This document shows positions 1 to 46,713 of a stretch of 46,713 bases of DNA, piece by piece. A program made the position numbers and the translations under genes. The notes beneath the pieces were generated by a model, which saw nothing but the letters and a program-made list of their open reading frames with translations, was not told where the DNA came from and did not search any database. How positions within the stretch are numbered: the stretch's first letter is position 1; each line of letters starts with the position of its first letter. The DNA is from a virus, in the IMG/VR virus record IMGVR_UViG_3300020446_001785, positions 1-46,713 of that record. The stretch is one strand, 5' to 3'.

Positions 1-72
1 TCAGGTGGTGGTGGATCATCAGGTGGTGGTGGATCATCAGGTGGTGGTGGATCATCAGGTGGTGGTGGTAGC
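1..72 (+). repeat. 18-bp tandem coding repeat (Ser-Gly4-Ser units)
   Basis: Three identical 18-base units occupy positions 1-54 and a diverged fourth occupies 55-72. They are in frame and encode SGGGGS. The array probably extends upstream of the window. Such arrays change length by replication slippage. Confidence 0.85.
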
Positions 73-102
73 TCTGGCGGTGGCGGAGGTTATGGTTACT
101 AA
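1..102 (+). CDS. C-terminal fragment of Gly/Ser-repeat protein (5' end outside window)
   Basis: The window opens inside a reading frame that ends at TAA 100-102. The 33 visible residues are almost only Gly and Ser: three exact six-residue units (SGGGGS), a degenerate fourth, then a Gly-rich stretch ending in GYGY. No domain is visible and the upstream part is missing, so function cannot be assigned. The stop overlaps the ATG of the giant structural gene (TAATG), which argues for translational coupling and a role in the same virion module. Flexible Gly/Ser tails occur in phage tail proteins and in low-complexity adhesive proteins. This tail could also simply be an unstructured end. The frame is secure; any role is inference. 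Confidence 0.75.
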   Translation, partial: SGGGGSSGGGGSSGGGGSSGGGGSSGGGGGYGY

Positions 103-3100
103 TGGCATTCGAAAATAATCAGCAAGAACCTGCACTTCCTGCAGGCAACGAAAATTATAAAAGAAAAACAGCAAATCATCTGCCAAAGTATTTTCGCACC
201 GAATTTAATAATAAATTTTTATCTTCTACTCTAGATCAAATGATGCAACCTGGAGTTGCTGAAAAATTAAATGTATTTTATGGTAGAAAGCAAGCACTTG
301 CATATCAATCAAAAGATAATTATGCAGGTGATGTCACTAATGAAAGAGAAAATTATCAATTAGAACCTGCAACTATTATTAAAGATAATCTAAATAATGT
401 AGACTTTTACGCAGATTACAATGACTATCTAAATAAAATAAAAATTTTATCAGGATCTACAACAAATCATAATGACTTAAACGAACAAGAATATTATTCT
501 TGGAATCCGCACATAGACTGGGATAAAATAGTAAATTATAGAGAATATTATTGGTTGCCTACAGGACCTGCAACAATTAACATTTTCGGACAAAGCAAAG
601 AAGTACAGAGTACATACACGGTAGGATTAAAAGATAACGCAGGAAGTCCAACATATCTGTTTACACCTGATGGTTTAACAAATAATCCATCTATTACTTT
701 ATATAGAGGACAAACATATAGATTTGTTGTAGATACTCCAAATTATCCCATAGCGTTTGTAACAAAAGTAAGTTTCACTCCAGGAAGAGAACCTGATACA
801 GAAACTACAAATACATCTTTAATTTATTCAAGCGGTATAACAAAACTAGATAGTGAAGGCAATCCTATTACGGAAGATTGGCTAGAAGAAGGAATAATAG
901 AATTTACTGTACCTGACACAGCACCAGAGTCATTATTTTATATATCTAAAGACGATCCTAATTTAAGCGGCTTAATAAGGATAAACGATATCCTTGAAAA
1001 CACTGAAATAAATGTAGACAATGAAATTGTAGGCAAAAAAGAATATAAGACTAGCACAGGATTTGATCTTTCAAATGGTATGAAAGTTCAATTTTTAGGT
1101 AATGTTACTCCTGCAAAATATGCAATAGGTGAGTGGTATGTTGAAGGTGTAGGCGAAGAAATACAACTTATTAAACAAGAAGATTTAGAGGTAAGCGGAT
1201 TATTTACTGACGATATAGAAGTAGAATTTGATGCACAAGAATTTGATTATTTTCCTTTTAGTGAAGCTTTAGGCTTTCCATCTAAAAAGGATTACATTAT
1301 AATTAACAGAGGAAGTAAAGACGGAAATCTGTGGAGTAGATACAATAGATGGTTCCATAGAAGTGTAATAGAAAAATCTGCTGAACTTAATGGCCAGGTA
1401 GCAAATATTGATCAAAACAGCAGGGCTAGTCGTCCAATTATTGAATTTGAAAAAGGTTTGAAACTTTATAATTTTGGAACTTTTTCTAAAACAAATGTTA
1501 ATTTAATTGATAACTTTACTATAGATGCATTCAGTCAAATCGAAGGTGCCGAAGGTTACAATATAGACGGTATTAATCTAACTGAAGGAATGCGGGTGTT
1601 GTTTACTAACGATCCAGATCCATTAGTCAAAGGTAGAATATTTAAAGTCAAATTTGTAAAAGTTGAGAACAAGTCTCAAATAACATTACAAGAAGAAAGC
1701 GACAGTTTACCTCAAACAAACGAAACAGTATTGATCACACAAGGTACACTTAATAGAGGACAATATTATTACTATGACGGAAAAGACTGGAAACAAGGGC
1801 AAAATAAAACAAGTGTTAATCAACAACCAGAGTTTGATTTATTCGATATGTCTGATATTAGTTTTACGGATAGAACAACGTATCCGTCATCATTGTTTAC
1901 TGGAAACAAAATATTTTCTTACACAATAGGGTCTGGCGTAAATGATAGTGAATTAGGATTTCCATTAACATATAGAAGTATACAAAATACAGGAGATATT
2001 GTTTTTACTTTTGATCTTTTAAATAATAATTTTACATATACACAAAACAATGCTCTAAGGATTAAAAATACTGATCAAGGATTTTTAAGAAAGTACATAG
2101 ATAGAACTAGCTACGGTTTAGAAAATGGTTGGATAAAAGCAAAAAACGATAGTGTTCAGAATGTAATCAAACAATATGTTGCAGAGCAAGATCAAAAGAA
2201 ATTTGATCTCGATATGTATAATGATACAACTTTTAAAGACAACTTATGGATAAGGGTGCTAGTAAACAATGTTTTAAAAAGACAAACCATAGATTATACA
2301 ATAGAACAAGATGTAAACAACGAAAGTTCAGTAAATTTTGTTAAAGGATTAGATAAAGATGATATTGTAGTAATTAAAACTAGAAGTAACGTTGCAAAAA
2401 ATAACAACGGTTATTATGAAATAGCATCTAATTTAGAAAAAAATCCTCTAAACAATAATATTAATCAATTTACTTTAGGAGAAGTAAATGATCATTTACG
2501 CACTATTGTAGAAGAAACTGAAAATTTTGTTGGAAATTTTCCCGGCATAGGCAATTTACGAGATTTAGGTCCTTTATCTAAATTAGGAAAAAAGTTCTTA
2601 AAACATTCTGCACCTTTGAATTTAAGTTTGTACCATTTATTAGATGAAAAATCAAATGTAGTAAAAGCGTTATCTAGTGCAAGATATGATTACAGTAAAT
2701 TTAAAAGACTATTTTTAGAAGTTGCAGATACATTAGGTTTTGACGGACCAACAAGAATACATGTTGATGAAATTATATCTGAACTTAATAAAGATAAAAC
2801 TAATGAACTGCCATATTATTTTAGTGACATGGTACCTAGCGGTGGTAAAAAAATAAATTCCACAGTAATAGAAGATGTTGATCAACAATTTTTTGCTTTA
2901 AGCAGTATATTTTCATTAACTGAATTAAGTAATAAAGCTGTAAATGTATATCAAAACGGTATACAACTTGTACACGACAAGGATTATACATTTAACAGTG
3001 ACGGATTTGTTGTACTTACTACTACAAAACAACTTAATGATATTATAGATATTGTTGAATATGAAAATACAAATGGAAGTTATGTACCTGCAACACCAAC

Positions 3101-6100
3101 TAAATTAGGATTGTATCCTAAATACGAACCCGAATTTTACATAGATGATACAACACAAGAGAAGGCTCCTGACTTACCTTCAGGACCTTATAAATTTTAT
3201 GGCGTAGCTGGTCCTAATCAAAGAGGAGCAGGAAAGCTAGGATGGTTTTATCCTCTTTATGCTACTTTGGCAGAAGCACAAGCACGTGATGTAGAATTAG
3301 GTGGAGCAGGTGATGCCCACGTACATACATTTGTAGGACTTAACAGACAATTCTATATGCCTAATAGCACAGCTAATCATGGCGTAAATGAACCTGATGA
3401 TTTAACTGAGTGGACTGAAGGTACACCTGTAATACAAGGACATGACGGAAGCAAAATAAAAGCGTATAAAGATTATAGAGACTCTCTTGTTTTAGAACTA
3501 GAAAAAAGGATCTACAATAATATTAAAATTGAGTATGATAGTAAATTATTTGATATACATGAATTACAAAAAGGACTTTATAGAAATAAAGGAATAAACA
3601 AAACTGACTTAGATAGATCAATGATATCTGAGTTTTTGTCTTGGTCACGCTTGTTAGATCTAGAATATACTAAGCATGTATATTATGATAGAGCAAACCA
3701 GTTTACATTTAACTACAGCAGAACAAGATATAGTAACAATGAAAGTTGTCCTGGGTGGTGGCGAGAAACATTTAAACATGCATTTGATACTGACCGTCCT
3801 CATACACATCCTTGGGAAATGTTAGGATTTAGTGTCAAGCCTAGCTGGTGGGATACACAATATGGAACAGGGCCTTACACAAATAACAATTTGCCTCTTT
3901 GGGAAGATTTAGAGGCAGGGATAATTAGACAACCAGTTTTTCAGGTAGATAAGAAATTTAGTAGGCCTAATTTATCTAAAAATATACCAGTTAACAGTAG
4001 CGGACATTTGTTAAGTCCTAATGATTGTAATTTAAGTTTAGGTTTGAACATAGAAGATGCAAATAATTCATTTAATTTTGGAGATGGTTCTCCAGTAGAA
4101 GCGGCTTGGAGAAGGTCTAGTGATTATCCGTTTGCTTTAATCAGGGCTATGCTAATTAACAGACCATCAAAAGTATTTGCAACTGCATTTGATAGATCCA
4201 GACAGAAAAGAAATTTAGCAGATCAAATTGTGTATGGAACAACAGAAAAACAAATTCAATTATCTAACTTAGTTTTTCCAACAACAATAGATGATACTAC
4301 ACAAGTATATACAAGCGGATTGTTAAATTATATTTTTGATTATCAAACTGCACTTACAAGAGAAAATATTACAAGATACAAACAGGATCTAGCAAATATA
4401 AGAAATCAAATAGGATTCAAAATAGGTGGGTTTACTGATAAAAATAAATTTAGATTAATTTTAGATAGCAGAACTCCTTTGAATGAGGGAAATGTATTTG
4501 TACCTAGTGAAAATTATGATATATTCCTTAACAGTAGTTTTCCTACACAAGAGGTAACATATAGTGGTTTAATTATAGAAAAACAAGTAGAAGGTTATTA
4601 TGTAAAAGGATATGATAACACTAATCCTGTATTTCCTTACAATACTCCTATTAAAAAATCTAATGATCCTGTAATAAATGTCGGCGGCGTAAGTGAGCCT
4701 TTTGTGTCATGGGACTCAGGAAAAACATATGTGTCTGGAGTTATTGTTAAAAATGGTAACGATTATTATAGAGCTAAAGAAACACATACAAGCACTACAG
4801 ACTTTGATCCTTCTTTATATGTATCACTAGATACATTGCCTACGATAGGCGGAGTAGACGCTAGATTAAGAAATACATACTCTGATAATGTTGAAACAAT
4901 AAATTACGGCACACTGTTAACAAATATTCAGGATGTTGTTGATTTTATTTTAGGTTATGGAAAATATCTAGAAAATTTAGGATTTACATTTAGTCAATTT
5001 AGAGAAGACACTTATGATGTATCTGATTGGCAAACTTCCGTAAGAGAATTTTTATATTGGACAACACAAAATTGGGGACCAGGTACTGTAATTAGTTTAA
5101 GTCCTGGAGCAGACAAAGTTAATTTTAAAAGCAACTTTGCTACACCTGCAAACGTATTAGAAACATTTTTTGGTTATAGTATACTAAAAGCAGATGGTAA
5201 AAAGTTAATAAAAGAAAATTTAAAATTTGCAAAAGACAGTGACAATAATTTTAGTGTTAGAACTATGAATACTACAGATGGAATTTACCATTTAAAAATT
5301 CCTTTAGTAGCAAAAGAACATGTGTGTTTAATAGATAACACAACTGTTTTTGGAGATATTATTTACGATGTTGAACCAGGATATAGACAAGAGCGTATTA
5401 AGGTATTAGGATATAAAACTACAGGATGGAATGGTAGTTTAAATATACCAGGATTTATTTACGACGATGCAAAAATTACAGAGTGGGAAGCATGGAGAGA
5501 TTATGCAATCGGAGATGTTGTAAAATATAAAGAATTCTTTTATTCAGCAAAAAATAAAATTCCAGGCACACAAAATTTTGTAGATAATCAGTGGTCTAGA
5601 TTAGAGACAGCTCCTCAAAGGGGTTTATATGCAAACTTTGATTATAAAATTAATCAGTTTGCAGATTTTTATGATTTAGATTCTGATAATTTTGATAGTG
5701 AACAGCAACGATTAGCACAACACATAATTGGATATCAAAAAAGACAGTATTTAGAAAATATTATAAATGATGATGTAAGTCAGTATAAATTCTATCAAGG
5801 ATTTATTAATGATAAAGGAACAAAGAATGCTCTTACTAAATTGTTTGACGCTTTAGCAAGTGCAGATAAAGATAGTTTAGAATTTTACGAAGAGTGGGCA
5901 GTGAAAGATGGACAATATGGTGCATCTGAAGGATTCGATGAAGTAGAATATAAATTAAATGAAAAGAGTTTTCGACTTACACCACAGCCTATATTGTTGA
6001 CAGATAGAGTCACAGGTGCTGAAACTGATTTAGTATATCGTATACAGAGTTATCAAACTTATCTAAAATCAAAAAATTATAATCATAAACCATACCCAAC

Positions 6101-9100
6101 GAAACTTATAACAAAAGGTTTTACAAAAGATAGCGGATACGTCAATCCTGATGATGTAAATTTTGTTGTAGGTACTTATAACAATCTACTTAGTTTAGAC
6201 ATTGATAAACTTAAAAATAACCAATATGTATGGGTAGGAAATGTTAACTTTGATTGGAATGTATATCAATATACTGAAACAGAATTTGACACTGTATCTA
6301 TTACTAAAGGTGATAAAAGTTTTACTTTAGAACTTAATAATGTTCCAAATGATATAAAGATAGGAGATATACTAGGAATAGTTACAGTTTCTTCTACTAC
6401 TTTTAATCCAGAAGATAGTAGTCAAACAGCAACATTTGCAAAATCAAACGCAAAAGGTTTTTATAAAATTAAAAATATTACTTTGAATAAAATAGAATTT
6501 GAAAGTAATAATCCGCCAGATGATTTTGAGAATGCAGATGGTATAATTACAAAGTTCTCTAGTGTAAGGGCGAGTGATATTGATCAAGCTAATTTAATTG
6601 CTCAATCAGCAATGGAAACAGGTTTTAAAATTTGGATTGACGATCAAGGTAACAAAAAATGGACAGTCATACAAAGCAATGATGCATTTAAAAAATTAAA
6701 TGAAGTATCTCCTGATAAAAGCACACTAACTAATTTTGGTATAGCAAAAAGTGTAGATCAAAGAAATGTTGTTATGGCGATTGGCGCACCCGACGAGGAC
6801 GACGGAAAAGTTTATATCTATAAAAGACCTAGTGAAGGCAGTAATTGGAGTTTATTTCAAGTGTTATTACCCACTCCAGAAATTTGTGCAAGTGGACAAA
6901 AATTTGGAAGTAGCGTAGAAATATCAAAAGATAACAACTACATTATAATAGGTTCGCCTGCGGCAACACAAGTAAAAACTCTTTTTAAAGGTAATTATGA
7001 TGGACCTACTAATTATGCGTCAGGAGATATTGTATCTTATCAAGGTAGTTATTGGAGTGCAGATAATTCTATTCAAGGTAGCGAAACAAATATTAATTTT
7101 TCCAGTTTTGCAAATTACGATCAAATATTATTTGATTTAAATTTAGATGAAGAACGCTCAGAAAGTTTAGACTTACTATTAACTGGAAACTATCCTTTCA
7201 CAGGTATTACGACTGATCACTTTTTAGTAAGAGCACCTGCAACTTTATATGAAGGTATAGGTATTGATGACGAAATTTTCTTACACTGGAATAAACTTAC
7301 AAACGCAAACCAAACACAAATTACCTTGACAGAAAGGCAACCTTTTAACGGATCTATTCCTTATATAGATAAAGAGTTTTTAGAAACTGATCATACAGTA
7401 AGCGATAAAATTGATGCTATTCTTTTTGTCAACCAAGTAACTAATATTCCAGGAATAGGCCAGCAAGTTACAACAAGTGGTGCAACTGCAATAGTTGCCT
7501 ATACATATCAAGCAGGTGGTTCTGTAACAATATATGTAAAAAATGTAAATGGTGTATTTCCAGATGCAAACAGTTTGTTTATTGAAGGCAATGATTTTGT
7601 AGGCGAATATGTTTTAAGTGCGCCAGATGATTCTAATTTTTCTGCAACAAATACATTAGGTGGATATTTACTTATAAGATGCGGAGCACCGTATGCTGTA
7701 GGTACAATCAATGCAGATAGTGGTAGAGGATTATTAATTAAAAATGCTATCACTGATAGTTCTGCAAGCACAAATTTTTATTATAATAGCTTAGACTATA
7801 AAACTGCAACAGTAGATAGTAGGAATACAGAAAATAGTTTAGTGCAAGTTTTAAGTTTTCAAGGTGCACCAGGACCAGGTGGATCAACAGATCCATTTAA
7901 TCCTCCTTATTGGGTAGCAAGAGCTCCTAAAGCATTGACAGATACTTTAGTAAATGGAGATACATTTGAGTTTTATTGGAACAGACTTAAAAAGACTGTA
8001 ACAACATTGAATCTTAATAATCCTACAAGTGTTGTAGCTGGAGAACTAATTACGCAAGACAACACAAATGCACAATGTACAGTATTTGCAAGTGCAACAA
8101 ATAGCAATGCAATACAAGTAGAAAATATAATAGGCACTTTTTCTACAGTAGATTTTCTTTCAGGGTCTCAAAGTGGTCCTTTACTGGCCAGACCAAACAG
8201 TGCTCCTTTGGTAGGAATATTAGAACAACCTAGTGATATAAATTTATCCTATAGTCTTACAAATAAAACACAAACTGTATTTGATATGTGGGATGGATTC
8301 ATTACATATAGAGTAACAAAAACTTTAGACGGTGAACCATTAGAACCAATACCTCGATATCAGTATGTTGGCTCAACATGGACAGACACAGGTGCAGGTC
8401 AAATTGTTGAAGATGTGACTACTGGTGCTCAGGCTGAAGTTATGTATTATAAACGTAACTTTAGAGACGTAACAATATATGTAAAAAATGTTACAGGAGA
8501 CTGGAGTAAAGGAGATTTATTCGGAGACAATGCAGAAATTAAATTCTTAGCTTTACCTGGTACACAAGGTTTTAGTGGACCTAACCCTGATATATTTGGC
8601 AGAGTTGATATCTATACTACAGATAGAGTGATGGGACAGATTCAAGAAATAAGTTTAGGTTATTCACCTGCCGGCATAGGAAAAATGATTGTTGTTAACT
8701 CAGCAAGTGCAATTCTAGTGCCTACAAATTTTGAATCAAAAGATATTGAATATTGGTTCTACAAAGCATCAAGTGTAGCAGGAATACCTAGACCTGCAAA
8801 TGTTCCTGCACAAGATAATTTAGATTGGACAGAAGTATATAAAGTATCAGCAAGAACAAATGGTGTAGCTAGTGCTTTTACAAATGAAGGATTAGTAAGT
8901 ATATTTGAAAGATTCGGGCAACAATATGTTGTAACAGACGACATAGTTTCGCCTGAAAGAAAAACAAATCACTATTTTGGCAGTAAGGTTGCATTACGTA
9001 AGCAAGGAGATCTTTATAGAGGTTTTGTAAGTGCTTTAGATTTAGAAGATACTTCTGCTCCGGGCAAGATTTATTTTATAAAAAACGGAACAGAAAACAA

Positions 9101-12100
9101 TAATTTATATTCGTGGGATTATGCTAAGAATAAAAAGTTTAGAGGACAATTCGATGCGTCTAGAATTTATTTCACAGGAGACATAGTTTTTAATGATGGT
9201 AGTCTATTTACAGCCCGAACAAATTTGACTCCAGGATTATTCGATGCAAACTTATGGACATCCACAGATGACATGATAGATTATGTAGGATTTATTCCTA
9301 ACGATACAGGATTAAAAGTAGTAAATGATAGTTCTCAAGATAGTGTAATAGAACTTACTAATATATTTGATTTTGGAACAGACTATGCAGTCAATATAGA
9401 CGGAGAGGTGTTAATAACAACTGTAGAGTATTCCGACAAACCAAATGTTGTTGCTGTTTATAGAAATAACAAAGGACAATACGGTTGGACTGCTGATATT
9501 CCTGCACCTACTACAAATGCTGAATTTGGAAAAAGTATAGCAATTAGTGACGATGGAACTAAAATTGCAATAAGTTCTCCTTTTGATGATTCTATAAAAA
9601 ATGATCAAGGAAGAATTTATCTATATGAATATAAACAATCTACAAACAGTTGGGATTTATTGCAAACTTTAGAAAGTCCTAACAACGAATTGGCTGAACA
9701 ATTTGGTCACAAAATTAATTACAATGGAAAACATCTAGTTGCTAATGCAAAAAATGCAGATAATTTTAATATTACAACTTTTGATAATAACACTTGTATA
9801 TTTGATAAAGATTTTACAAAATTCAAATATGAAAATTCTGAAGGAGGTATACTTTATATCTATGAAGATATAGCAGGCAAAATGGTATTTGGTAATAGAC
9901 TTAGATATGAATCTCCTATTGGAGATAGAGTAGATTATTTTGGTAGAAATATTTTGTTAGAAGATAATCATGTATATGTAGGCTTACCTAATGTTAAATT
10001 AAGTGAATTGACAAAAGGCACAGTGGTAGATTATAGATTAGATTCTAAACAGATATTTACAAAAATAAGAGAAGCAAAAAATACAGTTGATCTGTCAAAA
10101 ATTAAAAGAGTAATACTTTATAACACAAAAACACAACAGCTTCTTAAATATCTAGACTATATTGATCCTATACAAGGAAAAATTGCTGGCACTGCTGAAG
10201 AAAATATTAGTTTTAAATTATATTATGATCCTGCAGTATATAATACAAGTGTTAATACTACTGTTGTAAATAATCCTTCAGATGCTTGGCATAATAATCA
10301 CATAGGAGAATTATGGTGGGATTTAACAAACGCAAAATTTTATAATGCGTACCAAGGCGACATTACATTTAGTGCTAATAATTGGAATAAATTATTTGAA
10401 ACTAACACTATAGATGTATATGAATGGGTAGAATCAGATTACATACCTAGTGAATGGAATAATTTAGCTGACACCGATGAAGGAATAGCAATCGGTATAT
10501 CAGGACAAGCAAAATACGGTGACAATGCTTATACTATAAAAAAACAATTTGACGAAATATCACAAACTTTTAGTAACAAATATTATTTTTGGGTCAAAGA
10601 TAAAAAAATTAAACCTGATGTAGAAGGAAGAAGTTTAAAATCTACTGATGTAGCTAATTTAATAGCAGATCCTGCAAATAACGGTTACGAATATGTAGCA
10701 TTTTTTACAGAAGATAGTTTTGCACCTATCAACATTGAAAAATATTTACAAAATGATGATGTTGCTTTAGGAGTACAATGGTGGACTATAGATAACAAAG
10801 ACATTAACATTCATAATCAATATCAAATTATTACAGATGGGTTATCAAGTAGTAAACCAAACAGAGATATAGAAGCAAAATGGATTGATAGTTTAGTAGG
10901 ATATGATTTGTACGGAAGAATAGTTCCTGATCCATCTTTAGGACCAAAACAAAAATATGGCGTACTAACATCACCTAGACAAAGCTGGTTTGTAAATAGA
11001 TACGAAGCGTTAAAACAATTTATAGAAAAAACAAACGCAGTTTTATCAAAAGAACTTATTGTTGATAGTAAAAACATTTCTAATCTTTTTAAACAAGATC
11101 CTATACCTTCAACAGTAACAAATTTATATGACACAAGTGTAGATACAAAAGCTGAATTAGACTTATTAGGTGTTGCAAAGGCAAAACAAGCTAAAATGCA
11201 AGTTACTGTTAAAGACGGAGTAATAGTAAGCACAACTATTATAGATCCAGGTAGAGGTTATCTTACCACACCAACATTTACAATTTCAGGTATAGGTACT
11301 GGAGCAGATTTTAAATTTACATTAAACAACGTAGGCGCAATAGTAAACGTAGAAATACTGAACGGTGGTAGTAACTATAATGATGAAACAACTGTAGAAA
11401 TAAGAAAATATACTGTGTTAGTAAATGCAGACGAAGATATACAGGGAAAGTGGGCATTATACGAACGTAACTTTGATACTAATAGTTGGGATAGATTTAG
11501 GAGTCAAGCATACAATACGACATTGTATTGGGAATATAAAGACTGGTATCTAAGTGGATATGGAGTATTCAGCGAACCAAAATTTACAGTAGATTTTTCA
11601 TATGAATTAGATGCTTTAGATGACAAAATAAACGATATTGTAAAAATTAACAATATAGGTTCAGGAGGCTGGTTACTTTTAAGAAAAATAGATGACCAGT
11701 CTGATGTAGATTATACTGTAAACTATCAGACCATAGGTAGACAAAACGGCACTATAAGTTTCAAACAAACATTATATAACACAGCTATATCTTTTGACGG
11801 TTTTGACGAAATAAGTTTTGACACAAAATTTTATGATCCTCTACCTACTACTGAAACAAGAATTATTGCTAAAGCAATTAAAGAAGATATCTTTATAGAG
11901 GAACTTGAGGTAGAGTATAACAAATTATTTTTTGCTTCTATCCGATATGTTCTTTCAGAACAACTATATGTTGACTGGTTATTTAAAACTAGTTTCATAA
12001 AAGCAAAACACAATGTGGGAGAATTGCGTAAAGATATAACTTTTAACAATGATAATCTTCCTAGTTATCAAGACTATATAGATGAAGTTAAACCGTTCAA

Positions 12101-15100
12101 GACAAAATTAAGAGAATATATTAGTAGCTACGAAAAATTAGAAAACAGTAATACATTAACAACTGATTTTGATTTACCTCCTAGATATAATGATAATAGT
12201 AAACAAATTGAAACTACACCGTTAAGAGTAGAAGATGGAAAAATTGTTGGAAGCGATTTTTATACTACAATTAATCCTGGAAAAAATTGGATAGACAATT
12301 TAGGATTTATAGTAAAAGAAATTAAAATAGCCGACGGAGGATCTGGATACCAGAGCCCGCCAATTTTAAAAATTGAAGGCGGAGGCGGATCAGGAGCTAA
12401 AGCTATTACAAAGTTAGGAGCAAACGGATCTGTTACGGCTGTTGAAGTTACTAATACTGGTTCGGGTTACTTGACTGCACCTAAACTTACTGTTGAAGGT
12501 TCATTGTCTGATAATGGAAAGCCAGCTAAATTTAGTTTGATTATAGGGCAATCTTTAGCAAGATCTATGCACACTATTGTAAAATTAGATAGGACGACAG
12601 GAAAATATTTTATTACTACACTGGATGAAACAGAATCTTTTGTTGGTACTGGATCAAAATATATATATGATTTACAATGGCCAATGAATATGGATAGTAC
12701 AACTATCAAAGTTACTGTAGCAGATGAAGAACTTCTTACTAGCCAATATAGATATGAAAATATTTTAGATAATACAAAAGGATATAATAGATTTAATGGT
12801 AGAATTACTTTAACTAATCCTGCAGAAAAATCTAGTGCAATAATTGTAACGTATAAAAAAGAAGCAAGTCTCTTACACGCACAAGATAGAATCAACTTAA
12901 TTTATGATCCACAAACAGGACAGTACGACAAAGATTTAGGTCAACTAATGGATGGTATAGATTACGGTGGTGTCGAAGTAAAAAGTTTTGACTTTGGCGG
13001 ACCTAGTGGTTGGGATAGTGCACCTTGGTTTACAGGCAGTTATGATACGTATGATACTACATATGAGGATGAAGTAATTACCTTAGATGGATCAACTGTA
13101 AATTTAGTTCTCAGTAAACCTCTCGAATTAAACGTGAATTACAACTTTTACAAAAATGGTGTAAGACTAGATGATCCGGATTGGACTGATGATAGCACCC
13201 AGTTTGCAAATCCTAATGCTATAATAAGGACTATTCAAGGCGATGGTGTGACATCTGTTCTTAAATTAGACGAATTAGGTATAGCTACAAAAGCAGACGA
13301 TATAATAATTGTAAGAAAAGATACAAGCGATGGTAGTTTTCTACCTACAAATATAAATTACGATACAGTAATTAAAGGCGGAGATCTTGCTTATACTAGT
13401 GCAACTGGTCTAAATCCAGAAGATATTAAAATTGATGGAGATGGATTTACAACCCCTACTAATAGTAAAGGGCCTGAAGAATTAATTCCAGGATGGGTTC
13501 AAGACTCTGTTGATATAAAAGTATATGAACGTCCAACAGTTGGAGCAAGTCATATAGTTAGTAGAAATTATATAGGAGATGGCACTACAAAAACTTTTGA
13601 CATCGGCACTAAGCCTATTACCGAAACTAATTTATTTGTTAAAGTAAACAATTCTATAAAAAAACTAACTACAGATTATACTATTGATTATATAACTAAT
13701 CAAATTACTTTTTTAATTGCTCCTGTAAGTAATTCAAAGATTAATCTTGTTACAATAGAATATAGTGGTTCTAATATTTTAGATATAGACGAGTTTACAG
13801 GCGACGGATCCACTGTTGATTTCTTAACAAATATTAGATTTACAGAAAACATGTCAAGTTTAATTACAATAGATGGAAAGCAGATAGAACATGTGTTAGT
13901 AAAAAGTGATTCTAGCTATATTGCTCCTGGCAATGTTGTAATTAGTTTCGCAAGTCCTCCGGCCATGGATGCAAAAATTAGATTTGCAATATTTGAAGGG
14001 TCTGTGCAAAATTATAGTAGTGTTGTAAAAGATACTTTTGTTCACGATGGCAGCACTACGTCATTTGCTTTAACACAAACACCTTTTGTTCAAGAACCAC
14101 ATGAATGGTTTACTATTGTAAAACTTAACAATACTATTTTAAAAGCAGGTTATTCTGAAACTTTTAATATTAGTTCTACAAGAGAATATAGATTACGACT
14201 TTATCAAGTTCCTTTAGCAAGTATTGGTAACGAACAAGTAAGGGTGTTTTTAAATAATGTAGAAATAAATTTCCTAACAGATTGGACCTTTAGCAGTGCT
14301 GATGCGTTTGATCCACTATTACCTGCAGACGAACAAAGCGGCAGTACAATTACACTTAATGATAATGTTGGCGAACCAGGTGATGTAATGAAAGTATACA
14401 TTAACGGATATGACGATAGCACTTTATCAGGAGGTGATTATAGATTTGGTTATTTTGATAATGACGGAAAATTTATAAAAACACCAGGACAACTTTATAT
14501 TAATCCTAATTATGTTACAGGAGATATAGTAGAAGTATATCAATTTAGTAATCATGATAGTCAAGGTATAGATAGACAAAGTTTTGACATTGTAGAAAGA
14601 ACTTCTTTATCTCCAGGTGCATCAGCTAATACACAACAGTTTCAACTGGATGGTAGTACAGCAGAAATTAATCTTACAAATGCACTTGAACCTGATTTAA
14701 AATACTCTTTATTTTTAAATAATGTTAGGATAGATGATCCTAATTTTGGAACAGGAAGAACAGTAACAAATCCTAATGCAAAAGTTCAAACCATAGAAGT
14801 TTCACAGACTACAAACACTTTGAACTTAGATAATTTAGGAATCAAAATAGATGCTGAAGATGTAATTAAAATAAAAGAAATAGGTGCTGATATTGTTGCC
14901 GATGAAGGCACAAGTGATTGGTATGAGATTAGAAACTTACGTAACGGATTTATTCCGCTTAACAGTCCAGCAATTGATGATCAATATGTTTGGGTTACAA
15001 AAAATGGACAGTTGTTAGATCCTTCTGTAGATTATTATGTAGATCCAGATAAAACAAGAGTAAAAATAGTAGGAGGTTTATCTGAAAACGATAATGTTGA

Positions 15101-15872
15101 AACTTTCCATTTTAGTAATACCCAATTAAGAAACAAATATGGATGGAGGCAGTTCAAAGATATCTTAAACAGAAATCATTATAAAGCTATTGATGGTAGA
15201 CAAAATATTAGATTAACACAGGCTTTAAATTGGTATGACAAGGTAATTCATATAGAAAATTCAGATACACTGCCCAATCCAAACAACACAAGCGGAATAC
15301 CGGGTGTAATTTTTATTGAGGGAGAACGTATTGAATATTTTACAAAGGATGGGTTACAACTAAAACAAATTAGACGCGGTACAATGGGTACTGGTGTAAA
15401 AGATTTGTATGTAGAAGGTACTGAATTATACAACCAAAGTTCTAGTTTCAATTTACCATACAAAGACGAAACATTAACTTCTATATTTACAGCAGATGGA
15501 ACAAGTAAAATTTATGATTTAGATTTTACTCCTTCTAACACAAATGAATTTGAAGTTTTTGTTGCAGGAAAAAGATTAAGAAAAACAACTCTCCAATCAT
15601 ATGAATTGAATTCAAGCAACAGGACTAATTATGCATTGAGCGATGAAAAAATTGCACAGGATTCACCCGAAGGTGATGTAACTTTACCAGCTGAATTCAG
15701 TCTGCAAAACGGAAATGAGCTTGTTTTACTTAATATACCAACTGAAAACACTAAAATAATAGTAGTAAGACGTATAGGACAAATTTGGAATGAGTCAGGT
15801 AAAACTTTAAGTAATAGTGATACTGATATTGCAAGATTCTTGCGATCAACGCAGGTAGACTTACCAAGATAA
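102..15872 (+). CDS. Giant multidomain virion (tail/baseplate-type) protein, 5256 aa
   Basis: This 15.8-kb uninterrupted frame starts at ATG 102 inside the preceding TAA. No catalytic domain is recognised; the chain is a mosaic of beta-rich repeats typical of phage tail and adhesion proteins. FG-GAP/beta-propeller-like stretches (pattern AIGAPD...GKVYIY, IISxP) occur near residues 2220-2290, 2957-3000 and 3093-3300. Short modules resembling carbohydrate-binding motifs (Y..GD[IV]V...Y.A) lie near 1535, 1795, 2297 and 3015. Gly-Tyr repeats (GSGYQSPP, GSGYLTAP) lie near 3715-3767 and 4080-4133. A duplicated NGVRLDDP-type unit lies near 4323-4410 and 4847-4930. Near 5067-5123 is a GVIFIEGERIEY...RGTMGTG module seen in marine phage tail proteins. 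Position before the fibre genes fits a baseplate or tail-tip component. Role is inferred; there is no signal peptide or membrane segment. Confidence 0.85.
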   Translation: MAFENNQQEPALPAGNENYKRKTANHLPKYFRTEFNNKFLSSTLDQMMQPGVAEKLNVFYGRKQALAYQSKDNYAGDVTNERENYQLEPATIIKDNLNNVDFYADYNDYLNKIKILSGSTTNHNDLNEQEYYSWNPHIDWDKIVNYREYYWLPTGPATINIFGQSKEVQSTYTVGLKDNAGSPTYLFTPDGLTNNPSITLYRGQTYRFVVDTPNYPIAFVTKVSFTPGREPDTETTNTSLIYSSGITKLDSEGNPITEDWLEEGIIEFTVPDTAPESLFYISKDDPNLSGLIRINDILENTEINVDNEIVGKKEYKTSTGFDLSNGMKVQFLGNVTPAKYAIGEWYVEGVGEEIQLIKQEDLEVSGLFTDDIEVEFDAQEFDYFPFSEALGFPSKKDYIIINRGSKDGNLWSRYNRWFHRSVIEKSAELNGQVANIDQNSRASRPIIEFEKGLKLYNFGTFSKTNVNLIDNFTIDAFSQIEGAEGYNIDGINLTEGMRVLFTNDPDPLVKGRIFKVKFVKVENKSQITLQEESDSLPQTNETVLITQGTLNRGQYYYYDGKDWKQGQNKTSVNQQPEFDLFDMSDISFTDRTTYPSSLFTGNKIFSYTIGSGVNDSELGFPLTYRSIQNTGDIVFTFDLLNNNFTYTQNNALRIKNTDQGFLRKYIDRTSYGLENGWIKAKNDSVQNVIKQYVAEQDQKKFDLDMYNDTTFKDNLWIRVLVNNVLKRQTIDYTIEQDVNNESSVNFVKGLDKDDIVVIKTRSNVAKNNNGYYEIASNLEKNPLNNNINQFTLGEVNDHLRTIVEETENFVGNFPGIGNLRDLGPLSKLGKKFLKHSAPLNLSLYHLLDEKSNVVKALSSARYDYSKFKRLFLEVADTLGFDGPTRIHVDEIISELNKDKTNELPYYFSDMVPSGGKKINSTVIEDVDQQFFALSSIFSLTELSNKAVNVYQNGIQLVHDKDYTFNSDGFVVLTTTKQLNDIIDIVEYENTNGSYVPATPTKLGLYPKYEPEFYIDDTTQEKAPDLPSGPYKFYGVAGPNQRGAGKLGWFYPLYATLAEAQARDVELGGAGDAHVHTFVGLNRQFYMPNSTANHGVNEPDDLTEWTEGTPVIQGHDGSKIKAYKDYRDSLVLELEKRIYNNIKIEYDSKLFDIHELQKGLYRNKGINKTDLDRSMISEFLSWSRLLDLEYTKHVYYDRANQFTFNYSRTRYSNNESCPGWWRETFKHAFDTDRPHTHPWEMLGFSVKPSWWDTQYGTGPYTNNNLPLWEDLEAGIIRQPVFQVDKKFSRPNLSKNIPVNSSGHLLSPNDCNLSLGLNIEDANNSFNFGDGSPVEAAWRRSSDYPFALIRAMLINRPSKVFATAFDRSRQKRNLADQIVYGTTEKQIQLSNLVFPTTIDDTTQVYTSGLLNYIFDYQTALTRENITRYKQDLANIRNQIGFKIGGFTDKNKFRLILDSRTPLNEGNVFVPSENYDIFLNSSFPTQEVTYSGLIIEKQVEGYYVKGYDNTNPVFPYNTPIKKSNDPVINVGGVSEPFVSWDSGKTYVSGVIVKNGNDYYRAKETHTSTTDFDPSLYVSLDTLPTIGGVDARLRNTYSDNVETINYGTLLTNIQDVVDFILGYGKYLENLGFTFSQFREDTYDVSDWQTSVREFLYWTTQNWGPGTVISLSPGADKVNFKSNFATPANVLETFFGYSILKADGKKLIKENLKFAKDSDNNFSVRTMNTTDGIYHLKIPLVAKEHVCLIDNTTVFGDIIYDVEPGYRQERIKVLGYKTTGWNGSLNIPGFIYDDAKITEWEAWRDYAIGDVVKYKEFFYSAKNKIPGTQNFVDNQWSRLETAPQRGLYANFDYKINQFADFYDLDSDNFDSEQQRLAQHIIGYQKRQYLENIINDDVSQYKFYQGFINDKGTKNALTKLFDALASADKDSLEFYEEWAVKDGQYGASEGFDEVEYKLNEKSFRLTPQPILLTDRVTGAETDLVYRIQSYQTYLKSKNYNHKPYPTKLITKGFTKDSGYVNPDDVNFVVGTYNNLLSLDIDKLKNNQYVWVGNVNFDWNVYQYTETEFDTVSITKGDKSFTLELNNVPNDIKIGDILGIVTVSSTTFNPEDSSQTATFAKSNAKGFYKIKNITLNKIEFESNNPPDDFENADGIITKFSSVRASDIDQANLIAQSAMETGFKIWIDDQGNKKWTVIQSNDAFKKLNEVSPDKSTLTNFGIAKSVDQRNVVMAIGAPDEDDGKVYIYKRPSEGSNWSLFQVLLPTPEICASGQKFGSSVEISKDNNYIIIGSPAATQVKTLFKGNYDGPTNYASGDIVSYQGSYWSADNSIQGSETNINFSSFANYDQILFDLNLDEERSESLDLLLTGNYPFTGITTDHFLVRAPATLYEGIGIDDEIFLHWNKLTNANQTQITLTERQPFNGSIPYIDKEFLETDHTVSDKIDAILFVNQVTNIPGIGQQVTTSGATAIVAYTYQAGGSVTIYVKNVNGVFPDANSLFIEGNDFVGEYVLSAPDDSNFSATNTLGGYLLIRCGAPYAVGTINADSGRGLLIKNAITDSSASTNFYYNSLDYKTATVDSRNTENSLVQVLSFQGAPGPGGSTDPFNPPYWVARAPKALTDTLVNGDTFEFYWNRLKKTVTTLNLNNPTSVVAGELITQDNTNAQCTVFASATNSNAIQVENIIGTFSTVDFLSGSQSGPLLARPNSAPLVGILEQPSDINLSYSLTNKTQTVFDMWDGFITYRVTKTLDGEPLEPIPRYQYVGSTWTDTGAGQIVEDVTTGAQAEVMYYKRNFRDVTIYVKNVTGDWSKGDLFGDNAEIKFLALPGTQGFSGPNPDIFGRVDIYTTDRVMGQIQEISLGYSPAGIGKMIVVNSASAILVPTNFESKDIEYWFYKASSVAGIPRPANVPAQDNLDWTEVYKVSARTNGVASAFTNEGLVSIFERFGQQYVVTDDIVSPERKTNHYFGSKVALRKQGDLYRGFVSALDLEDTSAPGKIYFIKNGTENNNLYSWDYAKNKKFRGQFDASRIYFTGDIVFNDGSLFTARTNLTPGLFDANLWTSTDDMIDYVGFIPNDTGLKVVNDSSQDSVIELTNIFDFGTDYAVNIDGEVLITTVEYSDKPNVVAVYRNNKGQYGWTADIPAPTTNAEFGKSIAISDDGTKIAISSPFDDSIKNDQGRIYLYEYKQSTNSWDLLQTLESPNNELAEQFGHKINYNGKHLVANAKNADNFNITTFDNNTCIFDKDFTKFKYENSEGGILYIYEDIAGKMVFGNRLRYESPIGDRVDYFGRNILLEDNHVYVGLPNVKLSELTKGTVVDYRLDSKQIFTKIREAKNTVDLSKIKRVILYNTKTQQLLKYLDYIDPIQGKIAGTAEENISFKLYYDPAVYNTSVNTTVVNNPSDAWHNNHIGELWWDLTNAKFYNAYQGDITFSANNWNKLFETNTIDVYEWVESDYIPSEWNNLADTDEGIAIGISGQAKYGDNAYTIKKQFDEISQTFSNKYYFWVKDKKIKPDVEGRSLKSTDVANLIADPANNGYEYVAFFTEDSFAPINIEKYLQNDDVALGVQWWTIDNKDINIHNQYQIITDGLSSSKPNRDIEAKWIDSLVGYDLYGRIVPDPSLGPKQKYGVLTSPRQSWFVNRYEALKQFIEKTNAVLSKELIVDSKNISNLFKQDPIPSTVTNLYDTSVDTKAELDLLGVAKAKQAKMQVTVKDGVIVSTTIIDPGRGYLTTPTFTISGIGTGADFKFTLNNVGAIVNVEILNGGSNYNDETTVEIRKYTVLVNADEDIQGKWALYERNFDTNSWDRFRSQAYNTTLYWEYKDWYLSGYGVFSEPKFTVDFSYELDALDDKINDIVKINNIGSGGWLLLRKIDDQSDVDYTVNYQTIGRQNGTISFKQTLYNTAISFDGFDEISFDTKFYDPLPTTETRIIAKAIKEDIFIEELEVEYNKLFFASIRYVLSEQLYVDWLFKTSFIKAKHNVGELRKDITFNNDNLPSYQDYIDEVKPFKTKLREYISSYEKLENSNTLTTDFDLPPRYNDNSKQIETTPLRVEDGKIVGSDFYTTINPGKNWIDNLGFIVKEIKIADGGSGYQSPPILKIEGGGGSGAKAITKLGANGSVTAVEVTNTGSGYLTAPKLTVEGSLSDNGKPAKFSLIIGQSLARSMHTIVKLDRTTGKYFITTLDETESFVGTGSKYIYDLQWPMNMDSTTIKVTVADEELLTSQYRYENILDNTKGYNRFNGRITLTNPAEKSSAIIVTYKKEASLLHAQDRINLIYDPQTGQYDKDLGQLMDGIDYGGVEVKSFDFGGPSGWDSAPWFTGSYDTYDTTYEDEVITLDGSTVNLVLSKPLELNVNYNFYKNGVRLDDPDWTDDSTQFANPNAIIRTIQGDGVTSVLKLDELGIATKADDIIIVRKDTSDGSFLPTNINYDTVIKGGDLAYTSATGLNPEDIKIDGDGFTTPTNSKGPEELIPGWVQDSVDIKVYERPTVGASHIVSRNYIGDGTTKTFDIGTKPITETNLFVKVNNSIKKLTTDYTIDYITNQITFLIAPVSNSKINLVTIEYSGSNILDIDEFTGDGSTVDFLTNIRFTENMSSLITIDGKQIEHVLVKSDSSYIAPGNVVISFASPPAMDAKIRFAIFEGSVQNYSSVVKDTFVHDGSTTSFALTQTPFVQEPHEWFTIVKLNNTILKAGYSETFNISSTREYRLRLYQVPLASIGNEQVRVFLNNVEINFLTDWTFSSADAFDPLLPADEQSGSTITLNDNVGEPGDVMKVYINGYDDSTLSGGDYRFGYFDNDGKFIKTPGQLYINPNYVTGDIVEVYQFSNHDSQGIDRQSFDIVERTSLSPGASANTQQFQLDGSTAEINLTNALEPDLKYSLFLNNVRIDDPNFGTGRTVTNPNAKVQTIEVSQTTNTLNLDNLGIKIDAEDVIKIKEIGADIVADEGTSDWYEIRNLRNGFIPLNSPAIDDQYVWVTKNGQLLDPSVDYYVDPDKTRVKIVGGLSENDNVETFHFSNTQLRNKYGWRQFKDILNRNHYKAIDGRQNIRLTQALNWYDKVIHIENSDTLPNPNNTSGIPGVIFIEGERIEYFTKDGLQLKQIRRGTMGTGVKDLYVEGTELYNQSSSFNLPYKDETLTSIFTADGTSKIYDLDFTPSNTNEFEVFVAGKRLRKTTLQSYELNSSNRTNYALSDEKIAQDSPEGDVTLPAEFSLQNGNELVLLNIPTENTKIIVVRRIGQIWNESGKTLSNSDTDIARFLRSTQVDLPR
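7524..8491 (+). repeat. Diverged internal duplication in the giant gene
   Basis: A 23-base identical stretch occurs at 7524-7546 and 8469-8491, both encoding VTIYVKNV. The flanking protein is also duplicated: an ARAP/VRAP...W.[KR]L segment lies near nucleotides 7225-7310 and 7910-8000, and an antigen-like 'TGA.A.V.Y' segment precedes each VTIYVKNV. This is an old tandem duplication inside the coding sequence. Confidence 0.7.
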
Positions 15873-15875
15873 ATA
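15868..15875 (+). promoter_or_regulatory. Putative T4-type late promoter octamer
   Basis: GATAAATA overlaps the stop of the giant gene, 17 bases before the next ATG (15893). It differs by one base from the T4 late consensus TATAAATA. The same octamer recurs before two later structural genes in this module. Confidence 0.5.
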
Positions 15876-15892
15876 ACAATGTAGGATATAAA

Positions 15893-16507
15893 ATGACAGA
15901 TGTATTAAAAGAAAAAAACGGTGTACTTGTAGAAGGTCATATAAAGATATTTGACCCGGAAACAAAAGAAGTGTTTATTAACAAACGTAATGCAATTCAT
16001 TATGAAAATATGAGTATAGCACTTGCAAGAAGTATTGCAAATCAAGGACAGGGCTGGATATATGAAATGAGTTTCGGAAACGGAGGTACTAGTGTTGATC
16101 CTACAGGCATTATTACATATCTTACACCTAATTCAACTGGCACAAATGCAAGTTTATATAATCAAACATATACAAAAGTTGTAGACGACAGAAGTATTAA
16201 CAACACTGATCCTGTACGTAATAAGATTGATATAAGACACGTCAGTGGAACAAACTATACAGATGTTCTTGTAACATGCTTACTAGATTATGGAGAACCA
16301 AGTGGACAAGATGCATTTGATACTGCAAGTAATCCTAGTAGCTTATTTGTGTTTGATGAACTAGGTTTGAAAGGTTGGAACCCCAACGGTACAGGAGATT
16401 TACTTACACATGTAATATTTCATCCTGTGCAAAAAAGTTTGAACAGACTTATCCAGATAGATTACACTGTAAGGGTACAAAGTCTTTCTGGTTTAGCTGA
16501 GGAATAA
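15893..16507 (+). CDS. Phage structural protein, 204 aa, unknown role
   Basis: The 204-residue protein has no domain I can name. It begins with a short strand-rich segment (residues 8-32) containing VEGHIKIFDPETKE, followed by conserved-looking NAIHYENMS and a Gly-rich MSFGNGG loop. It ends in a beta-rich segment (TYVRVQSLSG-like). It is soluble by inspection, with no signal or membrane segment. It sits between the giant tail-type gene and three fibre paralogues, with a late-type octamer upstream and an AGGAT Shine-Dalgarno-like sequence at about 15882-15886. The next gene starts three bases after its stop. Context suggests a baseplate or fibre-attachment protein; this is inference from position only. 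Confidence 0.75.
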   Translation: MTDVLKEKNGVLVEGHIKIFDPETKEVFINKRNAIHYENMSIALARSIANQGQGWIYEMSFGNGGTSVDPTGIITYLTPNSTGTNASLYNQTYTKVVDDRSINNTDPVRNKIDIRHVSGTNYTDVLVTCLLDYGEPSGQDAFDTASNPSSLFVFDELGLKGWNPNGTGDLLTHVIFHPVQKSLNRLIQIDYTVRVQSLSGLAEE

Positions 16508-16510
16508 TAA

Positions 16511-18526
16511 ATGGCTTATACTATACCATATACTGATCAAGCAAATAAAGGTACAATCACGATTGAAGATAACACAATTAATCAAGAAACTTCATTAAGT
16601 CTACCAGGAAAAAATACAACAGCGTATGGTGGATCTATCGCCAAAAACTTTTTGCATTTGTTAGAAAATTTTGCAAGTGCAACACAACCTGGCACACCTG
16701 TTGAAGGTCAATTATGGTATGACTCAACACCCGGTGTTGAACAATTAAAAGTATATGATGGCACTAATTGGGTGCCTTCCGGCGGATTAAAAAAAGCAAC
16801 TACAGCACCGCAAGCCGCACAAAGTTTAACAGGAGATTTGTGGGTAGACACAGATAATCAACAGCTTTATCTTTATACAGGAAGCGGTTGGGTATTAGTA
16901 GGACCTGAATTTAGTGACGGACTAATTACAGGAGCATCTCCTCAAGTGATTACTGGTACAGATGACAAATCATATAATGTTTTACAAATTGACGTATCAG
17001 CTCAACCTGTTGCTTTAATAGCGGCAGATTCTTTCACACCAAAAATAAAAATTCCTGGTTTCACAACTATAGTGCCGGGTTTAAATTTAAGTGTTAACAA
17101 TATTACAGGTGATGGTGCACCTAAGTATGTAGGTACTGCCGAAAAAGCAGAAAATCTAATTGTCGCAGGAAACACAGTAAACGCAGGAAATTTTTTAAGA
17201 AGTGATATTACATCAACAACAGCTTTTCCTATTAATGTACAAAATAACAATGGAATTAATTATGGAATAAATGCTGAAATGAATATTGGTGTTGTAGGTA
17301 ATGCAGGAGTATTTCAACATAATATTGCTGGTTCTAGTATGGATTTCAAAGTTAAAAATGATGGTACTTTGAAAACTTTGCTTAGGATTGACAGTAATTT
17401 AAGAATAGGCATAAACAACATTGCACCTGACGAAGCATTAGATGTTACTGGTAATATTTTAGCAAGCGGAACAATAAGAAATAGTAATACAACAAATAGC
17501 ACAAGTTTTAGCACAGGAGCTATAAGAACAGCAGGTGGATTAGGAGTAGCACAAGATGTAAATATAGGTGGTACTTTAGATGTTACAGGAACAGTTACAA
17601 CAAGAAATATTGTGCCAGAACAAAATAATATAAGAAACATAGGCACCACAGATGCAAAATATGCAAATATGTATGCAACTACTTTTGTTGGTAACTTAAC
17701 AGGAAATGTAAGCGGTACAGTAAGTGGTAGAGCAGGATCTGCTGATAAATTAACAAGTGCAACAACTTTAAGGATTACAGGTGACGTCAGTGCTGATGAT
17801 ATTATTTTTGATGGTCAGACAGGAGGATCACTTAAAACATTTAGCACAACAATCAGTAACCAAATAATTGCAGGTAAAACTAATGTATCTTCTTCTAGTC
17901 CTGACGATGAAATAATATTAAACAGACAATCAGGTGATACAGGTCTTAAAAAAATCACAGTGCAAAATTTACTTAATGCTGTGCCTATTACTCCTATCGG
18001 AGTAATAAGTCCGTATGCTGGTGCAAGTGCGCCACCAGGATGGTTGATGTGTGATGGGACTGAAGTATCTAGAGCAGAATATACACAACTATTTGCTGTA
18101 ATAGGAACTACTTTTAAAGCTAATCCAGCAGAAGGTTTTTTTGCTGTGCCTGATTTAAGAGGAAGATTACCTCTAGGAAAAGATGATATGGGCGGCACTG
18201 CAAGTAATACTGTGACAGATATAGCGGCAGATGTAATCGGAGCTAAGAATGGTGCAGAAAGTGTCAATATTCAAGTTGCTAATTTACCTGAACACAAACA
18301 CGACTTACGTGGTGAAAGTGGAGATCAATATTATGTGATTAGAGATGTATCTGGCACTCCTAATGATAGTAATGCAATTATATATGATGCTCCAACTGCT
18401 ACAGGATCTGGACAAGCATTGCCAGATAGCGGAGGTATACTTACTTCTGATACTTTGGGTACAGCAATGAATGTAATGAATCCATATATGACATTAAATT
18501 ATATTATTTACGCAGGGACAAGTTAA
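16511..18526 (+). CDS. Tail fibre-like protein with C-terminal phage tail collar domain
   Basis: The first of three fibre paralogues, 671 aa. Residues 1-130 form the shared N-terminal domain (GKNTTAYGG, FLHLLENFA, GQLWYD, KVYDGTNW, GDLWVDT, GSGWVLVGP). The middle is beta-rich and contains a fibre-like ALDVTGN repeat. Residues about 494-560 match the phage tail collar domain (Pfam Tail_Collar): PIGVI...PPGWLMCDG, then FFAVPDLRGRLPLG. The end is a Gly-rich tip with several exposed loops, as usual for receptor-binding fibres. ATG 16511 lies three bases after the previous stop with GAGGA upstream. The gene's stop overlaps the next start (TAATG). Collar domain is confident; a host-recognition role is inferred from family and position. 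Confidence 0.88.
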   Translation: MAYTIPYTDQANKGTITIEDNTINQETSLSLPGKNTTAYGGSIAKNFLHLLENFASATQPGTPVEGQLWYDSTPGVEQLKVYDGTNWVPSGGLKKATTAPQAAQSLTGDLWVDTDNQQLYLYTGSGWVLVGPEFSDGLITGASPQVITGTDDKSYNVLQIDVSAQPVALIAADSFTPKIKIPGFTTIVPGLNLSVNNITGDGAPKYVGTAEKAENLIVAGNTVNAGNFLRSDITSTTAFPINVQNNNGINYGINAEMNIGVVGNAGVFQHNIAGSSMDFKVKNDGTLKTLLRIDSNLRIGINNIAPDEALDVTGNILASGTIRNSNTTNSTSFSTGAIRTAGGLGVAQDVNIGGTLDVTGTVTTRNIVPEQNNIRNIGTTDAKYANMYATTFVGNLTGNVSGTVSGRAGSADKLTSATTLRITGDVSADDIIFDGQTGGSLKTFSTTISNQIIAGKTNVSSSSPDDEIILNRQSGDTGLKKITVQNLLNAVPITPIGVISPYAGASAPPGWLMCDGTEVSRAEYTQLFAVIGTTFKANPAEGFFAVPDLRGRLPLGKDDMGGTASNTVTDIAADVIGAKNGAESVNIQVANLPEHKHDLRGESGDQYYVIRDVSGTPNDSNAIIYDAPTATGSGQALPDSGGILTSDTLGTAMNVMNPYMTLNYIIYAGTS

Positions 18527-20460
18527 TGAGTTATAGAATTAACAGAACGGACGGAGAACTTTTAATTGATTTGACAGATGGTATTATAGATACTACCACT
18601 ACTGATTTGACTCTTATAGGAAAAAATTACAAAGGATTCGGAGAACCCTTTAATGAAAATTTTGTAAAACTTTTAGAAAATTTTGCAAGCACAAGCCAAC
18701 CAGCTAATCCTATGGTAGGACAAATATGGTTTGATAAACAAGATACGCGGTTAAAAGTTTATGACGGAGTGACTTTTAGAGCGGCGTCAGGATCAATTGT
18801 AAGTAGCACTCAGCCCGGAAATTTAACCACAGGTGATATATGGATTGATAATTTAAATAATAAATTATATTTGTTTGATGGCACTGATTTAGTATTAGTC
18901 GGTCCTACTTACAGTGCAGGTCAAGGAAAAACAGGATTCGAAACTGCTAGTCAACTTGATAGTACAGATGTTCAAAGAACTATTTTAAAATTATTTTTAG
19001 GCGGAACTTTAGTAGGAGTGTATTCACCTGAAACATTTATTATTCCAAACGATTTTGCAATACCAGGATTAAGTGCAGATCCAAACGATACATTTACTCC
19101 AAAACGACAGAAATTATTTAAAGGATTCAACATTGCTAATTTGGAGGGCGAGACTGCAACATCAGGATTTTGGTGGAGAGGCACTGCTGAAAAAGCAAAA
19201 AAATTAATTGACGATGCTGGTAATGAAAGAGGTTCAGAAAACTTTTTACCAACTGACGCTAACGGTGCAACTACAGGTAGTCTTCGAATAAAAAATAGTG
19301 CAGGTTTAAGTGTAGGAGTAGGAGATACAGAATTTGGTATACTAAAAGTATCAGGTACTACAACAATACTAGAAACACAACAAAGTAACGCTGACTTAGC
19401 TGTACGTGTAAGAACAGGAAGTAGTTTTTTAAATGCTTTTTATGCTGATGCATCAGAGCAAAGGGTAGGAATATTTACAACTAATCCTAGTGCTACACTT
19501 GATGTAAGTGGAGATGTAAAAGTACAAGGAAGTTTGACAGTTAACGGAGATTCAACATTCATAAATGCATCTACTTTACGTGTAGAAGATAAAAATATTG
19601 AATTAGGGTTACTAGATGATAGCACAGAAGGGAATGATTCTGCCATTGACGATGGAGGAATTATATTAAGAAGTAGCGACGGATCAAAAGATTTTACATG
19701 GAAACAATCTACATCTTCTTGGACTAGTAATCAAGACATAGATATTAATGATGACACTAAAGGATATAAAATAGCAGGATCAACAATATTATCTAAAACT
19801 GCTTTGGCATCCTCTGTAACATCAGCACCTGGATTAACGAGTTTCGGCACTTTAGCTGAACTTACAGTAGATAATGTAAAAATTGATGGGCAAACAATAA
19901 GTAGGGTAGGAGGCGCTGGACTTATAATAGATGCAAATGGCGACACTAGTCTTGCAAATAATAAAATTACTGATCTCGCTACTCCAACAGGAAGTGCAGA
20001 TGCCGCAACAAAAAACTATGTGGATGTACAGCTAAATGCTCAATCTTTACTAGTTCCATTAGATGTTACAGGACTTACAGATCCAGATGATATTTTAACT
20101 AATGACGGACCTTACACAAGTATTAGGAATATATTAGAATTATTAAGGGCGGCTAGTAGCACTGAAAGTGGCACTGTTGCAAAAGTACTAGCAACATCTT
20201 ATAGTAATAGTACAGTATCTGGTATTGGTGTTACAATATCTACATCACCAGATAGTAGTGGAGTGCTTCAAAAAGCTGTAGTTTCTGTGAGAGATGCCGC
20301 AGATACAGGATCAGAAAGTGTAATACAGGACATTGCCGCAAGTAATACTGCAAGCGGATCAGTAAGTTTGACCGCAACAAGATATATTTATGAATATACT
20401 AATGTAGCTGGTACATGGACATATACTTTAGGAACAAGAACACAAGTGACGGTAACTTAG
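18526..20460 (+). CDS. Tail fibre-like protein, second paralogue
   Basis: 644 residues. The N-terminal ~130 residues repeat the shared fibre domain (GKNYKGFGE, FVKLLENFA, GQIWFD, LKVYDG, GDIWID, LVLVGP). Further on is an SATLDVSGDVKVQG segment like the ALDVTGN unit of the first paralogue. Around residue 485 is the fibre motif LATPTGSADAATKNYVD, widely found in long tail fibre proteins. The C-terminus is beta-rich and Ser/Thr-rich (TRYIYEYTNVAGTWTY) with no collar or chaperone domain. The start is the ATG overlapping the previous TAA, so translation is probably coupled. It probably forms another trimeric fibre or fibre segment; how the three paralogues share the work cannot be read from sequence. 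Confidence 0.85.
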   Translation: MSYRINRTDGELLIDLTDGIIDTTTTDLTLIGKNYKGFGEPFNENFVKLLENFASTSQPANPMVGQIWFDKQDTRLKVYDGVTFRAASGSIVSSTQPGNLTTGDIWIDNLNNKLYLFDGTDLVLVGPTYSAGQGKTGFETASQLDSTDVQRTILKLFLGGTLVGVYSPETFIIPNDFAIPGLSADPNDTFTPKRQKLFKGFNIANLEGETATSGFWWRGTAEKAKKLIDDAGNERGSENFLPTDANGATTGSLRIKNSAGLSVGVGDTEFGILKVSGTTTILETQQSNADLAVRVRTGSSFLNAFYADASEQRVGIFTTNPSATLDVSGDVKVQGSLTVNGDSTFINASTLRVEDKNIELGLLDDSTEGNDSAIDDGGIILRSSDGSKDFTWKQSTSSWTSNQDIDINDDTKGYKIAGSTILSKTALASSVTSAPGLTSFGTLAELTVDNVKIDGQTISRVGGAGLIIDANGDTSLANNKITDLATPTGSADAATKNYVDVQLNAQSLLVPLDVTGLTDPDDILTNDGPYTSIRNILELLRAASSTESGTVAKVLATSYSNSTVSGIGVTISTSPDSSGVLQKAVVSVRDAADTGSESVIQDIAASNTASGSVSLTATRYIYEYTNVAGTWTYTLGTRTQVTVT

Positions 20461-20467
20461 GATTTGC

Positions 20468-20475
20468 GATAAATA
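20468..20475 (+). promoter_or_regulatory. Putative T4-type late promoter octamer
   Basis: GATAAATA sits in the 35-base gap before the third fibre gene, 20 bases upstream of ATG 20496. It is followed by an AGGGG ribosome-binding sequence at about 20485-20489. Confidence 0.5.
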
Positions 20476-20495
20476 AACTATAATAGGGGTAATAA

Positions 20496-22004
20496 ATGGC
20501 GTATACTATTAACAAATTTGATACAAGTCAACTTGCTGTAGTTGAGGATGGCACTATTGACCAAACTACTGATATTAAACTTGTAGGAAAAAATTATGCT
20601 GGTTATGGAGAAATACAAAACGAAAATTTTGTATTTTTGCTAGAAAATTTTGCAGGTGCTAATCAGCCACCAAAACCAGTAAGCGGGCAAGTCTGGTTTG
20701 ACACTGCAAACAGTAAATTAAAATTTTATGACGGAACAAAATGGAGGACTACTGGCGGAGCTGAAATAAGTGCAACTAGTCCTGCAGGTTTATCTACAGG
20801 CGACTTTTGGTGGGATACAAACAATGAACAATTATACGCCTATAACGGAACAAGTTTTATCCTAGTAGGACCACAAGGCGCAGGAGATAGTGTTACACAA
20901 TTTCAAAGTAGAACAATTAGAGACAATACAGATACTAATAGAGCAGTAATTGTATCTGTCATAAATGATGAAGTCATTCATGTAATCAGCAGTTTAGAAT
21001 TTACAATAGGCACAGCAGATGCCGCAAGCTATCCAGGATTTGACGTCATTAGGAGAGGGCTTACATTAAAGAATACAATTAACTCTACTGGTGGAGTTAC
21101 AAGTACATCACATAGATTCTTTGGTACTGCGTCTAATTCAGACAAATTAGGAGGTGTAAGTGCATCAAACTTTGTGCAGACAGGCACTGCAACATTTAGT
21201 TCTACAGTTAATTTTAGTGATTTTGGGTTTACAGTAGGCGATTCAAATGATCTTGTAGTAAAAATAGTCAATGATGATAAAGGACTTATAGCAAACGAGC
21301 AAGGACAACAAATTTTCCTTCAAGTACAGGATGGAACTTCAGCTCAAAAAATGCCTTTAAGAATAGAATCAGGAGCGTTACTTCCTGGTTATTCTAATTT
21401 ATCAACATATTCTGGAACAAATGTAACTAATTTAGGTAGTTCATCTCATAGCTTTGGAACTATGTTTGCTACTACTTTTAACGGAACTGCTACAGGATCA
21501 CAAACTTTAGAAGTTTCCGGTACTGGCAGATCTGCAAGCACATCAGCAACGGCGAATACAATAGCAGCCAGAGATAGTTCAGGTGATGTATATGCACAAG
21601 TATTTCATGGTATTGCCACATCAGCTAGATTTGCAGACTTGGCAGAAAAATATACAGCAGACGAAGATTACGAACCAGGCACTGTGCTAATTTTTGGTGG
21701 AGAAAAAGAAGTTACTGAGTCTCCTGGTTTTTGTGATAACAGATTAGCAGGTGTTGTTTCAACTGATCCTGCACATTTAATGAACAGTGAAATAGAAGGT
21801 GTTGCAATAGCACTTAAAGGAAGAGTGCCTTGCAAAGTCGAAGGACCAATCAAAAAAGGCGATATATTAGTAACCGGACCTGTGCCTGGCACAGCCACTG
21901 GTTTAAGAAAAGATAGTGCTAGTCCAAATAGTTTATGTGTAGTCGGTAAAAGTTTAGAAGACTCAGATGACACCGGAATAAGATTGATAGAAATAGCTGT
22001 GTAG
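20496..22004 (+). CDS. Tail fibre-like protein with C-terminal peptidase-G2/chaperone-like domain
   Basis: 502 residues. Residues 1-130 are the shared fibre domain (GKNYAGYGE, FVFLLENFA, GQVWFDT, KFYDGTKW, GDFWWDT, FILVGP). The middle is beta-rich. From about residue 380 the sequence (DLAEKYTADEDYEPGTVL, then GVVSTDPAHLMN, VPCKVEGPIKKGDILV and CVVGKSLED) resembles the peptidase G2 / intramolecular-chaperone domain at the C-terminus of phage fibres and spikes. In that family it trimerises the fibre and may cleave itself off. A catalytic Ser cannot be assigned by eye. A late-type octamer and AGGGG sequence precede the start. Fibre assignment is firm; self-cleavage is unproven. Confidence 0.86.
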   Translation: MAYTINKFDTSQLAVVEDGTIDQTTDIKLVGKNYAGYGEIQNENFVFLLENFAGANQPPKPVSGQVWFDTANSKLKFYDGTKWRTTGGAEISATSPAGLSTGDFWWDTNNEQLYAYNGTSFILVGPQGAGDSVTQFQSRTIRDNTDTNRAVIVSVINDEVIHVISSLEFTIGTADAASYPGFDVIRRGLTLKNTINSTGGVTSTSHRFFGTASNSDKLGGVSASNFVQTGTATFSSTVNFSDFGFTVGDSNDLVVKIVNDDKGLIANEQGQQIFLQVQDGTSAQKMPLRIESGALLPGYSNLSTYSGTNVTNLGSSSHSFGTMFATTFNGTATGSQTLEVSGTGRSASTSATANTIAARDSSGDVYAQVFHGIATSARFADLAEKYTADEDYEPGTVLIFGGEKEVTESPGFCDNRLAGVVSTDPAHLMNSEIEGVAIALKGRVPCKVEGPIKKGDILVTGPVPGTATGLRKDSASPNSLCVVGKSLEDSDDTGIRLIEIAV

Positions 22005-22011
22005 ATAAATA
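22004..22011 (+). promoter_or_regulatory. Putative T4-type late promoter octamer
   Basis: GATAAATA overlaps the stop of the third fibre gene (its G is the last base of TAG), 28 bases before ATG 22040. An AAGGA Shine-Dalgarno-like sequence lies between. Confidence 0.5.
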
Positions 22012-22039
22012 GATTAAATACGTATAAAAAGGATTAATA

Positions 22040-22993
22040 ATGGCAACAGTTAATACCGGCGATAGCATTGAAGCAGCTCAATATAACGATTTACAAAGTA
22101 GAATTAATACTATTATGGGTGTAGGATCAGGGCAAAACGGTTACGGACAAACTTTAGCTAGTGCCCAAGTGCTTACAGGTAATACTGTAACTGCCGCACA
22201 AATGGATAATTTGCGTACAGATATTAATAAAGCAAATAACCACCAAGCAGGATCTGACGCGAATATTGGTAACATTGCAGTTGGACAAATTATAGGTGCA
22301 AATGCTTCTGGCACAGATGTAAGCAGTTTAAGTCTTTCAACACATGGTTATAACGATTATGATGCCGCTGTAACATTAATAACAACAAATAAATTTTTAA
22401 TTGATTCTGGACAAGGTACATTAACTTCTATAGATAGTTCAAGTAGGCCAACAAGTTGGTCAAACGAAGTACAACATGTATTTACTGTAGATTTTGGGTC
22501 AGCAAATAACGCTAGATTTTATTTTAATACAGGTAGTGATTTTAGAATGAGCTTGGCTATTACAGGACAAAGCGGATCAAAAAGTAACACTTGGGCGACA
22601 ATATTATCAACTATGGGTACAGTTACATTCAATTACAATACAACTACTCAGTCTGGTTCTGGAGGCACAAGTGCAGGTTTAGGTTGGTATAATATGACTA
22701 CTTCATACCAGCAAATCTTTACTCAAGGCGTAGGTTCTGGTGTCTATTCTGAAAATAATGTCAAAATAAATGCAAGAAAAAATTCTGCATCTTCCACTCT
22801 ACAGTTTCAAATAAGAATAATTGATGCAGACGTAGGAGATCAACAGCCTGGTTATTTGCCAGGTCCAGGTATAGATGAAAGTGTAAACGGTACTATATCA
22901 TCTTCTGTACAGTCATTTAGAGCTACAGGCTCTAATGTAAGTGTAAGTATTCCTAGCACTACTACTAACACTGAATTGACAGCAGGATCATAA
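22040..22993 (+). CDS. Phage structural protein, 317 aa
   Basis: Residues 1-75 contain two related helical-looking units (GDSIEAAQYNDLQSRINTI and NTVTAAQMDNLRTDINKA), a layout often seen in structural proteins of T4-like marine phages. The remainder is Ser/Thr/Gly-rich and beta-prone (HVFTVDFGSANNARFYFNTG, GLGWYNMTTSYQQIF), like a fibre or tail-tip domain. There is no signal peptide or membrane segment. It has its own late-type octamer and an AAGGA site. It ends just before a strong sigma70-type promoter, which marks the boundary between the virion module and the accessory module. The specific role is not recognised. Confidence 0.75.
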   Translation: MATVNTGDSIEAAQYNDLQSRINTIMGVGSGQNGYGQTLASAQVLTGNTVTAAQMDNLRTDINKANNHQAGSDANIGNIAVGQIIGANASGTDVSSLSLSTHGYNDYDAAVTLITTNKFLIDSGQGTLTSIDSSSRPTSWSNEVQHVFTVDFGSANNARFYFNTGSDFRMSLAITGQSGSKSNTWATILSTMGTVTFNYNTTTQSGSGGTSAGLGWYNMTTSYQQIFTQGVGSGVYSENNVKINARKNSASSTLQFQIRIIDADVGDQQPGYLPGPGIDESVNGTISSSVQSFRATGSNVSVSIPSTTTNTELTAGS

Positions 22994-22998
22994 TTTTC

Positions 22999-23027
22999 TT
23001 GACAAAATATTAAATTTGTTGTATAAT
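22999..23027 (+). promoter_or_regulatory. Consensus sigma70-type promoter
   Basis: TTGACA at 22999-23004 and TATAAT at 23022-23027 are separated by exactly 17 bases, a perfect match to the bacterial housekeeping consensus. An AGGAG site at 23041-23045 precedes ATG 23051. It lies in the 57-base gap at the start of the accessory operon, so host polymerase could transcribe this operon early. Confidence 0.88.
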
Positions 23028-23050
23028 TTAACATACGTATAGGAGATAGT

Positions 23051-23386
23051 ATGGATAAAAGACTGCAACAAGCCCTTGACTTTTCTCAATATATGACAAC
23101 ACTTAATAATCAAAAAAGATTATTATGGGAAAAATATCAAGAAAGTTTAATATATTATTATAACGGAGGAAAATTTACAATTACTCCTGAACTAATAGCT
23201 TATTGCAATTCAGCAATAATAGAAAATATTGTATTAATAGATGATAATCAATTACCTATTAAAGTAGAATTACAAAAATTTTTATTTGAAATACGTGTAC
23301 AGTACCAAAAAGCATCATTAGCATATCACGAAGAATATTCCAAATTAAAATCCAAAAGAAGTGTTGAGAAAATTTTAAATGAATAA
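23051..23386 (+). CDS. Conserved small phage protein, 111 aa
   Basis: A 111-residue, mostly helical, charged protein (QQALDFSQYMTTLNNQKRL at residues 6-24; Lys/Glu-rich C-terminus LKSKRSVEKIL). It has no Cys motif, signal peptide or membrane segment. From memory it looks like small hypothetical proteins of T4-like marine phages, but I cannot name a family. It is the first gene behind the consensus promoter and has a strong AGGAG site. It overlaps the next gene by eight bases, so it is probably abundantly made and co-expressed with the glycosyltransferases. Function unknown. Confidence 0.75.
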   Translation: MDKRLQQALDFSQYMTTLNNQKRLLWEKYQESLIYYYNGGKFTITPELIAYCNSAIIENIVLIDDNQLPIKVELQKFLFEIRVQYQKASLAYHEEYSKLKSKRSVEKILNE

Positions 23387-24200
23387 TGGTGTGTTGCTAT
23401 TTGCACATAATAATCATAAAATTGATTATGTCAAACAGGCTGTATTCTGTGCAAAAAAAATAAAAAAACATCTTAAGTTACCTGTAGCTCTTGCAACAGA
23501 CTCAAAAAGCTATTTTGATAAACGTTTTAAGAAATATGGTTATATTGATATTGTAATAGAAAACACTAGCAATACTAATCAAAAACGTACATTCCATAAC
23601 GGTCCACAGTCAGAGTCCTTACCTTGGAATAATCTATCAAGATGTGAGTCTTTGGATATTACTCCATTTGAAAACACTATTGTAATGGATACAGATTTTT
23701 TTGTAGGCAATTCTATCTTATTAAAATGTTTTGAAGATAAAACATTTAAAATTACAAAAAAAATTGTAGATTTAAATCCAAATAGGAGAGATATAACTTT
23801 AGACAGGATAAGCAATACTTCTATAGACATGTATTGGGCAACTGTATTTTATTTCAATAAAAATAAATTTAGTAAGATGTTTTTTGAATTAGTAAAACAT
23901 ATTAAAAAGAATTGGAGTTTTTATAGATTACAATATCAACTTGTAGGAAAAAACTTCCGTAATGATTATGCTTTTACAATAGCACTACATTTATTAGAAT
24001 ATCCCAACACTGATTTACCTTGTAAGATTTTTTTTACAACAGATAAAGATAAATTGTTAGAAATAGATAAAGAAAAATACAAATTACATATTTCAAATAT
24101 GGATAAAGATATTGTTAGTGCAATAGAAAATGTAAACATTCATATTATGAATAAGTTTGATTTATCTACACAGATAGATAGGATTTTACAAAATGAGTAA
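23379..24200 (+). CDS. Putative GT-A-like glycosyltransferase (paralogue 1)
   Basis: 273 residues. The start LLFAHNNHKIDYVKQA parallels the next gene's FVAQNNNTTDYVKQA, so the two are paralogues. The central VMDTDFFV (DTD at 104-106) follows a hydrophobic strand and fits the metal-binding DxD motif of GT-A nucleotide-sugar transferases. The middle (residues 140-200) is helical and rich in aromatic residues. No membrane segment is visible, so it is probably cytoplasmic. It overlaps genes on both sides. In the family the product would transfer a sugar from an activated nucleotide sugar; donor and acceptor are unknown. The fold is inferred from the DxD context and duplication, not from a clear family signature. 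Confidence 0.6.
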   Translation: MNNGVLLFAHNNHKIDYVKQAVFCAKKIKKHLKLPVALATDSKSYFDKRFKKYGYIDIVIENTSNTNQKRTFHNGPQSESLPWNNLSRCESLDITPFENTIVMDTDFFVGNSILLKCFEDKTFKITKKIVDLNPNRRDITLDRISNTSIDMYWATVFYFNKNKFSKMFFELVKHIKKNWSFYRLQYQLVGKNFRNDYAFTIALHLLEYPNTDLPCKIFFTTDKDKLLEIDKEKYKLHISNMDKDIVSAIENVNIHIMNKFDLSTQIDRILQNE

Positions 24201-25014
24201 AGGCTTTTGTTTTGTAGCACAGAATAACAACACAACTGATTATGTAAAACAGGCTTGTGTACTTGCGGTAAGTATTCACAGACATAATAACAATCAATTG
24301 TTAAGTTTAATTACAAATGATAATGTACCGCAAAAATATAAAGTTTTATTTGATAAAATTATTCCTATAGAAAAAGATGATGCAAAAAATGAAGAAATAA
24401 AATTTCAAAATAGGTGTAAAATTTTTGATTTGACGCCTTACAATCAAACTATTGTAATGGATGTAGACATGTTAGTTACACGGAATATTAAGCAATGGTG
24501 GTCTTATTTGAATAATTATGATTTATTTTTTACAAGCAATGTTCTTACTTATAGGAACGAATTAATTACATCTGATTGGCACAGGCAAGTTTTTGTTAAA
24601 AATAATTTACCTAATCTGTATAACGGATTCTGGTTTTTTAAAAAAAATAAAAAAGCTAAACAATATTTTGTCCTTTTAAAAATAATAACTGAACACTGGA
24701 AAATATTTTTTGACAAATATCTGCCTAACAAAAAACAAAATTTTTACAGTGTTGATGTTGCCAGTGCTATCGCTTGTAAGATTTTAGGTATAGAAAATGA
24801 AGTCACAGATCCAAACAGTTTTATTACATTTGTTCATATGAAACCTAAATTACAAAACTGGTTAGAATCTCCCAATCTATGGACTAATAAAATATCCTAC
24901 TCTGTAAATAAGCAAGGAGAATTACTTTGTGAAAATATTATACAAAAAAATATATTTCATTATGTTGAAAAAGAATTTCTTACAGAGGAAATCGTAAAAG
25001 GATTAGAAACATGA
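24193..25014 (+). CDS. Putative GT-A-like glycosyltransferase (paralogue 2)
   Basis: 273 residues, the same length as its upstream neighbour and with the same opening (NNNTTDYVKQA). The TIVMDVDMLV segment has DVD at 90-92, placed like the DTD of paralogue 1. A later YNGFWFFKKNKKA stretch matches the usual GT8-like 'fNsGvf.f' region, which strengthens the glycosyltransferase reading. Its start overlaps the previous stop by eight bases and its stop overlaps the next start (ATGA), so all are translated from one message. The pair probably arose by tandem duplication and then diverged, perhaps adding successive sugars. Substrate unknown. Confidence 0.65.
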   Translation: MSKGFCFVAQNNNTTDYVKQACVLAVSIHRHNNNQLLSLITNDNVPQKYKVLFDKIIPIEKDDAKNEEIKFQNRCKIFDLTPYNQTIVMDVDMLVTRNIKQWWSYLNNYDLFFTSNVLTYRNELITSDWHRQVFVKNNLPNLYNGFWFFKKNKKAKQYFVLLKIITEHWKIFFDKYLPNKKQNFYSVDVASAIACKILGIENEVTDPNSFITFVHMKPKLQNWLESPNLWTNKISYSVNKQGELLCENIIQKNIFHYVEKEFLTEEIVKGLET

Positions 25015-25565
25015 GTTTCGTAGAATTTAATGAAACAACAGGAGAAATAATTAGTGTTGGTAATATGTTTGAAAAAGATAAATTATGTATTCCAATAGAC
25101 CCTAAAATTGCAAAAGCACTTATTTCAGGTACAGAACAATCAATAAATTGGCGGGTAGTACCAGATAAAAAAGAATCACAAAAATATAAAATTATAAAAA
25201 TAGAAAAAAATGTAAACGAAGAATTTATAAGCACAAGTATATTTCCTATTGAAAGATTGCCTGCTCATCATAAGGAAAAAAATATTTTTCAAATTATACA
25301 AAAAGAAAATGTTTGGCAAGGCAAAGCAATTTTAGATAATGATAAAAAAACTTTCTATACATCTCGTGAGGGATATTTTGGACATCAAAAAATTTTTTAT
25401 ATTACAGAAAGAAATGACAAAAGAAGATTTCTAGAAAGTTTTTCTTTGGATTTTGAAAACTTTTTCAGCCAACAGCAATTTCAAATAGATTGTAACATTG
25501 ATACACCGTGTGATATATATGTAGCTTCTGGCAATGATAAGTTTGTACATGTGAGTGATATATGA
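25011..25565 (+). CDS. Unknown protein, 184 aa, between glycosyltransferase genes
   Basis: I do not recognise this protein. It opens with FVEFNETTGEIISVGN, a beta-hairpin-like start reminiscent of fibre-associated proteins, and continues as alternating strands with many Lys/Glu (KYKIIKIEKNV, KKTFYTSREGYF). Its end (CNIDTPCDIYVASGNDKFVHV) has two Cys six residues apart. There is no signal peptide or membrane segment. It overlaps both neighbours by four bases (ATGA), so stoichiometric co-translation with the glycosyltransferases is likely. It could be a small structural acceptor or an accessory subunit; neither is supported beyond context. Confidence 0.65.
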   Translation: MSFVEFNETTGEIISVGNMFEKDKLCIPIDPKIAKALISGTEQSINWRVVPDKKESQKYKIIKIEKNVNEEFISTSIFPIERLPAHHKEKNIFQIIQKENVWQGKAILDNDKKTFYTSREGYFGHQKIFYITERNDKRRFLESFSLDFENFFSQQQFQIDCNIDTPCDIYVASGNDKFVHVSDI

Positions 25566-27154
25566 TTATAAATGTACCAGACTGTGACGTCATTTATTTA
25601 AGTTATGACGAACCTAACGCAGAAAAAAATTATGCAGATCTGTTGACAAAGGTGCCTTGGGCAAAAAGAGTACACGGAGTTGACGGAAGTGATAAGGCTC
25701 ACAAAGCCTGTGCAAAAATTTCTGATAGCCAAAGATTTATAACTGTAGACGGAGATAATATAGTTAAACCAGAATTTATAAATCAAAGTGTAACCTTTGT
25801 ACCTGGAACGGATTTAACTAAAAAAGTTATTAGTTGGGCAGGATATAATAACATAAACGGTTTAATGTATGGCAATGGCGGTATAAAGTGTTGGGATAAA
25901 AATGCAGTATTAGACATGAAGACTCATGAAAATGCTGATCTAAATAACGTAAAAGCACAAGTAGATTTTTGTTGGGATTTAGACTATGTACAATTAAACG
26001 ATTGTATGAGTTTAGTTGAAAATAATTATACTCCTCAACAAGCATGGAGAGCAGGTTTTAGAGAGGGAGTAAAAATGTGTTTGATAGAAGGAGATAAACC
26101 TTCTATAAAAGATATCAAGGAAATACATTGGAAAAATTTGAAAAGATTATATGTTTGGTGTATGGTAGGTGCAGATGTAAATAATGGTATTTGGGCAATA
26201 TATGGCGCAAGAGAAGGATTTTACAAAACCTTGTGTACTAATTGGGACTATGTAAATGTAAGAGATTTTAAATATCTTAATTCTTATTGGCAAGATAAAG
26301 TTAATATGACAGAAAAAGATGTCGAACATAATATATGTACCCTAGGTCAACAACTTAAAGATGAATTAGAAATACCAATAGATATATTGCCTTATAATAG
26401 TGGACAAAGTATATTCTTCAAACAAATGTATACTAATTCTACTAGGCCTAAACATAGTAGTCTAGCAGAAACTAAAAAAGAACACTATGATGTAATTATG
26501 ATTTCATATGGAGAACAAAATAGCAATATAAATTACAATATCTTAAAACAAAAATGTCCGAATGCTAAAAGAATACACGGAGTTAAAGGTATAGCAAATG
26601 CTCATATAGCGGCTGCTGAAATATGTGATACGGACATGATGTGGATTGTTGACGGTGATGCAGAGATAGTAGATAGCTTTAACTTTAACTATGTCGTTCC
26701 TGATAGTGATAAAAATGCTGTACATGTATGGAGAAGTAGAAATCCAATTAATGATTTAGAATATGGTTATGGAGGTGTAAAATTGCTACCAACTCAATTA
26801 ACTAAAAACGTGGATACTAATAGAGTAGATGTTAATACCAGCATAAGCACAAATTTTAAAGTTATGAAAGAATTAAGTTGTTATACAAAATTTAACACAG
26901 GACCGTTTGAAGCATGGAAAAGTGCATTTAGGGAGTGTGCAAAATTAGCTAGTAAGGTTATTGATAGACAGAAGGAGGATGAAACAAATGCAAGACTTAA
27001 AACTTGGACAACCGTGGGACACGATAGATTATATGGCAAATACGCTTTGGCAGGTGCTGCCGCTGGTATGGAGTTTGGCCTTTCTAGGAGGAATGATCTG
27101 GGGTTAATAAACAATTTTGATTGGCTAAAGGAAAAGTTTGATGAGCAAAATTGA
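25562..27154 (+). CDS. Duplicated two-domain glycosyltransferase-like protein
   Basis: 530 residues made of two homologous halves. Half one (residues 8-300) has DVIYLSYDEPNAEKNY, AKRVHGVDGSDKAHKAC and TVDGDNIV (DGD at 63-65). Half two (308-530) has DVIMISYGEQNSNINY, AKRIHGVKGIANAHIAA and IVDGDAEIV (DGD at 364-366). Both DGD motifs end a strand, as the DxD metal site of GT-A transferases does, and the HGV.G...AH signature is repeated. Both copies keep the motif, so both may be active. It follows the previous gene by an ATGA overlap. A plausible role is a bifunctional sugar transferase for a phage-made glycan. The family resembles hypothetical glycosyltransferases of marine phages; substrate unknown. 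Confidence 0.68.
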   Translation: MIINVPDCDVIYLSYDEPNAEKNYADLLTKVPWAKRVHGVDGSDKAHKACAKISDSQRFITVDGDNIVKPEFINQSVTFVPGTDLTKKVISWAGYNNINGLMYGNGGIKCWDKNAVLDMKTHENADLNNVKAQVDFCWDLDYVQLNDCMSLVENNYTPQQAWRAGFREGVKMCLIEGDKPSIKDIKEIHWKNLKRLYVWCMVGADVNNGIWAIYGAREGFYKTLCTNWDYVNVRDFKYLNSYWQDKVNMTEKDVEHNICTLGQQLKDELEIPIDILPYNSGQSIFFKQMYTNSTRPKHSSLAETKKEHYDVIMISYGEQNSNINYNILKQKCPNAKRIHGVKGIANAHIAAAEICDTDMMWIVDGDAEIVDSFNFNYVVPDSDKNAVHVWRSRNPINDLEYGYGGVKLLPTQLTKNVDTNRVDVNTSISTNFKVMKELSCYTKFNTGPFEAWKSAFRECAKLASKVIDRQKEDETNARLKTWTTVGHDRLYGKYALAGAAAGMEFGLSRRNDLGLINNFDWLKEKFDEQN

Positions 27155-27977
27155 ATCTACACTTGATTGGGTAAGAGGATTATCTGCATATTTTGAATTT
27201 TGTAAAGATCACAAAGCAAAAATGTTTGTTGATTTTTTGGAACAAAGCATGTATGCTAACCATCCTGTGATTGATAATACAAATCATTCTGGAATGATTG
27301 AATTTATTAGCATACTTAGAAAATTTGCTCCTAACGAAATATTTGATATTTTTCACAAATACTATAGGCTTGGTTATGATCCTAAAGCGTTACAAGATGC
27401 TTTTAGTAAAGGACAGGTACTGAGTAAAATTTGGCTTGTTAAAGAACTAAGCAAAATACAAAAAGACTTTGACATGGTCCACATACATGCAGGATGGTTT
27501 GGACAATTAAGATTGTATTTTGATATTGCAGAAATAGTTTATAAAAACATACGAATATTTGATATTGACAAAAAAGCCAATGAAGTAAGTGATAAAGTTT
27601 TTAACAATATGCTAATAGAAAATTATCATGTAAAATCATCTATTGCAGACGTTAATAATTTGTCAACATTGTATAGAACAGGATTTGAATATCCTATTAC
27701 AGACACAAAAAATGAAAAGACAGAAGCTGATTTAATTATTAACACAAGTTCAGAACATTTTAGTGAAAATTGGTTTCTAAAATATAGGCAAAAGCCACAA
27801 TCAACAGAGCCAATTTTTGTAATACAAACTAACAACCTTCATGCTATTCCAGAACACGTAAATACAATACATAATTTAGATGAAATGAACAAAAAATATC
27901 CTATGAGTAAAGTTTACTATAGCGGTGAATTAGAGTTGCAAGGATATTCAAGGTATATGCTTATTGGTAGAATATAA
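27141..27977 (+). CDS. Putative class I SAM-dependent methyltransferase
   Basis: 278 residues from ATG 27141, preferred over the in-frame TTG at 27138 because an AAAGGA site lies about 10 bases before it. The first 100 residues are helical. Then comes a Rossmann-like pattern: MVHIHAGWFGQL (about 112-123) as the SAM loop, IRIFDID (137-143) with acidic residues ending strand 2, and ADLIINTSSEHF (196-207) as strand 4. This fits a class I methyltransferase, although the usual GxGxG loop is replaced by HAGWFGQ. The start overlaps the preceding gene by 14 bases and the stop overlaps the next ATG (TAATG). Substrate unknown; context suggests a sugar or small-molecule intermediate. Confidence 0.55.
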   Translation: MSKIESTLDWVRGLSAYFEFCKDHKAKMFVDFLEQSMYANHPVIDNTNHSGMIEFISILRKFAPNEIFDIFHKYYRLGYDPKALQDAFSKGQVLSKIWLVKELSKIQKDFDMVHIHAGWFGQLRLYFDIAEIVYKNIRIFDIDKKANEVSDKVFNNMLIENYHVKSSIADVNNLSTLYRTGFEYPITDTKNEKTEADLIINTSSEHFSENWFLKYRQKPQSTEPIFVIQTNNLHAIPEHVNTIHNLDEMNKKYPMSKVYYSGELELQGYSRYMLIGRI

Positions 27978-28198
27978 TGCAGGACGAACTTGATTTAAGA
28001 AGTTTGCAATTAGAAAGTGCTAGAGCACTACAAACAATGCAAGCAACCAATAATAATATACATCAATTTAATAAAAAAGCACATCATAATAGTCAGGACT
28101 GGTACAAAGCTGTGATTGAATGGTATGTAAATACATACGGAGATTTACCTAGTCGTGTAGGTCCCGGAAAAGAAGTAAAGTTGATATTAGACAAATGA
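27977..28198 (+). CDS. Small unknown protein, 73 aa, coupled to radical SAM gene
   Basis: A 73-residue protein with an amphipathic helical first half (LDLRSLQLESARALQTMQ), a polar Asn/His-rich linker, and a WYKAVIEWYVNTYGDLPSR segment followed by GPGKEV. It has no Cys and no membrane segment. It starts inside the previous stop and its own stop overlaps the start of the radical SAM gene (ATGA at 28195-28198). Position immediately before an rSAM enzyme makes an accessory subunit, chaperone or modified peptide conceivable. Nothing in the sequence proves any of these, and I do not recognise the family. Confidence 0.65.
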   Translation: MQDELDLRSLQLESARALQTMQATNNNIHQFNKKAHHNSQDWYKAVIEWYVNTYGDLPSRVGPGKEVKLILDK

Positions 28199-29142
28199 GT
28201 GATTTTGAATTAACAAAACTGCAAACAAATGTACCTTTTAAATCAATGACTTGGGTAGCCCATACATTTTGTAATTATAGTTGTGACTATTGTATTCCGG
28301 ATTTCTATGACGGAACATATAGATGGTTAAAAGATTACTCTCCTATATTAAAATTAATAAAAGAATTTAGGCAAGATAAGCCTTTGCGATTTGACATGAT
28401 GGGAGGTGAACCAACATTATGGCCAAAGTTTAAGGATTTTTGTACAGAGCTTAATGAAACAGGGGATAAAACTCTTATCACATATACAACTAATGGAAGT
28501 AGGACTATTAACTGGTGGAAAAGATACGATGCTCCTACATCAGAGGTAGGTATTACTTATCACCCTATTAGCGGCGCTGATATAAATCATATAATAGAAG
28601 TGGTAAAAATTTTATCAGACAAAGGTTATCGTGTAGTAATATGGCTTATGATGTTGCCTGTGCATTTCAAACATACTAAGAAAGTTTTTAAAAAAATTAA
28701 GAAGGATAAATTAAACTGCATTGCTATACCAAAATTAGTTTCTAATTGGCGTGATAGTAGTGGAGATTTACTATCTGGATACACTGAGGAGATGTTACAA
28801 TTTTGTAAAAAAAACAAATACAATAATTTAATATACCCAAAGCAGGAGGCTAAATTTTCACATAACTTATTGGGCTATGATCAATTCAATCATGAAAGGC
28901 AAGTTAATGTTCGAGAGCTTATAAGTACAAGGAAGAATTCATTTCGAGATTGGATGTGTGCAACCGGTATAGACTATATTGCACTGGAGGCAAACGGAGA
29001 TATATATGGTAGCCAATGTAAACATCATGGACTTTTAGGAAACATAAAAACAGGTTATATCTTACCCAAAGCTCCCCAAATTTGTCGAAGATCATATTGT
29101 AATTGTGGTAGTGATATAGAAATATACAAATATATAAAATAA
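28195..29142 (+). CDS. Radical SAM enzyme with C-terminal Cys-rich (SPASM-like) tail
   Basis: 315 residues. C26-x3-C30-x2-C33 (HTFCNYSCDYC) binds the SAM-ligating 4Fe-4S cluster and MMGGEPT (GGEP 70-73) is the SAM amino-group motif. TYTTNGSR is the usual strand-3 segment. The C-terminus (WMCATG, YGSQCKHHGLLGNI, then CRRSYCNC) carries further Cys, as in SPASM or twitch domains that hold auxiliary clusters. The same C-terminal pattern recurs in the rSAM gene at 43351, so the two are relatives. It is cytoplasmic and expected to generate a 5'-deoxyadenosyl radical. It is translationally coupled to the 73-residue gene upstream. The reaction is unknown. Confidence 0.88.
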   Translation: MSDFELTKLQTNVPFKSMTWVAHTFCNYSCDYCIPDFYDGTYRWLKDYSPILKLIKEFRQDKPLRFDMMGGEPTLWPKFKDFCTELNETGDKTLITYTTNGSRTINWWKRYDAPTSEVGITYHPISGADINHIIEVVKILSDKGYRVVIWLMMLPVHFKHTKKVFKKIKKDKLNCIAIPKLVSNWRDSSGDLLSGYTEEMLQFCKKNKYNNLIYPKQEAKFSHNLLGYDQFNHERQVNVRELISTRKNSFRDWMCATGIDYIALEANGDIYGSQCKHHGLLGNIKTGYILPKAPQICRRSYCNCGSDIEIYKYIK

Positions 29143-29153
29143 GAGAAAAAGAT

Positions 29154-29591
29154 ATGTCAATACATCAAGAATTTTGTAAAATAGATTTAGCAAAAACAGA
29201 TTATAAAATACAAAGCTATGCAAAATTACTTAGTGAAGAAGAAATAGATTCAAAATATATACAAAATATATATAAACAATATTGTAATTACAAAAAGTTT
29301 ACAAGTGTGATGCCATTATTTGATGTAGAATTTTTTGATAATGATATTATAGGATATTTTTTCGATGGAAAAATGGAAGCCTTTAGTATGATAGGTTTAT
29401 ATGATTCAGAAAATGCTGAATGTTATCAATTTGCATGGACCTATCATAAACCTGAATTAGAATTAGGAATCGAAAGTCTGAAGCATGAATGTGCATACTA
29501 TAAAAATTTAGGATATAAAAATTATTTTTTAGGTCCACCTGCCAATTATAAAAAAGCTATAGACGGATATGAAGTTTGTGGTCCTTTATAA
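29154..29591 (+). CDS. GNAT-fold protein resembling arginyl-tRNA-protein transferase C-terminus
   Basis: 145 residues. The second half (AWTYHKPELELGIESLKHE, then YYKNLGYKNYFLGP and NYKKAIDGYEVCGP) follows the pattern of the GNAT-like C-terminal domain of arginyltransferases (a LG..SL..E....k.lGy.yyyLG core then a YK motif). It lacks the N-terminal Cys-containing domain of true ATE enzymes. It may transfer an acyl or aminoacyl group to a phage-made product. It follows the rSAM gene by 11 bases with a GAGA-type site, and its stop abuts the stop of the minus-strand operon with no spacer. The GNAT fold is moderately supported; donor and acceptor are unknown. Confidence 0.6.
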   Translation: MSIHQEFCKIDLAKTDYKIQSYAKLLSEEEIDSKYIQNIYKQYCNYKKFTSVMPLFDVEFFDNDIIGYFFDGKMEAFSMIGLYDSENAECYQFAWTYHKPELELGIESLKHECAYYKNLGYKNYFLGPPANYKKAIDGYEVCGPL

Positions 29592-30095
29592 TTAACGTTC
29601 AACTACTTCACGATAATACTGATCAGACCAATTTTTATAATAATCTTTTTTGTAAAGAATTTTTCTTGCTTTGTTAAGTTTTTCCATTTCTTGTAAAAGT
29701 ATCAAAGCATAAGTTCCTTGATTTAGTTTATAGTCTAAGACTTTTTCTACCACATCTGGGTGATCTTCAAGTGCTATGAATCCTCTTTCTGTCAAAAATT
29801 TACTAGATGCAATCTCTACAGCATTGGTTAAATCATCACCTGAAATTAATTCTGGTTTACAGCCTAATACAATTACTTCTTTTCCTTTTGGCCAATGATA
29901 ACTGTAATTTTCTAATTCTGCTAAAAAGTATTCTTTCATAGTTAACCTAGATGCGTGTCTATTATCAAGTTCTTGTATTAGAATTTTATTGTTTACTAAT
30001 GCTTCTTTAGCAAAAGGACATGCAGGTAGGTTGTTAAACTCTGGCAGGTTAATGCTTAATCTATTAACAATCCATTCATTTATCTTAGATTCCAT
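29592..30095 (-). CDS. Unknown protein with CPFA motif (DUF1415-like), 167 aa
   Basis: Last gene of the three-gene minus-strand operon. I prefer ATG 30095 to an upstream GTG at 30110; it overlaps the preceding gene by 11 bases. The LPACPFAKEAL motif (residues 23-33), a central EVIVLGCKPELIS strand and a GFIALEDHPDVVEKV stretch recall the DUF1415 family, which also has a CPFA motif and no established function. The C-terminus is a charged helix with many Lys and Tyr (KARKILYKKDYYKNW). No membrane segment is seen. Coupling to the amidinotransferase suggests an accessory role on its substrate or product. The DUF resemblance is from memory and weak. Confidence 0.6.
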   Translation of the reverse strand: MESKINEWIVNRLSINLPEFNNLPACPFAKEALVNNKILIQELDNRHASRLTMKEYFLAELENYSYHWPKGKEVIVLGCKPELISGDDLTNAVEIASSKFLTERGFIALEDHPDVVEKVLDYKLNQGTYALILLQEMEKLNKARKILYKKDYYKNWSDQYYREVVER

Positions 30096-31296
30096 AGTCA
30101 ACTTGATCACCGTTACGTTTTATATCTAACGTAAGGCAATGCCAGCCACCGTCCCAAAAAAATCTATGTCTTAACGGACAAATTATAGGTTCAATTTGAT
30201 ACTTACGCAGATTTTCAAGTAAATGCGGATTTTCCGTGTTTACTACTACATGTTTACTATCAATTACTAAACAATTGACATCAAATATAGTTTCTTCTAC
30301 GTAACCTGTCCAGTTAGATATAAAACTTTCGACAAAATATGTAAATTCATCATTAGATTCTTCTTCAGGTACCCACCATTTTCCTTGATTTTTATGTTTT
30401 AGATCTTTCCAATGTTGTACTTTACCCCAATTAGGATCATCAAACCAGATGATATCCCAGCCTTCAAACAAATGTTTGTGCGGTTCTAAATCTTTGCTTG
30501 CAACCACTAGTCCTGGTTTTATCACACTAAACACAGAATCATTATGTCCGCCTATGGATAATTTTTTATAATTAAATTGTGGATATTGTTTTTCTAAAAA
30601 GTCTTCAACTACACTTGGCACCTGCCAAGTATCCACTAAACAAGTTTTTCCAATCCTTGTTAAATTAGGACTGCAAAAAGAAGATAGCATATAACCTTCA
30701 TCATTTTTATATTTTTCAATATTATCTTGTGTTGCTTCTATGTTATTTTTTCCAAGAAAGTTTTTTAAACTTCTGTCACTTCTAGCAAATTTAAATTTTC
30801 CGTCTTTAATATCACAGTCTATATTTTCTATTCCAAACCATTCAACATACTGAGGAAGCATCTTTCTTGTTGCAAATGTCCATGGATCCGTAGCTAAAAG
30901 TGTATTTCCCATCACTATACAATCGTCTCTCGGTTGCAGAGGCGGATTAGGTATTAAACTAGGACTTACACCAGTATTCCAAAAATTGTCCTCATTCTTT
31001 TCTTTATCATCGCCCACATTTTTTTTGTAGCCAATTTCGCCGTTTACGTTTACGTAATCTAAAATACTATTTTTGTAACCTAGTTTTTTGACATCAGGTT
31101 TGTATACTTTAATATTATGACTTTGCATAGTTTTTATAAAGTATTCTAAATCTTCATTTGTGTCATCTATTATTTTTTTTAAAGCGTCCCTAGCTTTGAT
31201 ATTTTTTACATCATTGAAAAAATCACTATCGTAACATGCGCCTACTACAAGTTCTTGTAGTGGCTGAAATTCGTCCCAACTGTTTATTCTATTCAT
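30085..31296 (-). CDS. Amidinotransferase-family enzyme (glycine amidinotransferase-like)
   Basis: 403 residues. The opening WDEFQPLQELVVG is the usual start of the amidinotransferase/arginine deiminase superfamily. RDDCIVMGN (about 123-131), IGGHNDSVFSVIKPGLVVAS (His251, Asp253) and GGWHCLTLDIKR (Cys387) match the catalytic His and Cys regions of arginine:glycine amidinotransferase. At the aligned position of its catalytic Asp (ADFIRAG) this protein has an Asn (N211 in PNLTRIG), judged by eye. In the family, Cys attacks the arginine guanidino carbon and passes the amidino group to an amine. It could thus make a guanidino-bearing intermediate. Length is family-typical. It overlaps both neighbours, so it is part of a minus-strand operon. 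Confidence 0.82.
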   Translation of the reverse strand: MNRINSWDEFQPLQELVVGACYDSDFFNDVKNIKARDALKKIIDDTNEDLEYFIKTMQSHNIKVYKPDVKKLGYKNSILDYVNVNGEIGYKKNVGDDKEKNEDNFWNTGVSPSLIPNPPLQPRDDCIVMGNTLLATDPWTFATRKMLPQYVEWFGIENIDCDIKDGKFKFARSDRSLKNFLGKNNIEATQDNIEKYKNDEGYMLSSFCSPNLTRIGKTCLVDTWQVPSVVEDFLEKQYPQFNYKKLSIGGHNDSVFSVIKPGLVVASKDLEPHKHLFEGWDIIWFDDPNWGKVQHWKDLKHKNQGKWWVPEEESNDEFTYFVESFISNWTGYVEETIFDVNCLVIDSKHVVVNTENPHLLENLRKYQIEPIICPLRHRFFWDGGWHCLTLDIKRNGDQVDYGI

Positions 31297-31618
31297 CTGG
31301 ATAATCCCTATATAAAAAGTGCTGTATTGTGTTTACATCCACTAAATGATTAAATCCTACATGTTCATCTTCAATATTTTCTTCGTTACTTATTACACTA
31401 GACATAGCATCATCTAATTGTTGCATATTTTGAAAATGCATATCAATTCTAAATTCAGGCATATTCATAGATCTAAAACCTAATTTCATGCGGGATAACC
31501 TGTAGCTTTCTATTCTTCCCAAATCTACCATTTTATCTAGGAATTTTTTCATACGTATAGCAAAGGTCTTAGCATTAGTATCAAGTGTGTGATCTGCATA
31601 AATGGTGTATATATCCAT
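31289..31618 (-). CDS. Small alpha/beta protein (DUF6614-like), 109 aa
   Basis: First gene of the minus-strand operon, overlapping the amidinotransferase gene by eight bases. The pattern (start YTIYADH, helix to KMVDLGRIESYRLSRMKLGF, strand PEFRIDMHF, helix QQLDDAMSSV, end FLYRDYPDE) matches small ferredoxin-like dimeric alpha/beta proteins. From memory it resembles DUF6614 (RLTRRKLGF, YRDFPD). Function of that family is not established to my knowledge. An AATAAATA octamer lies 32 bases upstream. It may be a small partner of the amidinotransferase. Confidence 0.65.
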   Translation of the reverse strand: MDIYTIYADHTLDTNAKTFAIRMKKFLDKMVDLGRIESYRLSRMKLGFRSMNMPEFRIDMHFQNMQQLDDAMSSVISNEENIEDEHVGFNHLVDVNTIQHFLYRDYPDE

Positions 31619-31650
31619 ATGTTTTTTTAACCGTGGAGTGTATTGGTAAA

Positions 31651-31658
31651 TATTTATT
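31651..31658 (-). promoter_or_regulatory. Putative late-type promoter octamer for the minus-strand operon
   Basis: Read on the minus strand the sequence is AATAAATA, with 32 bases to ATG 31618. It sits in the 57-base divergent gap and overlaps a 10-base palindrome, TAAATATTTA. Confidence 0.4.
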
Positions 31659-31675
31659 GTTAATAATTGGAGTAA

Positions 31676-32695
31676 ATGTTAAACATGGCTTGGGATTCAG
31701 TGTCTTTATTGAGAACACACAAAACGAAAATAGTAAAACAAGTTATGGCAGGAATGTCAAATATATCCCCTGATATACCAGGTGAAAAATGTAGCAGAGA
31801 TTTAAATTATATTTTAACAGCTATTGCAGATTGTTTAGAATCCAATAATCAAAAATCATTAATGTATGTAATAAAAAATTATTTTAGAGGTGGAAAATTA
31901 CGTCTACAAAGCGTTGATTTAGAAATACAAGCATATGGTATTACAGAAAATATAATTCATAATTTATTTGATAGATACAAGATAGATACTTTATATAAAC
32001 AAAAAGTAACAGATTGTTTTGATGTGATCAAAGAAAATTTTAAAAATGGTTACACTGATACTACTTATCCTGATAATAATTGGACACAGATGTTAGAAGC
32101 TAAAAAGCAGTGTGCCACATGGAGTGATAAAAAAGTCGATAAAGAATATATAGATAGTATACTAGATGATATACATAAACACTGTAATAGTAAACAAAAT
32201 AAAGTGCCTTATGAAATAAAAGTAATGGATTGGTCTAATCCCGAACTGCGTGATTTGCTTTTCCGCCATGCTCGCGACGAAGAAACTCCTGAAGGTAAAA
32301 TTAATACACATTTTAATACGCAAGTGCTGGCTCCTTATGTGCTTTTATTTTTTGAAAGAGATGACGAAACATATGAGAGAGATGTGCTACATAAAATTTC
32401 TAATTTAGAAATAGGTTTATCTCTACAAATAGCAGCTCTTAGTGCAGTATCTAAAGGCTTGAGCATAGGTTTTTGTAAATGTTTTAATGATAAAGATAGA
32501 AATGAATTCCACAAAAAATTTAATGTCCATAGTTCTCCTAGTGTTGTTCTCGGAATTGGATATTATAAAGAATCAGACACACAAATTAATCCATATACAA
32601 ATGTAGAGTACACATCATCAATTAGCACATCAGATCTTGACAAAGAACAGTGGCACATTAAACCAGCAATGAAAGATTATATTACATATGTATAG
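31676..32695 (+). CDS. Nitroreductase-like protein with N-terminal virion-type domain
   Basis: 339 residues. Residues about 32-100 (KCSRDLNYILTAIADCLES, YVIKNYFRGGKL) resemble a 'C.RD..yI.dAi..DL..g.n' module that recurs in structural proteins of T4-like marine phages. From about 147 the pattern changes to a nitroreductase-like fold: WSDKKVDKEYIDSIL, PYEIKVMDW, the helix LEIGLSLQIAALSAVSKGLSIGFCKCF, and VVLGIGYY. In that family FMN binds at a dimer interface and NAD(P)H-dependent reduction or dehydrogenation follows; the usual Ser-Arg at the FMN site is not obvious. A GGAG site (31669-31672) is three bases before ATG 31676; ATG 31685 is an equally plausible start. It overlaps the next rSAM gene by eight bases. 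Confidence 0.6.
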   Translation: MLNMAWDSVSLLRTHKTKIVKQVMAGMSNISPDIPGEKCSRDLNYILTAIADCLESNNQKSLMYVIKNYFRGGKLRLQSVDLEIQAYGITENIIHNLFDRYKIDTLYKQKVTDCFDVIKENFKNGYTDTTYPDNNWTQMLEAKKQCATWSDKKVDKEYIDSILDDIHKHCNSKQNKVPYEIKVMDWSNPELRDLLFRHARDEETPEGKINTHFNTQVLAPYVLLFFERDDETYERDVLHKISNLEIGLSLQIAALSAVSKGLSIGFCKCFNDKDRNEFHKKFNVHSSPSVVLGIGYYKESDTQINPYTNVEYTSSISTSDLDKEQWHIKPAMKDYITYV

Positions 32696-33776
32696 ATATG
32701 AAGACATTCGTGTTATTCATTTAGAAAACACACAAAATTGTCAAGCAAATTGTCCTATGTGTGACCGGAACATGAACGGAAAGGGCATAAATCCTCATAT
32801 TGATTTGAGTGAACTCAGTGTCGATGATTGCAAACGTATATTTGAACCTAGTTTTATAAAACAACTACACACTATGTATATGTGCGGTAATCTAGGAGAT
32901 CCTATTGTAGCAAAAGATACTTTAGAAATATTCCGTTACTTTAGAGACTGTAATGAAGACATATGGCTTGGTATGAATACCAATGCTGGTGCCAAAAAGG
33001 CAGAATGGTGGAAAGAACTTGCAAAAGTATTTGGCAAAAAAGGTAGTGTCATTTTTAGTGTTGATGGTCTTAAAGATACAAATCACATTTATAGGCAAGG
33101 TGTAAACTGGAATGCAGTTGAAAGAAGCATGAAAGCATTTATATCTGCCGGAGGCAGAGCACGTTGGGACTTCTTAATATTTGAACACAACGAGCATCAA
33201 GTTGAAGAAGCTAGAGCTCTAGCAAGTTCTTGGGGTGTTGAAAGATTTACAATAAAAAAATCTGCAAGATTTGTTACAAAAGATATGCAGAAAAAACAAG
33301 AACACCAAGCAGTAAGTAAAAAAGGTTCCAATACTGCAAAAATTAAAGAAACAAAAGAAAAAAAATATCAAAATAAAGAATTAAATAAATTTACAAAGAA
33401 TGCAACTAAAAAATTTGGAGATATTAATAGTTATTATGACCTTGCTGAAATAAGTTGTAAATCAAAAAGAGATAACGAACTTTTTATTTCAGCTGAAGGT
33501 TTAGCACTACCATGTTGTTGGACAGCCGGACGTATGTATAAGTGGTGGCATGAAGATCCTAAGATTGAACAAATTTGGAATTTTATAGATGCTGTAGGCG
33601 GTAAAGATGCAATTAGTGCTAAGAAACACGGGCTACGCACAGTTTTCAAAACTGGTATATTTGATAACATAGCATCTAGTTGGGGTAAGTCAAGTTGTTC
33701 AGATGGCAAATTAAAAGTATGTAGTATGAAGTGCGGCAAAGAGTTTGATCCGTTTACAGCACAGTTTAGTAAATAA
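32688..33776 (+). CDS. Radical SAM enzyme with C-terminal SPASM-like domain (GxxxDP variant)
   Basis: 362 residues. NCQANCPMC gives C18-x3-C22-x2-C25 for the SAM cluster. Where GGEP is expected there is CGNLGDP (66-72). A TNAG strand and FSVDGLKDTNHIYR complete the core. The C-terminal part has C257, CCW at 276-278, C337, C345 and C349, a SPASM-like auxiliary cluster set. Residues 198-242 are an unusual Lys/Gln-rich polar insertion between core and SPASM region. Related closely to the next gene (same FSVDGL/FSIDGL and DTNH motifs). Coupled by an eight-base overlap to the nitroreductase-like gene. Enzyme class is firm, substrate unknown; a peptide substrate would be family-typical. Confidence 0.88.
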   Translation: MYRYEDIRVIHLENTQNCQANCPMCDRNMNGKGINPHIDLSELSVDDCKRIFEPSFIKQLHTMYMCGNLGDPIVAKDTLEIFRYFRDCNEDIWLGMNTNAGAKKAEWWKELAKVFGKKGSVIFSVDGLKDTNHIYRQGVNWNAVERSMKAFISAGGRARWDFLIFEHNEHQVEEARALASSWGVERFTIKKSARFVTKDMQKKQEHQAVSKKGSNTAKIKETKEKKYQNKELNKFTKNATKKFGDINSYYDLAEISCKSKRDNELFISAEGLALPCCWTAGRMYKWWHEDPKIEQIWNFIDAVGGKDAISAKKHGLRTVFKTGIFDNIASSWGKSSCSDGKLKVCSMKCGKEFDPFTAQFSK

Positions 33777-33779
33777 ATA
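33772..33779 (+). promoter_or_regulatory. Putative late-type promoter octamer near the start codon
   Basis: AATAAATA overlaps the stop of the previous gene and lies seven bases before ATG 33787. No Shine-Dalgarno sequence fits between. Confidence 0.4.
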
Positions 33780-33786
33780 ATTCATA

Positions 33787-34848
33787 ATGCATTACTTAGC
33801 TAAACCGTTAACAATACAATTAGAAATAAGTTCCAACTGTAATTTGTGTTGCACAGGTTGTTGTCGTGTAGATAATGATACATATGACATTAAACCTAAT
33901 GAATACATTCCAAAAAATAAATTTTTAGATATAGATAAGTTTAAGTCTGTATTAGATGATCCAATGGGCACCCATTTTAAGAAAGTAGAATTTTGTGGAA
34001 CAATAGATGATCCTTTAATGCACCCTAAATTTTTAAATTATTTAGAATTGTTAAACGAAAAACAAATATCATGTCAAGTTCATACAAATGCAAGTCTTAG
34101 AACACCAGATTACTGGAAAGAAATAGCCTATCTAACAAAAAAGAATCCACATTCCATGGTAAAATTTAGTATTGACGGATTACATGATACAAATCATTTA
34201 TATAGAAGAGGATCTAATTGGGAAAAAATAATGGAAAACGCTCAAGCATTTATAGATGCTGGAGGTCGAGCATGGTGGCAATACATTGTTTTTGATTGGA
34301 ATAAACATCAAGTAGCTCTTGCTAGAAAACTAGCAAGAAAGATGGGATTCGATGCCTTTAAGTACAGGCATGACAGATCCTGGTCACCTAGTTCTGAGGA
34401 AGCAAAAAAAATATTTGAAACAACGTCTCCCAAAAAATATACTAAATTAAAACATTATTGGCGAGCAAGGGCAGAAAAAGTTAATCCTATAGCAAATTTA
34501 GAAATAAATTGTTTCGCACAAGAAGAAAAATATTATTTTATAGGTCATAATGGAGAAGTTTGGCCATGTTGTTTTTTAATGAATGCTAATTGGTCTCCTT
34601 TAGTACATGCACCACAATATAGACAAAGATTCATAGATAATTACGGAAAAAACTGGAATAATATTTATTATAGAACTTTTAGTGAAATATTAAACTCAGA
34701 TTTTTATTCTGCAGATTTAGTAGACAGTTGGAAAAGTAGAGAACATGGAGTAAAATGTAAAGATAGATTAATACGTTGTACCGAAACTTGCAGTGTTAAA
34801 AAGAGAAATGCAAATCCTATAGGAAATCATGAAACATTAACGTTTTAA
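33787..34848 (+). CDS. Radical SAM enzyme with C-terminal SPASM-like domain (second GxxxDP variant)
   Basis: 353 residues. SSNCNLCCTGCC gives C18-x3-C22-x2-C25 with two additional neighbouring Cys (21, 26). CGTIDDP (70-76) replaces the GGEP motif, as in the preceding gene. FSIDGLHDTNHLYRRGSNW and FDWNKHQV parallel FSVDGLKDTNHIYRQGVNW and FEHNEHQV there, so these are tandem paralogues. The Lys-rich insertion of the paralogue is absent. C-terminal Cys at 242, 261, 262 and a final C...C...C set (KCKDRLIRCTETC) suggest auxiliary clusters. Its stop overlaps the end of the minus-strand PLP-enzyme gene by 12 bases (convergent). Confidence 0.88.
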   Translation: MHYLAKPLTIQLEISSNCNLCCTGCCRVDNDTYDIKPNEYIPKNKFLDIDKFKSVLDDPMGTHFKKVEFCGTIDDPLMHPKFLNYLELLNEKQISCQVHTNASLRTPDYWKEIAYLTKKNPHSMVKFSIDGLHDTNHLYRRGSNWEKIMENAQAFIDAGGRAWWQYIVFDWNKHQVALARKLARKMGFDAFKYRHDRSWSPSSEEAKKIFETTSPKKYTKLKHYWRARAEKVNPIANLEINCFAQEEKYYFIGHNGEVWPCCFLMNANWSPLVHAPQYRQRFIDNYGKNWNNIYYRTFSEILNSDFYSADLVDSWKSREHGVKCKDRLIRCTETCSVKKRNANPIGNHETLTF

Positions 34849-35682
34849 AGCCCGCAATAAAGGACGCACTCCTACTGGTTTTCCTTGTTTTGTTTTAGCT
34901 AAATGTATTGCTTTTGTTGCAAGCAAATCAAAATCTTTTATAACTTTTTGATATTCACTATCATATTTTTTCCAAAAGTATTCAGTGCCAAAATTATCTA
35001 TAAAATTTATCCCCATACTTACTAATGCTTGACTATTCATGTTGAAATCGTTCATAATTGTAACAGCACCAGTAGGTTTATTTCGTGAAAATCTAACTCC
35101 TATTCTGTTTCCGCCCATTCCGCCTTTGCTTAAACTAACTCCAAAAGTTTCAACAGCAGGGTGATCAAAATTAAATTCTATGTCTCTAATACAGCTAATC
35201 CAAGCTCCGTCAATATGCACAGGTATTTTTAAGCTATTACATTTATCTAAAATATCATTCATCGAAGGATGTATATCGCCGAAATATGGAAAGGGCATAC
35301 TAATTAATAATTCCTTTGATTTTTGTAGATTATTTAAATTACTATATACTAGCTGATTATTTAATCTCCAATGATACTTGTAATCGTTTTCAAATATTTG
35401 TAAGTCACCGCATCTTTGATATAAATCGTCTATGTATTGTGTACAACCGTTTATAATATCTAATCTGTCAAATGCTTCTATGCCTTTAAATTTGCTTAAA
35501 GTGTGATTTTTAAGCCAATTAACAAATTTATTTTTAAAAATTTCATCTAAATTACTTGTGTGTACAGGATTTTTTTGATAGAAATTATCATAAAATTTGT
35601 TGATATCATTATCATACATAGGTTGCGGTCTAGTATGTTGCAACCATTCTTTTGTGTACTTTCTATCTGTACTGTCTCTCAT
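34837..35682 (-). CDS. Short PLP-dependent aminotransferase-like protein (fold type I)
   Basis: 281 residues from ATG 35682 (290 if the upstream ATG 35709 is used). VHIDGAW carries the Asp (D158) that contacts the PLP ring nitrogen, and SLSKGGMGGNRIGVRF carries the Schiff-base Lys (K186) and phosphate-binding Arg, as in class I aminotransferases. The upstream MPFPYFGDIHPSM stretch fits the substrate loop. At 281 residues it is about 100 short of the usual 370-420, and little follows the PLP-Lys region, so the small C-terminal domain is reduced. I chose ATG 35682 because a late-type octamer sits exactly five bases upstream. It is antisense to neighbouring rSAM genes and could aminate a keto-sugar or keto-acid intermediate. 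Confidence 0.75.
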   Translation of the reverse strand: MRDSTDRKYTKEWLQHTRPQPMYDNDINKFYDNFYQKNPVHTSNLDEIFKNKFVNWLKNHTLSKFKGIEAFDRLDIINGCTQYIDDLYQRCGDLQIFENDYKYHWRLNNQLVYSNLNNLQKSKELLISMPFPYFGDIHPSMNDILDKCNSLKIPVHIDGAWISCIRDIEFNFDHPAVETFGVSLSKGGMGGNRIGVRFSRNKPTGAVTIMNDFNMNSQALVSMGINFIDNFGTEYFWKKYDSEYQKVIKDFDLLATKAIHLAKTKQGKPVGVRPLLRALKR

Positions 35683-35687
35683 GATAA

Positions 35688-35695
35688 TATTTATT
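35688..35695 (-). promoter_or_regulatory. Putative late-type promoter octamer, 5 bases before ATG
   Basis: Minus-strand AATAAATA followed by TTATC and then ATG 35682. If it acts as a T4-type late promoter, transcription would start at or next to the start codon. Confidence 0.4.
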
Positions 35696-35708
35696 GGTAA
35701 AATACGCA

Positions 35709-35716
35709 TATAAATA
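35709..35716 (+). promoter_or_regulatory. Exact T4 late promoter octamer, 5 bases before ATG
   Basis: TATAAATA, an exact match to the T4 late consensus, is followed by CAATA and then ATG 35722. It heads the tandem array of six twitch-type rSAM genes. No Shine-Dalgarno sequence is present. Confidence 0.6.
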
Positions 35717-35721
35717 CAATA

Positions 35722-36909
35722 ATGAAGCCGTGTATTTTGCCTTGGATAAATTTTAGCACAAACACGTTCGGCAGACCTAGAGTCTGTGGGTATAGCAGTG
35801 TAAAAACTCCTACAAAGCTCAAAGATAGTACGTTGTCTGCAGAATGGAATAGTGACTATTTTAAAAGTATAAGAAAAGATTTTCTAGCAGGAAAATGGCC
35901 AGAAAACTGTAGTCGTTGCGAGTATGTAGAAAAGCTAAAAGGAGTAAGCAAAAGACAAGACGAAAATGGTTTTTGGTTTGATGAATACAAACATCTAATT
36001 GATCAAACAAAAGAAGATGGTAGCGTACCTTATGACCCTCCACATATAGATGTACGCACAGGTATGATATGTAATTTAAAATGTATTCATTGTGGTACAG
36101 GAGCAAGTAGTAAATGGCAGGAAGATAAATTGCTTTTAGACAAGTATCCGAACACGGAAAACTATAATATAGATAATAAATGGATTGAGAATGAATATGA
36201 TTTTTGGAATCACTTACGTAGTAAATGGCATGAAACAAAAAGATATAATTTTTTAGGAGGAGAAAGTTTTGCTAATAAACGACACAATGAATTTTTAAAA
36301 GATTTGTCAGAAACTGAACATGCAAAAAATGTGCATCTTGCATACGTATCAAATGGGACACTTATAAATGAAAATAGATTGCAACAATTAAGTAAATTCA
36401 AACATATTGTTATGAGACTTAGTATAGATGCTTTAGAAAGAGCGGGAGAATATTTTAGATTTCCTATAAAATGGGAAACGTTTACAAAACAGCTAAAGGT
36501 TATTGATAATTTTGTTGCAGGCAAAAGTAATTTTGATATAGGAGTGCAATGGACTTGCAGTAATGTAAGTATGTTTTACCTTATAGAAACTTATGATATA
36601 ATTAGAAAAGAATTTCCTAACATTAAATTTTTATTCTGCAACCATGTTGAATGGCCAATTCACATGAGTGCTCAGGTTTTACCACTTGAATTAAAAAATA
36701 AAATTAAAAATAAAATTGCTAATTACAATTTTAAAGAAAGAGACTTAGAAGATTATCCTTTTTATGTTAATCATATGATGGAAAAAGATTTATGGGGAGA
36801 GCACGGCCATACATTTATGAATTATCTAGATGATTTGGATACTGCAAGAAAGATTAGTTGGAAACACAATTTTCAAGAAATGGAATTAGACAAGTATGAT
36901 CCAAGATAA
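35722..36909 (+). CDS. Twitch-type radical SAM enzyme 1 of 6
   Basis: 395 residues. C4 (CILPW), C22 and C63-x2-C66 form the N-terminal Cys-rich 'twitch' region typical of the N_Twi_rSAM family. The usual CC pair is a single Cys here. GMICNLKCIHC gives C117-x3-C121-x2-C124 for the SAM cluster, and FLGGES (GGE 179-181) is the SAM motif, followed by VSNGT. The family puts the auxiliary cluster domain before rather than after the core. Reaction unknown. It is the first gene of a strongly coupled run, directly after an exact late octamer. It overlaps the next start by 14 bases. Confidence 0.88.
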   Translation: MKPCILPWINFSTNTFGRPRVCGYSSVKTPTKLKDSTLSAEWNSDYFKSIRKDFLAGKWPENCSRCEYVEKLKGVSKRQDENGFWFDEYKHLIDQTKEDGSVPYDPPHIDVRTGMICNLKCIHCGTGASSKWQEDKLLLDKYPNTENYNIDNKWIENEYDFWNHLRSKWHETKRYNFLGGESFANKRHNEFLKDLSETEHAKNVHLAYVSNGTLINENRLQQLSKFKHIVMRLSIDALERAGEYFRFPIKWETFTKQLKVIDNFVAGKSNFDIGVQWTCSNVSMFYLIETYDIIRKEFPNIKFLFCNHVEWPIHMSAQVLPLELKNKIKNKIANYNFKERDLEDYPFYVNHMMEKDLWGEHGHTFMNYLDDLDTARKISWKHNFQEMELDKYDPR

Positions 36910-38041
36910 ACCATTATGCTATGCTCCTTTTATCGGAATGTATGCCACAGGATATGAGCAATTTGCACCTTGTTGTGTTGCAAAAAAAGATACCTATAAG
37001 GATTTAGATCCAGTAGATTATTGGCAAAGTGAAGAGTTACAAAAAATAAGAAAAGATTTGCTTGCAGGAAAATGGCCAGATGCATGTTCTTTTTGTAAAA
37101 ATAAATCTGCTAAAGGGTTGAAAAGCGAAACATGGATATGGGACAAGCATATGTCTAAAGTAGATGTTGAGTTAGATATTCAACATGGTAATACTACAAA
37201 AGGACCTTTGTTCTTAGATTATAGACCCAGTAACTTGTGTAATTTAAAATGTAGAATGTGTGTACCAAATGCTAGTAGTCAAATTACAAAAGAATTCCAA
37301 GAAAATCCAGAAATGCAAAAATGGTTTTCTGCACCAGAAAAAGTAGTAAAGAACTTTGATTTGTTTAAAAATTTTACAAATAATATACAATTGAAACAGA
37401 TAAAAATTTTGGGGGGAGAACCTACACTCGATCCGTTAGTATTAGACTTTTTAGAAGAAATAATTGATCATTATGATACATTGCCAGCACTTAGATTTAC
37501 TACGAACGGCACCAATTTAAATAAAAGATTTCGTAATATAATGGAAAAATTTAAAGATATACATATTGTGTTTAGTGTTGATGCAGTTGGCAATGCTTAT
37601 GAATATATCCGTACAAATGCAAATTGGAAAAAAACAAAAAAAATTATTGAAGAAATATTTGAAAAAGATATGGCAAAAATATATGGATTTAACATTGTAC
37701 TAATGCCTTACAATGTATTTCATCTATCTGATTTACTAGATTGGTTTGCTACATTAAAAAATATGAATTATGAATTTGAAACTTTTTATGAATTAAGTGA
37801 AGGATATAATACTGAAATGAGTAGTGTGTTACCTAATCATATGAAAAGTGCAATCAAATCATTGCAAGATTGGAGTCAAAAAAATAATTATGACATAAGT
37901 GATATATTGAGTTTATTAGATTCTGTAAAATTTGACGAAAAAGCATTTGATTACTTTAAAGAATATAATAATAAATTAGATGGTATTAGAAAAACATCAT
38001 TTGTAAATCTAGATAAAAGGTTTGTAGAATATGTCGTATAG
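36896..38041 (+). CDS. Twitch-type radical SAM enzyme 2 of 6
   Basis: 381 residues, the shortest of the six. N-terminal Cys at 8, 26, 27 (APCCV), 64 and 67 (CSFC) define the twitch region. NLCNLKCRMC gives C115-x3-C119-x2-C122, and ILGGEPT (GGEP 173-176) with TTNGT completes the core. FSVDAVGNAYEYIR is the strand normally seen in this family. The gene begins inside the preceding one, and its last 11 bases overlap the next gene. Like its neighbours it has no signal or membrane segment. Distinct spacing and sequence outside the Cys motifs suggest it acts on a different substrate or step from the others. Confidence 0.88.
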   Translation: MIQDKPLCYAPFIGMYATGYEQFAPCCVAKKDTYKDLDPVDYWQSEELQKIRKDLLAGKWPDACSFCKNKSAKGLKSETWIWDKHMSKVDVELDIQHGNTTKGPLFLDYRPSNLCNLKCRMCVPNASSQITKEFQENPEMQKWFSAPEKVVKNFDLFKNFTNNIQLKQIKILGGEPTLDPLVLDFLEEIIDHYDTLPALRFTTNGTNLNKRFRNIMEKFKDIHIVFSVDAVGNAYEYIRTNANWKKTKKIIEEIFEKDMAKIYGFNIVLMPYNVFHLSDLLDWFATLKNMNYEFETFYELSEGYNTEMSSVLPNHMKSAIKSLQDWSQKNNYDISDILSLLDSVKFDEKAFDYFKEYNNKLDGIRKTSFVNLDKRFVEYVV

Positions 38042-39335
38042 CACGAAAAAAATACCTAAAATATTGCAACAAAATAAATCTATTTGTATTTTACCTTGGA
38101 TACATACATCAGTCAAACCAAACAGTGAAGCTAAACCTTGTTGTAGATTTCAACATTACCTGCCTGAACATAAAGATATTAAAGAAGTAAATGTAATTGA
38201 TTTTAAAACTCCTACAGAAATATTAAATAGCGATCCATATAAAAATATTAGAGATAAAATGCTTAAAGGAGAACCAATTCCAGGATGTAGTAAGTGCTAT
38301 AGAGAAGAAGCCAGGCAAGGACATAGCATGCGAATGGGAGAATGGGAAGATTACGATTCAGAAAATATTATAAAAAACAATGATATTAAATTAAGATATT
38401 TAGAAGTTGCATTTGGAAATTACTGTAATTTGGCCTGTAGGACATGTAATTCAGAACTGTCCACTAATTGGTATGAAGATGATGTACAATTATATGAAAA
38501 AAGAGGTTATGCCGATCGAAGACCTTGGAAAAAAGTCACTGATGTGGAATATAATTGGCAAGCTGAAGAATTGTCAGAATTAAAACAAATTAAATTTACA
38601 GGAGGTGAACCTATGTTGCATCCTAAATTTGTAAATTTTATTGATATATTAATTAATGCAGATATTGCAAAAAATATTACTTTAGAAATATTTACAAATT
38701 GCAGTTGGATACCAAAGAAAAAAATACTAGATAGATTAGGCAAATTTAAAGGATTACAGATTTGCATGTCTATAGATGGCTTTGGCAAAATAAATGATTA
38801 TTTAAGGCACAAGTCAAAATGGAATACTGTGCATGGCAGTTTACTTGCATGGTTGGATTATGAAAAAGACAATAAAGGTGTACGAGCTATATTATCACCT
38901 ACTATATCTATATATAATATGTTCGATGCATTTGAATTGGCAGACAAATATGCAGAATATAGAATAGCAAGAGGATTGACTGTCAAATTAAAGGATATGA
39001 AAATTTCTACAGCGGTGTTTCCAGAATATGTTAATTTTAGAAATGTTGCAGATAAGCCAAAAGCATTAAATTATTTAGATGACTTGTTTAAAAAGTACGT
39101 AAGTTCTTTCCCTGATAATAATGATATAGAGTGGGGAGCAAGACATCATACAGTAAACAGAATGTATACAAAAATTAAAAATGAACTGAAAAATGAAAAG
39201 AAAGGTGTAGATGCTAAATTTGTTACATTTATACGAGATTTAGATGAATTACGTAAACAAAGATTACGAGACTATATTCCAAATTTGTACAACTATTTAG
39301 AAGATTGTGTGTGGGACGATTATGGAAAGAAGTAA
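38031..39335 (+). CDS. Twitch-type radical SAM enzyme 3 of 6
   Basis: 434 residues. Cys19 (ICILPWIHTSV), Cys37-38 (KPCCRF), Cys86 and Cys89 (CSKCYREEARQGHSMR) form a complete N-terminal twitch motif with the classic 'C..CY..E..G..S.R' ending. YCNLACRTC gives C132-x3-C136-x2-C139. KFTGGEPMLHP has GGEP at 191-194, and MSIDGFGKINDYLR is the usual core strand. The C-terminus is helical and charged. ATG 38031 overlaps the previous gene by 11 bases. Family and cofactor binding are clear, substrate is not. Confidence 0.9.
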   Translation: MSYSTKKIPKILQQNKSICILPWIHTSVKPNSEAKPCCRFQHYLPEHKDIKEVNVIDFKTPTEILNSDPYKNIRDKMLKGEPIPGCSKCYREEARQGHSMRMGEWEDYDSENIIKNNDIKLRYLEVAFGNYCNLACRTCNSELSTNWYEDDVQLYEKRGYADRRPWKKVTDVEYNWQAEELSELKQIKFTGGEPMLHPKFVNFIDILINADIAKNITLEIFTNCSWIPKKKILDRLGKFKGLQICMSIDGFGKINDYLRHKSKWNTVHGSLLAWLDYEKDNKGVRAILSPTISIYNMFDAFELADKYAEYRIARGLTVKLKDMKISTAVFPEYVNFRNVADKPKALNYLDDLFKKYVSSFPDNNDIEWGARHHTVNRMYTKIKNELKNEKKGVDAKFVTFIRDLDELRKQRLRDYIPNLYNYLEDCVWDDYGKK

Positions 39336-40623
39336 CACATTTTGCATTATGCCGTTTGTGCATCAAAATTTAAAACAAGAGGGAAGAGTCACAGCCTGTT
39401 GGAGAGCTCAAGGTGATTTAGGAAATAGCACACATGATAGCCTTTTACAAATTTTCAACAGTAACGAAACCAAGGAACTTAGAAGAGCTTTGCTAAATGG
39501 AGAAAGACCAGAAGGATGTAGAAGTTGTTGGGATACAGAGAATGCAAATATAGAAAGCACCAGACAACAATGTTTAACAAATTGGAAATTTGAAAATGAA
39601 AAAATTAATTTTGCTGACGGAGCAATGGGAAGCAATACAGATAATACAATTAATTTAGAAAAGTATGTAAGACAAAATATAAAAGAGGATTACAGTTATC
39701 CTGTTAATAATTTAAAAAGTATAGAAGTTAGATTTGATAACATATGTAATTTGATGTGTAGACATTGTAGTCCTGTATATAGTAGTCTCTGGGAAAAAGC
39801 TGTGAAAAAAATGCCTAGCATGCAAGAAGCTTCGGGAGGCAAACGCAGAGAAACTACACACATTAGTTTGACGGAAAATATAGTAAACGAAATAGAGTTA
39901 CTTGCTCCAAGTTTGCAAGAAATATTAATTACAGGAGGAGAACCTTTATATCATACGAAACATTATGATTTTTTAAAAAATTTAGAACCATATGCAGAAA
40001 ATATTATTCTTAATTACAATTCAAATTTTACAACTTTAGAATATGCAGGTAAAAGTATACTTCCTTTATGGAAAAAATTTAAAAAGGTTGGAGTATTAGT
40101 AAGTTTAGATGCTTGTCCTGATATATATCCTTATGTTAGAGTGTACGGAAAAATAGATAAAGTTGAAAAAAATATTAAAACTGCTTTACAAGAATTACAT
40201 AATATAAATTTGCAATCAACTTGTACTACAAGTGTTCTAAACATAACGAGATTAGTTGATGTTTTCAAATATTATGTATCATTACGTACAGGAGTGCATA
40301 CTAGTATTGTACAATATCCTAGCCCACTTAATCCTAGGGTTTTGCCAAAAGCTATCAAAGACAAAGCTACAATTGAATGGGATCAATTCTGTAATCAACT
40401 TGATTCATTTATAGACTCTCAAGATATAAGTGAAAAATTTAAAGATTATTACAAACGACGTTTGCCTAAAGTAGGCGGAAAAATGATAAAATATATGAAT
40501 TCAAGAGACGAATATGATCCTGGATGGAAAAGTTTTATTGAATTTGCAAAAATTCAAGATACCTATCATAAAACAAATATACTAGACTATTATCCAGAAT
40601 TTACGGAGTATTGGGATGCCTAA
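39322..40623 (+). CDS. Twitch-type radical SAM enzyme 4 of 6
   Basis: 433 residues from ATG 39322, preferred over the in-frame GTG at 39307 because FCIMPFVH then lies at the family-typical distance from the N-terminus. Cys8, Cys26 (single, ACWRAQ, where others have CC), Cys66 and Cys69 (CRSCWDTE) form the twitch region. NICNLMCRHC gives C142-x3-C146-x2-C149. ITGGEPLYHT has GGEP at 205-208, and LVSLDACPDIYPYVR is a variant core strand. It starts 14 bases inside its predecessor and overlaps the next gene by eight bases. Confidence 0.88.
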   Translation: MERSNTFCIMPFVHQNLKQEGRVTACWRAQGDLGNSTHDSLLQIFNSNETKELRRALLNGERPEGCRSCWDTENANIESTRQQCLTNWKFENEKINFADGAMGSNTDNTINLEKYVRQNIKEDYSYPVNNLKSIEVRFDNICNLMCRHCSPVYSSLWEKAVKKMPSMQEASGGKRRETTHISLTENIVNEIELLAPSLQEILITGGEPLYHTKHYDFLKNLEPYAENIILNYNSNFTTLEYAGKSILPLWKKFKKVGVLVSLDACPDIYPYVRVYGKIDKVEKNIKTALQELHNINLQSTCTTSVLNITRLVDVFKYYVSLRTGVHTSIVQYPSPLNPRVLPKAIKDKATIEWDQFCNQLDSFIDSQDISEKFKDYYKRRLPKVGGKMIKYMNSRDEYDPGWKSFIEFAKIQDTYHKTNILDYYPEFTEYWDA

Positions 40624-41920
40624 TACATTTTGTCCAATTCCTTGGAACTTTCAAGCTGTCCAAAACAACGGTACTGTCCGTGTATGCTGTCAAATGAATA
40701 TGACACTTAGTAGAGGCACATTGTTTAAAGAAGATGGTAGTCCTTACAATGCAGGGACAGATGATCTTAAAAAAGCTAGAAACGCAAAACTTATTAAAAA
40801 TGTTAGAAAAGACATGTTAGAAGGAAAGTGGCCTAATGAATGTATGAGGTGTAAACAAGAAGAAGAAAGTGGATTACGAAGCAGAAGAATTTATGAAAAT
40901 GAAGCTTGGAATTTAAATCTACATCAGGCTAAGGAATTTACTGACGCAGACGGAACAATAGATGATGAAAAGTATCCATTGGTATATTATGATTTACGTT
41001 TTGGCAATTTGTGCAATTTAGCTTGTAGAATGTGTGGTCCCGAAGATAGTCATACATGGTACAAAGATTGGGCAAAAATGTATGGTACTGAATGGGAAGA
41101 CACACATGGAAAAGTAAAATTAGAAAAAAATAAAAAAGGTAGATGGGTGACTGATGCTTATGACTGGCACTACAGCACAAAATTTTGGAATCATATAGAA
41201 TCTAATTTAAAAAACATAGAACATGTTTATATGGCCGGCGGAGAGCCCTTAATGATAGAAAGGCATTATGAATTCTTACAAAAATGTATAGATGCAAATG
41301 TAGCAAAAAATATTGTAATTGAATACAATACCAATTTGACTAATATACCTCCAAAAGTTTTACCTCTATGGGAAAAGTTTAAAAATATAAGAGTAGGAGC
41401 AAGTATAGACGGCATAGGCGATGTTTTAGAATACCAGAGGTATCCTGCTAAATGGAAAGCTATAGAAAAAAATATGAAACTATTAGACTCTATGCCAGAT
41501 AACATTTCTGCTTGGATAGCCTGTACAATCACAAATATAAATGTATATCATATTACAGAATTCATTGAATGGATTGTAAATCAAAATTTTAAAAAAATAA
41601 ATTCTGGCAAAACAAAAATACTAACGCATCATGTGTGTCATAAGCCCTGGTATAGTAGTGTAAGAGTTTTACCAAAAAATATTAAAAATGATATTTTAAA
41701 TCATTACGAAGTTTGGAAACAAAAAAATAATTTTAAAGATGAAAAAATCAGTACACGATCTCACGCAATACTGGACAGTATAAGTAAGTATATGTTAGCA
41801 AAAGACGAAGAGAACAAGCTCGAAAATTTTGTTACCTATACAAAAGAATTAGATATATTGCGTAATCAAAATATTTTAAACATTGTACCACAATACGAGG
41901 AGTTATTTTGTGACAACTAA
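40616..41920 (+). CDS. Twitch-type radical SAM enzyme 5 of 6
   Basis: 434 residues. Cys6 (FCPIPW), Cys24-25 (VRVCCQM), Cys76 and Cys79 (CMRCKQEEESGLRSRR) make a full twitch motif. RFGNLCNLACRMC gives C133-x3-C137-x2-C140. YMAGGEPLM has GGEP at 208-211; IEYNTNLT and GASIDGIGDVLEYQR follow. Closest of the six to the sixth member by eye (same RFG...C, YMAGGE / YFAGGE and WHY/WHK segments). Overlaps its predecessor by eight bases and the next gene by 11. Confidence 0.9.
   Translation: MPNTFCPIPWNFQAVQNNGTVRVCCQMNMTLSRGTLFKEDGSPYNAGTDDLKKARNAKLIKNVRKDMLEGKWPNECMRCKQEEESGLRSRRIYENEAWNLNLHQAKEFTDADGTIDDEKYPLVYYDLRFGNLCNLACRMCGPEDSHTWYKDWAKMYGTEWEDTHGKVKLEKNKKGRWVTDAYDWHYSTKFWNHIESNLKNIEHVYMAGGEPLMIERHYEFLQKCIDANVAKNIVIEYNTNLTNIPPKVLPLWEKFKNIRVGASIDGIGDVLEYQRYPAKWKAIEKNMKLLDSMPDNISAWIACTITNINVYHITEFIEWIVNQNFKKINSGKTKILTHHVCHKPWYSSVRVLPKNIKNDILNHYEVWKQKNNFKDEKISTRSHAILDSISKYMLAKDEENKLENFVTYTKELDILRNQNILNIVPQYEELFCDN
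41897..41902 (+). promoter_or_regulatory. Strong Shine-Dalgarno deciding a GTG start
   Basis: GAGGAG lies seven bases before GTG 41910 and selects it over the in-frame TTG at 41883. Confidence 0.7.
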
Positions 41921-43316
41921 ATACCCTTCAGATACATTTTGTTTATTACCCTGGGTACATTTAAGCACACGTCCTGATGGAAGCATGCGAGTATGTTGCA
42001 CAGCTAACGCAAGTTCAGTAGGTGCAACAAACGACAAAGCACATGGCGGCCAAGTCGGTATTTTAAAAACTTCTGATGGGAAACCTAACAATTTAAATGT
42101 AAGTGATTTTGAAAGTGCTTGGAATAGCGATTATATGAAAAACGTCCGTTTACAAATGTTAAACGGTGAACAACCTCCGAGTTGTTTAAAATGTTACAAA
42201 GAAGAAGCCGCAGGACATAGAAGTAAAAGACAATGGGAAACACATTACTGGAGTCAACGTGTAGATCTTGATAAAATATTAGCTGATACACAACCAGACG
42301 GACAAGTGCCTCCTAATCTTGCGTATATAGATTTACGGTTTGGAACCAAATGTCAACTAGCATGTGTTATGTGTAGTCCACATGACAGCAGTGGATGGAT
42401 AAAAGATTATAAAAAGATTTTTCCTGCTGTTAAAAATGAATCTTTAAAAGAAATAATGCAATGGAAAGATAAAGGATCTACCAACGGTAGTAGCTATAAT
42501 TGGCATAAACAAAATCCTATATTTTGGAAACAATTTTATGAACAAATGCCTAGTATGCAACAAATATATTTTGCAGGAGGTGAAAGTTTAATTATTGAAG
42601 AACATTATGAAATATTAGAACATGCAATCAAAATGGGATATGCAAAAGATTTAGAGTTGAGATATAATTCTAATGGAGTAGAATGGCGTGATGATTTATT
42701 TGAACTATGGAGTCATTTTAAATTAGTACGTTTTCACTATAGTATTGACAGTATTAAAGAAATGAATGATTATATTAGGTATCCAAGTGATTGGGCAAAC
42801 CAAGTCAACACTTTTCATAGGTTAGATAACGAAACAACTAATAATGTAGAAGTTACTATTGCATGTGCAGTACAGGCGTTGAATATATACTATTTGCCAG
42901 ATCTAATTCAATGGAAACTCGAACAAAATTTTAAAAAAATTAACATGTGGCCTTTTGGTGCAGGAGGTATTAGTCAACATTTTGTTTATTGGCCTGGGCA
43001 TCTAAATGTAAAAGTATTGCCAGAATGGTTTAAAAAAGAATGCCATAGGAAATACGAAAATTGGTATCCTTGGTGGGAAAAGAATTGGGAACTGGGTGTG
43101 CCTAGTTGGCATAAGGGTAAAATTAGTTATGATCAATGGCGTAGTGCAGAATACGGAATCAAACGGTTAGAGGGAATATTAAGTTTCGCAGATAGCGAAG
43201 ATTGGAGTAGGCGCTTACCTGAAATGCAAGAATTTTTAGGACTTTGTGATAAGCAACGTGGTATAACATTTGCAGATACATTTCCTGAAATGAAAGATAT
43301 TTTTAAAGATATTTAA
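41910..43316 (+). CDS. Twitch-type radical SAM enzyme 6 of 6 (GTG start)
   Basis: 468 residues from GTG 41910, the longest of the six. Cys11 (FCLLPWVHLS), Cys29-30 (MRVCCTA), Cys92 and Cys95 (CLKCYKEEAAGHRSKRQ) give a full twitch motif. FGTKCQLACVMC gives C148-x3-C152-x2-C155. YFAGGESLI has GGES at 223-226, and RFHYSIDSIKEMNDYIR is the core strand. The C-terminal part is rich in Trp (WYPWWEKNW, VPSWHKG). The start overlaps the previous stop by 11 bases. A sigma70-type promoter begins in the base after its stop, so the six-gene run ends here. Confidence 0.9.
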   Translation: MTTKYPSDTFCLLPWVHLSTRPDGSMRVCCTANASSVGATNDKAHGGQVGILKTSDGKPNNLNVSDFESAWNSDYMKNVRLQMLNGEQPPSCLKCYKEEAAGHRSKRQWETHYWSQRVDLDKILADTQPDGQVPPNLAYIDLRFGTKCQLACVMCSPHDSSGWIKDYKKIFPAVKNESLKEIMQWKDKGSTNGSSYNWHKQNPIFWKQFYEQMPSMQQIYFAGGESLIIEEHYEILEHAIKMGYAKDLELRYNSNGVEWRDDLFELWSHFKLVRFHYSIDSIKEMNDYIRYPSDWANQVNTFHRLDNETTNNVEVTIACAVQALNIYYLPDLIQWKLEQNFKKINMWPFGAGGISQHFVYWPGHLNVKVLPEWFKKECHRKYENWYPWWEKNWELGVPSWHKGKISYDQWRSAEYGIKRLEGILSFADSEDWSRRLPEMQEFLGLCDKQRGITFADTFPEMKDIFKDI

Positions 43317-43345
43317 TTGACACTTCCTAGTAGGTATAGTATAAT
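43317..43345 (+). promoter_or_regulatory. Consensus sigma70-type promoter abutting a stop codon
   Basis: TTGACA at 43317-43322 starts in the base after the TAA of the previous gene, and TATAAT lies at 43340-43345, again exactly 17 bases away. TATAAT is only five bases before ATG 43351, so the predicted transcript would begin at about the start codon. Confidence 0.8.
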
Positions 43346-43350
43346 AAATT

Positions 43351-44466
43351 ATGAACGAAGATTTAAAATGGAGTAATTATGATTTTTCAAAAATACCGTT
43401 TGACGACATTATTAAAGTCGGCCAAAGGACGCTTTTATACAGAGATCTTTTTACTGTTAGTTGGCTTCTTGGTCGCTTTTGCAACTATCGTTGTAGTTAT
43501 TGCTGGCCATACGCCAGATCAGATCGTAAAGATCACAGGCCAACAGAGCTCTGTCTTCTTACAATCGATGAGATAAAGAGACAAGCCCGTGCTAATGGTT
43601 TTAACAGTTTTCATTTTTCTTTATCTGGGGGTGAGCCTACTTTCCATCCAGGATACTTGGACATCCTTAGGCATTTGGCTTCTGATGTCAGCAACACTAA
43701 TTATACTAGTATCCACATGACATCTAATTGTTCAAGACCTGTAAAATGGTTTGAACAATATGTTGAATATGCAAAACCTTTTCATAGAGCAAGTATTACT
43801 GCTAGTTTACATGTTGAACATGTTAACACAAAAGAAAAAATGCAAGAGTTCGCTGACAAATTAATATTATGTCAAGAACATGATGTACAAGTAACAATTA
43901 ATCAGGTTATGGTTCCAGAACATTTTGAAAGGGACTGGGAAAATGCTCTCTTCTTTCATGAACAAGGAATCAATGTTACACTAAAACCACAATCAGATCC
44001 TACAGCATCACGAGTAGTTGATGGGTACAAAGACGAAGACCTTAAAAGACTATGGAATGGTATGCCACAACGAGCTTACACAGAAAGTAAACGTAAATTT
44101 GTAAACCGTCCTAAACCTACATTTGAACTGCCTAAAGATATAATGGGCAAAAATGATGCTAGTGTGCCTTGGCATATGCAGGTAGAATTAAAAGATTCTA
44201 ATGATAAAAAGTGGTATATGGACCAAGCAGAACGGTTTAATGCCTTTAATTTTAACAATTTCGAAGGATGGGCATGTAACGCCGGTTACAGCGGAATAAT
44301 AATACGGGAGCCTGACGGTTCGGTAAAACGTAGCTATTCTTGCCATGATGCACCTCTTGGTAACATTGAAACAGGTTTTCAGCTATTTAAGACACCTAAA
44401 ACGTGTATAACGAAAAGTTGTGTATCTAGTGCAGATAGTAAAATACCTAAGAGGAAAATTATATGA
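43351..44466 (+). CDS. Radical SAM enzyme with C-terminal Cys-rich tail, own promoter
   Basis: 371 residues. GRFCNYRCSYC gives C44-x3-C48-x2-C51 and LSGGEPT (GGEP 93-96) the SAM motif; MTSNCSRP follows. The C-terminus (WACNAG, SYSCHDAPLGNIETG, CITKSC) parallels the tail of the rSAM gene at 28195, so these two form a subfamily separate from the twitch array. The first ~110 codons use CTT, CGT/CGC, GCC and GAG more than neighbours, which prefer TTA and AGA, suggesting separate origin or recombination. No Shine-Dalgarno sequence precedes ATG 43351 and no earlier in-frame start exists after the upstream stop. Its stop overlaps the next gene (ATGA). Confidence 0.87.
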   Translation: MNEDLKWSNYDFSKIPFDDIIKVGQRTLLYRDLFTVSWLLGRFCNYRCSYCWPYARSDRKDHRPTELCLLTIDEIKRQARANGFNSFHFSLSGGEPTFHPGYLDILRHLASDVSNTNYTSIHMTSNCSRPVKWFEQYVEYAKPFHRASITASLHVEHVNTKEKMQEFADKLILCQEHDVQVTINQVMVPEHFERDWENALFFHEQGINVTLKPQSDPTASRVVDGYKDEDLKRLWNGMPQRAYTESKRKFVNRPKPTFELPKDIMGKNDASVPWHMQVELKDSNDKKWYMDQAERFNAFNFNNFEGWACNAGYSGIIIREPDGSVKRSYSCHDAPLGNIETGFQLFKTPKTCITKSCVSSADSKIPKRKII

Positions 44467-45203
44467 AAATAGGTTTGTTTGGTGATAGCTTTGCATGTAA
44501 ACAAATGCGGACTCATAAAAGATATGAAGGACATCCAGGATTTACAAAAATAGGAAAACCTTGGTTTGAGTACTTGCCTTATGAAATTACAAGTTTCGGA
44601 GCATCAGGTAGTGATTTATATTACAGTTATAATCTCTATTTAGAAAATAGACATAAGTTTGATAAAAATATTTTTATTGCTACTGATCCTGGTAGATTAA
44701 GTATAAAAAATTTAAAGGATACATACCTACACTATAATCACCATGTTATTGCAGAAAAGCATAAAACTAGAACAGGCGGATTCGAAGCTGATTTTTTAGA
44801 TAGTGTAATTAGATACTTTAAGCATATTTTAGATTATGATAAAGAAGTAAAAATTTGTCAACTTATAAAAAATGATATAAAGCAAGATAAGAGTTGTTTG
44901 CTAGTAGACGGATTTGGACCAGATGGACTTGTAAATCTTTTTCAAATGGAAAATAAAATTTGGGATATACAATTTAAAAATAATCATAATCCAAAAATTA
45001 GAGATTTTCGCTACTGCCATATGACTGAACCTAATAACATTATCTTTGCAAAACAAATACAAGATTGTTTAGAAAATAATAAGCAGTTTGTATTTGAATT
45101 GACAAAATTCGTAAAGCCTTCTATGGATGACAAAAACAGATATATATTTAATACAGAAGATTTAGAGGTTTGGTTAGGAGATATAGATGGCAGAAGAATA
45201 TAA
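44463..45203 (+). CDS. SGNH-hydrolase-like protein (GDSF type), 246 aa
   Basis: 246 residues. GLFGDSF (D8, S9) at the N-terminus is block I with the nucleophile Ser, and FGASGSD (45-51) fits block II Gly. FIATDP resembles block III. RYCHMTEPNN carries a His (H186) where block V has its catalytic His, but the usual Asp three residues earlier is Arg, with D181 five residues earlier instead. The family are esterases or acyltransferase-like enzymes acting on acyl groups of sugars or lipids. No signal peptide, so it would act in the cytoplasm. It starts within the rSAM stop with an AGAGGA site. Confidence 0.68.
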   Translation: MKIGLFGDSFACKQMRTHKRYEGHPGFTKIGKPWFEYLPYEITSFGASGSDLYYSYNLYLENRHKFDKNIFIATDPGRLSIKNLKDTYLHYNHHVIAEKHKTRTGGFEADFLDSVIRYFKHILDYDKEVKICQLIKNDIKQDKSCLLVDGFGPDGLVNLFQMENKIWDIQFKNNHNPKIRDFRYCHMTEPNNIIFAKQIQDCLENNKQFVFELTKFVKPSMDDKNRYIFNTEDLEVWLGDIDGRRI

Positions 45204-45852
45204 TGAGTTGAATCATGACGAAGAATGTTGGTTACCTAAAGCAAAAGATATAAGTGTATGGCATTTTGATAAATGGAAAGTAGACAAACCTGAAGATGTA
45301 TATACAGATGTATGTACATTTGATTTAGATTTCACAGAGGATGTCAAAAAAGCATTAGAACATATTGTAACAACAAAAATACCTGACAGACATTATGAGT
45401 TCTGGGAAGAACTTGGTCACCCTTTTCAATTCCACTACACAGATTCAACAAGAAAGTTAAAATATTCTGAATATCCTACGTTCAAAACTATTGTAGAACA
45501 TCTAGGACTTGTGGAACATCCTGACTTTGATATTAAAGTCAAATTGTTTAGACAAAAACCTGGACAATTTCTACCATCCCATATAGATAATTTTAAAAAA
45601 TCAAATGAAGATGAAGTACGACCAATGGCTTATAATGCTAAAAGGTTTGCTGTAGCCTTAGAAGATTGGGATTTTGGCCAGTATTGGCATTTTGGAAATG
45701 CATTTTGGCATCAGTGGAAAAAAGGTAATTGCGTACATTGGCATAGAACTATGGCACACGGCACTGCTAATGTTGGCCACAGTAATAGACATACTTTACA
45801 AGTTACAGGAATACCTTCTGCAAAAACCGAAGCACTTTTGAATAAGAATTAA
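45187..45852 (+). CDS. 2-oxoglutarate/Fe(II) oxygenase-like (aspartyl hydroxylase-type) protein
   Basis: 221 residues. FLPSHIDN supplies the HxD pair (H132, D134). MAHGTANVGHSNRHTLQVTG supplies the distal His (H191) and an Arg ten residues on (R201) that would bind 2-oxoglutarate, a layout typical of the aspartyl/asparaginyl-beta-hydroxylase-like branch. KLFRQKPGQ before HxD is the strand that precedes the metal site. In this family Fe(II), O2 and 2-oxoglutarate hydroxylate a substrate. It overlaps the SGNH-like gene by 17 bases. A hydroxylation step on the product is a reasonable guess; the substrate is unknown. Confidence 0.78.
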   Translation: MAEEYNELNHDEECWLPKAKDISVWHFDKWKVDKPEDVYTDVCTFDLDFTEDVKKALEHIVTTKIPDRHYEFWEELGHPFQFHYTDSTRKLKYSEYPTFKTIVEHLGLVEHPDFDIKVKLFRQKPGQFLPSHIDNFKKSNEDEVRPMAYNAKRFAVALEDWDFGQYWHFGNAFWHQWKKGNCVHWHRTMAHGTANVGHSNRHTLQVTGIPSAKTEALLNKN

Positions 45853-45886
45853 CTGGTCATATAATTATTTAGGCAAAAAAATGCAC

Positions 45887-45894
45887 GGTAAATA
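45887..45894 (+). promoter_or_regulatory. Weak late-type octamer, 5 bases before ATG
   Basis: GGTAAATA is followed by TACAT and then ATG 45900, the same spacing as at 35709 and 35688. Its match to TATAAATA is only six of eight. This could be chance in AT-rich DNA. Confidence 0.25.
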
Positions 45895-45899
45895 TACAT

Positions 45900-46713
45900 A
45901 TGAGTCTAAAAATCCTTATATCACAACCTAATCTCTACGATTCTAAGGTTTTCATGCCATTAGTTTTTTTATGTCTCAAAACCTATGTGGATAAAAGAAC
46001 TGATGTAAGTCCTGTTACGTGGTTAGATCCTTTATTCAGAAATACAGATTGTAATACTATGTTAAAAGACGTAGATACTAAAAATGTAGACATATTAGGA
46101 TTAAGCTGTTATGATTGGAATTGGAGTTTACAGTTACAAATAGCAAAACAAGTTAAACAGGATAATCCTAATGTGCTTGTAGTAGCTGGAGGACCGCATC
46201 CTGATTGGAAAGACAAAGACTTTTTCAAAAAATATCCACAGATCGACATTGTAGTATACAATGATGGGGAAAGACCGTTTGCAGAAATTGTAAAAGCTGT
46301 TCAAAACGGAACTAATTTTGATAAAATAGATAATTTAATCATGCCGCATTTAAAAACTCCTCCTAGTGATTTATTTAAAGAGTTTGATGTCAGTCCTTGG
46401 TTGGAAAATAAACAATGGGTATTAGATTTTAAGAAAAAGTATATTGACAACGGAAAAAATAAACAGTTTACGCTTTTATGGGAAACAGATAGGGGCTGTC
46501 CGTTCAAATGTGCGTTTTGTGATTGGGGTAGTGCAACAAATAGCAAAGTTAGAAGATATCCCGAAGACAGAATTAGAAAAGAAATAGACTTTTTTACAGA
46601 AGAATTAGGTGTAGATGTGCTTTATCATGTTGGAGCCAATCTAGGTATCTTTCCAAGAGACTTAGAATTTGTAAAATATATTTGTGAAAAGAAAAAAGAG
46701 ACTGGATTTCCTA
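45900..46713 (+). CDS. B12-binding-domain radical SAM enzyme (3' end outside window)
   Basis: The frame is open to the window end, so at least 271 residues are present. ATG 45900 starts KILISQP. Residues 58-135 have the B12-binding-domain pattern (VDILGLSCYDWNWSLQL, VVAGGPHPDW, DIVVYNDGERPFAEI), without the classic DxHxxG base-off motif, as is usual for this rSAM class. DRGCPFKCAFCDWG then gives C200-x3-C204-x2-C207. Enzymes of this class include cobalamin-dependent C- and P-methyltransferases and others that build rings or methylate unactivated carbons. Upstream context (hydrolase, oxygenase) fits a late tailoring step. The reaction is unknown and the C-terminus is not visible. Confidence 0.85.
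   Translation, partial: MSLKILISQPNLYDSKVFMPLVFLCLKTYVDKRTDVSPVTWLDPLFRNTDCNTMLKDVDTKNVDILGLSCYDWNWSLQLQIAKQVKQDNPNVLVVAGGPHPDWKDKDFFKKYPQIDIVVYNDGERPFAEIVKAVQNGTNFDKIDNLIMPHLKTPPSDLFKEFDVSPWLENKQWVLDFKKKYIDNGKNKQFTLLWETDRGCPFKCAFCDWGSATNSKVRRYPEDRIRKEIDFFTEELGVDVLYHVGANLGIFPRDLEFVKYICEKKKETGFP

Follow-up and report, generated by a model that had tools for sequence, protein, structure and literature searches.

Phage islands combine a constant radical SAM core, shared with Bdellovibrionota, with an exchangeable cassette

The window analysed here, the whole 46,713-nucleotide stretch of IMG/VR record IMGVR_UViG_3300020446_001785, harbors eleven radical SAM (rSAM) genes (Table 1), three of which (R2, R9 and R10) constitute a core that keeps its order across phage loci and recurs in Bdellovibrionota chromosomes. 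Since this three-gene core is constant and also occurs in Bdellovibrionota, while the other genes are exchangeable, the island looks like an undescribed modular pathway. We propose that its constant rSAM core and exchangeable tailoring cassette may make or attach a glycan-type surface decoration, a reading that is plausible if somewhat short of probable.

All eleven rSAM open reading frames listed in the initial annotation are present (at 39322 and 41910 the start is an ATG lying inside a somewhat longer frame), each with the predicted CxxxCxxC motif. A PF04055 search of the record returned exactly 11 matches (E 4e-17 to 2e-7), and full-length R1 to R10 all exceeded the Pfam cut-off; the domain and motif together in 11/11 proteins place them in the radical SAM superfamily and rule out chance motif matching. 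R4 to R9 are six tandem twitch rSAMs scoring far above the curated cut-off of NF033640 (N_Twi_rSAM; 246-420 bits against 170), a family with no assigned reaction. R1, R2, R3 and R10 fall under this cut-off and, with R11, represent other subfamilies; R2/R3 and R1/R10 (BLAST E 7e-18) are paralogue pairs, and R11, which the end of the window truncates, is matched by models of B12-binding rSAMs (KedN5 the best of them, 2.6e-38). Eight cysteines are invariant in R9, nine are conserved at >=98% in R2 across phage and cellular sequences, and R10 retains CxxxCxxC plus invariant C309, C331, C352 and C357. The initial annotation had staked its proposal on genuine iron-sulfur chemistry, and these intact ligands argue for it. 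R10 had no sequence match in the PDB, and its AF2 model reached a mean pLDDT of 60.8 with a poor C-terminal part. Similarity of R1, R9 and R10 to prokaryotic viperins (pVip) is weak and generic: at 27-42 bits overall and 32-40 bits in the equivalog comparison, against an NCBIfam equivalog cut-off of 180, they are not viperins. A PADLOC scan found no defence family beyond this generic pVip signal (at most 42 bits) and weak chance-level matches.

Table 1. Genes of the island and of the upstream tail region, with window positions
Feature	Position	Strand	Evidence or occurrence
Giant virion protein, 5256 aa, upstream of fibers	102..15872	+	Related to jumbo-phage virion structural proteins
bp204 (phrog_11259), tail-region position marker	15893..16507	+	R9 16-50 kb downstream in 15/15 records holding bp204
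GT530, two-domain glycosyltransferase-like, DGD motif, core neighbor	25562..27154	+	Upstream of o73/R2 in phages; beside R9 in 10 Bdellovibrionota loci
MT279, SAM-methyltransferase-like, core neighbor	27138..27977	+	85 phage loci, 8 Bdellovibrionota loci; Rossmann-like motifs
o73, 73-aa helical protein, constant in marine-type phage island	27977..28198	+	79 loci, about 75% identity
R1, rSAM, R10 paralogue, variable cassette	28195..29142	+	PF04055, 41 bits
gnat145, small conserved enzyme of amidinotransferase module, GNAT-like by eye only	29154..29591	+	Beside AMT in 42 loci; no Pfam match
o172, conserved unknown, amidinotransferase module	29592..30110	-	phrog_10325/28122; adjoins AMT
AMT403, amidinotransferase-like, catalytic H251/C387 region invariant	30085..31296	-	HsvA/GATM/StrB1/SxtG profile match; alignment A5
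DUF6614 protein, amidinotransferase module	31289..31618	-	PF20319, 2.5e-21
NTR339, nitroreductase-like	31676..32695	+	PF00881, 9e-4, below cut-off
R2, core rSAM, SPASM-like C-terminal cysteines	32688..33776	+	107 loci
R3, rSAM/SPASM, R2 paralogue, cassette	33787..34848	+	PF04055 and PF13186
PLP290, fold-I PLP-enzyme-like, usually paired with R4	34837..35709	-	Invariant D167, K195
R4, twitch rSAM NF033640, cassette	35722..36909	+	299.7 bits
R5, twitch rSAM NF033640, cassette	36896..38041	+	245.7 bits
R6, twitch rSAM NF033640, cassette	38031..39335	+	298 bits
R7, twitch rSAM NF033640, cassette	39322..40623	+	307.9 bits
R8, twitch rSAM NF033640, cassette	40616..41920	+	392.9 bits
R9, core twitch rSAM NF033640	41910..43316	+	420 bits
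R10, core rSAM, 4-Cys C-terminal auxiliary site	43351..44466	+	22/24 records also carry R9
SGNH-like protein, GDSF motif by eye	44463..45203	+	No Pfam match
OG221, Asp/Asn-hydroxylase-like 2OG oxygenase	45187..45852	+	PF05118, 0.0027, below cut-off
R11, B12-binding-type rSAM, cut by window end	45900..46712	+	KedN5 family, 2.6e-38

Comparison with more than 200 IMG/VR loci revealed a constant arrangement, GT530-MT279-o73-R2...R9...R10. The order R2>R9>R10 on one strand held in all 34 loci spanning the three genes, o73 preceded R2 in 69/69, and R10-anchored records contained R9 in 22/24 and a single R10 copy in 24/24. Within IMG/VR, identity ranges from 80 to 92% for R9 and from 74 to 91% for R10; at 82-83% amino acid identity their synonymous sites are saturated, and recent transfer was therefore rejected as the source of this similarity. 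Judged from these sequences, the phage core is old and constrained. This recurrence of R2-R9-R10 with GT530, MT279 and o73, in order, is the conserved gene set that the initial annotation had suggested seeking in related phages, so its worry that homologues might be scattered without conserved neighbors falls away for the core. Its idea of a common pathway survives for R2, R9 and R10; as one fixed eleven-enzyme pathway it does not, because only these three are constant and the remainder form an exchangeable cassette.

This hypervariable cassette lies between the core genes and comprised 25 gene sets in the 34 loci, with 103 clusters, 45 of them rSAM clusters. Even among pairs with 85-97% R9 identity, 57-67% have no cassette cluster in common. 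AMT403-o172-gnat145-DUF6614 is a separable module, also found in phages lacking the R2-R9-R10 core, and an AMT-anchored scan rejected the amidinotransferase as a core member.

Bdellovibrionota are a phylum of predatory bacteria. In their chromosomes R9, R10 and R2 also sit together. Across 192 Bdellovibrionota genomes, R9 occurs in 11 and R10 in 11, with both in 10 (12 hold either; hypergeometric 8e-15, ignoring kinship), always on one contig and within about 4 kb of each other. R9 shares 51-60% identity between phages and Bdellovibrionota. These cellular loci, which come from MAGs, often adjoin glycosyltransferases: two GT2 families each occur in 6 loci, and a GT530-like gene in 10. o73 is absent from the Bdellovibrionota core loci, which leaves this component of the island without an equivalent in cells.

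The initial annotation correctly placed the island downstream of tail fibers, which lie upstream in the window. R9 follows bp204 on the same strand in every one of the 15 records with both, and tail-fiber markers are within reach in only 15/48 loci having at least 5 kb upstream. The best matches listed for the giant protein are virion proteins of jumbo phages and include neither pelagiphages nor cyanophages. In two loci, L180 and L175, the downstream flank encodes an HNH endonuclease and an ATPase besides proteins of no known function.

Labels first given to the neighboring genes proved unequally firm: amidinotransferase and PLP enzyme are backed by catalytic motifs, nitroreductase, 2OG oxygenase and methyltransferase are weak, and GNAT and SGNH were assigned by eye. 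AMT403 has no Pfam match; its profile matches HsvA, GATM, StrB1 and SxtG across the catalytic GG.HC.TLD..R motif, and it bears the catalytic cysteine of the GATM/StrB1 superfamily motif GGxxHCxTLDxxR, with C387 invariant. PLP290 matched neither Pfam nor, by sequence, the PDB; D167 and K195 of a fold-I PLP enzyme are invariant, and its pairing with R4 recurs in L018, L056, L067 and L151. OG221 lies below the PF05118 cut-off, and similar-looking proteins of other loci lie above it. The methyltransferase label of MT279 rests on conserved Rossmann-type motifs, its PDB matches being meaningless (E about 0.1-0.5). The GNAT-like, SGNH-like and two short glycosyltransferase-like genes have no Pfam support and were labeled from motifs. 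A GDSY protein resembling the SGNH-like gene was seen in Bdellovibrionota locus L139. No significant match in Pfam or the PDB was obtained for GT530, GTa or GTb, and in relatives GT530 shows only weak GT2-type Pfam similarity; one stray MT279 row (L087:2698-3633) in alignment A8 may have weakened the GT530 searches. The AF2 model of o73 is a helical bundle (mean pLDDT 87), with no meaningful match in a fold search (best E 1.2).

In the proposed pathway, R2, R9 and R10, with their auxiliary Fe-S sites, would act with GT530, MT279 and the phage-only helper o73 to make or modify one common building block by successive radical steps, the likeliest candidate being a sugar or a residue linked to one. 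The cassette would add variant groups through twitch rSAMs, the PLP-rSAM pair, the amidinotransferase module, 2OG oxygenases and the nitroreductase-like enzyme, joined in relatives by carbamoyltransferase and PP-loop enzymes. Enzymes of the GT530/GTa/GTb type would attach the product to a surface, presumably the tail fiber or host envelope for phages and the cell envelope in Bdellovibrionota. Cassette exchange would then alter surface chemistry with the core unchanged, which may be its benefit; swapped cassettes over a fixed core are what one would expect if the island served to recognize hosts or to exclude competing phages.

Genomic context speaks for a glycan or a surface decoration as the likeliest product: GT2 families and GT530-like genes accompany the Bdellovibrionota cores, relatives encode UDP-sugar dehydrogenase and O-carbamoyltransferase, and fibers and glycosyltransferase-like genes lie upstream. 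Catalytic competence is suggested by the invariant cysteines and by the A-type Fe-S carrier that 6/18 large records encode. Less in keeping with a glycan are the unmatched GT530, GTa and GTb, the scarcity of tail-fiber markers, the MAG origin of the cellular loci and their lack of o73, while the closest solved relative of R9, the peptide-modifying rSAM SkfB (a weak match), would suit a peptide.

A secreted or intracellular small molecule, acting against competitors or in host reprogramming, is a rather unlikely product. Its scaffold, an amino-sugar, cyclitol or modified amino acid, would come from the core and be diversified by the cassette. The toolkit is aminoglycoside-like (the StrB1/HsvA/SxtG-related amidinotransferase, PLP enzyme and O-carbamoyltransferase), BlsE, a sugar-nucleoside enzyme, is the only PDB relative of R2, and nitroreductase-like, 2OG and PP-loop enzymes would fit; however, annotated neighbors include no dedicated exporter, resistance or assembly-line gene, and the recurrent ones are glycosyltransferases and tail genes. 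Aminoglycoside and nucleoside-antibiotic tailoring (StrB1, BlsE, TobZ-type carbamoyltransferase) likewise applies amidinotransferase, PLP, carbamoyltransferase and rSAM enzymes to sugars or cyclitols, but the homology is distant and the window revealed no sugar-nucleotide or cyclitol pathway.

SPASM/twitch rSAMs are classically peptide modifiers. Modified residues or cross-links on a phage structural protein (a fiber or the giant protein), a RiPP precursor or o73 are nevertheless improbable, even with R9 weakly matching SkfB and a small, conserved o73 next to R2. Clustering of 222 small ORFs (20-110 aa) around 16 Bdellovibrionota cores, which covered the local ORFs, gave 0 shared clusters, and no RRE (PqqD-like) domain appeared in window proteins scanned with Pfam/NCBIfam; with neither shared precursor nor RRE, a RiPP cluster is not supported. 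Besides being absent from Bdellovibrionota, o73 has a model that shows one compact helical domain, not leader plus core.

A 7-deazaguanine-like modification of phage DNA against restriction, by QueC-/QueE-like chemistry, is very unlikely: proteins resembling QueC/PP-loop enzymes are seen repeatedly in relatives and also in L134, and R1 and R10 are weakly QueE/viperin-like, but TGT/DpdA is missing from all 18 large records (14/14 control genomes positive) and the same core lies beside glycosyltransferases in bacterial chromosomes. That unrelated auxiliary metabolic genes simply piled up in a recombination-prone hypervariable region is hardly credible: the cassette is highly variable (117 rSAM clusters, 41 of them singletons), so accumulation is possible for single cassette genes, but fixed order, conservation at saturated synonymous sites and independent co-occurrence in Bdellovibrionota contradict it for R2-R9-R10.

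The eleven genes stand, but their abundance is less unusual than the initial annotation held, since rSAM-rich marine phages were reported previously (PMC5332604, PMC7029224), one genome having as many as 12 rSAM genes (PMC5332604). That genome, the T4-like environmental TARA_ERS488813_N000010, has a similar number plus Fe-S assembly genes, but is presented as an Fe-S gene count, with no gene set, order or function (PMC5332604). The pelagimyophage host recognition cluster is closer: according to the accessible text, it is a large variable island by the tail fibers of big marine phages, between VrlC and neck gene gp14, in which glycosyltransferases and rSAM cassettes distinguish related genomes (PMC7029224). 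The island here likewise lies on the tail side of the structural module, as the bp204-R9 arrangement shows. Unlike it, the cluster as that text describes it lacks a constant rSAM core, a constant order, o73 and any counterpart in cells (PMC7029224), and the giant protein of the phage studied here matches jumbo-phage proteins. The R2-R9-R10 core itself is not in the accessible text of the earlier reports.

We tentatively suggest, with less than even confidence, a previously undescribed system common to abundant uncultivated aquatic phages and Bdellovibrionota, in which an ancient R2-R9-R10 core with GT530/MT279 makes a common, unusual building block that is diversified by a hypervariable cassette rich in rSAM genes, yielding a chemically variable surface recognition or exclusion trait. 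Such an island would be a radical-chemistry counterpart of O-antigen loci, with constant core and variable cassette, and phages would produce a large and so far unknown family of surface chemistries built by radical reactions. Marine-phage rSAMs formerly tallied as scattered auxiliary metabolic genes appear here as a strongly selected core plus exchangeable cassette. No orthologue of R9, R10, o73 or GT530 was found in 50,697 deposited phage records, although environmental contigs number in the hundreds, which suggests that cultivation has missed a widespread phage group and its chemistry. The minimal four-gene core GT530-R9-R10-R2 of the Bdellovibrionota locus L149, in chromosomal context, offers a tractable handle on substrate and reaction.

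The eleven radical-SAM (rSAM) genes of the window (R1-R11) are exactly those reported in the initial annotation: PF04055 matched eleven ORFs of the record, the same eleven, and CxxxCxxC was found in 11/11. Four groups can be told apart. Six NF033640 'twitch' rSAMs, R4-R9, stand head to tail (246-420 bits against a cut-off of 170); R2/R3 (29% identity, E 3e-34) and R1/R10 (E 7e-18) are two paralogue pairs; and R11 is a B12-binding rSAM truncated by the window end. Island genes mostly overlap or lie only a few bases apart. Among the neighbours named in that annotation, the amidinotransferase-like protein (AMT403) carries the catalytic Cys motif and the PLP-type protein has invariant Asp/Lys, while the nitroreductase-like and 2OG-like labels stand only as weak similarities, the latter to Asp/Asn-hydroxylase-type oxygenases. 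Family labels for the glycosyltransferase-like GT530, GTa and GTb, gnat145 and SGNH are likewise weak.

Comparison with 211 IMG/VR loci, collected via three anchors (R9, amidinotransferase and R10) and several of which are overlapping stretches of a shared contig, relied on simple gene calling. The conserved gene set and order that the initial annotation had proposed looking for in related phages is present for a core: R2, R9 and R10 share one strand and keep this sequence in every one of the 34 loci reaching all three. Within the R9/AMT-anchored set, the recurrent genes were R2 (107 loci), R9 (104), the methyltransferase-like MT279 (85), the 73-aa helical protein o73 (79), GT530-type (at least 56) and R10 (52), with o73 ahead of R2 in 69/69 loci. 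With R10 as an independent anchor, 22 of the 24 large records fetched also carry R9, and none of the 24 has a second copy of R10. R9 and R10 have median amino acid identities of 0.83 and 0.82 despite saturated synonymous differences (pS 0.72 and 0.80, with 56-61% of fourfold sites differing), which indicates an ancient core maintained by strong purifying selection rather than one that spread recently. The R10 ORF start is aberrant in three contigs (L040, L042, L043), with CxxxCxxC missing, as seen in L040, which suggests a frameshift or interrupted gene.

CxxxCxxC and further cysteines are conserved across phage and cellular orthologues of all three core enzymes (each at least 98%), the further ones being C66, C257, C276, C277, C345 and C349 in R2; C11, C29, C30, C92 and C95 in R9; and C309, C331, C352 and C357 in R10. 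Because these patterns match radical-cluster plus auxiliary-cluster ligands, all three enzymes are predicted from sequence to be active. An A-type Fe-S carrier gene occurs in 6/18 large records, in agreement with PMC5332604.

The R2-to-R10 interval is highly variable, comprising 25 distinct gene sets among 34 loci and 103 gene clusters (45 rSAM), one only being found in more than half of these loci. Among phage pairs with 85-97% R9 identity, 57-67% have no cassette cluster in common. The 131 R9/AMT loci taken together contain 117 rSAM clusters (41 singletons), and whole records hold 4-21 PF04055 genes. Several kinds of sub-module travel as blocks. The PLP290-R4 block, with a PLP-enzyme-like gene, occurs in L018, L056, L067 and L151; the window's R3-PLP-R4-R5-R6-R7-R8 block recurs in L011/L081 and L083-L085, and partially in L086, L089 and L090. 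The AMT403-o172-gnat145-DUF6614 block is also found in phages with another rSAM complement, some without nearby rSAMs (L093-L131), making it a separable conserved module, possibly with its own guanidino-compound pathway. Cassettes of relatives also encode O-carbamoyltransferase, UDP-sugar dehydrogenase, QueC/PP-loop-like, Asp/Asn-hydroxylase and B12-rSAM proteins. In both phages and Bdellovibrionota, QueC/PP-loop-like ATPases repeatedly adjoin the rSAM core; the phage forms (clusters c10, c39, c49, c101) bear a C-terminal Cys motif.

Positions of features in the window and in compared loci
Feature	Sequence	Position	Strand	Remark
Giant protein ORF	window	102-15872		5256 aa
bp204 (phrog_11259)	window	15893..16507	+	tail-region marker
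Three fibre-like proteins	window	16511-22004		671, 644, 502 aa
R1-R11	window	28195-46712		rSAM genes
AMT403-o172-gnat145-DUF6614	window	29154-31618		block
R10 with aberrant start	L040	14028-15053
NodU-type O-carbamoyltransferase	L071, core-bearing phage	2719-4248		PF16861, PF02543
QueC/PP-loop-like ATPase	L134, Bdellovibrionota	7627-8730

A genome scan with R9 matched mainly metagenome-assembled genomes (MAGs) of Bdellovibrionota (51-60% identity), and the cellular evidence consists of such MAGs. Across 22 cellular loci, several truncated by contig ends, R2-like genes occur in 18, R10-like in 16, GT530-like in 10 and MT279-like in 8; two different GT2 glycosyltransferases each occur in 6. The setting is chromosomal: by-eye assignment places Tad-pilus-like and ordinary metabolic genes around GT530-R9-R10-R2 in L149, and MoxR-type and SppA-like genes in L138. 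In a 192-genome phylum sample (E<=1e-90), R10 and R9 were each found in 11 genomes and together in 10 (hypergeometric probability 8e-15, ignoring kinship of genomes), every time on one contig within ~4 kb. Trees largely separate Bdellovibrionota from marine phages. In the R9 tree, Bdellovibrionota branches surround the marine phage clade; its origin may therefore be cellular, the root being uncertain. Five 'cellular' matches (L132, L147, L148, L151, L152) have phage-type islands or are phage-nested in the R9 tree and look like phage contigs inside MAGs. A Bdellovibrionales MAG contig (L157), combining fib317-o111-GTa-GTb-GT530-like genes with Bdellovibrionota-type R9 and R10, is perhaps a phage of Bdellovibrionota linking both groups. 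In the flanks of two Bdellovibrionota loci (L134, L139), several rSAMs have nearby membrane proteins that look HTTM/gamma-carboxylase-like by eye.

Twelve rSAMs within one marine phage genome have been published (PMC5332604), and a Tasman Sea survey listed rSAMs and glycosyltransferases among the main AMGs (PMC7150976); the literature searched gave no account of the core, its gene order or its occurrence in Bdellovibrionota. Against 50,697 deposited phage records, a set possibly missing near relatives of the window's genome, R10, o73 and GT530 had zero matches, R9 two weak ones (24.5% identity over half) and R2 one (23%).

The arrangement very probably represents one functional core plus exchangeable tailoring. 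The core would act on one shared residue in a series of radical steps, cassette enzymes would vary this residue, and GT530 with neighbouring glycosyltransferases may attach it to a surface structure or glycan. We tentatively favour such a target, at somewhat below even probability. It is preferred over a peptide because glycosyltransferases recur beside the core in phages and cells, cassettes contain sugar-type tailoring enzymes, and no precursor peptide was found among small ORFs around 16 Bdellovibrionota core loci. DNA modification also ranks lower, since none of 18 large records has a TGT.

The island lies downstream of tail fibres, as initially annotated, tail-fibre-like genes coming after bp204 in the window. 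R9 lies 16-50 kb downstream of bp204 on the same strand in all 15 bp204-bearing records. This position matches that of the 'host recognition cluster', a variable region on the tail side of pelagimyophage genomes in which PMC7029224 noted rSAM cassettes. The giant virion protein adjoining bp204 is closest to jumbo-phage virion structural proteins (Atu_ph07, Phosso, PA5oct), which suggests that the window's phage is not a typical pelagimyophage. The three fibre-like proteins have related N-terminal regions and constitute a duplicated fibre set.

What the first reader, a model, noticed from the sequence alone, without database searches (positions are those of the whole stretch)
35722..43316. Run of six coupled N-terminal-twitch rSAM paralogues
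Six consecutive genes share an N-terminal Cys set (C...CC...CxxC; the CC pair is a single Cys in members 1 and 4) and the SAM motifs, but differ in length and C-terminal sequence, and each start overlaps the previous gene. Repeated duplication and divergence in a compact phage genome implies selection for several related reactions, such as serial modification of one polymer or peptide.
Basis: partly seen in the sequence, partly recalled or inferred. Interest (0 to 1): 0.75.

Follow-up and report, generated by a model that had tools for sequence, protein, structure and literature searches.

The report
Shuffled radical-SAM enzyme cassette in phages
Six neighbouring radical-SAM enzyme genes in a marine phage turn out to be long-diverged family members gathered side by side rather than fresh duplicates, part of a highly variable gene island that probably builds and decorates an unusual surface sugar.

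Summary
Six coupled ORFs (35722-43316) all pass the NCBIfam N_Twi_rSAM cut-off and keep both Cys sets. The proposed origin is not supported: no two of the six are sisters in a 341-protein tree, and an AU test rejects the six as one clade (p = 0.00016). Each has its own orthologues in other phages. Member 6 is a core gene (78-92% identity in the 80 loci listed); members 1-5 form an accessory haplotype found in about five distinct phages. In window plus 80 loci, 624 of 1610 crude genes are radical-SAM-like, with 1-9 N-twitch members per locus. The core (two-domain GT-A-like protein, p279, rSAM 32688, member 6, rSAM 43351) recurs in Bdellovibrionota MAGs, partly among GT2 glycosyltransferases; there member 6 and rSAM 43351 share 14 of 15 and 14 of 16 genomes (290 searched). 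Best reading: a hypervariable island beside tail-fibre genes that makes and tailors a surface glycan or glycoconjugate. The substrate is inferred; peptide is the main rival. Found in print only in passing (PMC7029224).

The parts
35722..36909 (+). T1: N-twitch radical SAM protein, 395 aa (accessory; linked to the 34837 gene)
   Evidence: NF033640 300 bits; own clade; 9 relatives in viral contigs
36896..38041 (+). T2: N-twitch radical SAM protein, 381 aa (accessory)
   Evidence: NF033640 246 bits; own clade
38031..39335 (+). T3: N-twitch radical SAM protein, 434 aa (accessory; fastest diverging)
   Evidence: NF033640 298 bits; 67% to L017/L166, 37-41% to L170 and L167
39322..40623 (+). T4: N-twitch radical SAM protein, single Cys at the CC position (accessory; lies after T6 in L034 and L170)
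   Evidence: NF033640 308 bits; start ATG 39322 by reading
40616..41920 (+). T5: N-twitch radical SAM protein, 434 aa (accessory; T5-like genes also in Bdellovibrionota)
   Evidence: NF033640 393 bits
41910..43316 (+). T6: N-twitch radical SAM protein, CORE gene of the island, 468 aa from GTG 41910
   Evidence: NF033640 420 bits; 78-92% id in the 80 loci kept; AF2 pLDDT 92.1
43351..44466 (+). rS371: core radical SAM protein, partner of T6
   Evidence: 70% or more identical copy in 35 of 48 phage loci with 9.5 kb or more downstream; co-occurrence in Bdellovibrionota
32688..33776 (+). rS362: core radical SAM protein
   Evidence: found in 61 of 64 phage loci with 9.5 kb or more upstream; next to T6 or rS371 in several Bdellovibrionota loci
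33787..34848 (+). rS353: radical SAM protein with C-terminal SPASM (accessory)
   Evidence: PF04055 and PF13186
34837..35709 (-). AT290: probable PLP-fold aminotransferase-like protein, linked to T1
   Evidence: weak NF006967 match, 24 bits against a 402 cut-off; no PDB sequence match; an AT290-like gene in each listed T1 locus
31676..32695 (+). NTR: possible nitroreductase-like protein (accessory)
   Evidence: PF00881 19.9 bits, below its cut-off; no PDB sequence support
30085..31296 (-). AMT: amidinotransferase-like protein (accessory)
   Evidence: phmmer to HsvA, SxtG and glycine amidinotransferase, best 6.1e-9 over the C-terminal part
31289..31618 (-). p109: DUF6614 protein (accessory)
   Evidence: PF20319 2.5e-21
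28195..29142 (+). rS315: radical SAM protein (accessory)
   Evidence: PF04055 2.6e-10
27977..28198 (+). p73: conserved 73-aa protein of unknown function (phage core)
   Evidence: 64 members in the gene clustering; alignment; no Pfam match
27138..27977 (+). p279: core protein, possibly a Rossmann methyltransferase; fused to the GT protein in 17 phage genes
   Evidence: Spermine_synth E 0.019, sub-threshold; no useful PDB sequence match; fusions
25562..27154 (+). GT530: core protein with two tandem GT-A-like domains, DGD motif in each
   Evidence: AF2 pLDDT 86.9; Foldseek best chondroitin polymerase 3.2e-6; VIA Z about 12 to GT-A enzymes; DGD at 63-65 and 364-366
45900..46713 (+). B12-binding radical SAM protein, runs off the contig
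   Evidence: PF02310 1.3e-13, PF04055 sub-threshold
16511..22004 (+). three tail-fibre-like genes a short way upstream of the island
   Evidence: PHROG tail and virion structural matches

Best explanation
The six genes are one haplotype of a hypervariable biosynthetic island carried by uncultivated, probably jumbo, phages next to their tail-fibre genes. SHOWN: (i) a core of GT530 (two GT-A-like domains), p279, rS362, T6 and rS371 recurs across phage loci and in Bdellovibrionota MAGs; (ii) between and around the core genes sit changing sets of divergent N-twitch radical-SAM enzymes with PP-loop ATPases, nitroreductase-like, amidinotransferase-like, oxygenase and methyltransferase genes; (iii) T1-T6 belong to different lineages and are co-inherited as a set under purifying selection. 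INFERRED: GT530 builds or extends a sugar chain, the core radical-SAM enzymes (rS362, T6, rS371) make a common modification, and the variable N-twitch enzymes each make a different radical-chemistry change (oxidation, epimerisation, C-C or C-N bond formation) on the same glycan or glycoconjugate, with the fully Cys-ligated N-terminal Fe-S cluster passing electrons. The product would alter the infected cell's surface (blocking rival phages) or decorate the virion, and cassette shuffling would diversify it.
For: Tree and AU test. Core conservation in phages: rS362 in 61 of 64, p279 in 60 of 64, GT530 in 59 of 64, p73 in 52 of 64, rS371 in 35 of 48 loci with enough flank. In 290 genomes of the phylum of G013 (Bdellovibrionota) T6 (E<=1e-90) occurs in 15 and rS371 in 16; 14 hold both, on the same contig within about 3.2 kb (hypergeometric 7e-21, relatedness ignored). 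The one with T6 alone (G011) is L093, whose contig ends in rS371; the two with rS371 alone (G112, G233) have a TGA inside it. GT530 folds as tandem GT-A domains and is fused to p279 in 17 genes. Neighbours in eight Bdellovibrionota core loci: 13 of 72 scanned proteins are Glycos_transf_2; the eight whole genomes hold 137 such hits in about 28.8 Mb, i.e. about 0.7 expected in the 149 kb of the loci, against 14 that I place inside them, in 5 of the 8. Phage accessory genes include CTP_transf_3, UDP-glucose dehydrogenase and carbamoyltransferase and a PseF-like cytidylyltransferase at 8.6e-25, below that model's cut-off. Vibrio phage K566 interleaves five N-twitch rSAM genes with two genes that I read by eye as glycosyltransferases, near a gene annotated PagP, a lipid A acylation protein.
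Against: No flippase or polymerase and no nucleotide-sugar gene was identified in the window itself. T6's closest folds are tied between peptide maturases (CteB, SkfB, SuiB, anSME) and sugar or nucleotide enzymes (DesII, BlsE, viperin), all Z about 11, so fold does not name the substrate. GT530's nearest folds also include the peptide S-glycosyltransferases SunS and ThuS, and GT-A is shared with nucleotidyltransferases such as IspD. Three of the eight Bdellovibrionota core loci have no GT2 hit, and GT genes cluster, so the enrichment is not a clean probability. p73, conserved in the phages, was not seen in the Bdellovibrionota loci and has no explanation. rS371 was not found in 13 of 48 phage loci with 9.5 kb of downstream sequence.
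Confidence: 0.5

Rival explanations
1. Peptide modification: the N-twitch enzymes are RiPP-type maturases, or modify a virion protein such as the neighbouring tail fibres; GT530 would be a peptide or protein glycosyltransferase.
For: Best PDB sequence match of the T6 profile is SkfB (6.7e-10); top Foldseek hits are CteB, SkfB and SuiB; GT530 resembles SunS/ThuS among others; the island lies near tail-fibre genes; a small conserved protein, p73, sits in the core.
Against: No gap between genes from 31289 to 46712 exceeds 57 nt, so no separate precursor gene fits there unless it overlaps a gene; p73 is uniform across phages, not leader plus variable core; the RiPP-maturase models in NCBIfam are far below cut-off; in Bdellovibrionota the core often lies among GT2 genes.
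Confidence: 0.25
2. Nucleobase or DNA hypermodification, or another small molecule: rSAM, PP-loop (QueC-like), PLP and amidinotransferase-like enzymes build a modified base or metabolite.
For: QueE-like PHROG matches of several members, QueC in 3 of 135 accessory representatives, SGGxDS PP-loop genes in 46 of 81 loci, N-twitch to PP-loop fusions.
Against: QueC matches are far below the NCBIfam QueC cut-off, best 38 bits against 150; GT530 and the GT2 context are not explained; the same core sits in bacterial MAGs. The other 7-deazaguanine genes were not searched for.
Confidence: 0.1
3. Local tandem duplication and divergence of one ancestral gene.
For: Adjacent, same strand, same family, coupled starts; one real tandem N-twitch fusion exists in L010.
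Against: No two of the six are sisters in the 341-row tree; AU test rejects one clade.
Confidence: 0.03
4. Viperin-like antiviral or nucleotide-modifying enzymes.
For: Weak pVip matches; viperins among structural neighbours.
Against: In one search the viperin model gives 33, 37, 32 and 18 bits for members 1, 2, 3 and 6 and is not listed for 4 and 5, against a cut-off of 180; the N-terminal cluster domain is extra.
Confidence: 0.03

Closest known systems
NCBIfam NF033640 N_Twi_rSAM (twitch domain-containing radical SAM protein)
   Same: All six members exceed the curated cut-off over nearly the full model.
   Different: The model names a subfamily without function; here one member is a phage core gene and five are accessory, part of a radiation of 81 clusters at 45% identity.
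Host recognition cluster of pelagimyophages (PMC7029224; I saw the passages returned by 'find')
   Same: Hypervariable island with tail fibres and glycosyltransferases; two of those genomes differ there only by added radical-SAM cassettes.
   Different: Those are T4-like phages with the island between the VrlC gene and gp14; here the giant virion protein is jumbo-phage-like, and a fixed rSAM core shared with Bdellovibrionota is defined.
N-twitch rSAM cluster of Vibrio phage K566
   Same: Five N-twitch rSAM genes beside two glycosyltransferase-like genes (read by eye) and an annotated PagP gene.
   Different: Only 23-27% identity to the window members; no match to rS362 or rS371 was reported for it.
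SPASM/Twitch radical SAM enzymes (SkfB, CteB, SuiB, anSME; BlsE and DesII for sugars)
   Same: Same rSAM barrel, Z about 11; SPASM-like Cys pattern found by Pfam in members 3, 4 and 6.
   Different: The auxiliary cluster domain lies before the barrel, not after it.

Membership tests
N_Twi_rSAM (NF033640) | score over the curated cut-off of 170 bits | tested here: met
   246-420 bits for all six
N_Twi_rSAM (NF033640) | N-terminal auxiliary Cys set before the CxxxCxxC | tested here: met
   alignment of six and of 90
SPASM/Twitch rSAM | auxiliary Fe-S domain C-terminal to the barrel | tested here: not met
   Cys set and SPASM match lie at residues 13-105, before the barrel, in T3, T4 and T6; rS353, not one of the six, has it C-terminally
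RiPP maturase system | score over the cut-off of a curated RiPP-maturase model | tested here: not met
   all such matches far below cut-off
RiPP maturase system | adjacent precursor peptide | tested here: inconclusive
   no room for a separate gene: largest gap 57 nt from 31289 to 46712; overlapping or distant precursors not excluded
Viperin | score over the prokaryotic viperin cut-off of 180 bits | tested here: not met
   at most 37 bits among the six
Tandem duplicate array | members form one clade relative to homologues elsewhere | tested here: not met
   AU p = 0.000158, tree of 341
Surface-glycan biosynthesis locus | dedicated glycosyltransferase | tested here: inconclusive
   GT530 has a GT-A-like fold and DGD motifs; activity unknown, and GT-A is shared with nucleotidyltransferases
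Surface-glycan biosynthesis locus | nucleotide-sugar supply genes | tested here: inconclusive
   present in some relatives, none identified in the window
Surface-glycan biosynthesis locus | flippase, polymerase or ligase | not tested
   not searched for specifically
Pelagimyophage host recognition cluster | variable island next to tail fibres | tested here: met
Pelagimyophage host recognition cluster | position between the VrlC gene and gp14 | not tested

The most novel reading that the evidence does not exclude
A combinatorial radical-chemistry system for a surface glycoconjugate, shared by jumbo phages and predatory-lineage bacteria (Bdellovibrionota): a fixed core (two-domain glycosyltransferase plus three radical-SAM enzymes) makes a common scaffold, and interchangeable N-twitch radical-SAM cassettes, dozens of families, each install a different modification, giving each phage its own product for host recognition or for excluding rivals. 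Nothing I found in print describes it (searches, in an open-access library only).
Probability: 0.35. Interest if true: 0.85.

Novelty: new variant of a known kind. Interest (0 to 1): 0.62.

Why it matters
Radical-SAM enzymes are among the most versatile catalysts known, yet the N-twitch subfamily has no assigned reaction in the curated library used here. A compact island in which about 39% of crude gene calls are radical-SAM-like (624 of 1610), with a tightly paired core that also occurs in Bdellovibrionota, turns 'unknown rSAM' into a testable pathway. It offers a defined three-enzyme core to reconstitute, natural gene-content variants to compare, and phages on record (nt-1, K566) to manipulate. 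If the glycan reading is right, phages evolve surface chemistry by shuffling radical enzymes.

Tried and rejected
Local duplication: rejected by tree and AU test. Free-standing RiPP with a nearby precursor: no gap over 57 nt around the array; p73 considered as precursor and disfavoured because it is uniform and has no Cys in the window copy. Viperin or defence: below cut-off. Fold comparison as a guide to substrate: uninformative, peptide and sugar enzymes tie. In the T6 listing the part of the model before about residue 115 is barely tested, so its absence from the list shows nothing. PDB sequence searches for AT290, p279 and NTR gave nothing useful. I first read membrane-protein pairs near the Bdellovibrionota loci as HTTM-like from memory; the scans gave only a sub-threshold DoxD match or nothing, so I do not use it. 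Literature: eight of ten searches used; none describes the array. One paper (PMC7029224) was opened, only the 'find' passages; all others I saw only as search listings.

Limits: gene calls in loci are crude longest-ORF picks; loci include near-duplicates (L167/L168/L169 99.9%, L171/L174 100%, L166 and L017 the same contig; several others look alike) that were not collapsed. The 80 T6 loci are the best 80 of 189 relatives, so presence of T6 there is by construction. The tree's 172 'bacterial' rows come from L089-L165 and include rows from Vibrio phage K566 and from MAG contigs that may be phage. pN/pS is a simple Nei-Gojobori count. Genome sizes are rounded; I placed GT2 hits inside loci by contig number and coordinates. 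Host not determined.
Full report
WHAT IS THERE. The six ORFs at 35722-43316 are real and all are N-terminal-twitch radical-SAM proteins: each passes the curated NF033640 cut-off over nearly the full model, carries CxxxCxxC, GGE and the N-terminal C...C(C)...CxxC. In 90 aligned family members the four N-terminal Cys (C20, C38, C101, C104 in member 6) and the three barrel Cys are invariant. Four invariant Cys suggest a fully ligated auxiliary cluster, more likely for electron transfer or structure than for binding substrate directly (inference from known SPASM/Twitch enzymes, recalled). Starts 2-6 overlap the previous stop by 14, 11, 14, 8 and 11 nt when the likely starts ATG 39322 and GTG 41910 are used. 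The AF2 model of member 6 is confident (pLDDT 92.1).

THE SIX ARE NOT LOCAL DUPLICATES. The other five are 23-30% identical to member 1. In a FastTree of 341 N-twitch proteins (169 phage rows including the six, 172 from loci L089-L165) each sits with its own orthologues; the smallest clade containing any two of the six has 36 leaves and support 19 (T1/T4), T5 and T6 share a clade of 70 leaves (support 88), and T3 parts from the other five at the midpoint root. Holding the six together is rejected, p-AU 0.000158, on a 62-row tree. Long branches are common in that tree, which is a caution.

CORE AND CASSETTE. A scan with T6 found 189 relatives in viral contigs; the best 80 were kept, at 78-92% identity. 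T1 gave 9 (the patterns differ, so this is only a rough comparison). Around T6 the order GT530 - p279 - p73 - rS362 - [variable] - T6 - [variable] - rS371 recurs: rS362 in 61 of 64, p279 in 60 of 64, GT530 in 59 of 64, p73 in 52 of 64 loci with 9.5 kb or more upstream, rS371 in 35 of 48 with 9.5 kb or more downstream, 19 to 9059 bp after T6. Between them the content changes: N-twitch genes number 1-9 per locus, the longest consecutive run is six (window, L017, L034), and 322 N-twitch proteins fall into 81 clusters at 45% identity, the T6 cluster holding 81 proteins, one per locus. In all, 624 of 1610 crude gene calls are radical-SAM-like. In nine longer records (106-382 kb) most N-twitch hits lie in one region, with some outlying copies, for example in G003 and G006.

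THE WINDOW'S HAPLOTYPE. AT290(-)-T1-T2-T3-T4-T5-T6 occurs in this order in the window, L017 (=L166) and L167 (with near-identical L168, L169). L034 and L170 carry it with T4 after T6, and L170 without a detected T2. The upstream genes p145, p172, AMT, p109 and rS353, mostly also rS315 and rS362 and, in the window and L166, NTR, travel with it. Identities to L017 range from 96% (T1) to 67% (T3) and dS from 0.45 to 1.87, so the block looks mosaic; pN/pS is 0.058-0.298, so all six are constrained.

BACTERIAL PARTNERS. In Bdellovibrionota MAGs (L092-L097, L112, L117; L094 is labelled only 'bacterium'; L095 lies on a 937-kb contig) T6 (57-60%) stands near rS371 (56-67%) and/or rS362 (41-45%), often with GT530-like and p279-like genes, T5-like N-twitch genes and AT290-like genes (L112 lacks rS371 in its 14.8 kb, L094 lacks the close rS362). 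In 290 genomes of that phylum T6 is in 15 and rS371 in 16 at E<=1e-90; 14 have both on the same contig, which is unlikely by chance (7e-21, ignoring relatedness). The exceptions are a contig end (G011 = L093) and two rS371 copies with an internal TGA (G112, G233). In eight core loci 13 of 72 scanned neighbours are GT2 glycosyltransferases. Background is 137 GT2 hits in about 28.8 Mb, i.e. about 0.7 expected in 149 kb; by contig coordinates 14 hits fall inside, in five of eight loci.

WHAT IT PROBABLY DOES. GT530, core and fused to p279 in 17 phage genes, is predicted as two GT-A-like domains (pLDDT 86.9, pTM 0.56, so their relative placement is unsure), each with a DGD; the best Foldseek match is the two-domain chondroitin polymerase (3.2e-6). 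Accessory genes include sugar-nucleotide enzymes (CTP_transf_3, UDP-glucose dehydrogenase), a PseF-like cytidylyltransferase below its cut-off, carbamoyltransferase, PP-loop ATPases in 46 of 81 loci, and amidinotransferase-like proteins. Six phage genes fuse an N-twitch enzyme to a further stretch of about 400 residues; in L056, which I translated, it carries a PP-loop motif (SGGADS), and Pfam and NCBIfam give only sub-threshold PP-loop matches to others of the set. Vibrio phage K566 mixes five N-twitch genes with two glycosyltransferase-like genes and lies near a PagP annotation; a KVP40-like phage, nt-1, has one rSAM gene, also a few kb from PagP. Together these favour assembly and decoration of a surface glycan or glycoconjugate. 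The alternative, peptide or fibre modification, is not excluded: fold comparison ties both kinds of enzyme.

NOVELTY. The family is catalogued but unassigned; radical-SAM cassettes in a phage host-recognition cluster were noted in passing for pelagimyophages (PMC7029224, passages). I found no description of the core, the shared Bdellovibrionota module or the haplotype (an open-access library, so absence is weak evidence). I call it a new variant of a known kind.

Noticed in passing
102-15872: A 5256-aa ORF whose N-terminal quarter matches PHROG 10938 and jumbo-phage virion proteins (Atu_ph07, Phosso, PA5oct) at about 30% identity.
   Followed up: partly
27977-28198: p73: very conserved 73-aa protein (ATNNNI..FNK.AHHNSQNWY..) found in this phage group and three phage-like MAG contigs; no family match, function unknown.
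   Followed up: partly
L010:14445-16988: One ORF with two N-twitch radical-SAM halves in tandem (847 aa, two CxxxCxxC, two SPASM-like and two barrel matches).
   Followed up: partly
L056:12607-15138 (also L047, L053, L054, L060, L061): N-twitch radical-SAM protein with a roughly 400-residue C-terminal extension, PP-loop ATPase-like where examined, a natural fusion hinting at coupled radical and ATP-dependent steps.
   Followed up: partly
L089 (Vibrio phage K566 155319-180287): Vibrio phage with five N-twitch rSAM genes among glycosyltransferase-like genes and an annotated PagP, a possible experimental model.
   Followed up: partly
G112:C15:539-1702 and G233:C8:139744-140886: In the two Bdellovibrionota genomes with rS371 but no T6 hit, rS371 has an internal TGA, suggesting decay of the pair together.
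   Followed up: no
L041:1-392: Tryptophan-halogenase-like gene start in a phage island (one Trp_halogenase match among 135 representatives; assignment to this gene by eye).
   Followed up: no
L090, L098, L099: MAG contigs labelled Neisseriaceae, Rickettsiales and Gammaproteobacteria carry the phage-type p73 and core order and are probably misbinned phage.
   Followed up: no
31289-31618: p109 is a DUF6614 protein tightly linked to the amidinotransferase-like gene across phages carrying this haplotype.
   Followed up: no
L107:3-4277: A long ORF with weak similarity (27%) to the window's tail-fibre-like gene 20496-22004 near N-twitch genes in a Bdellovibrio MAG.
   Followed up: no
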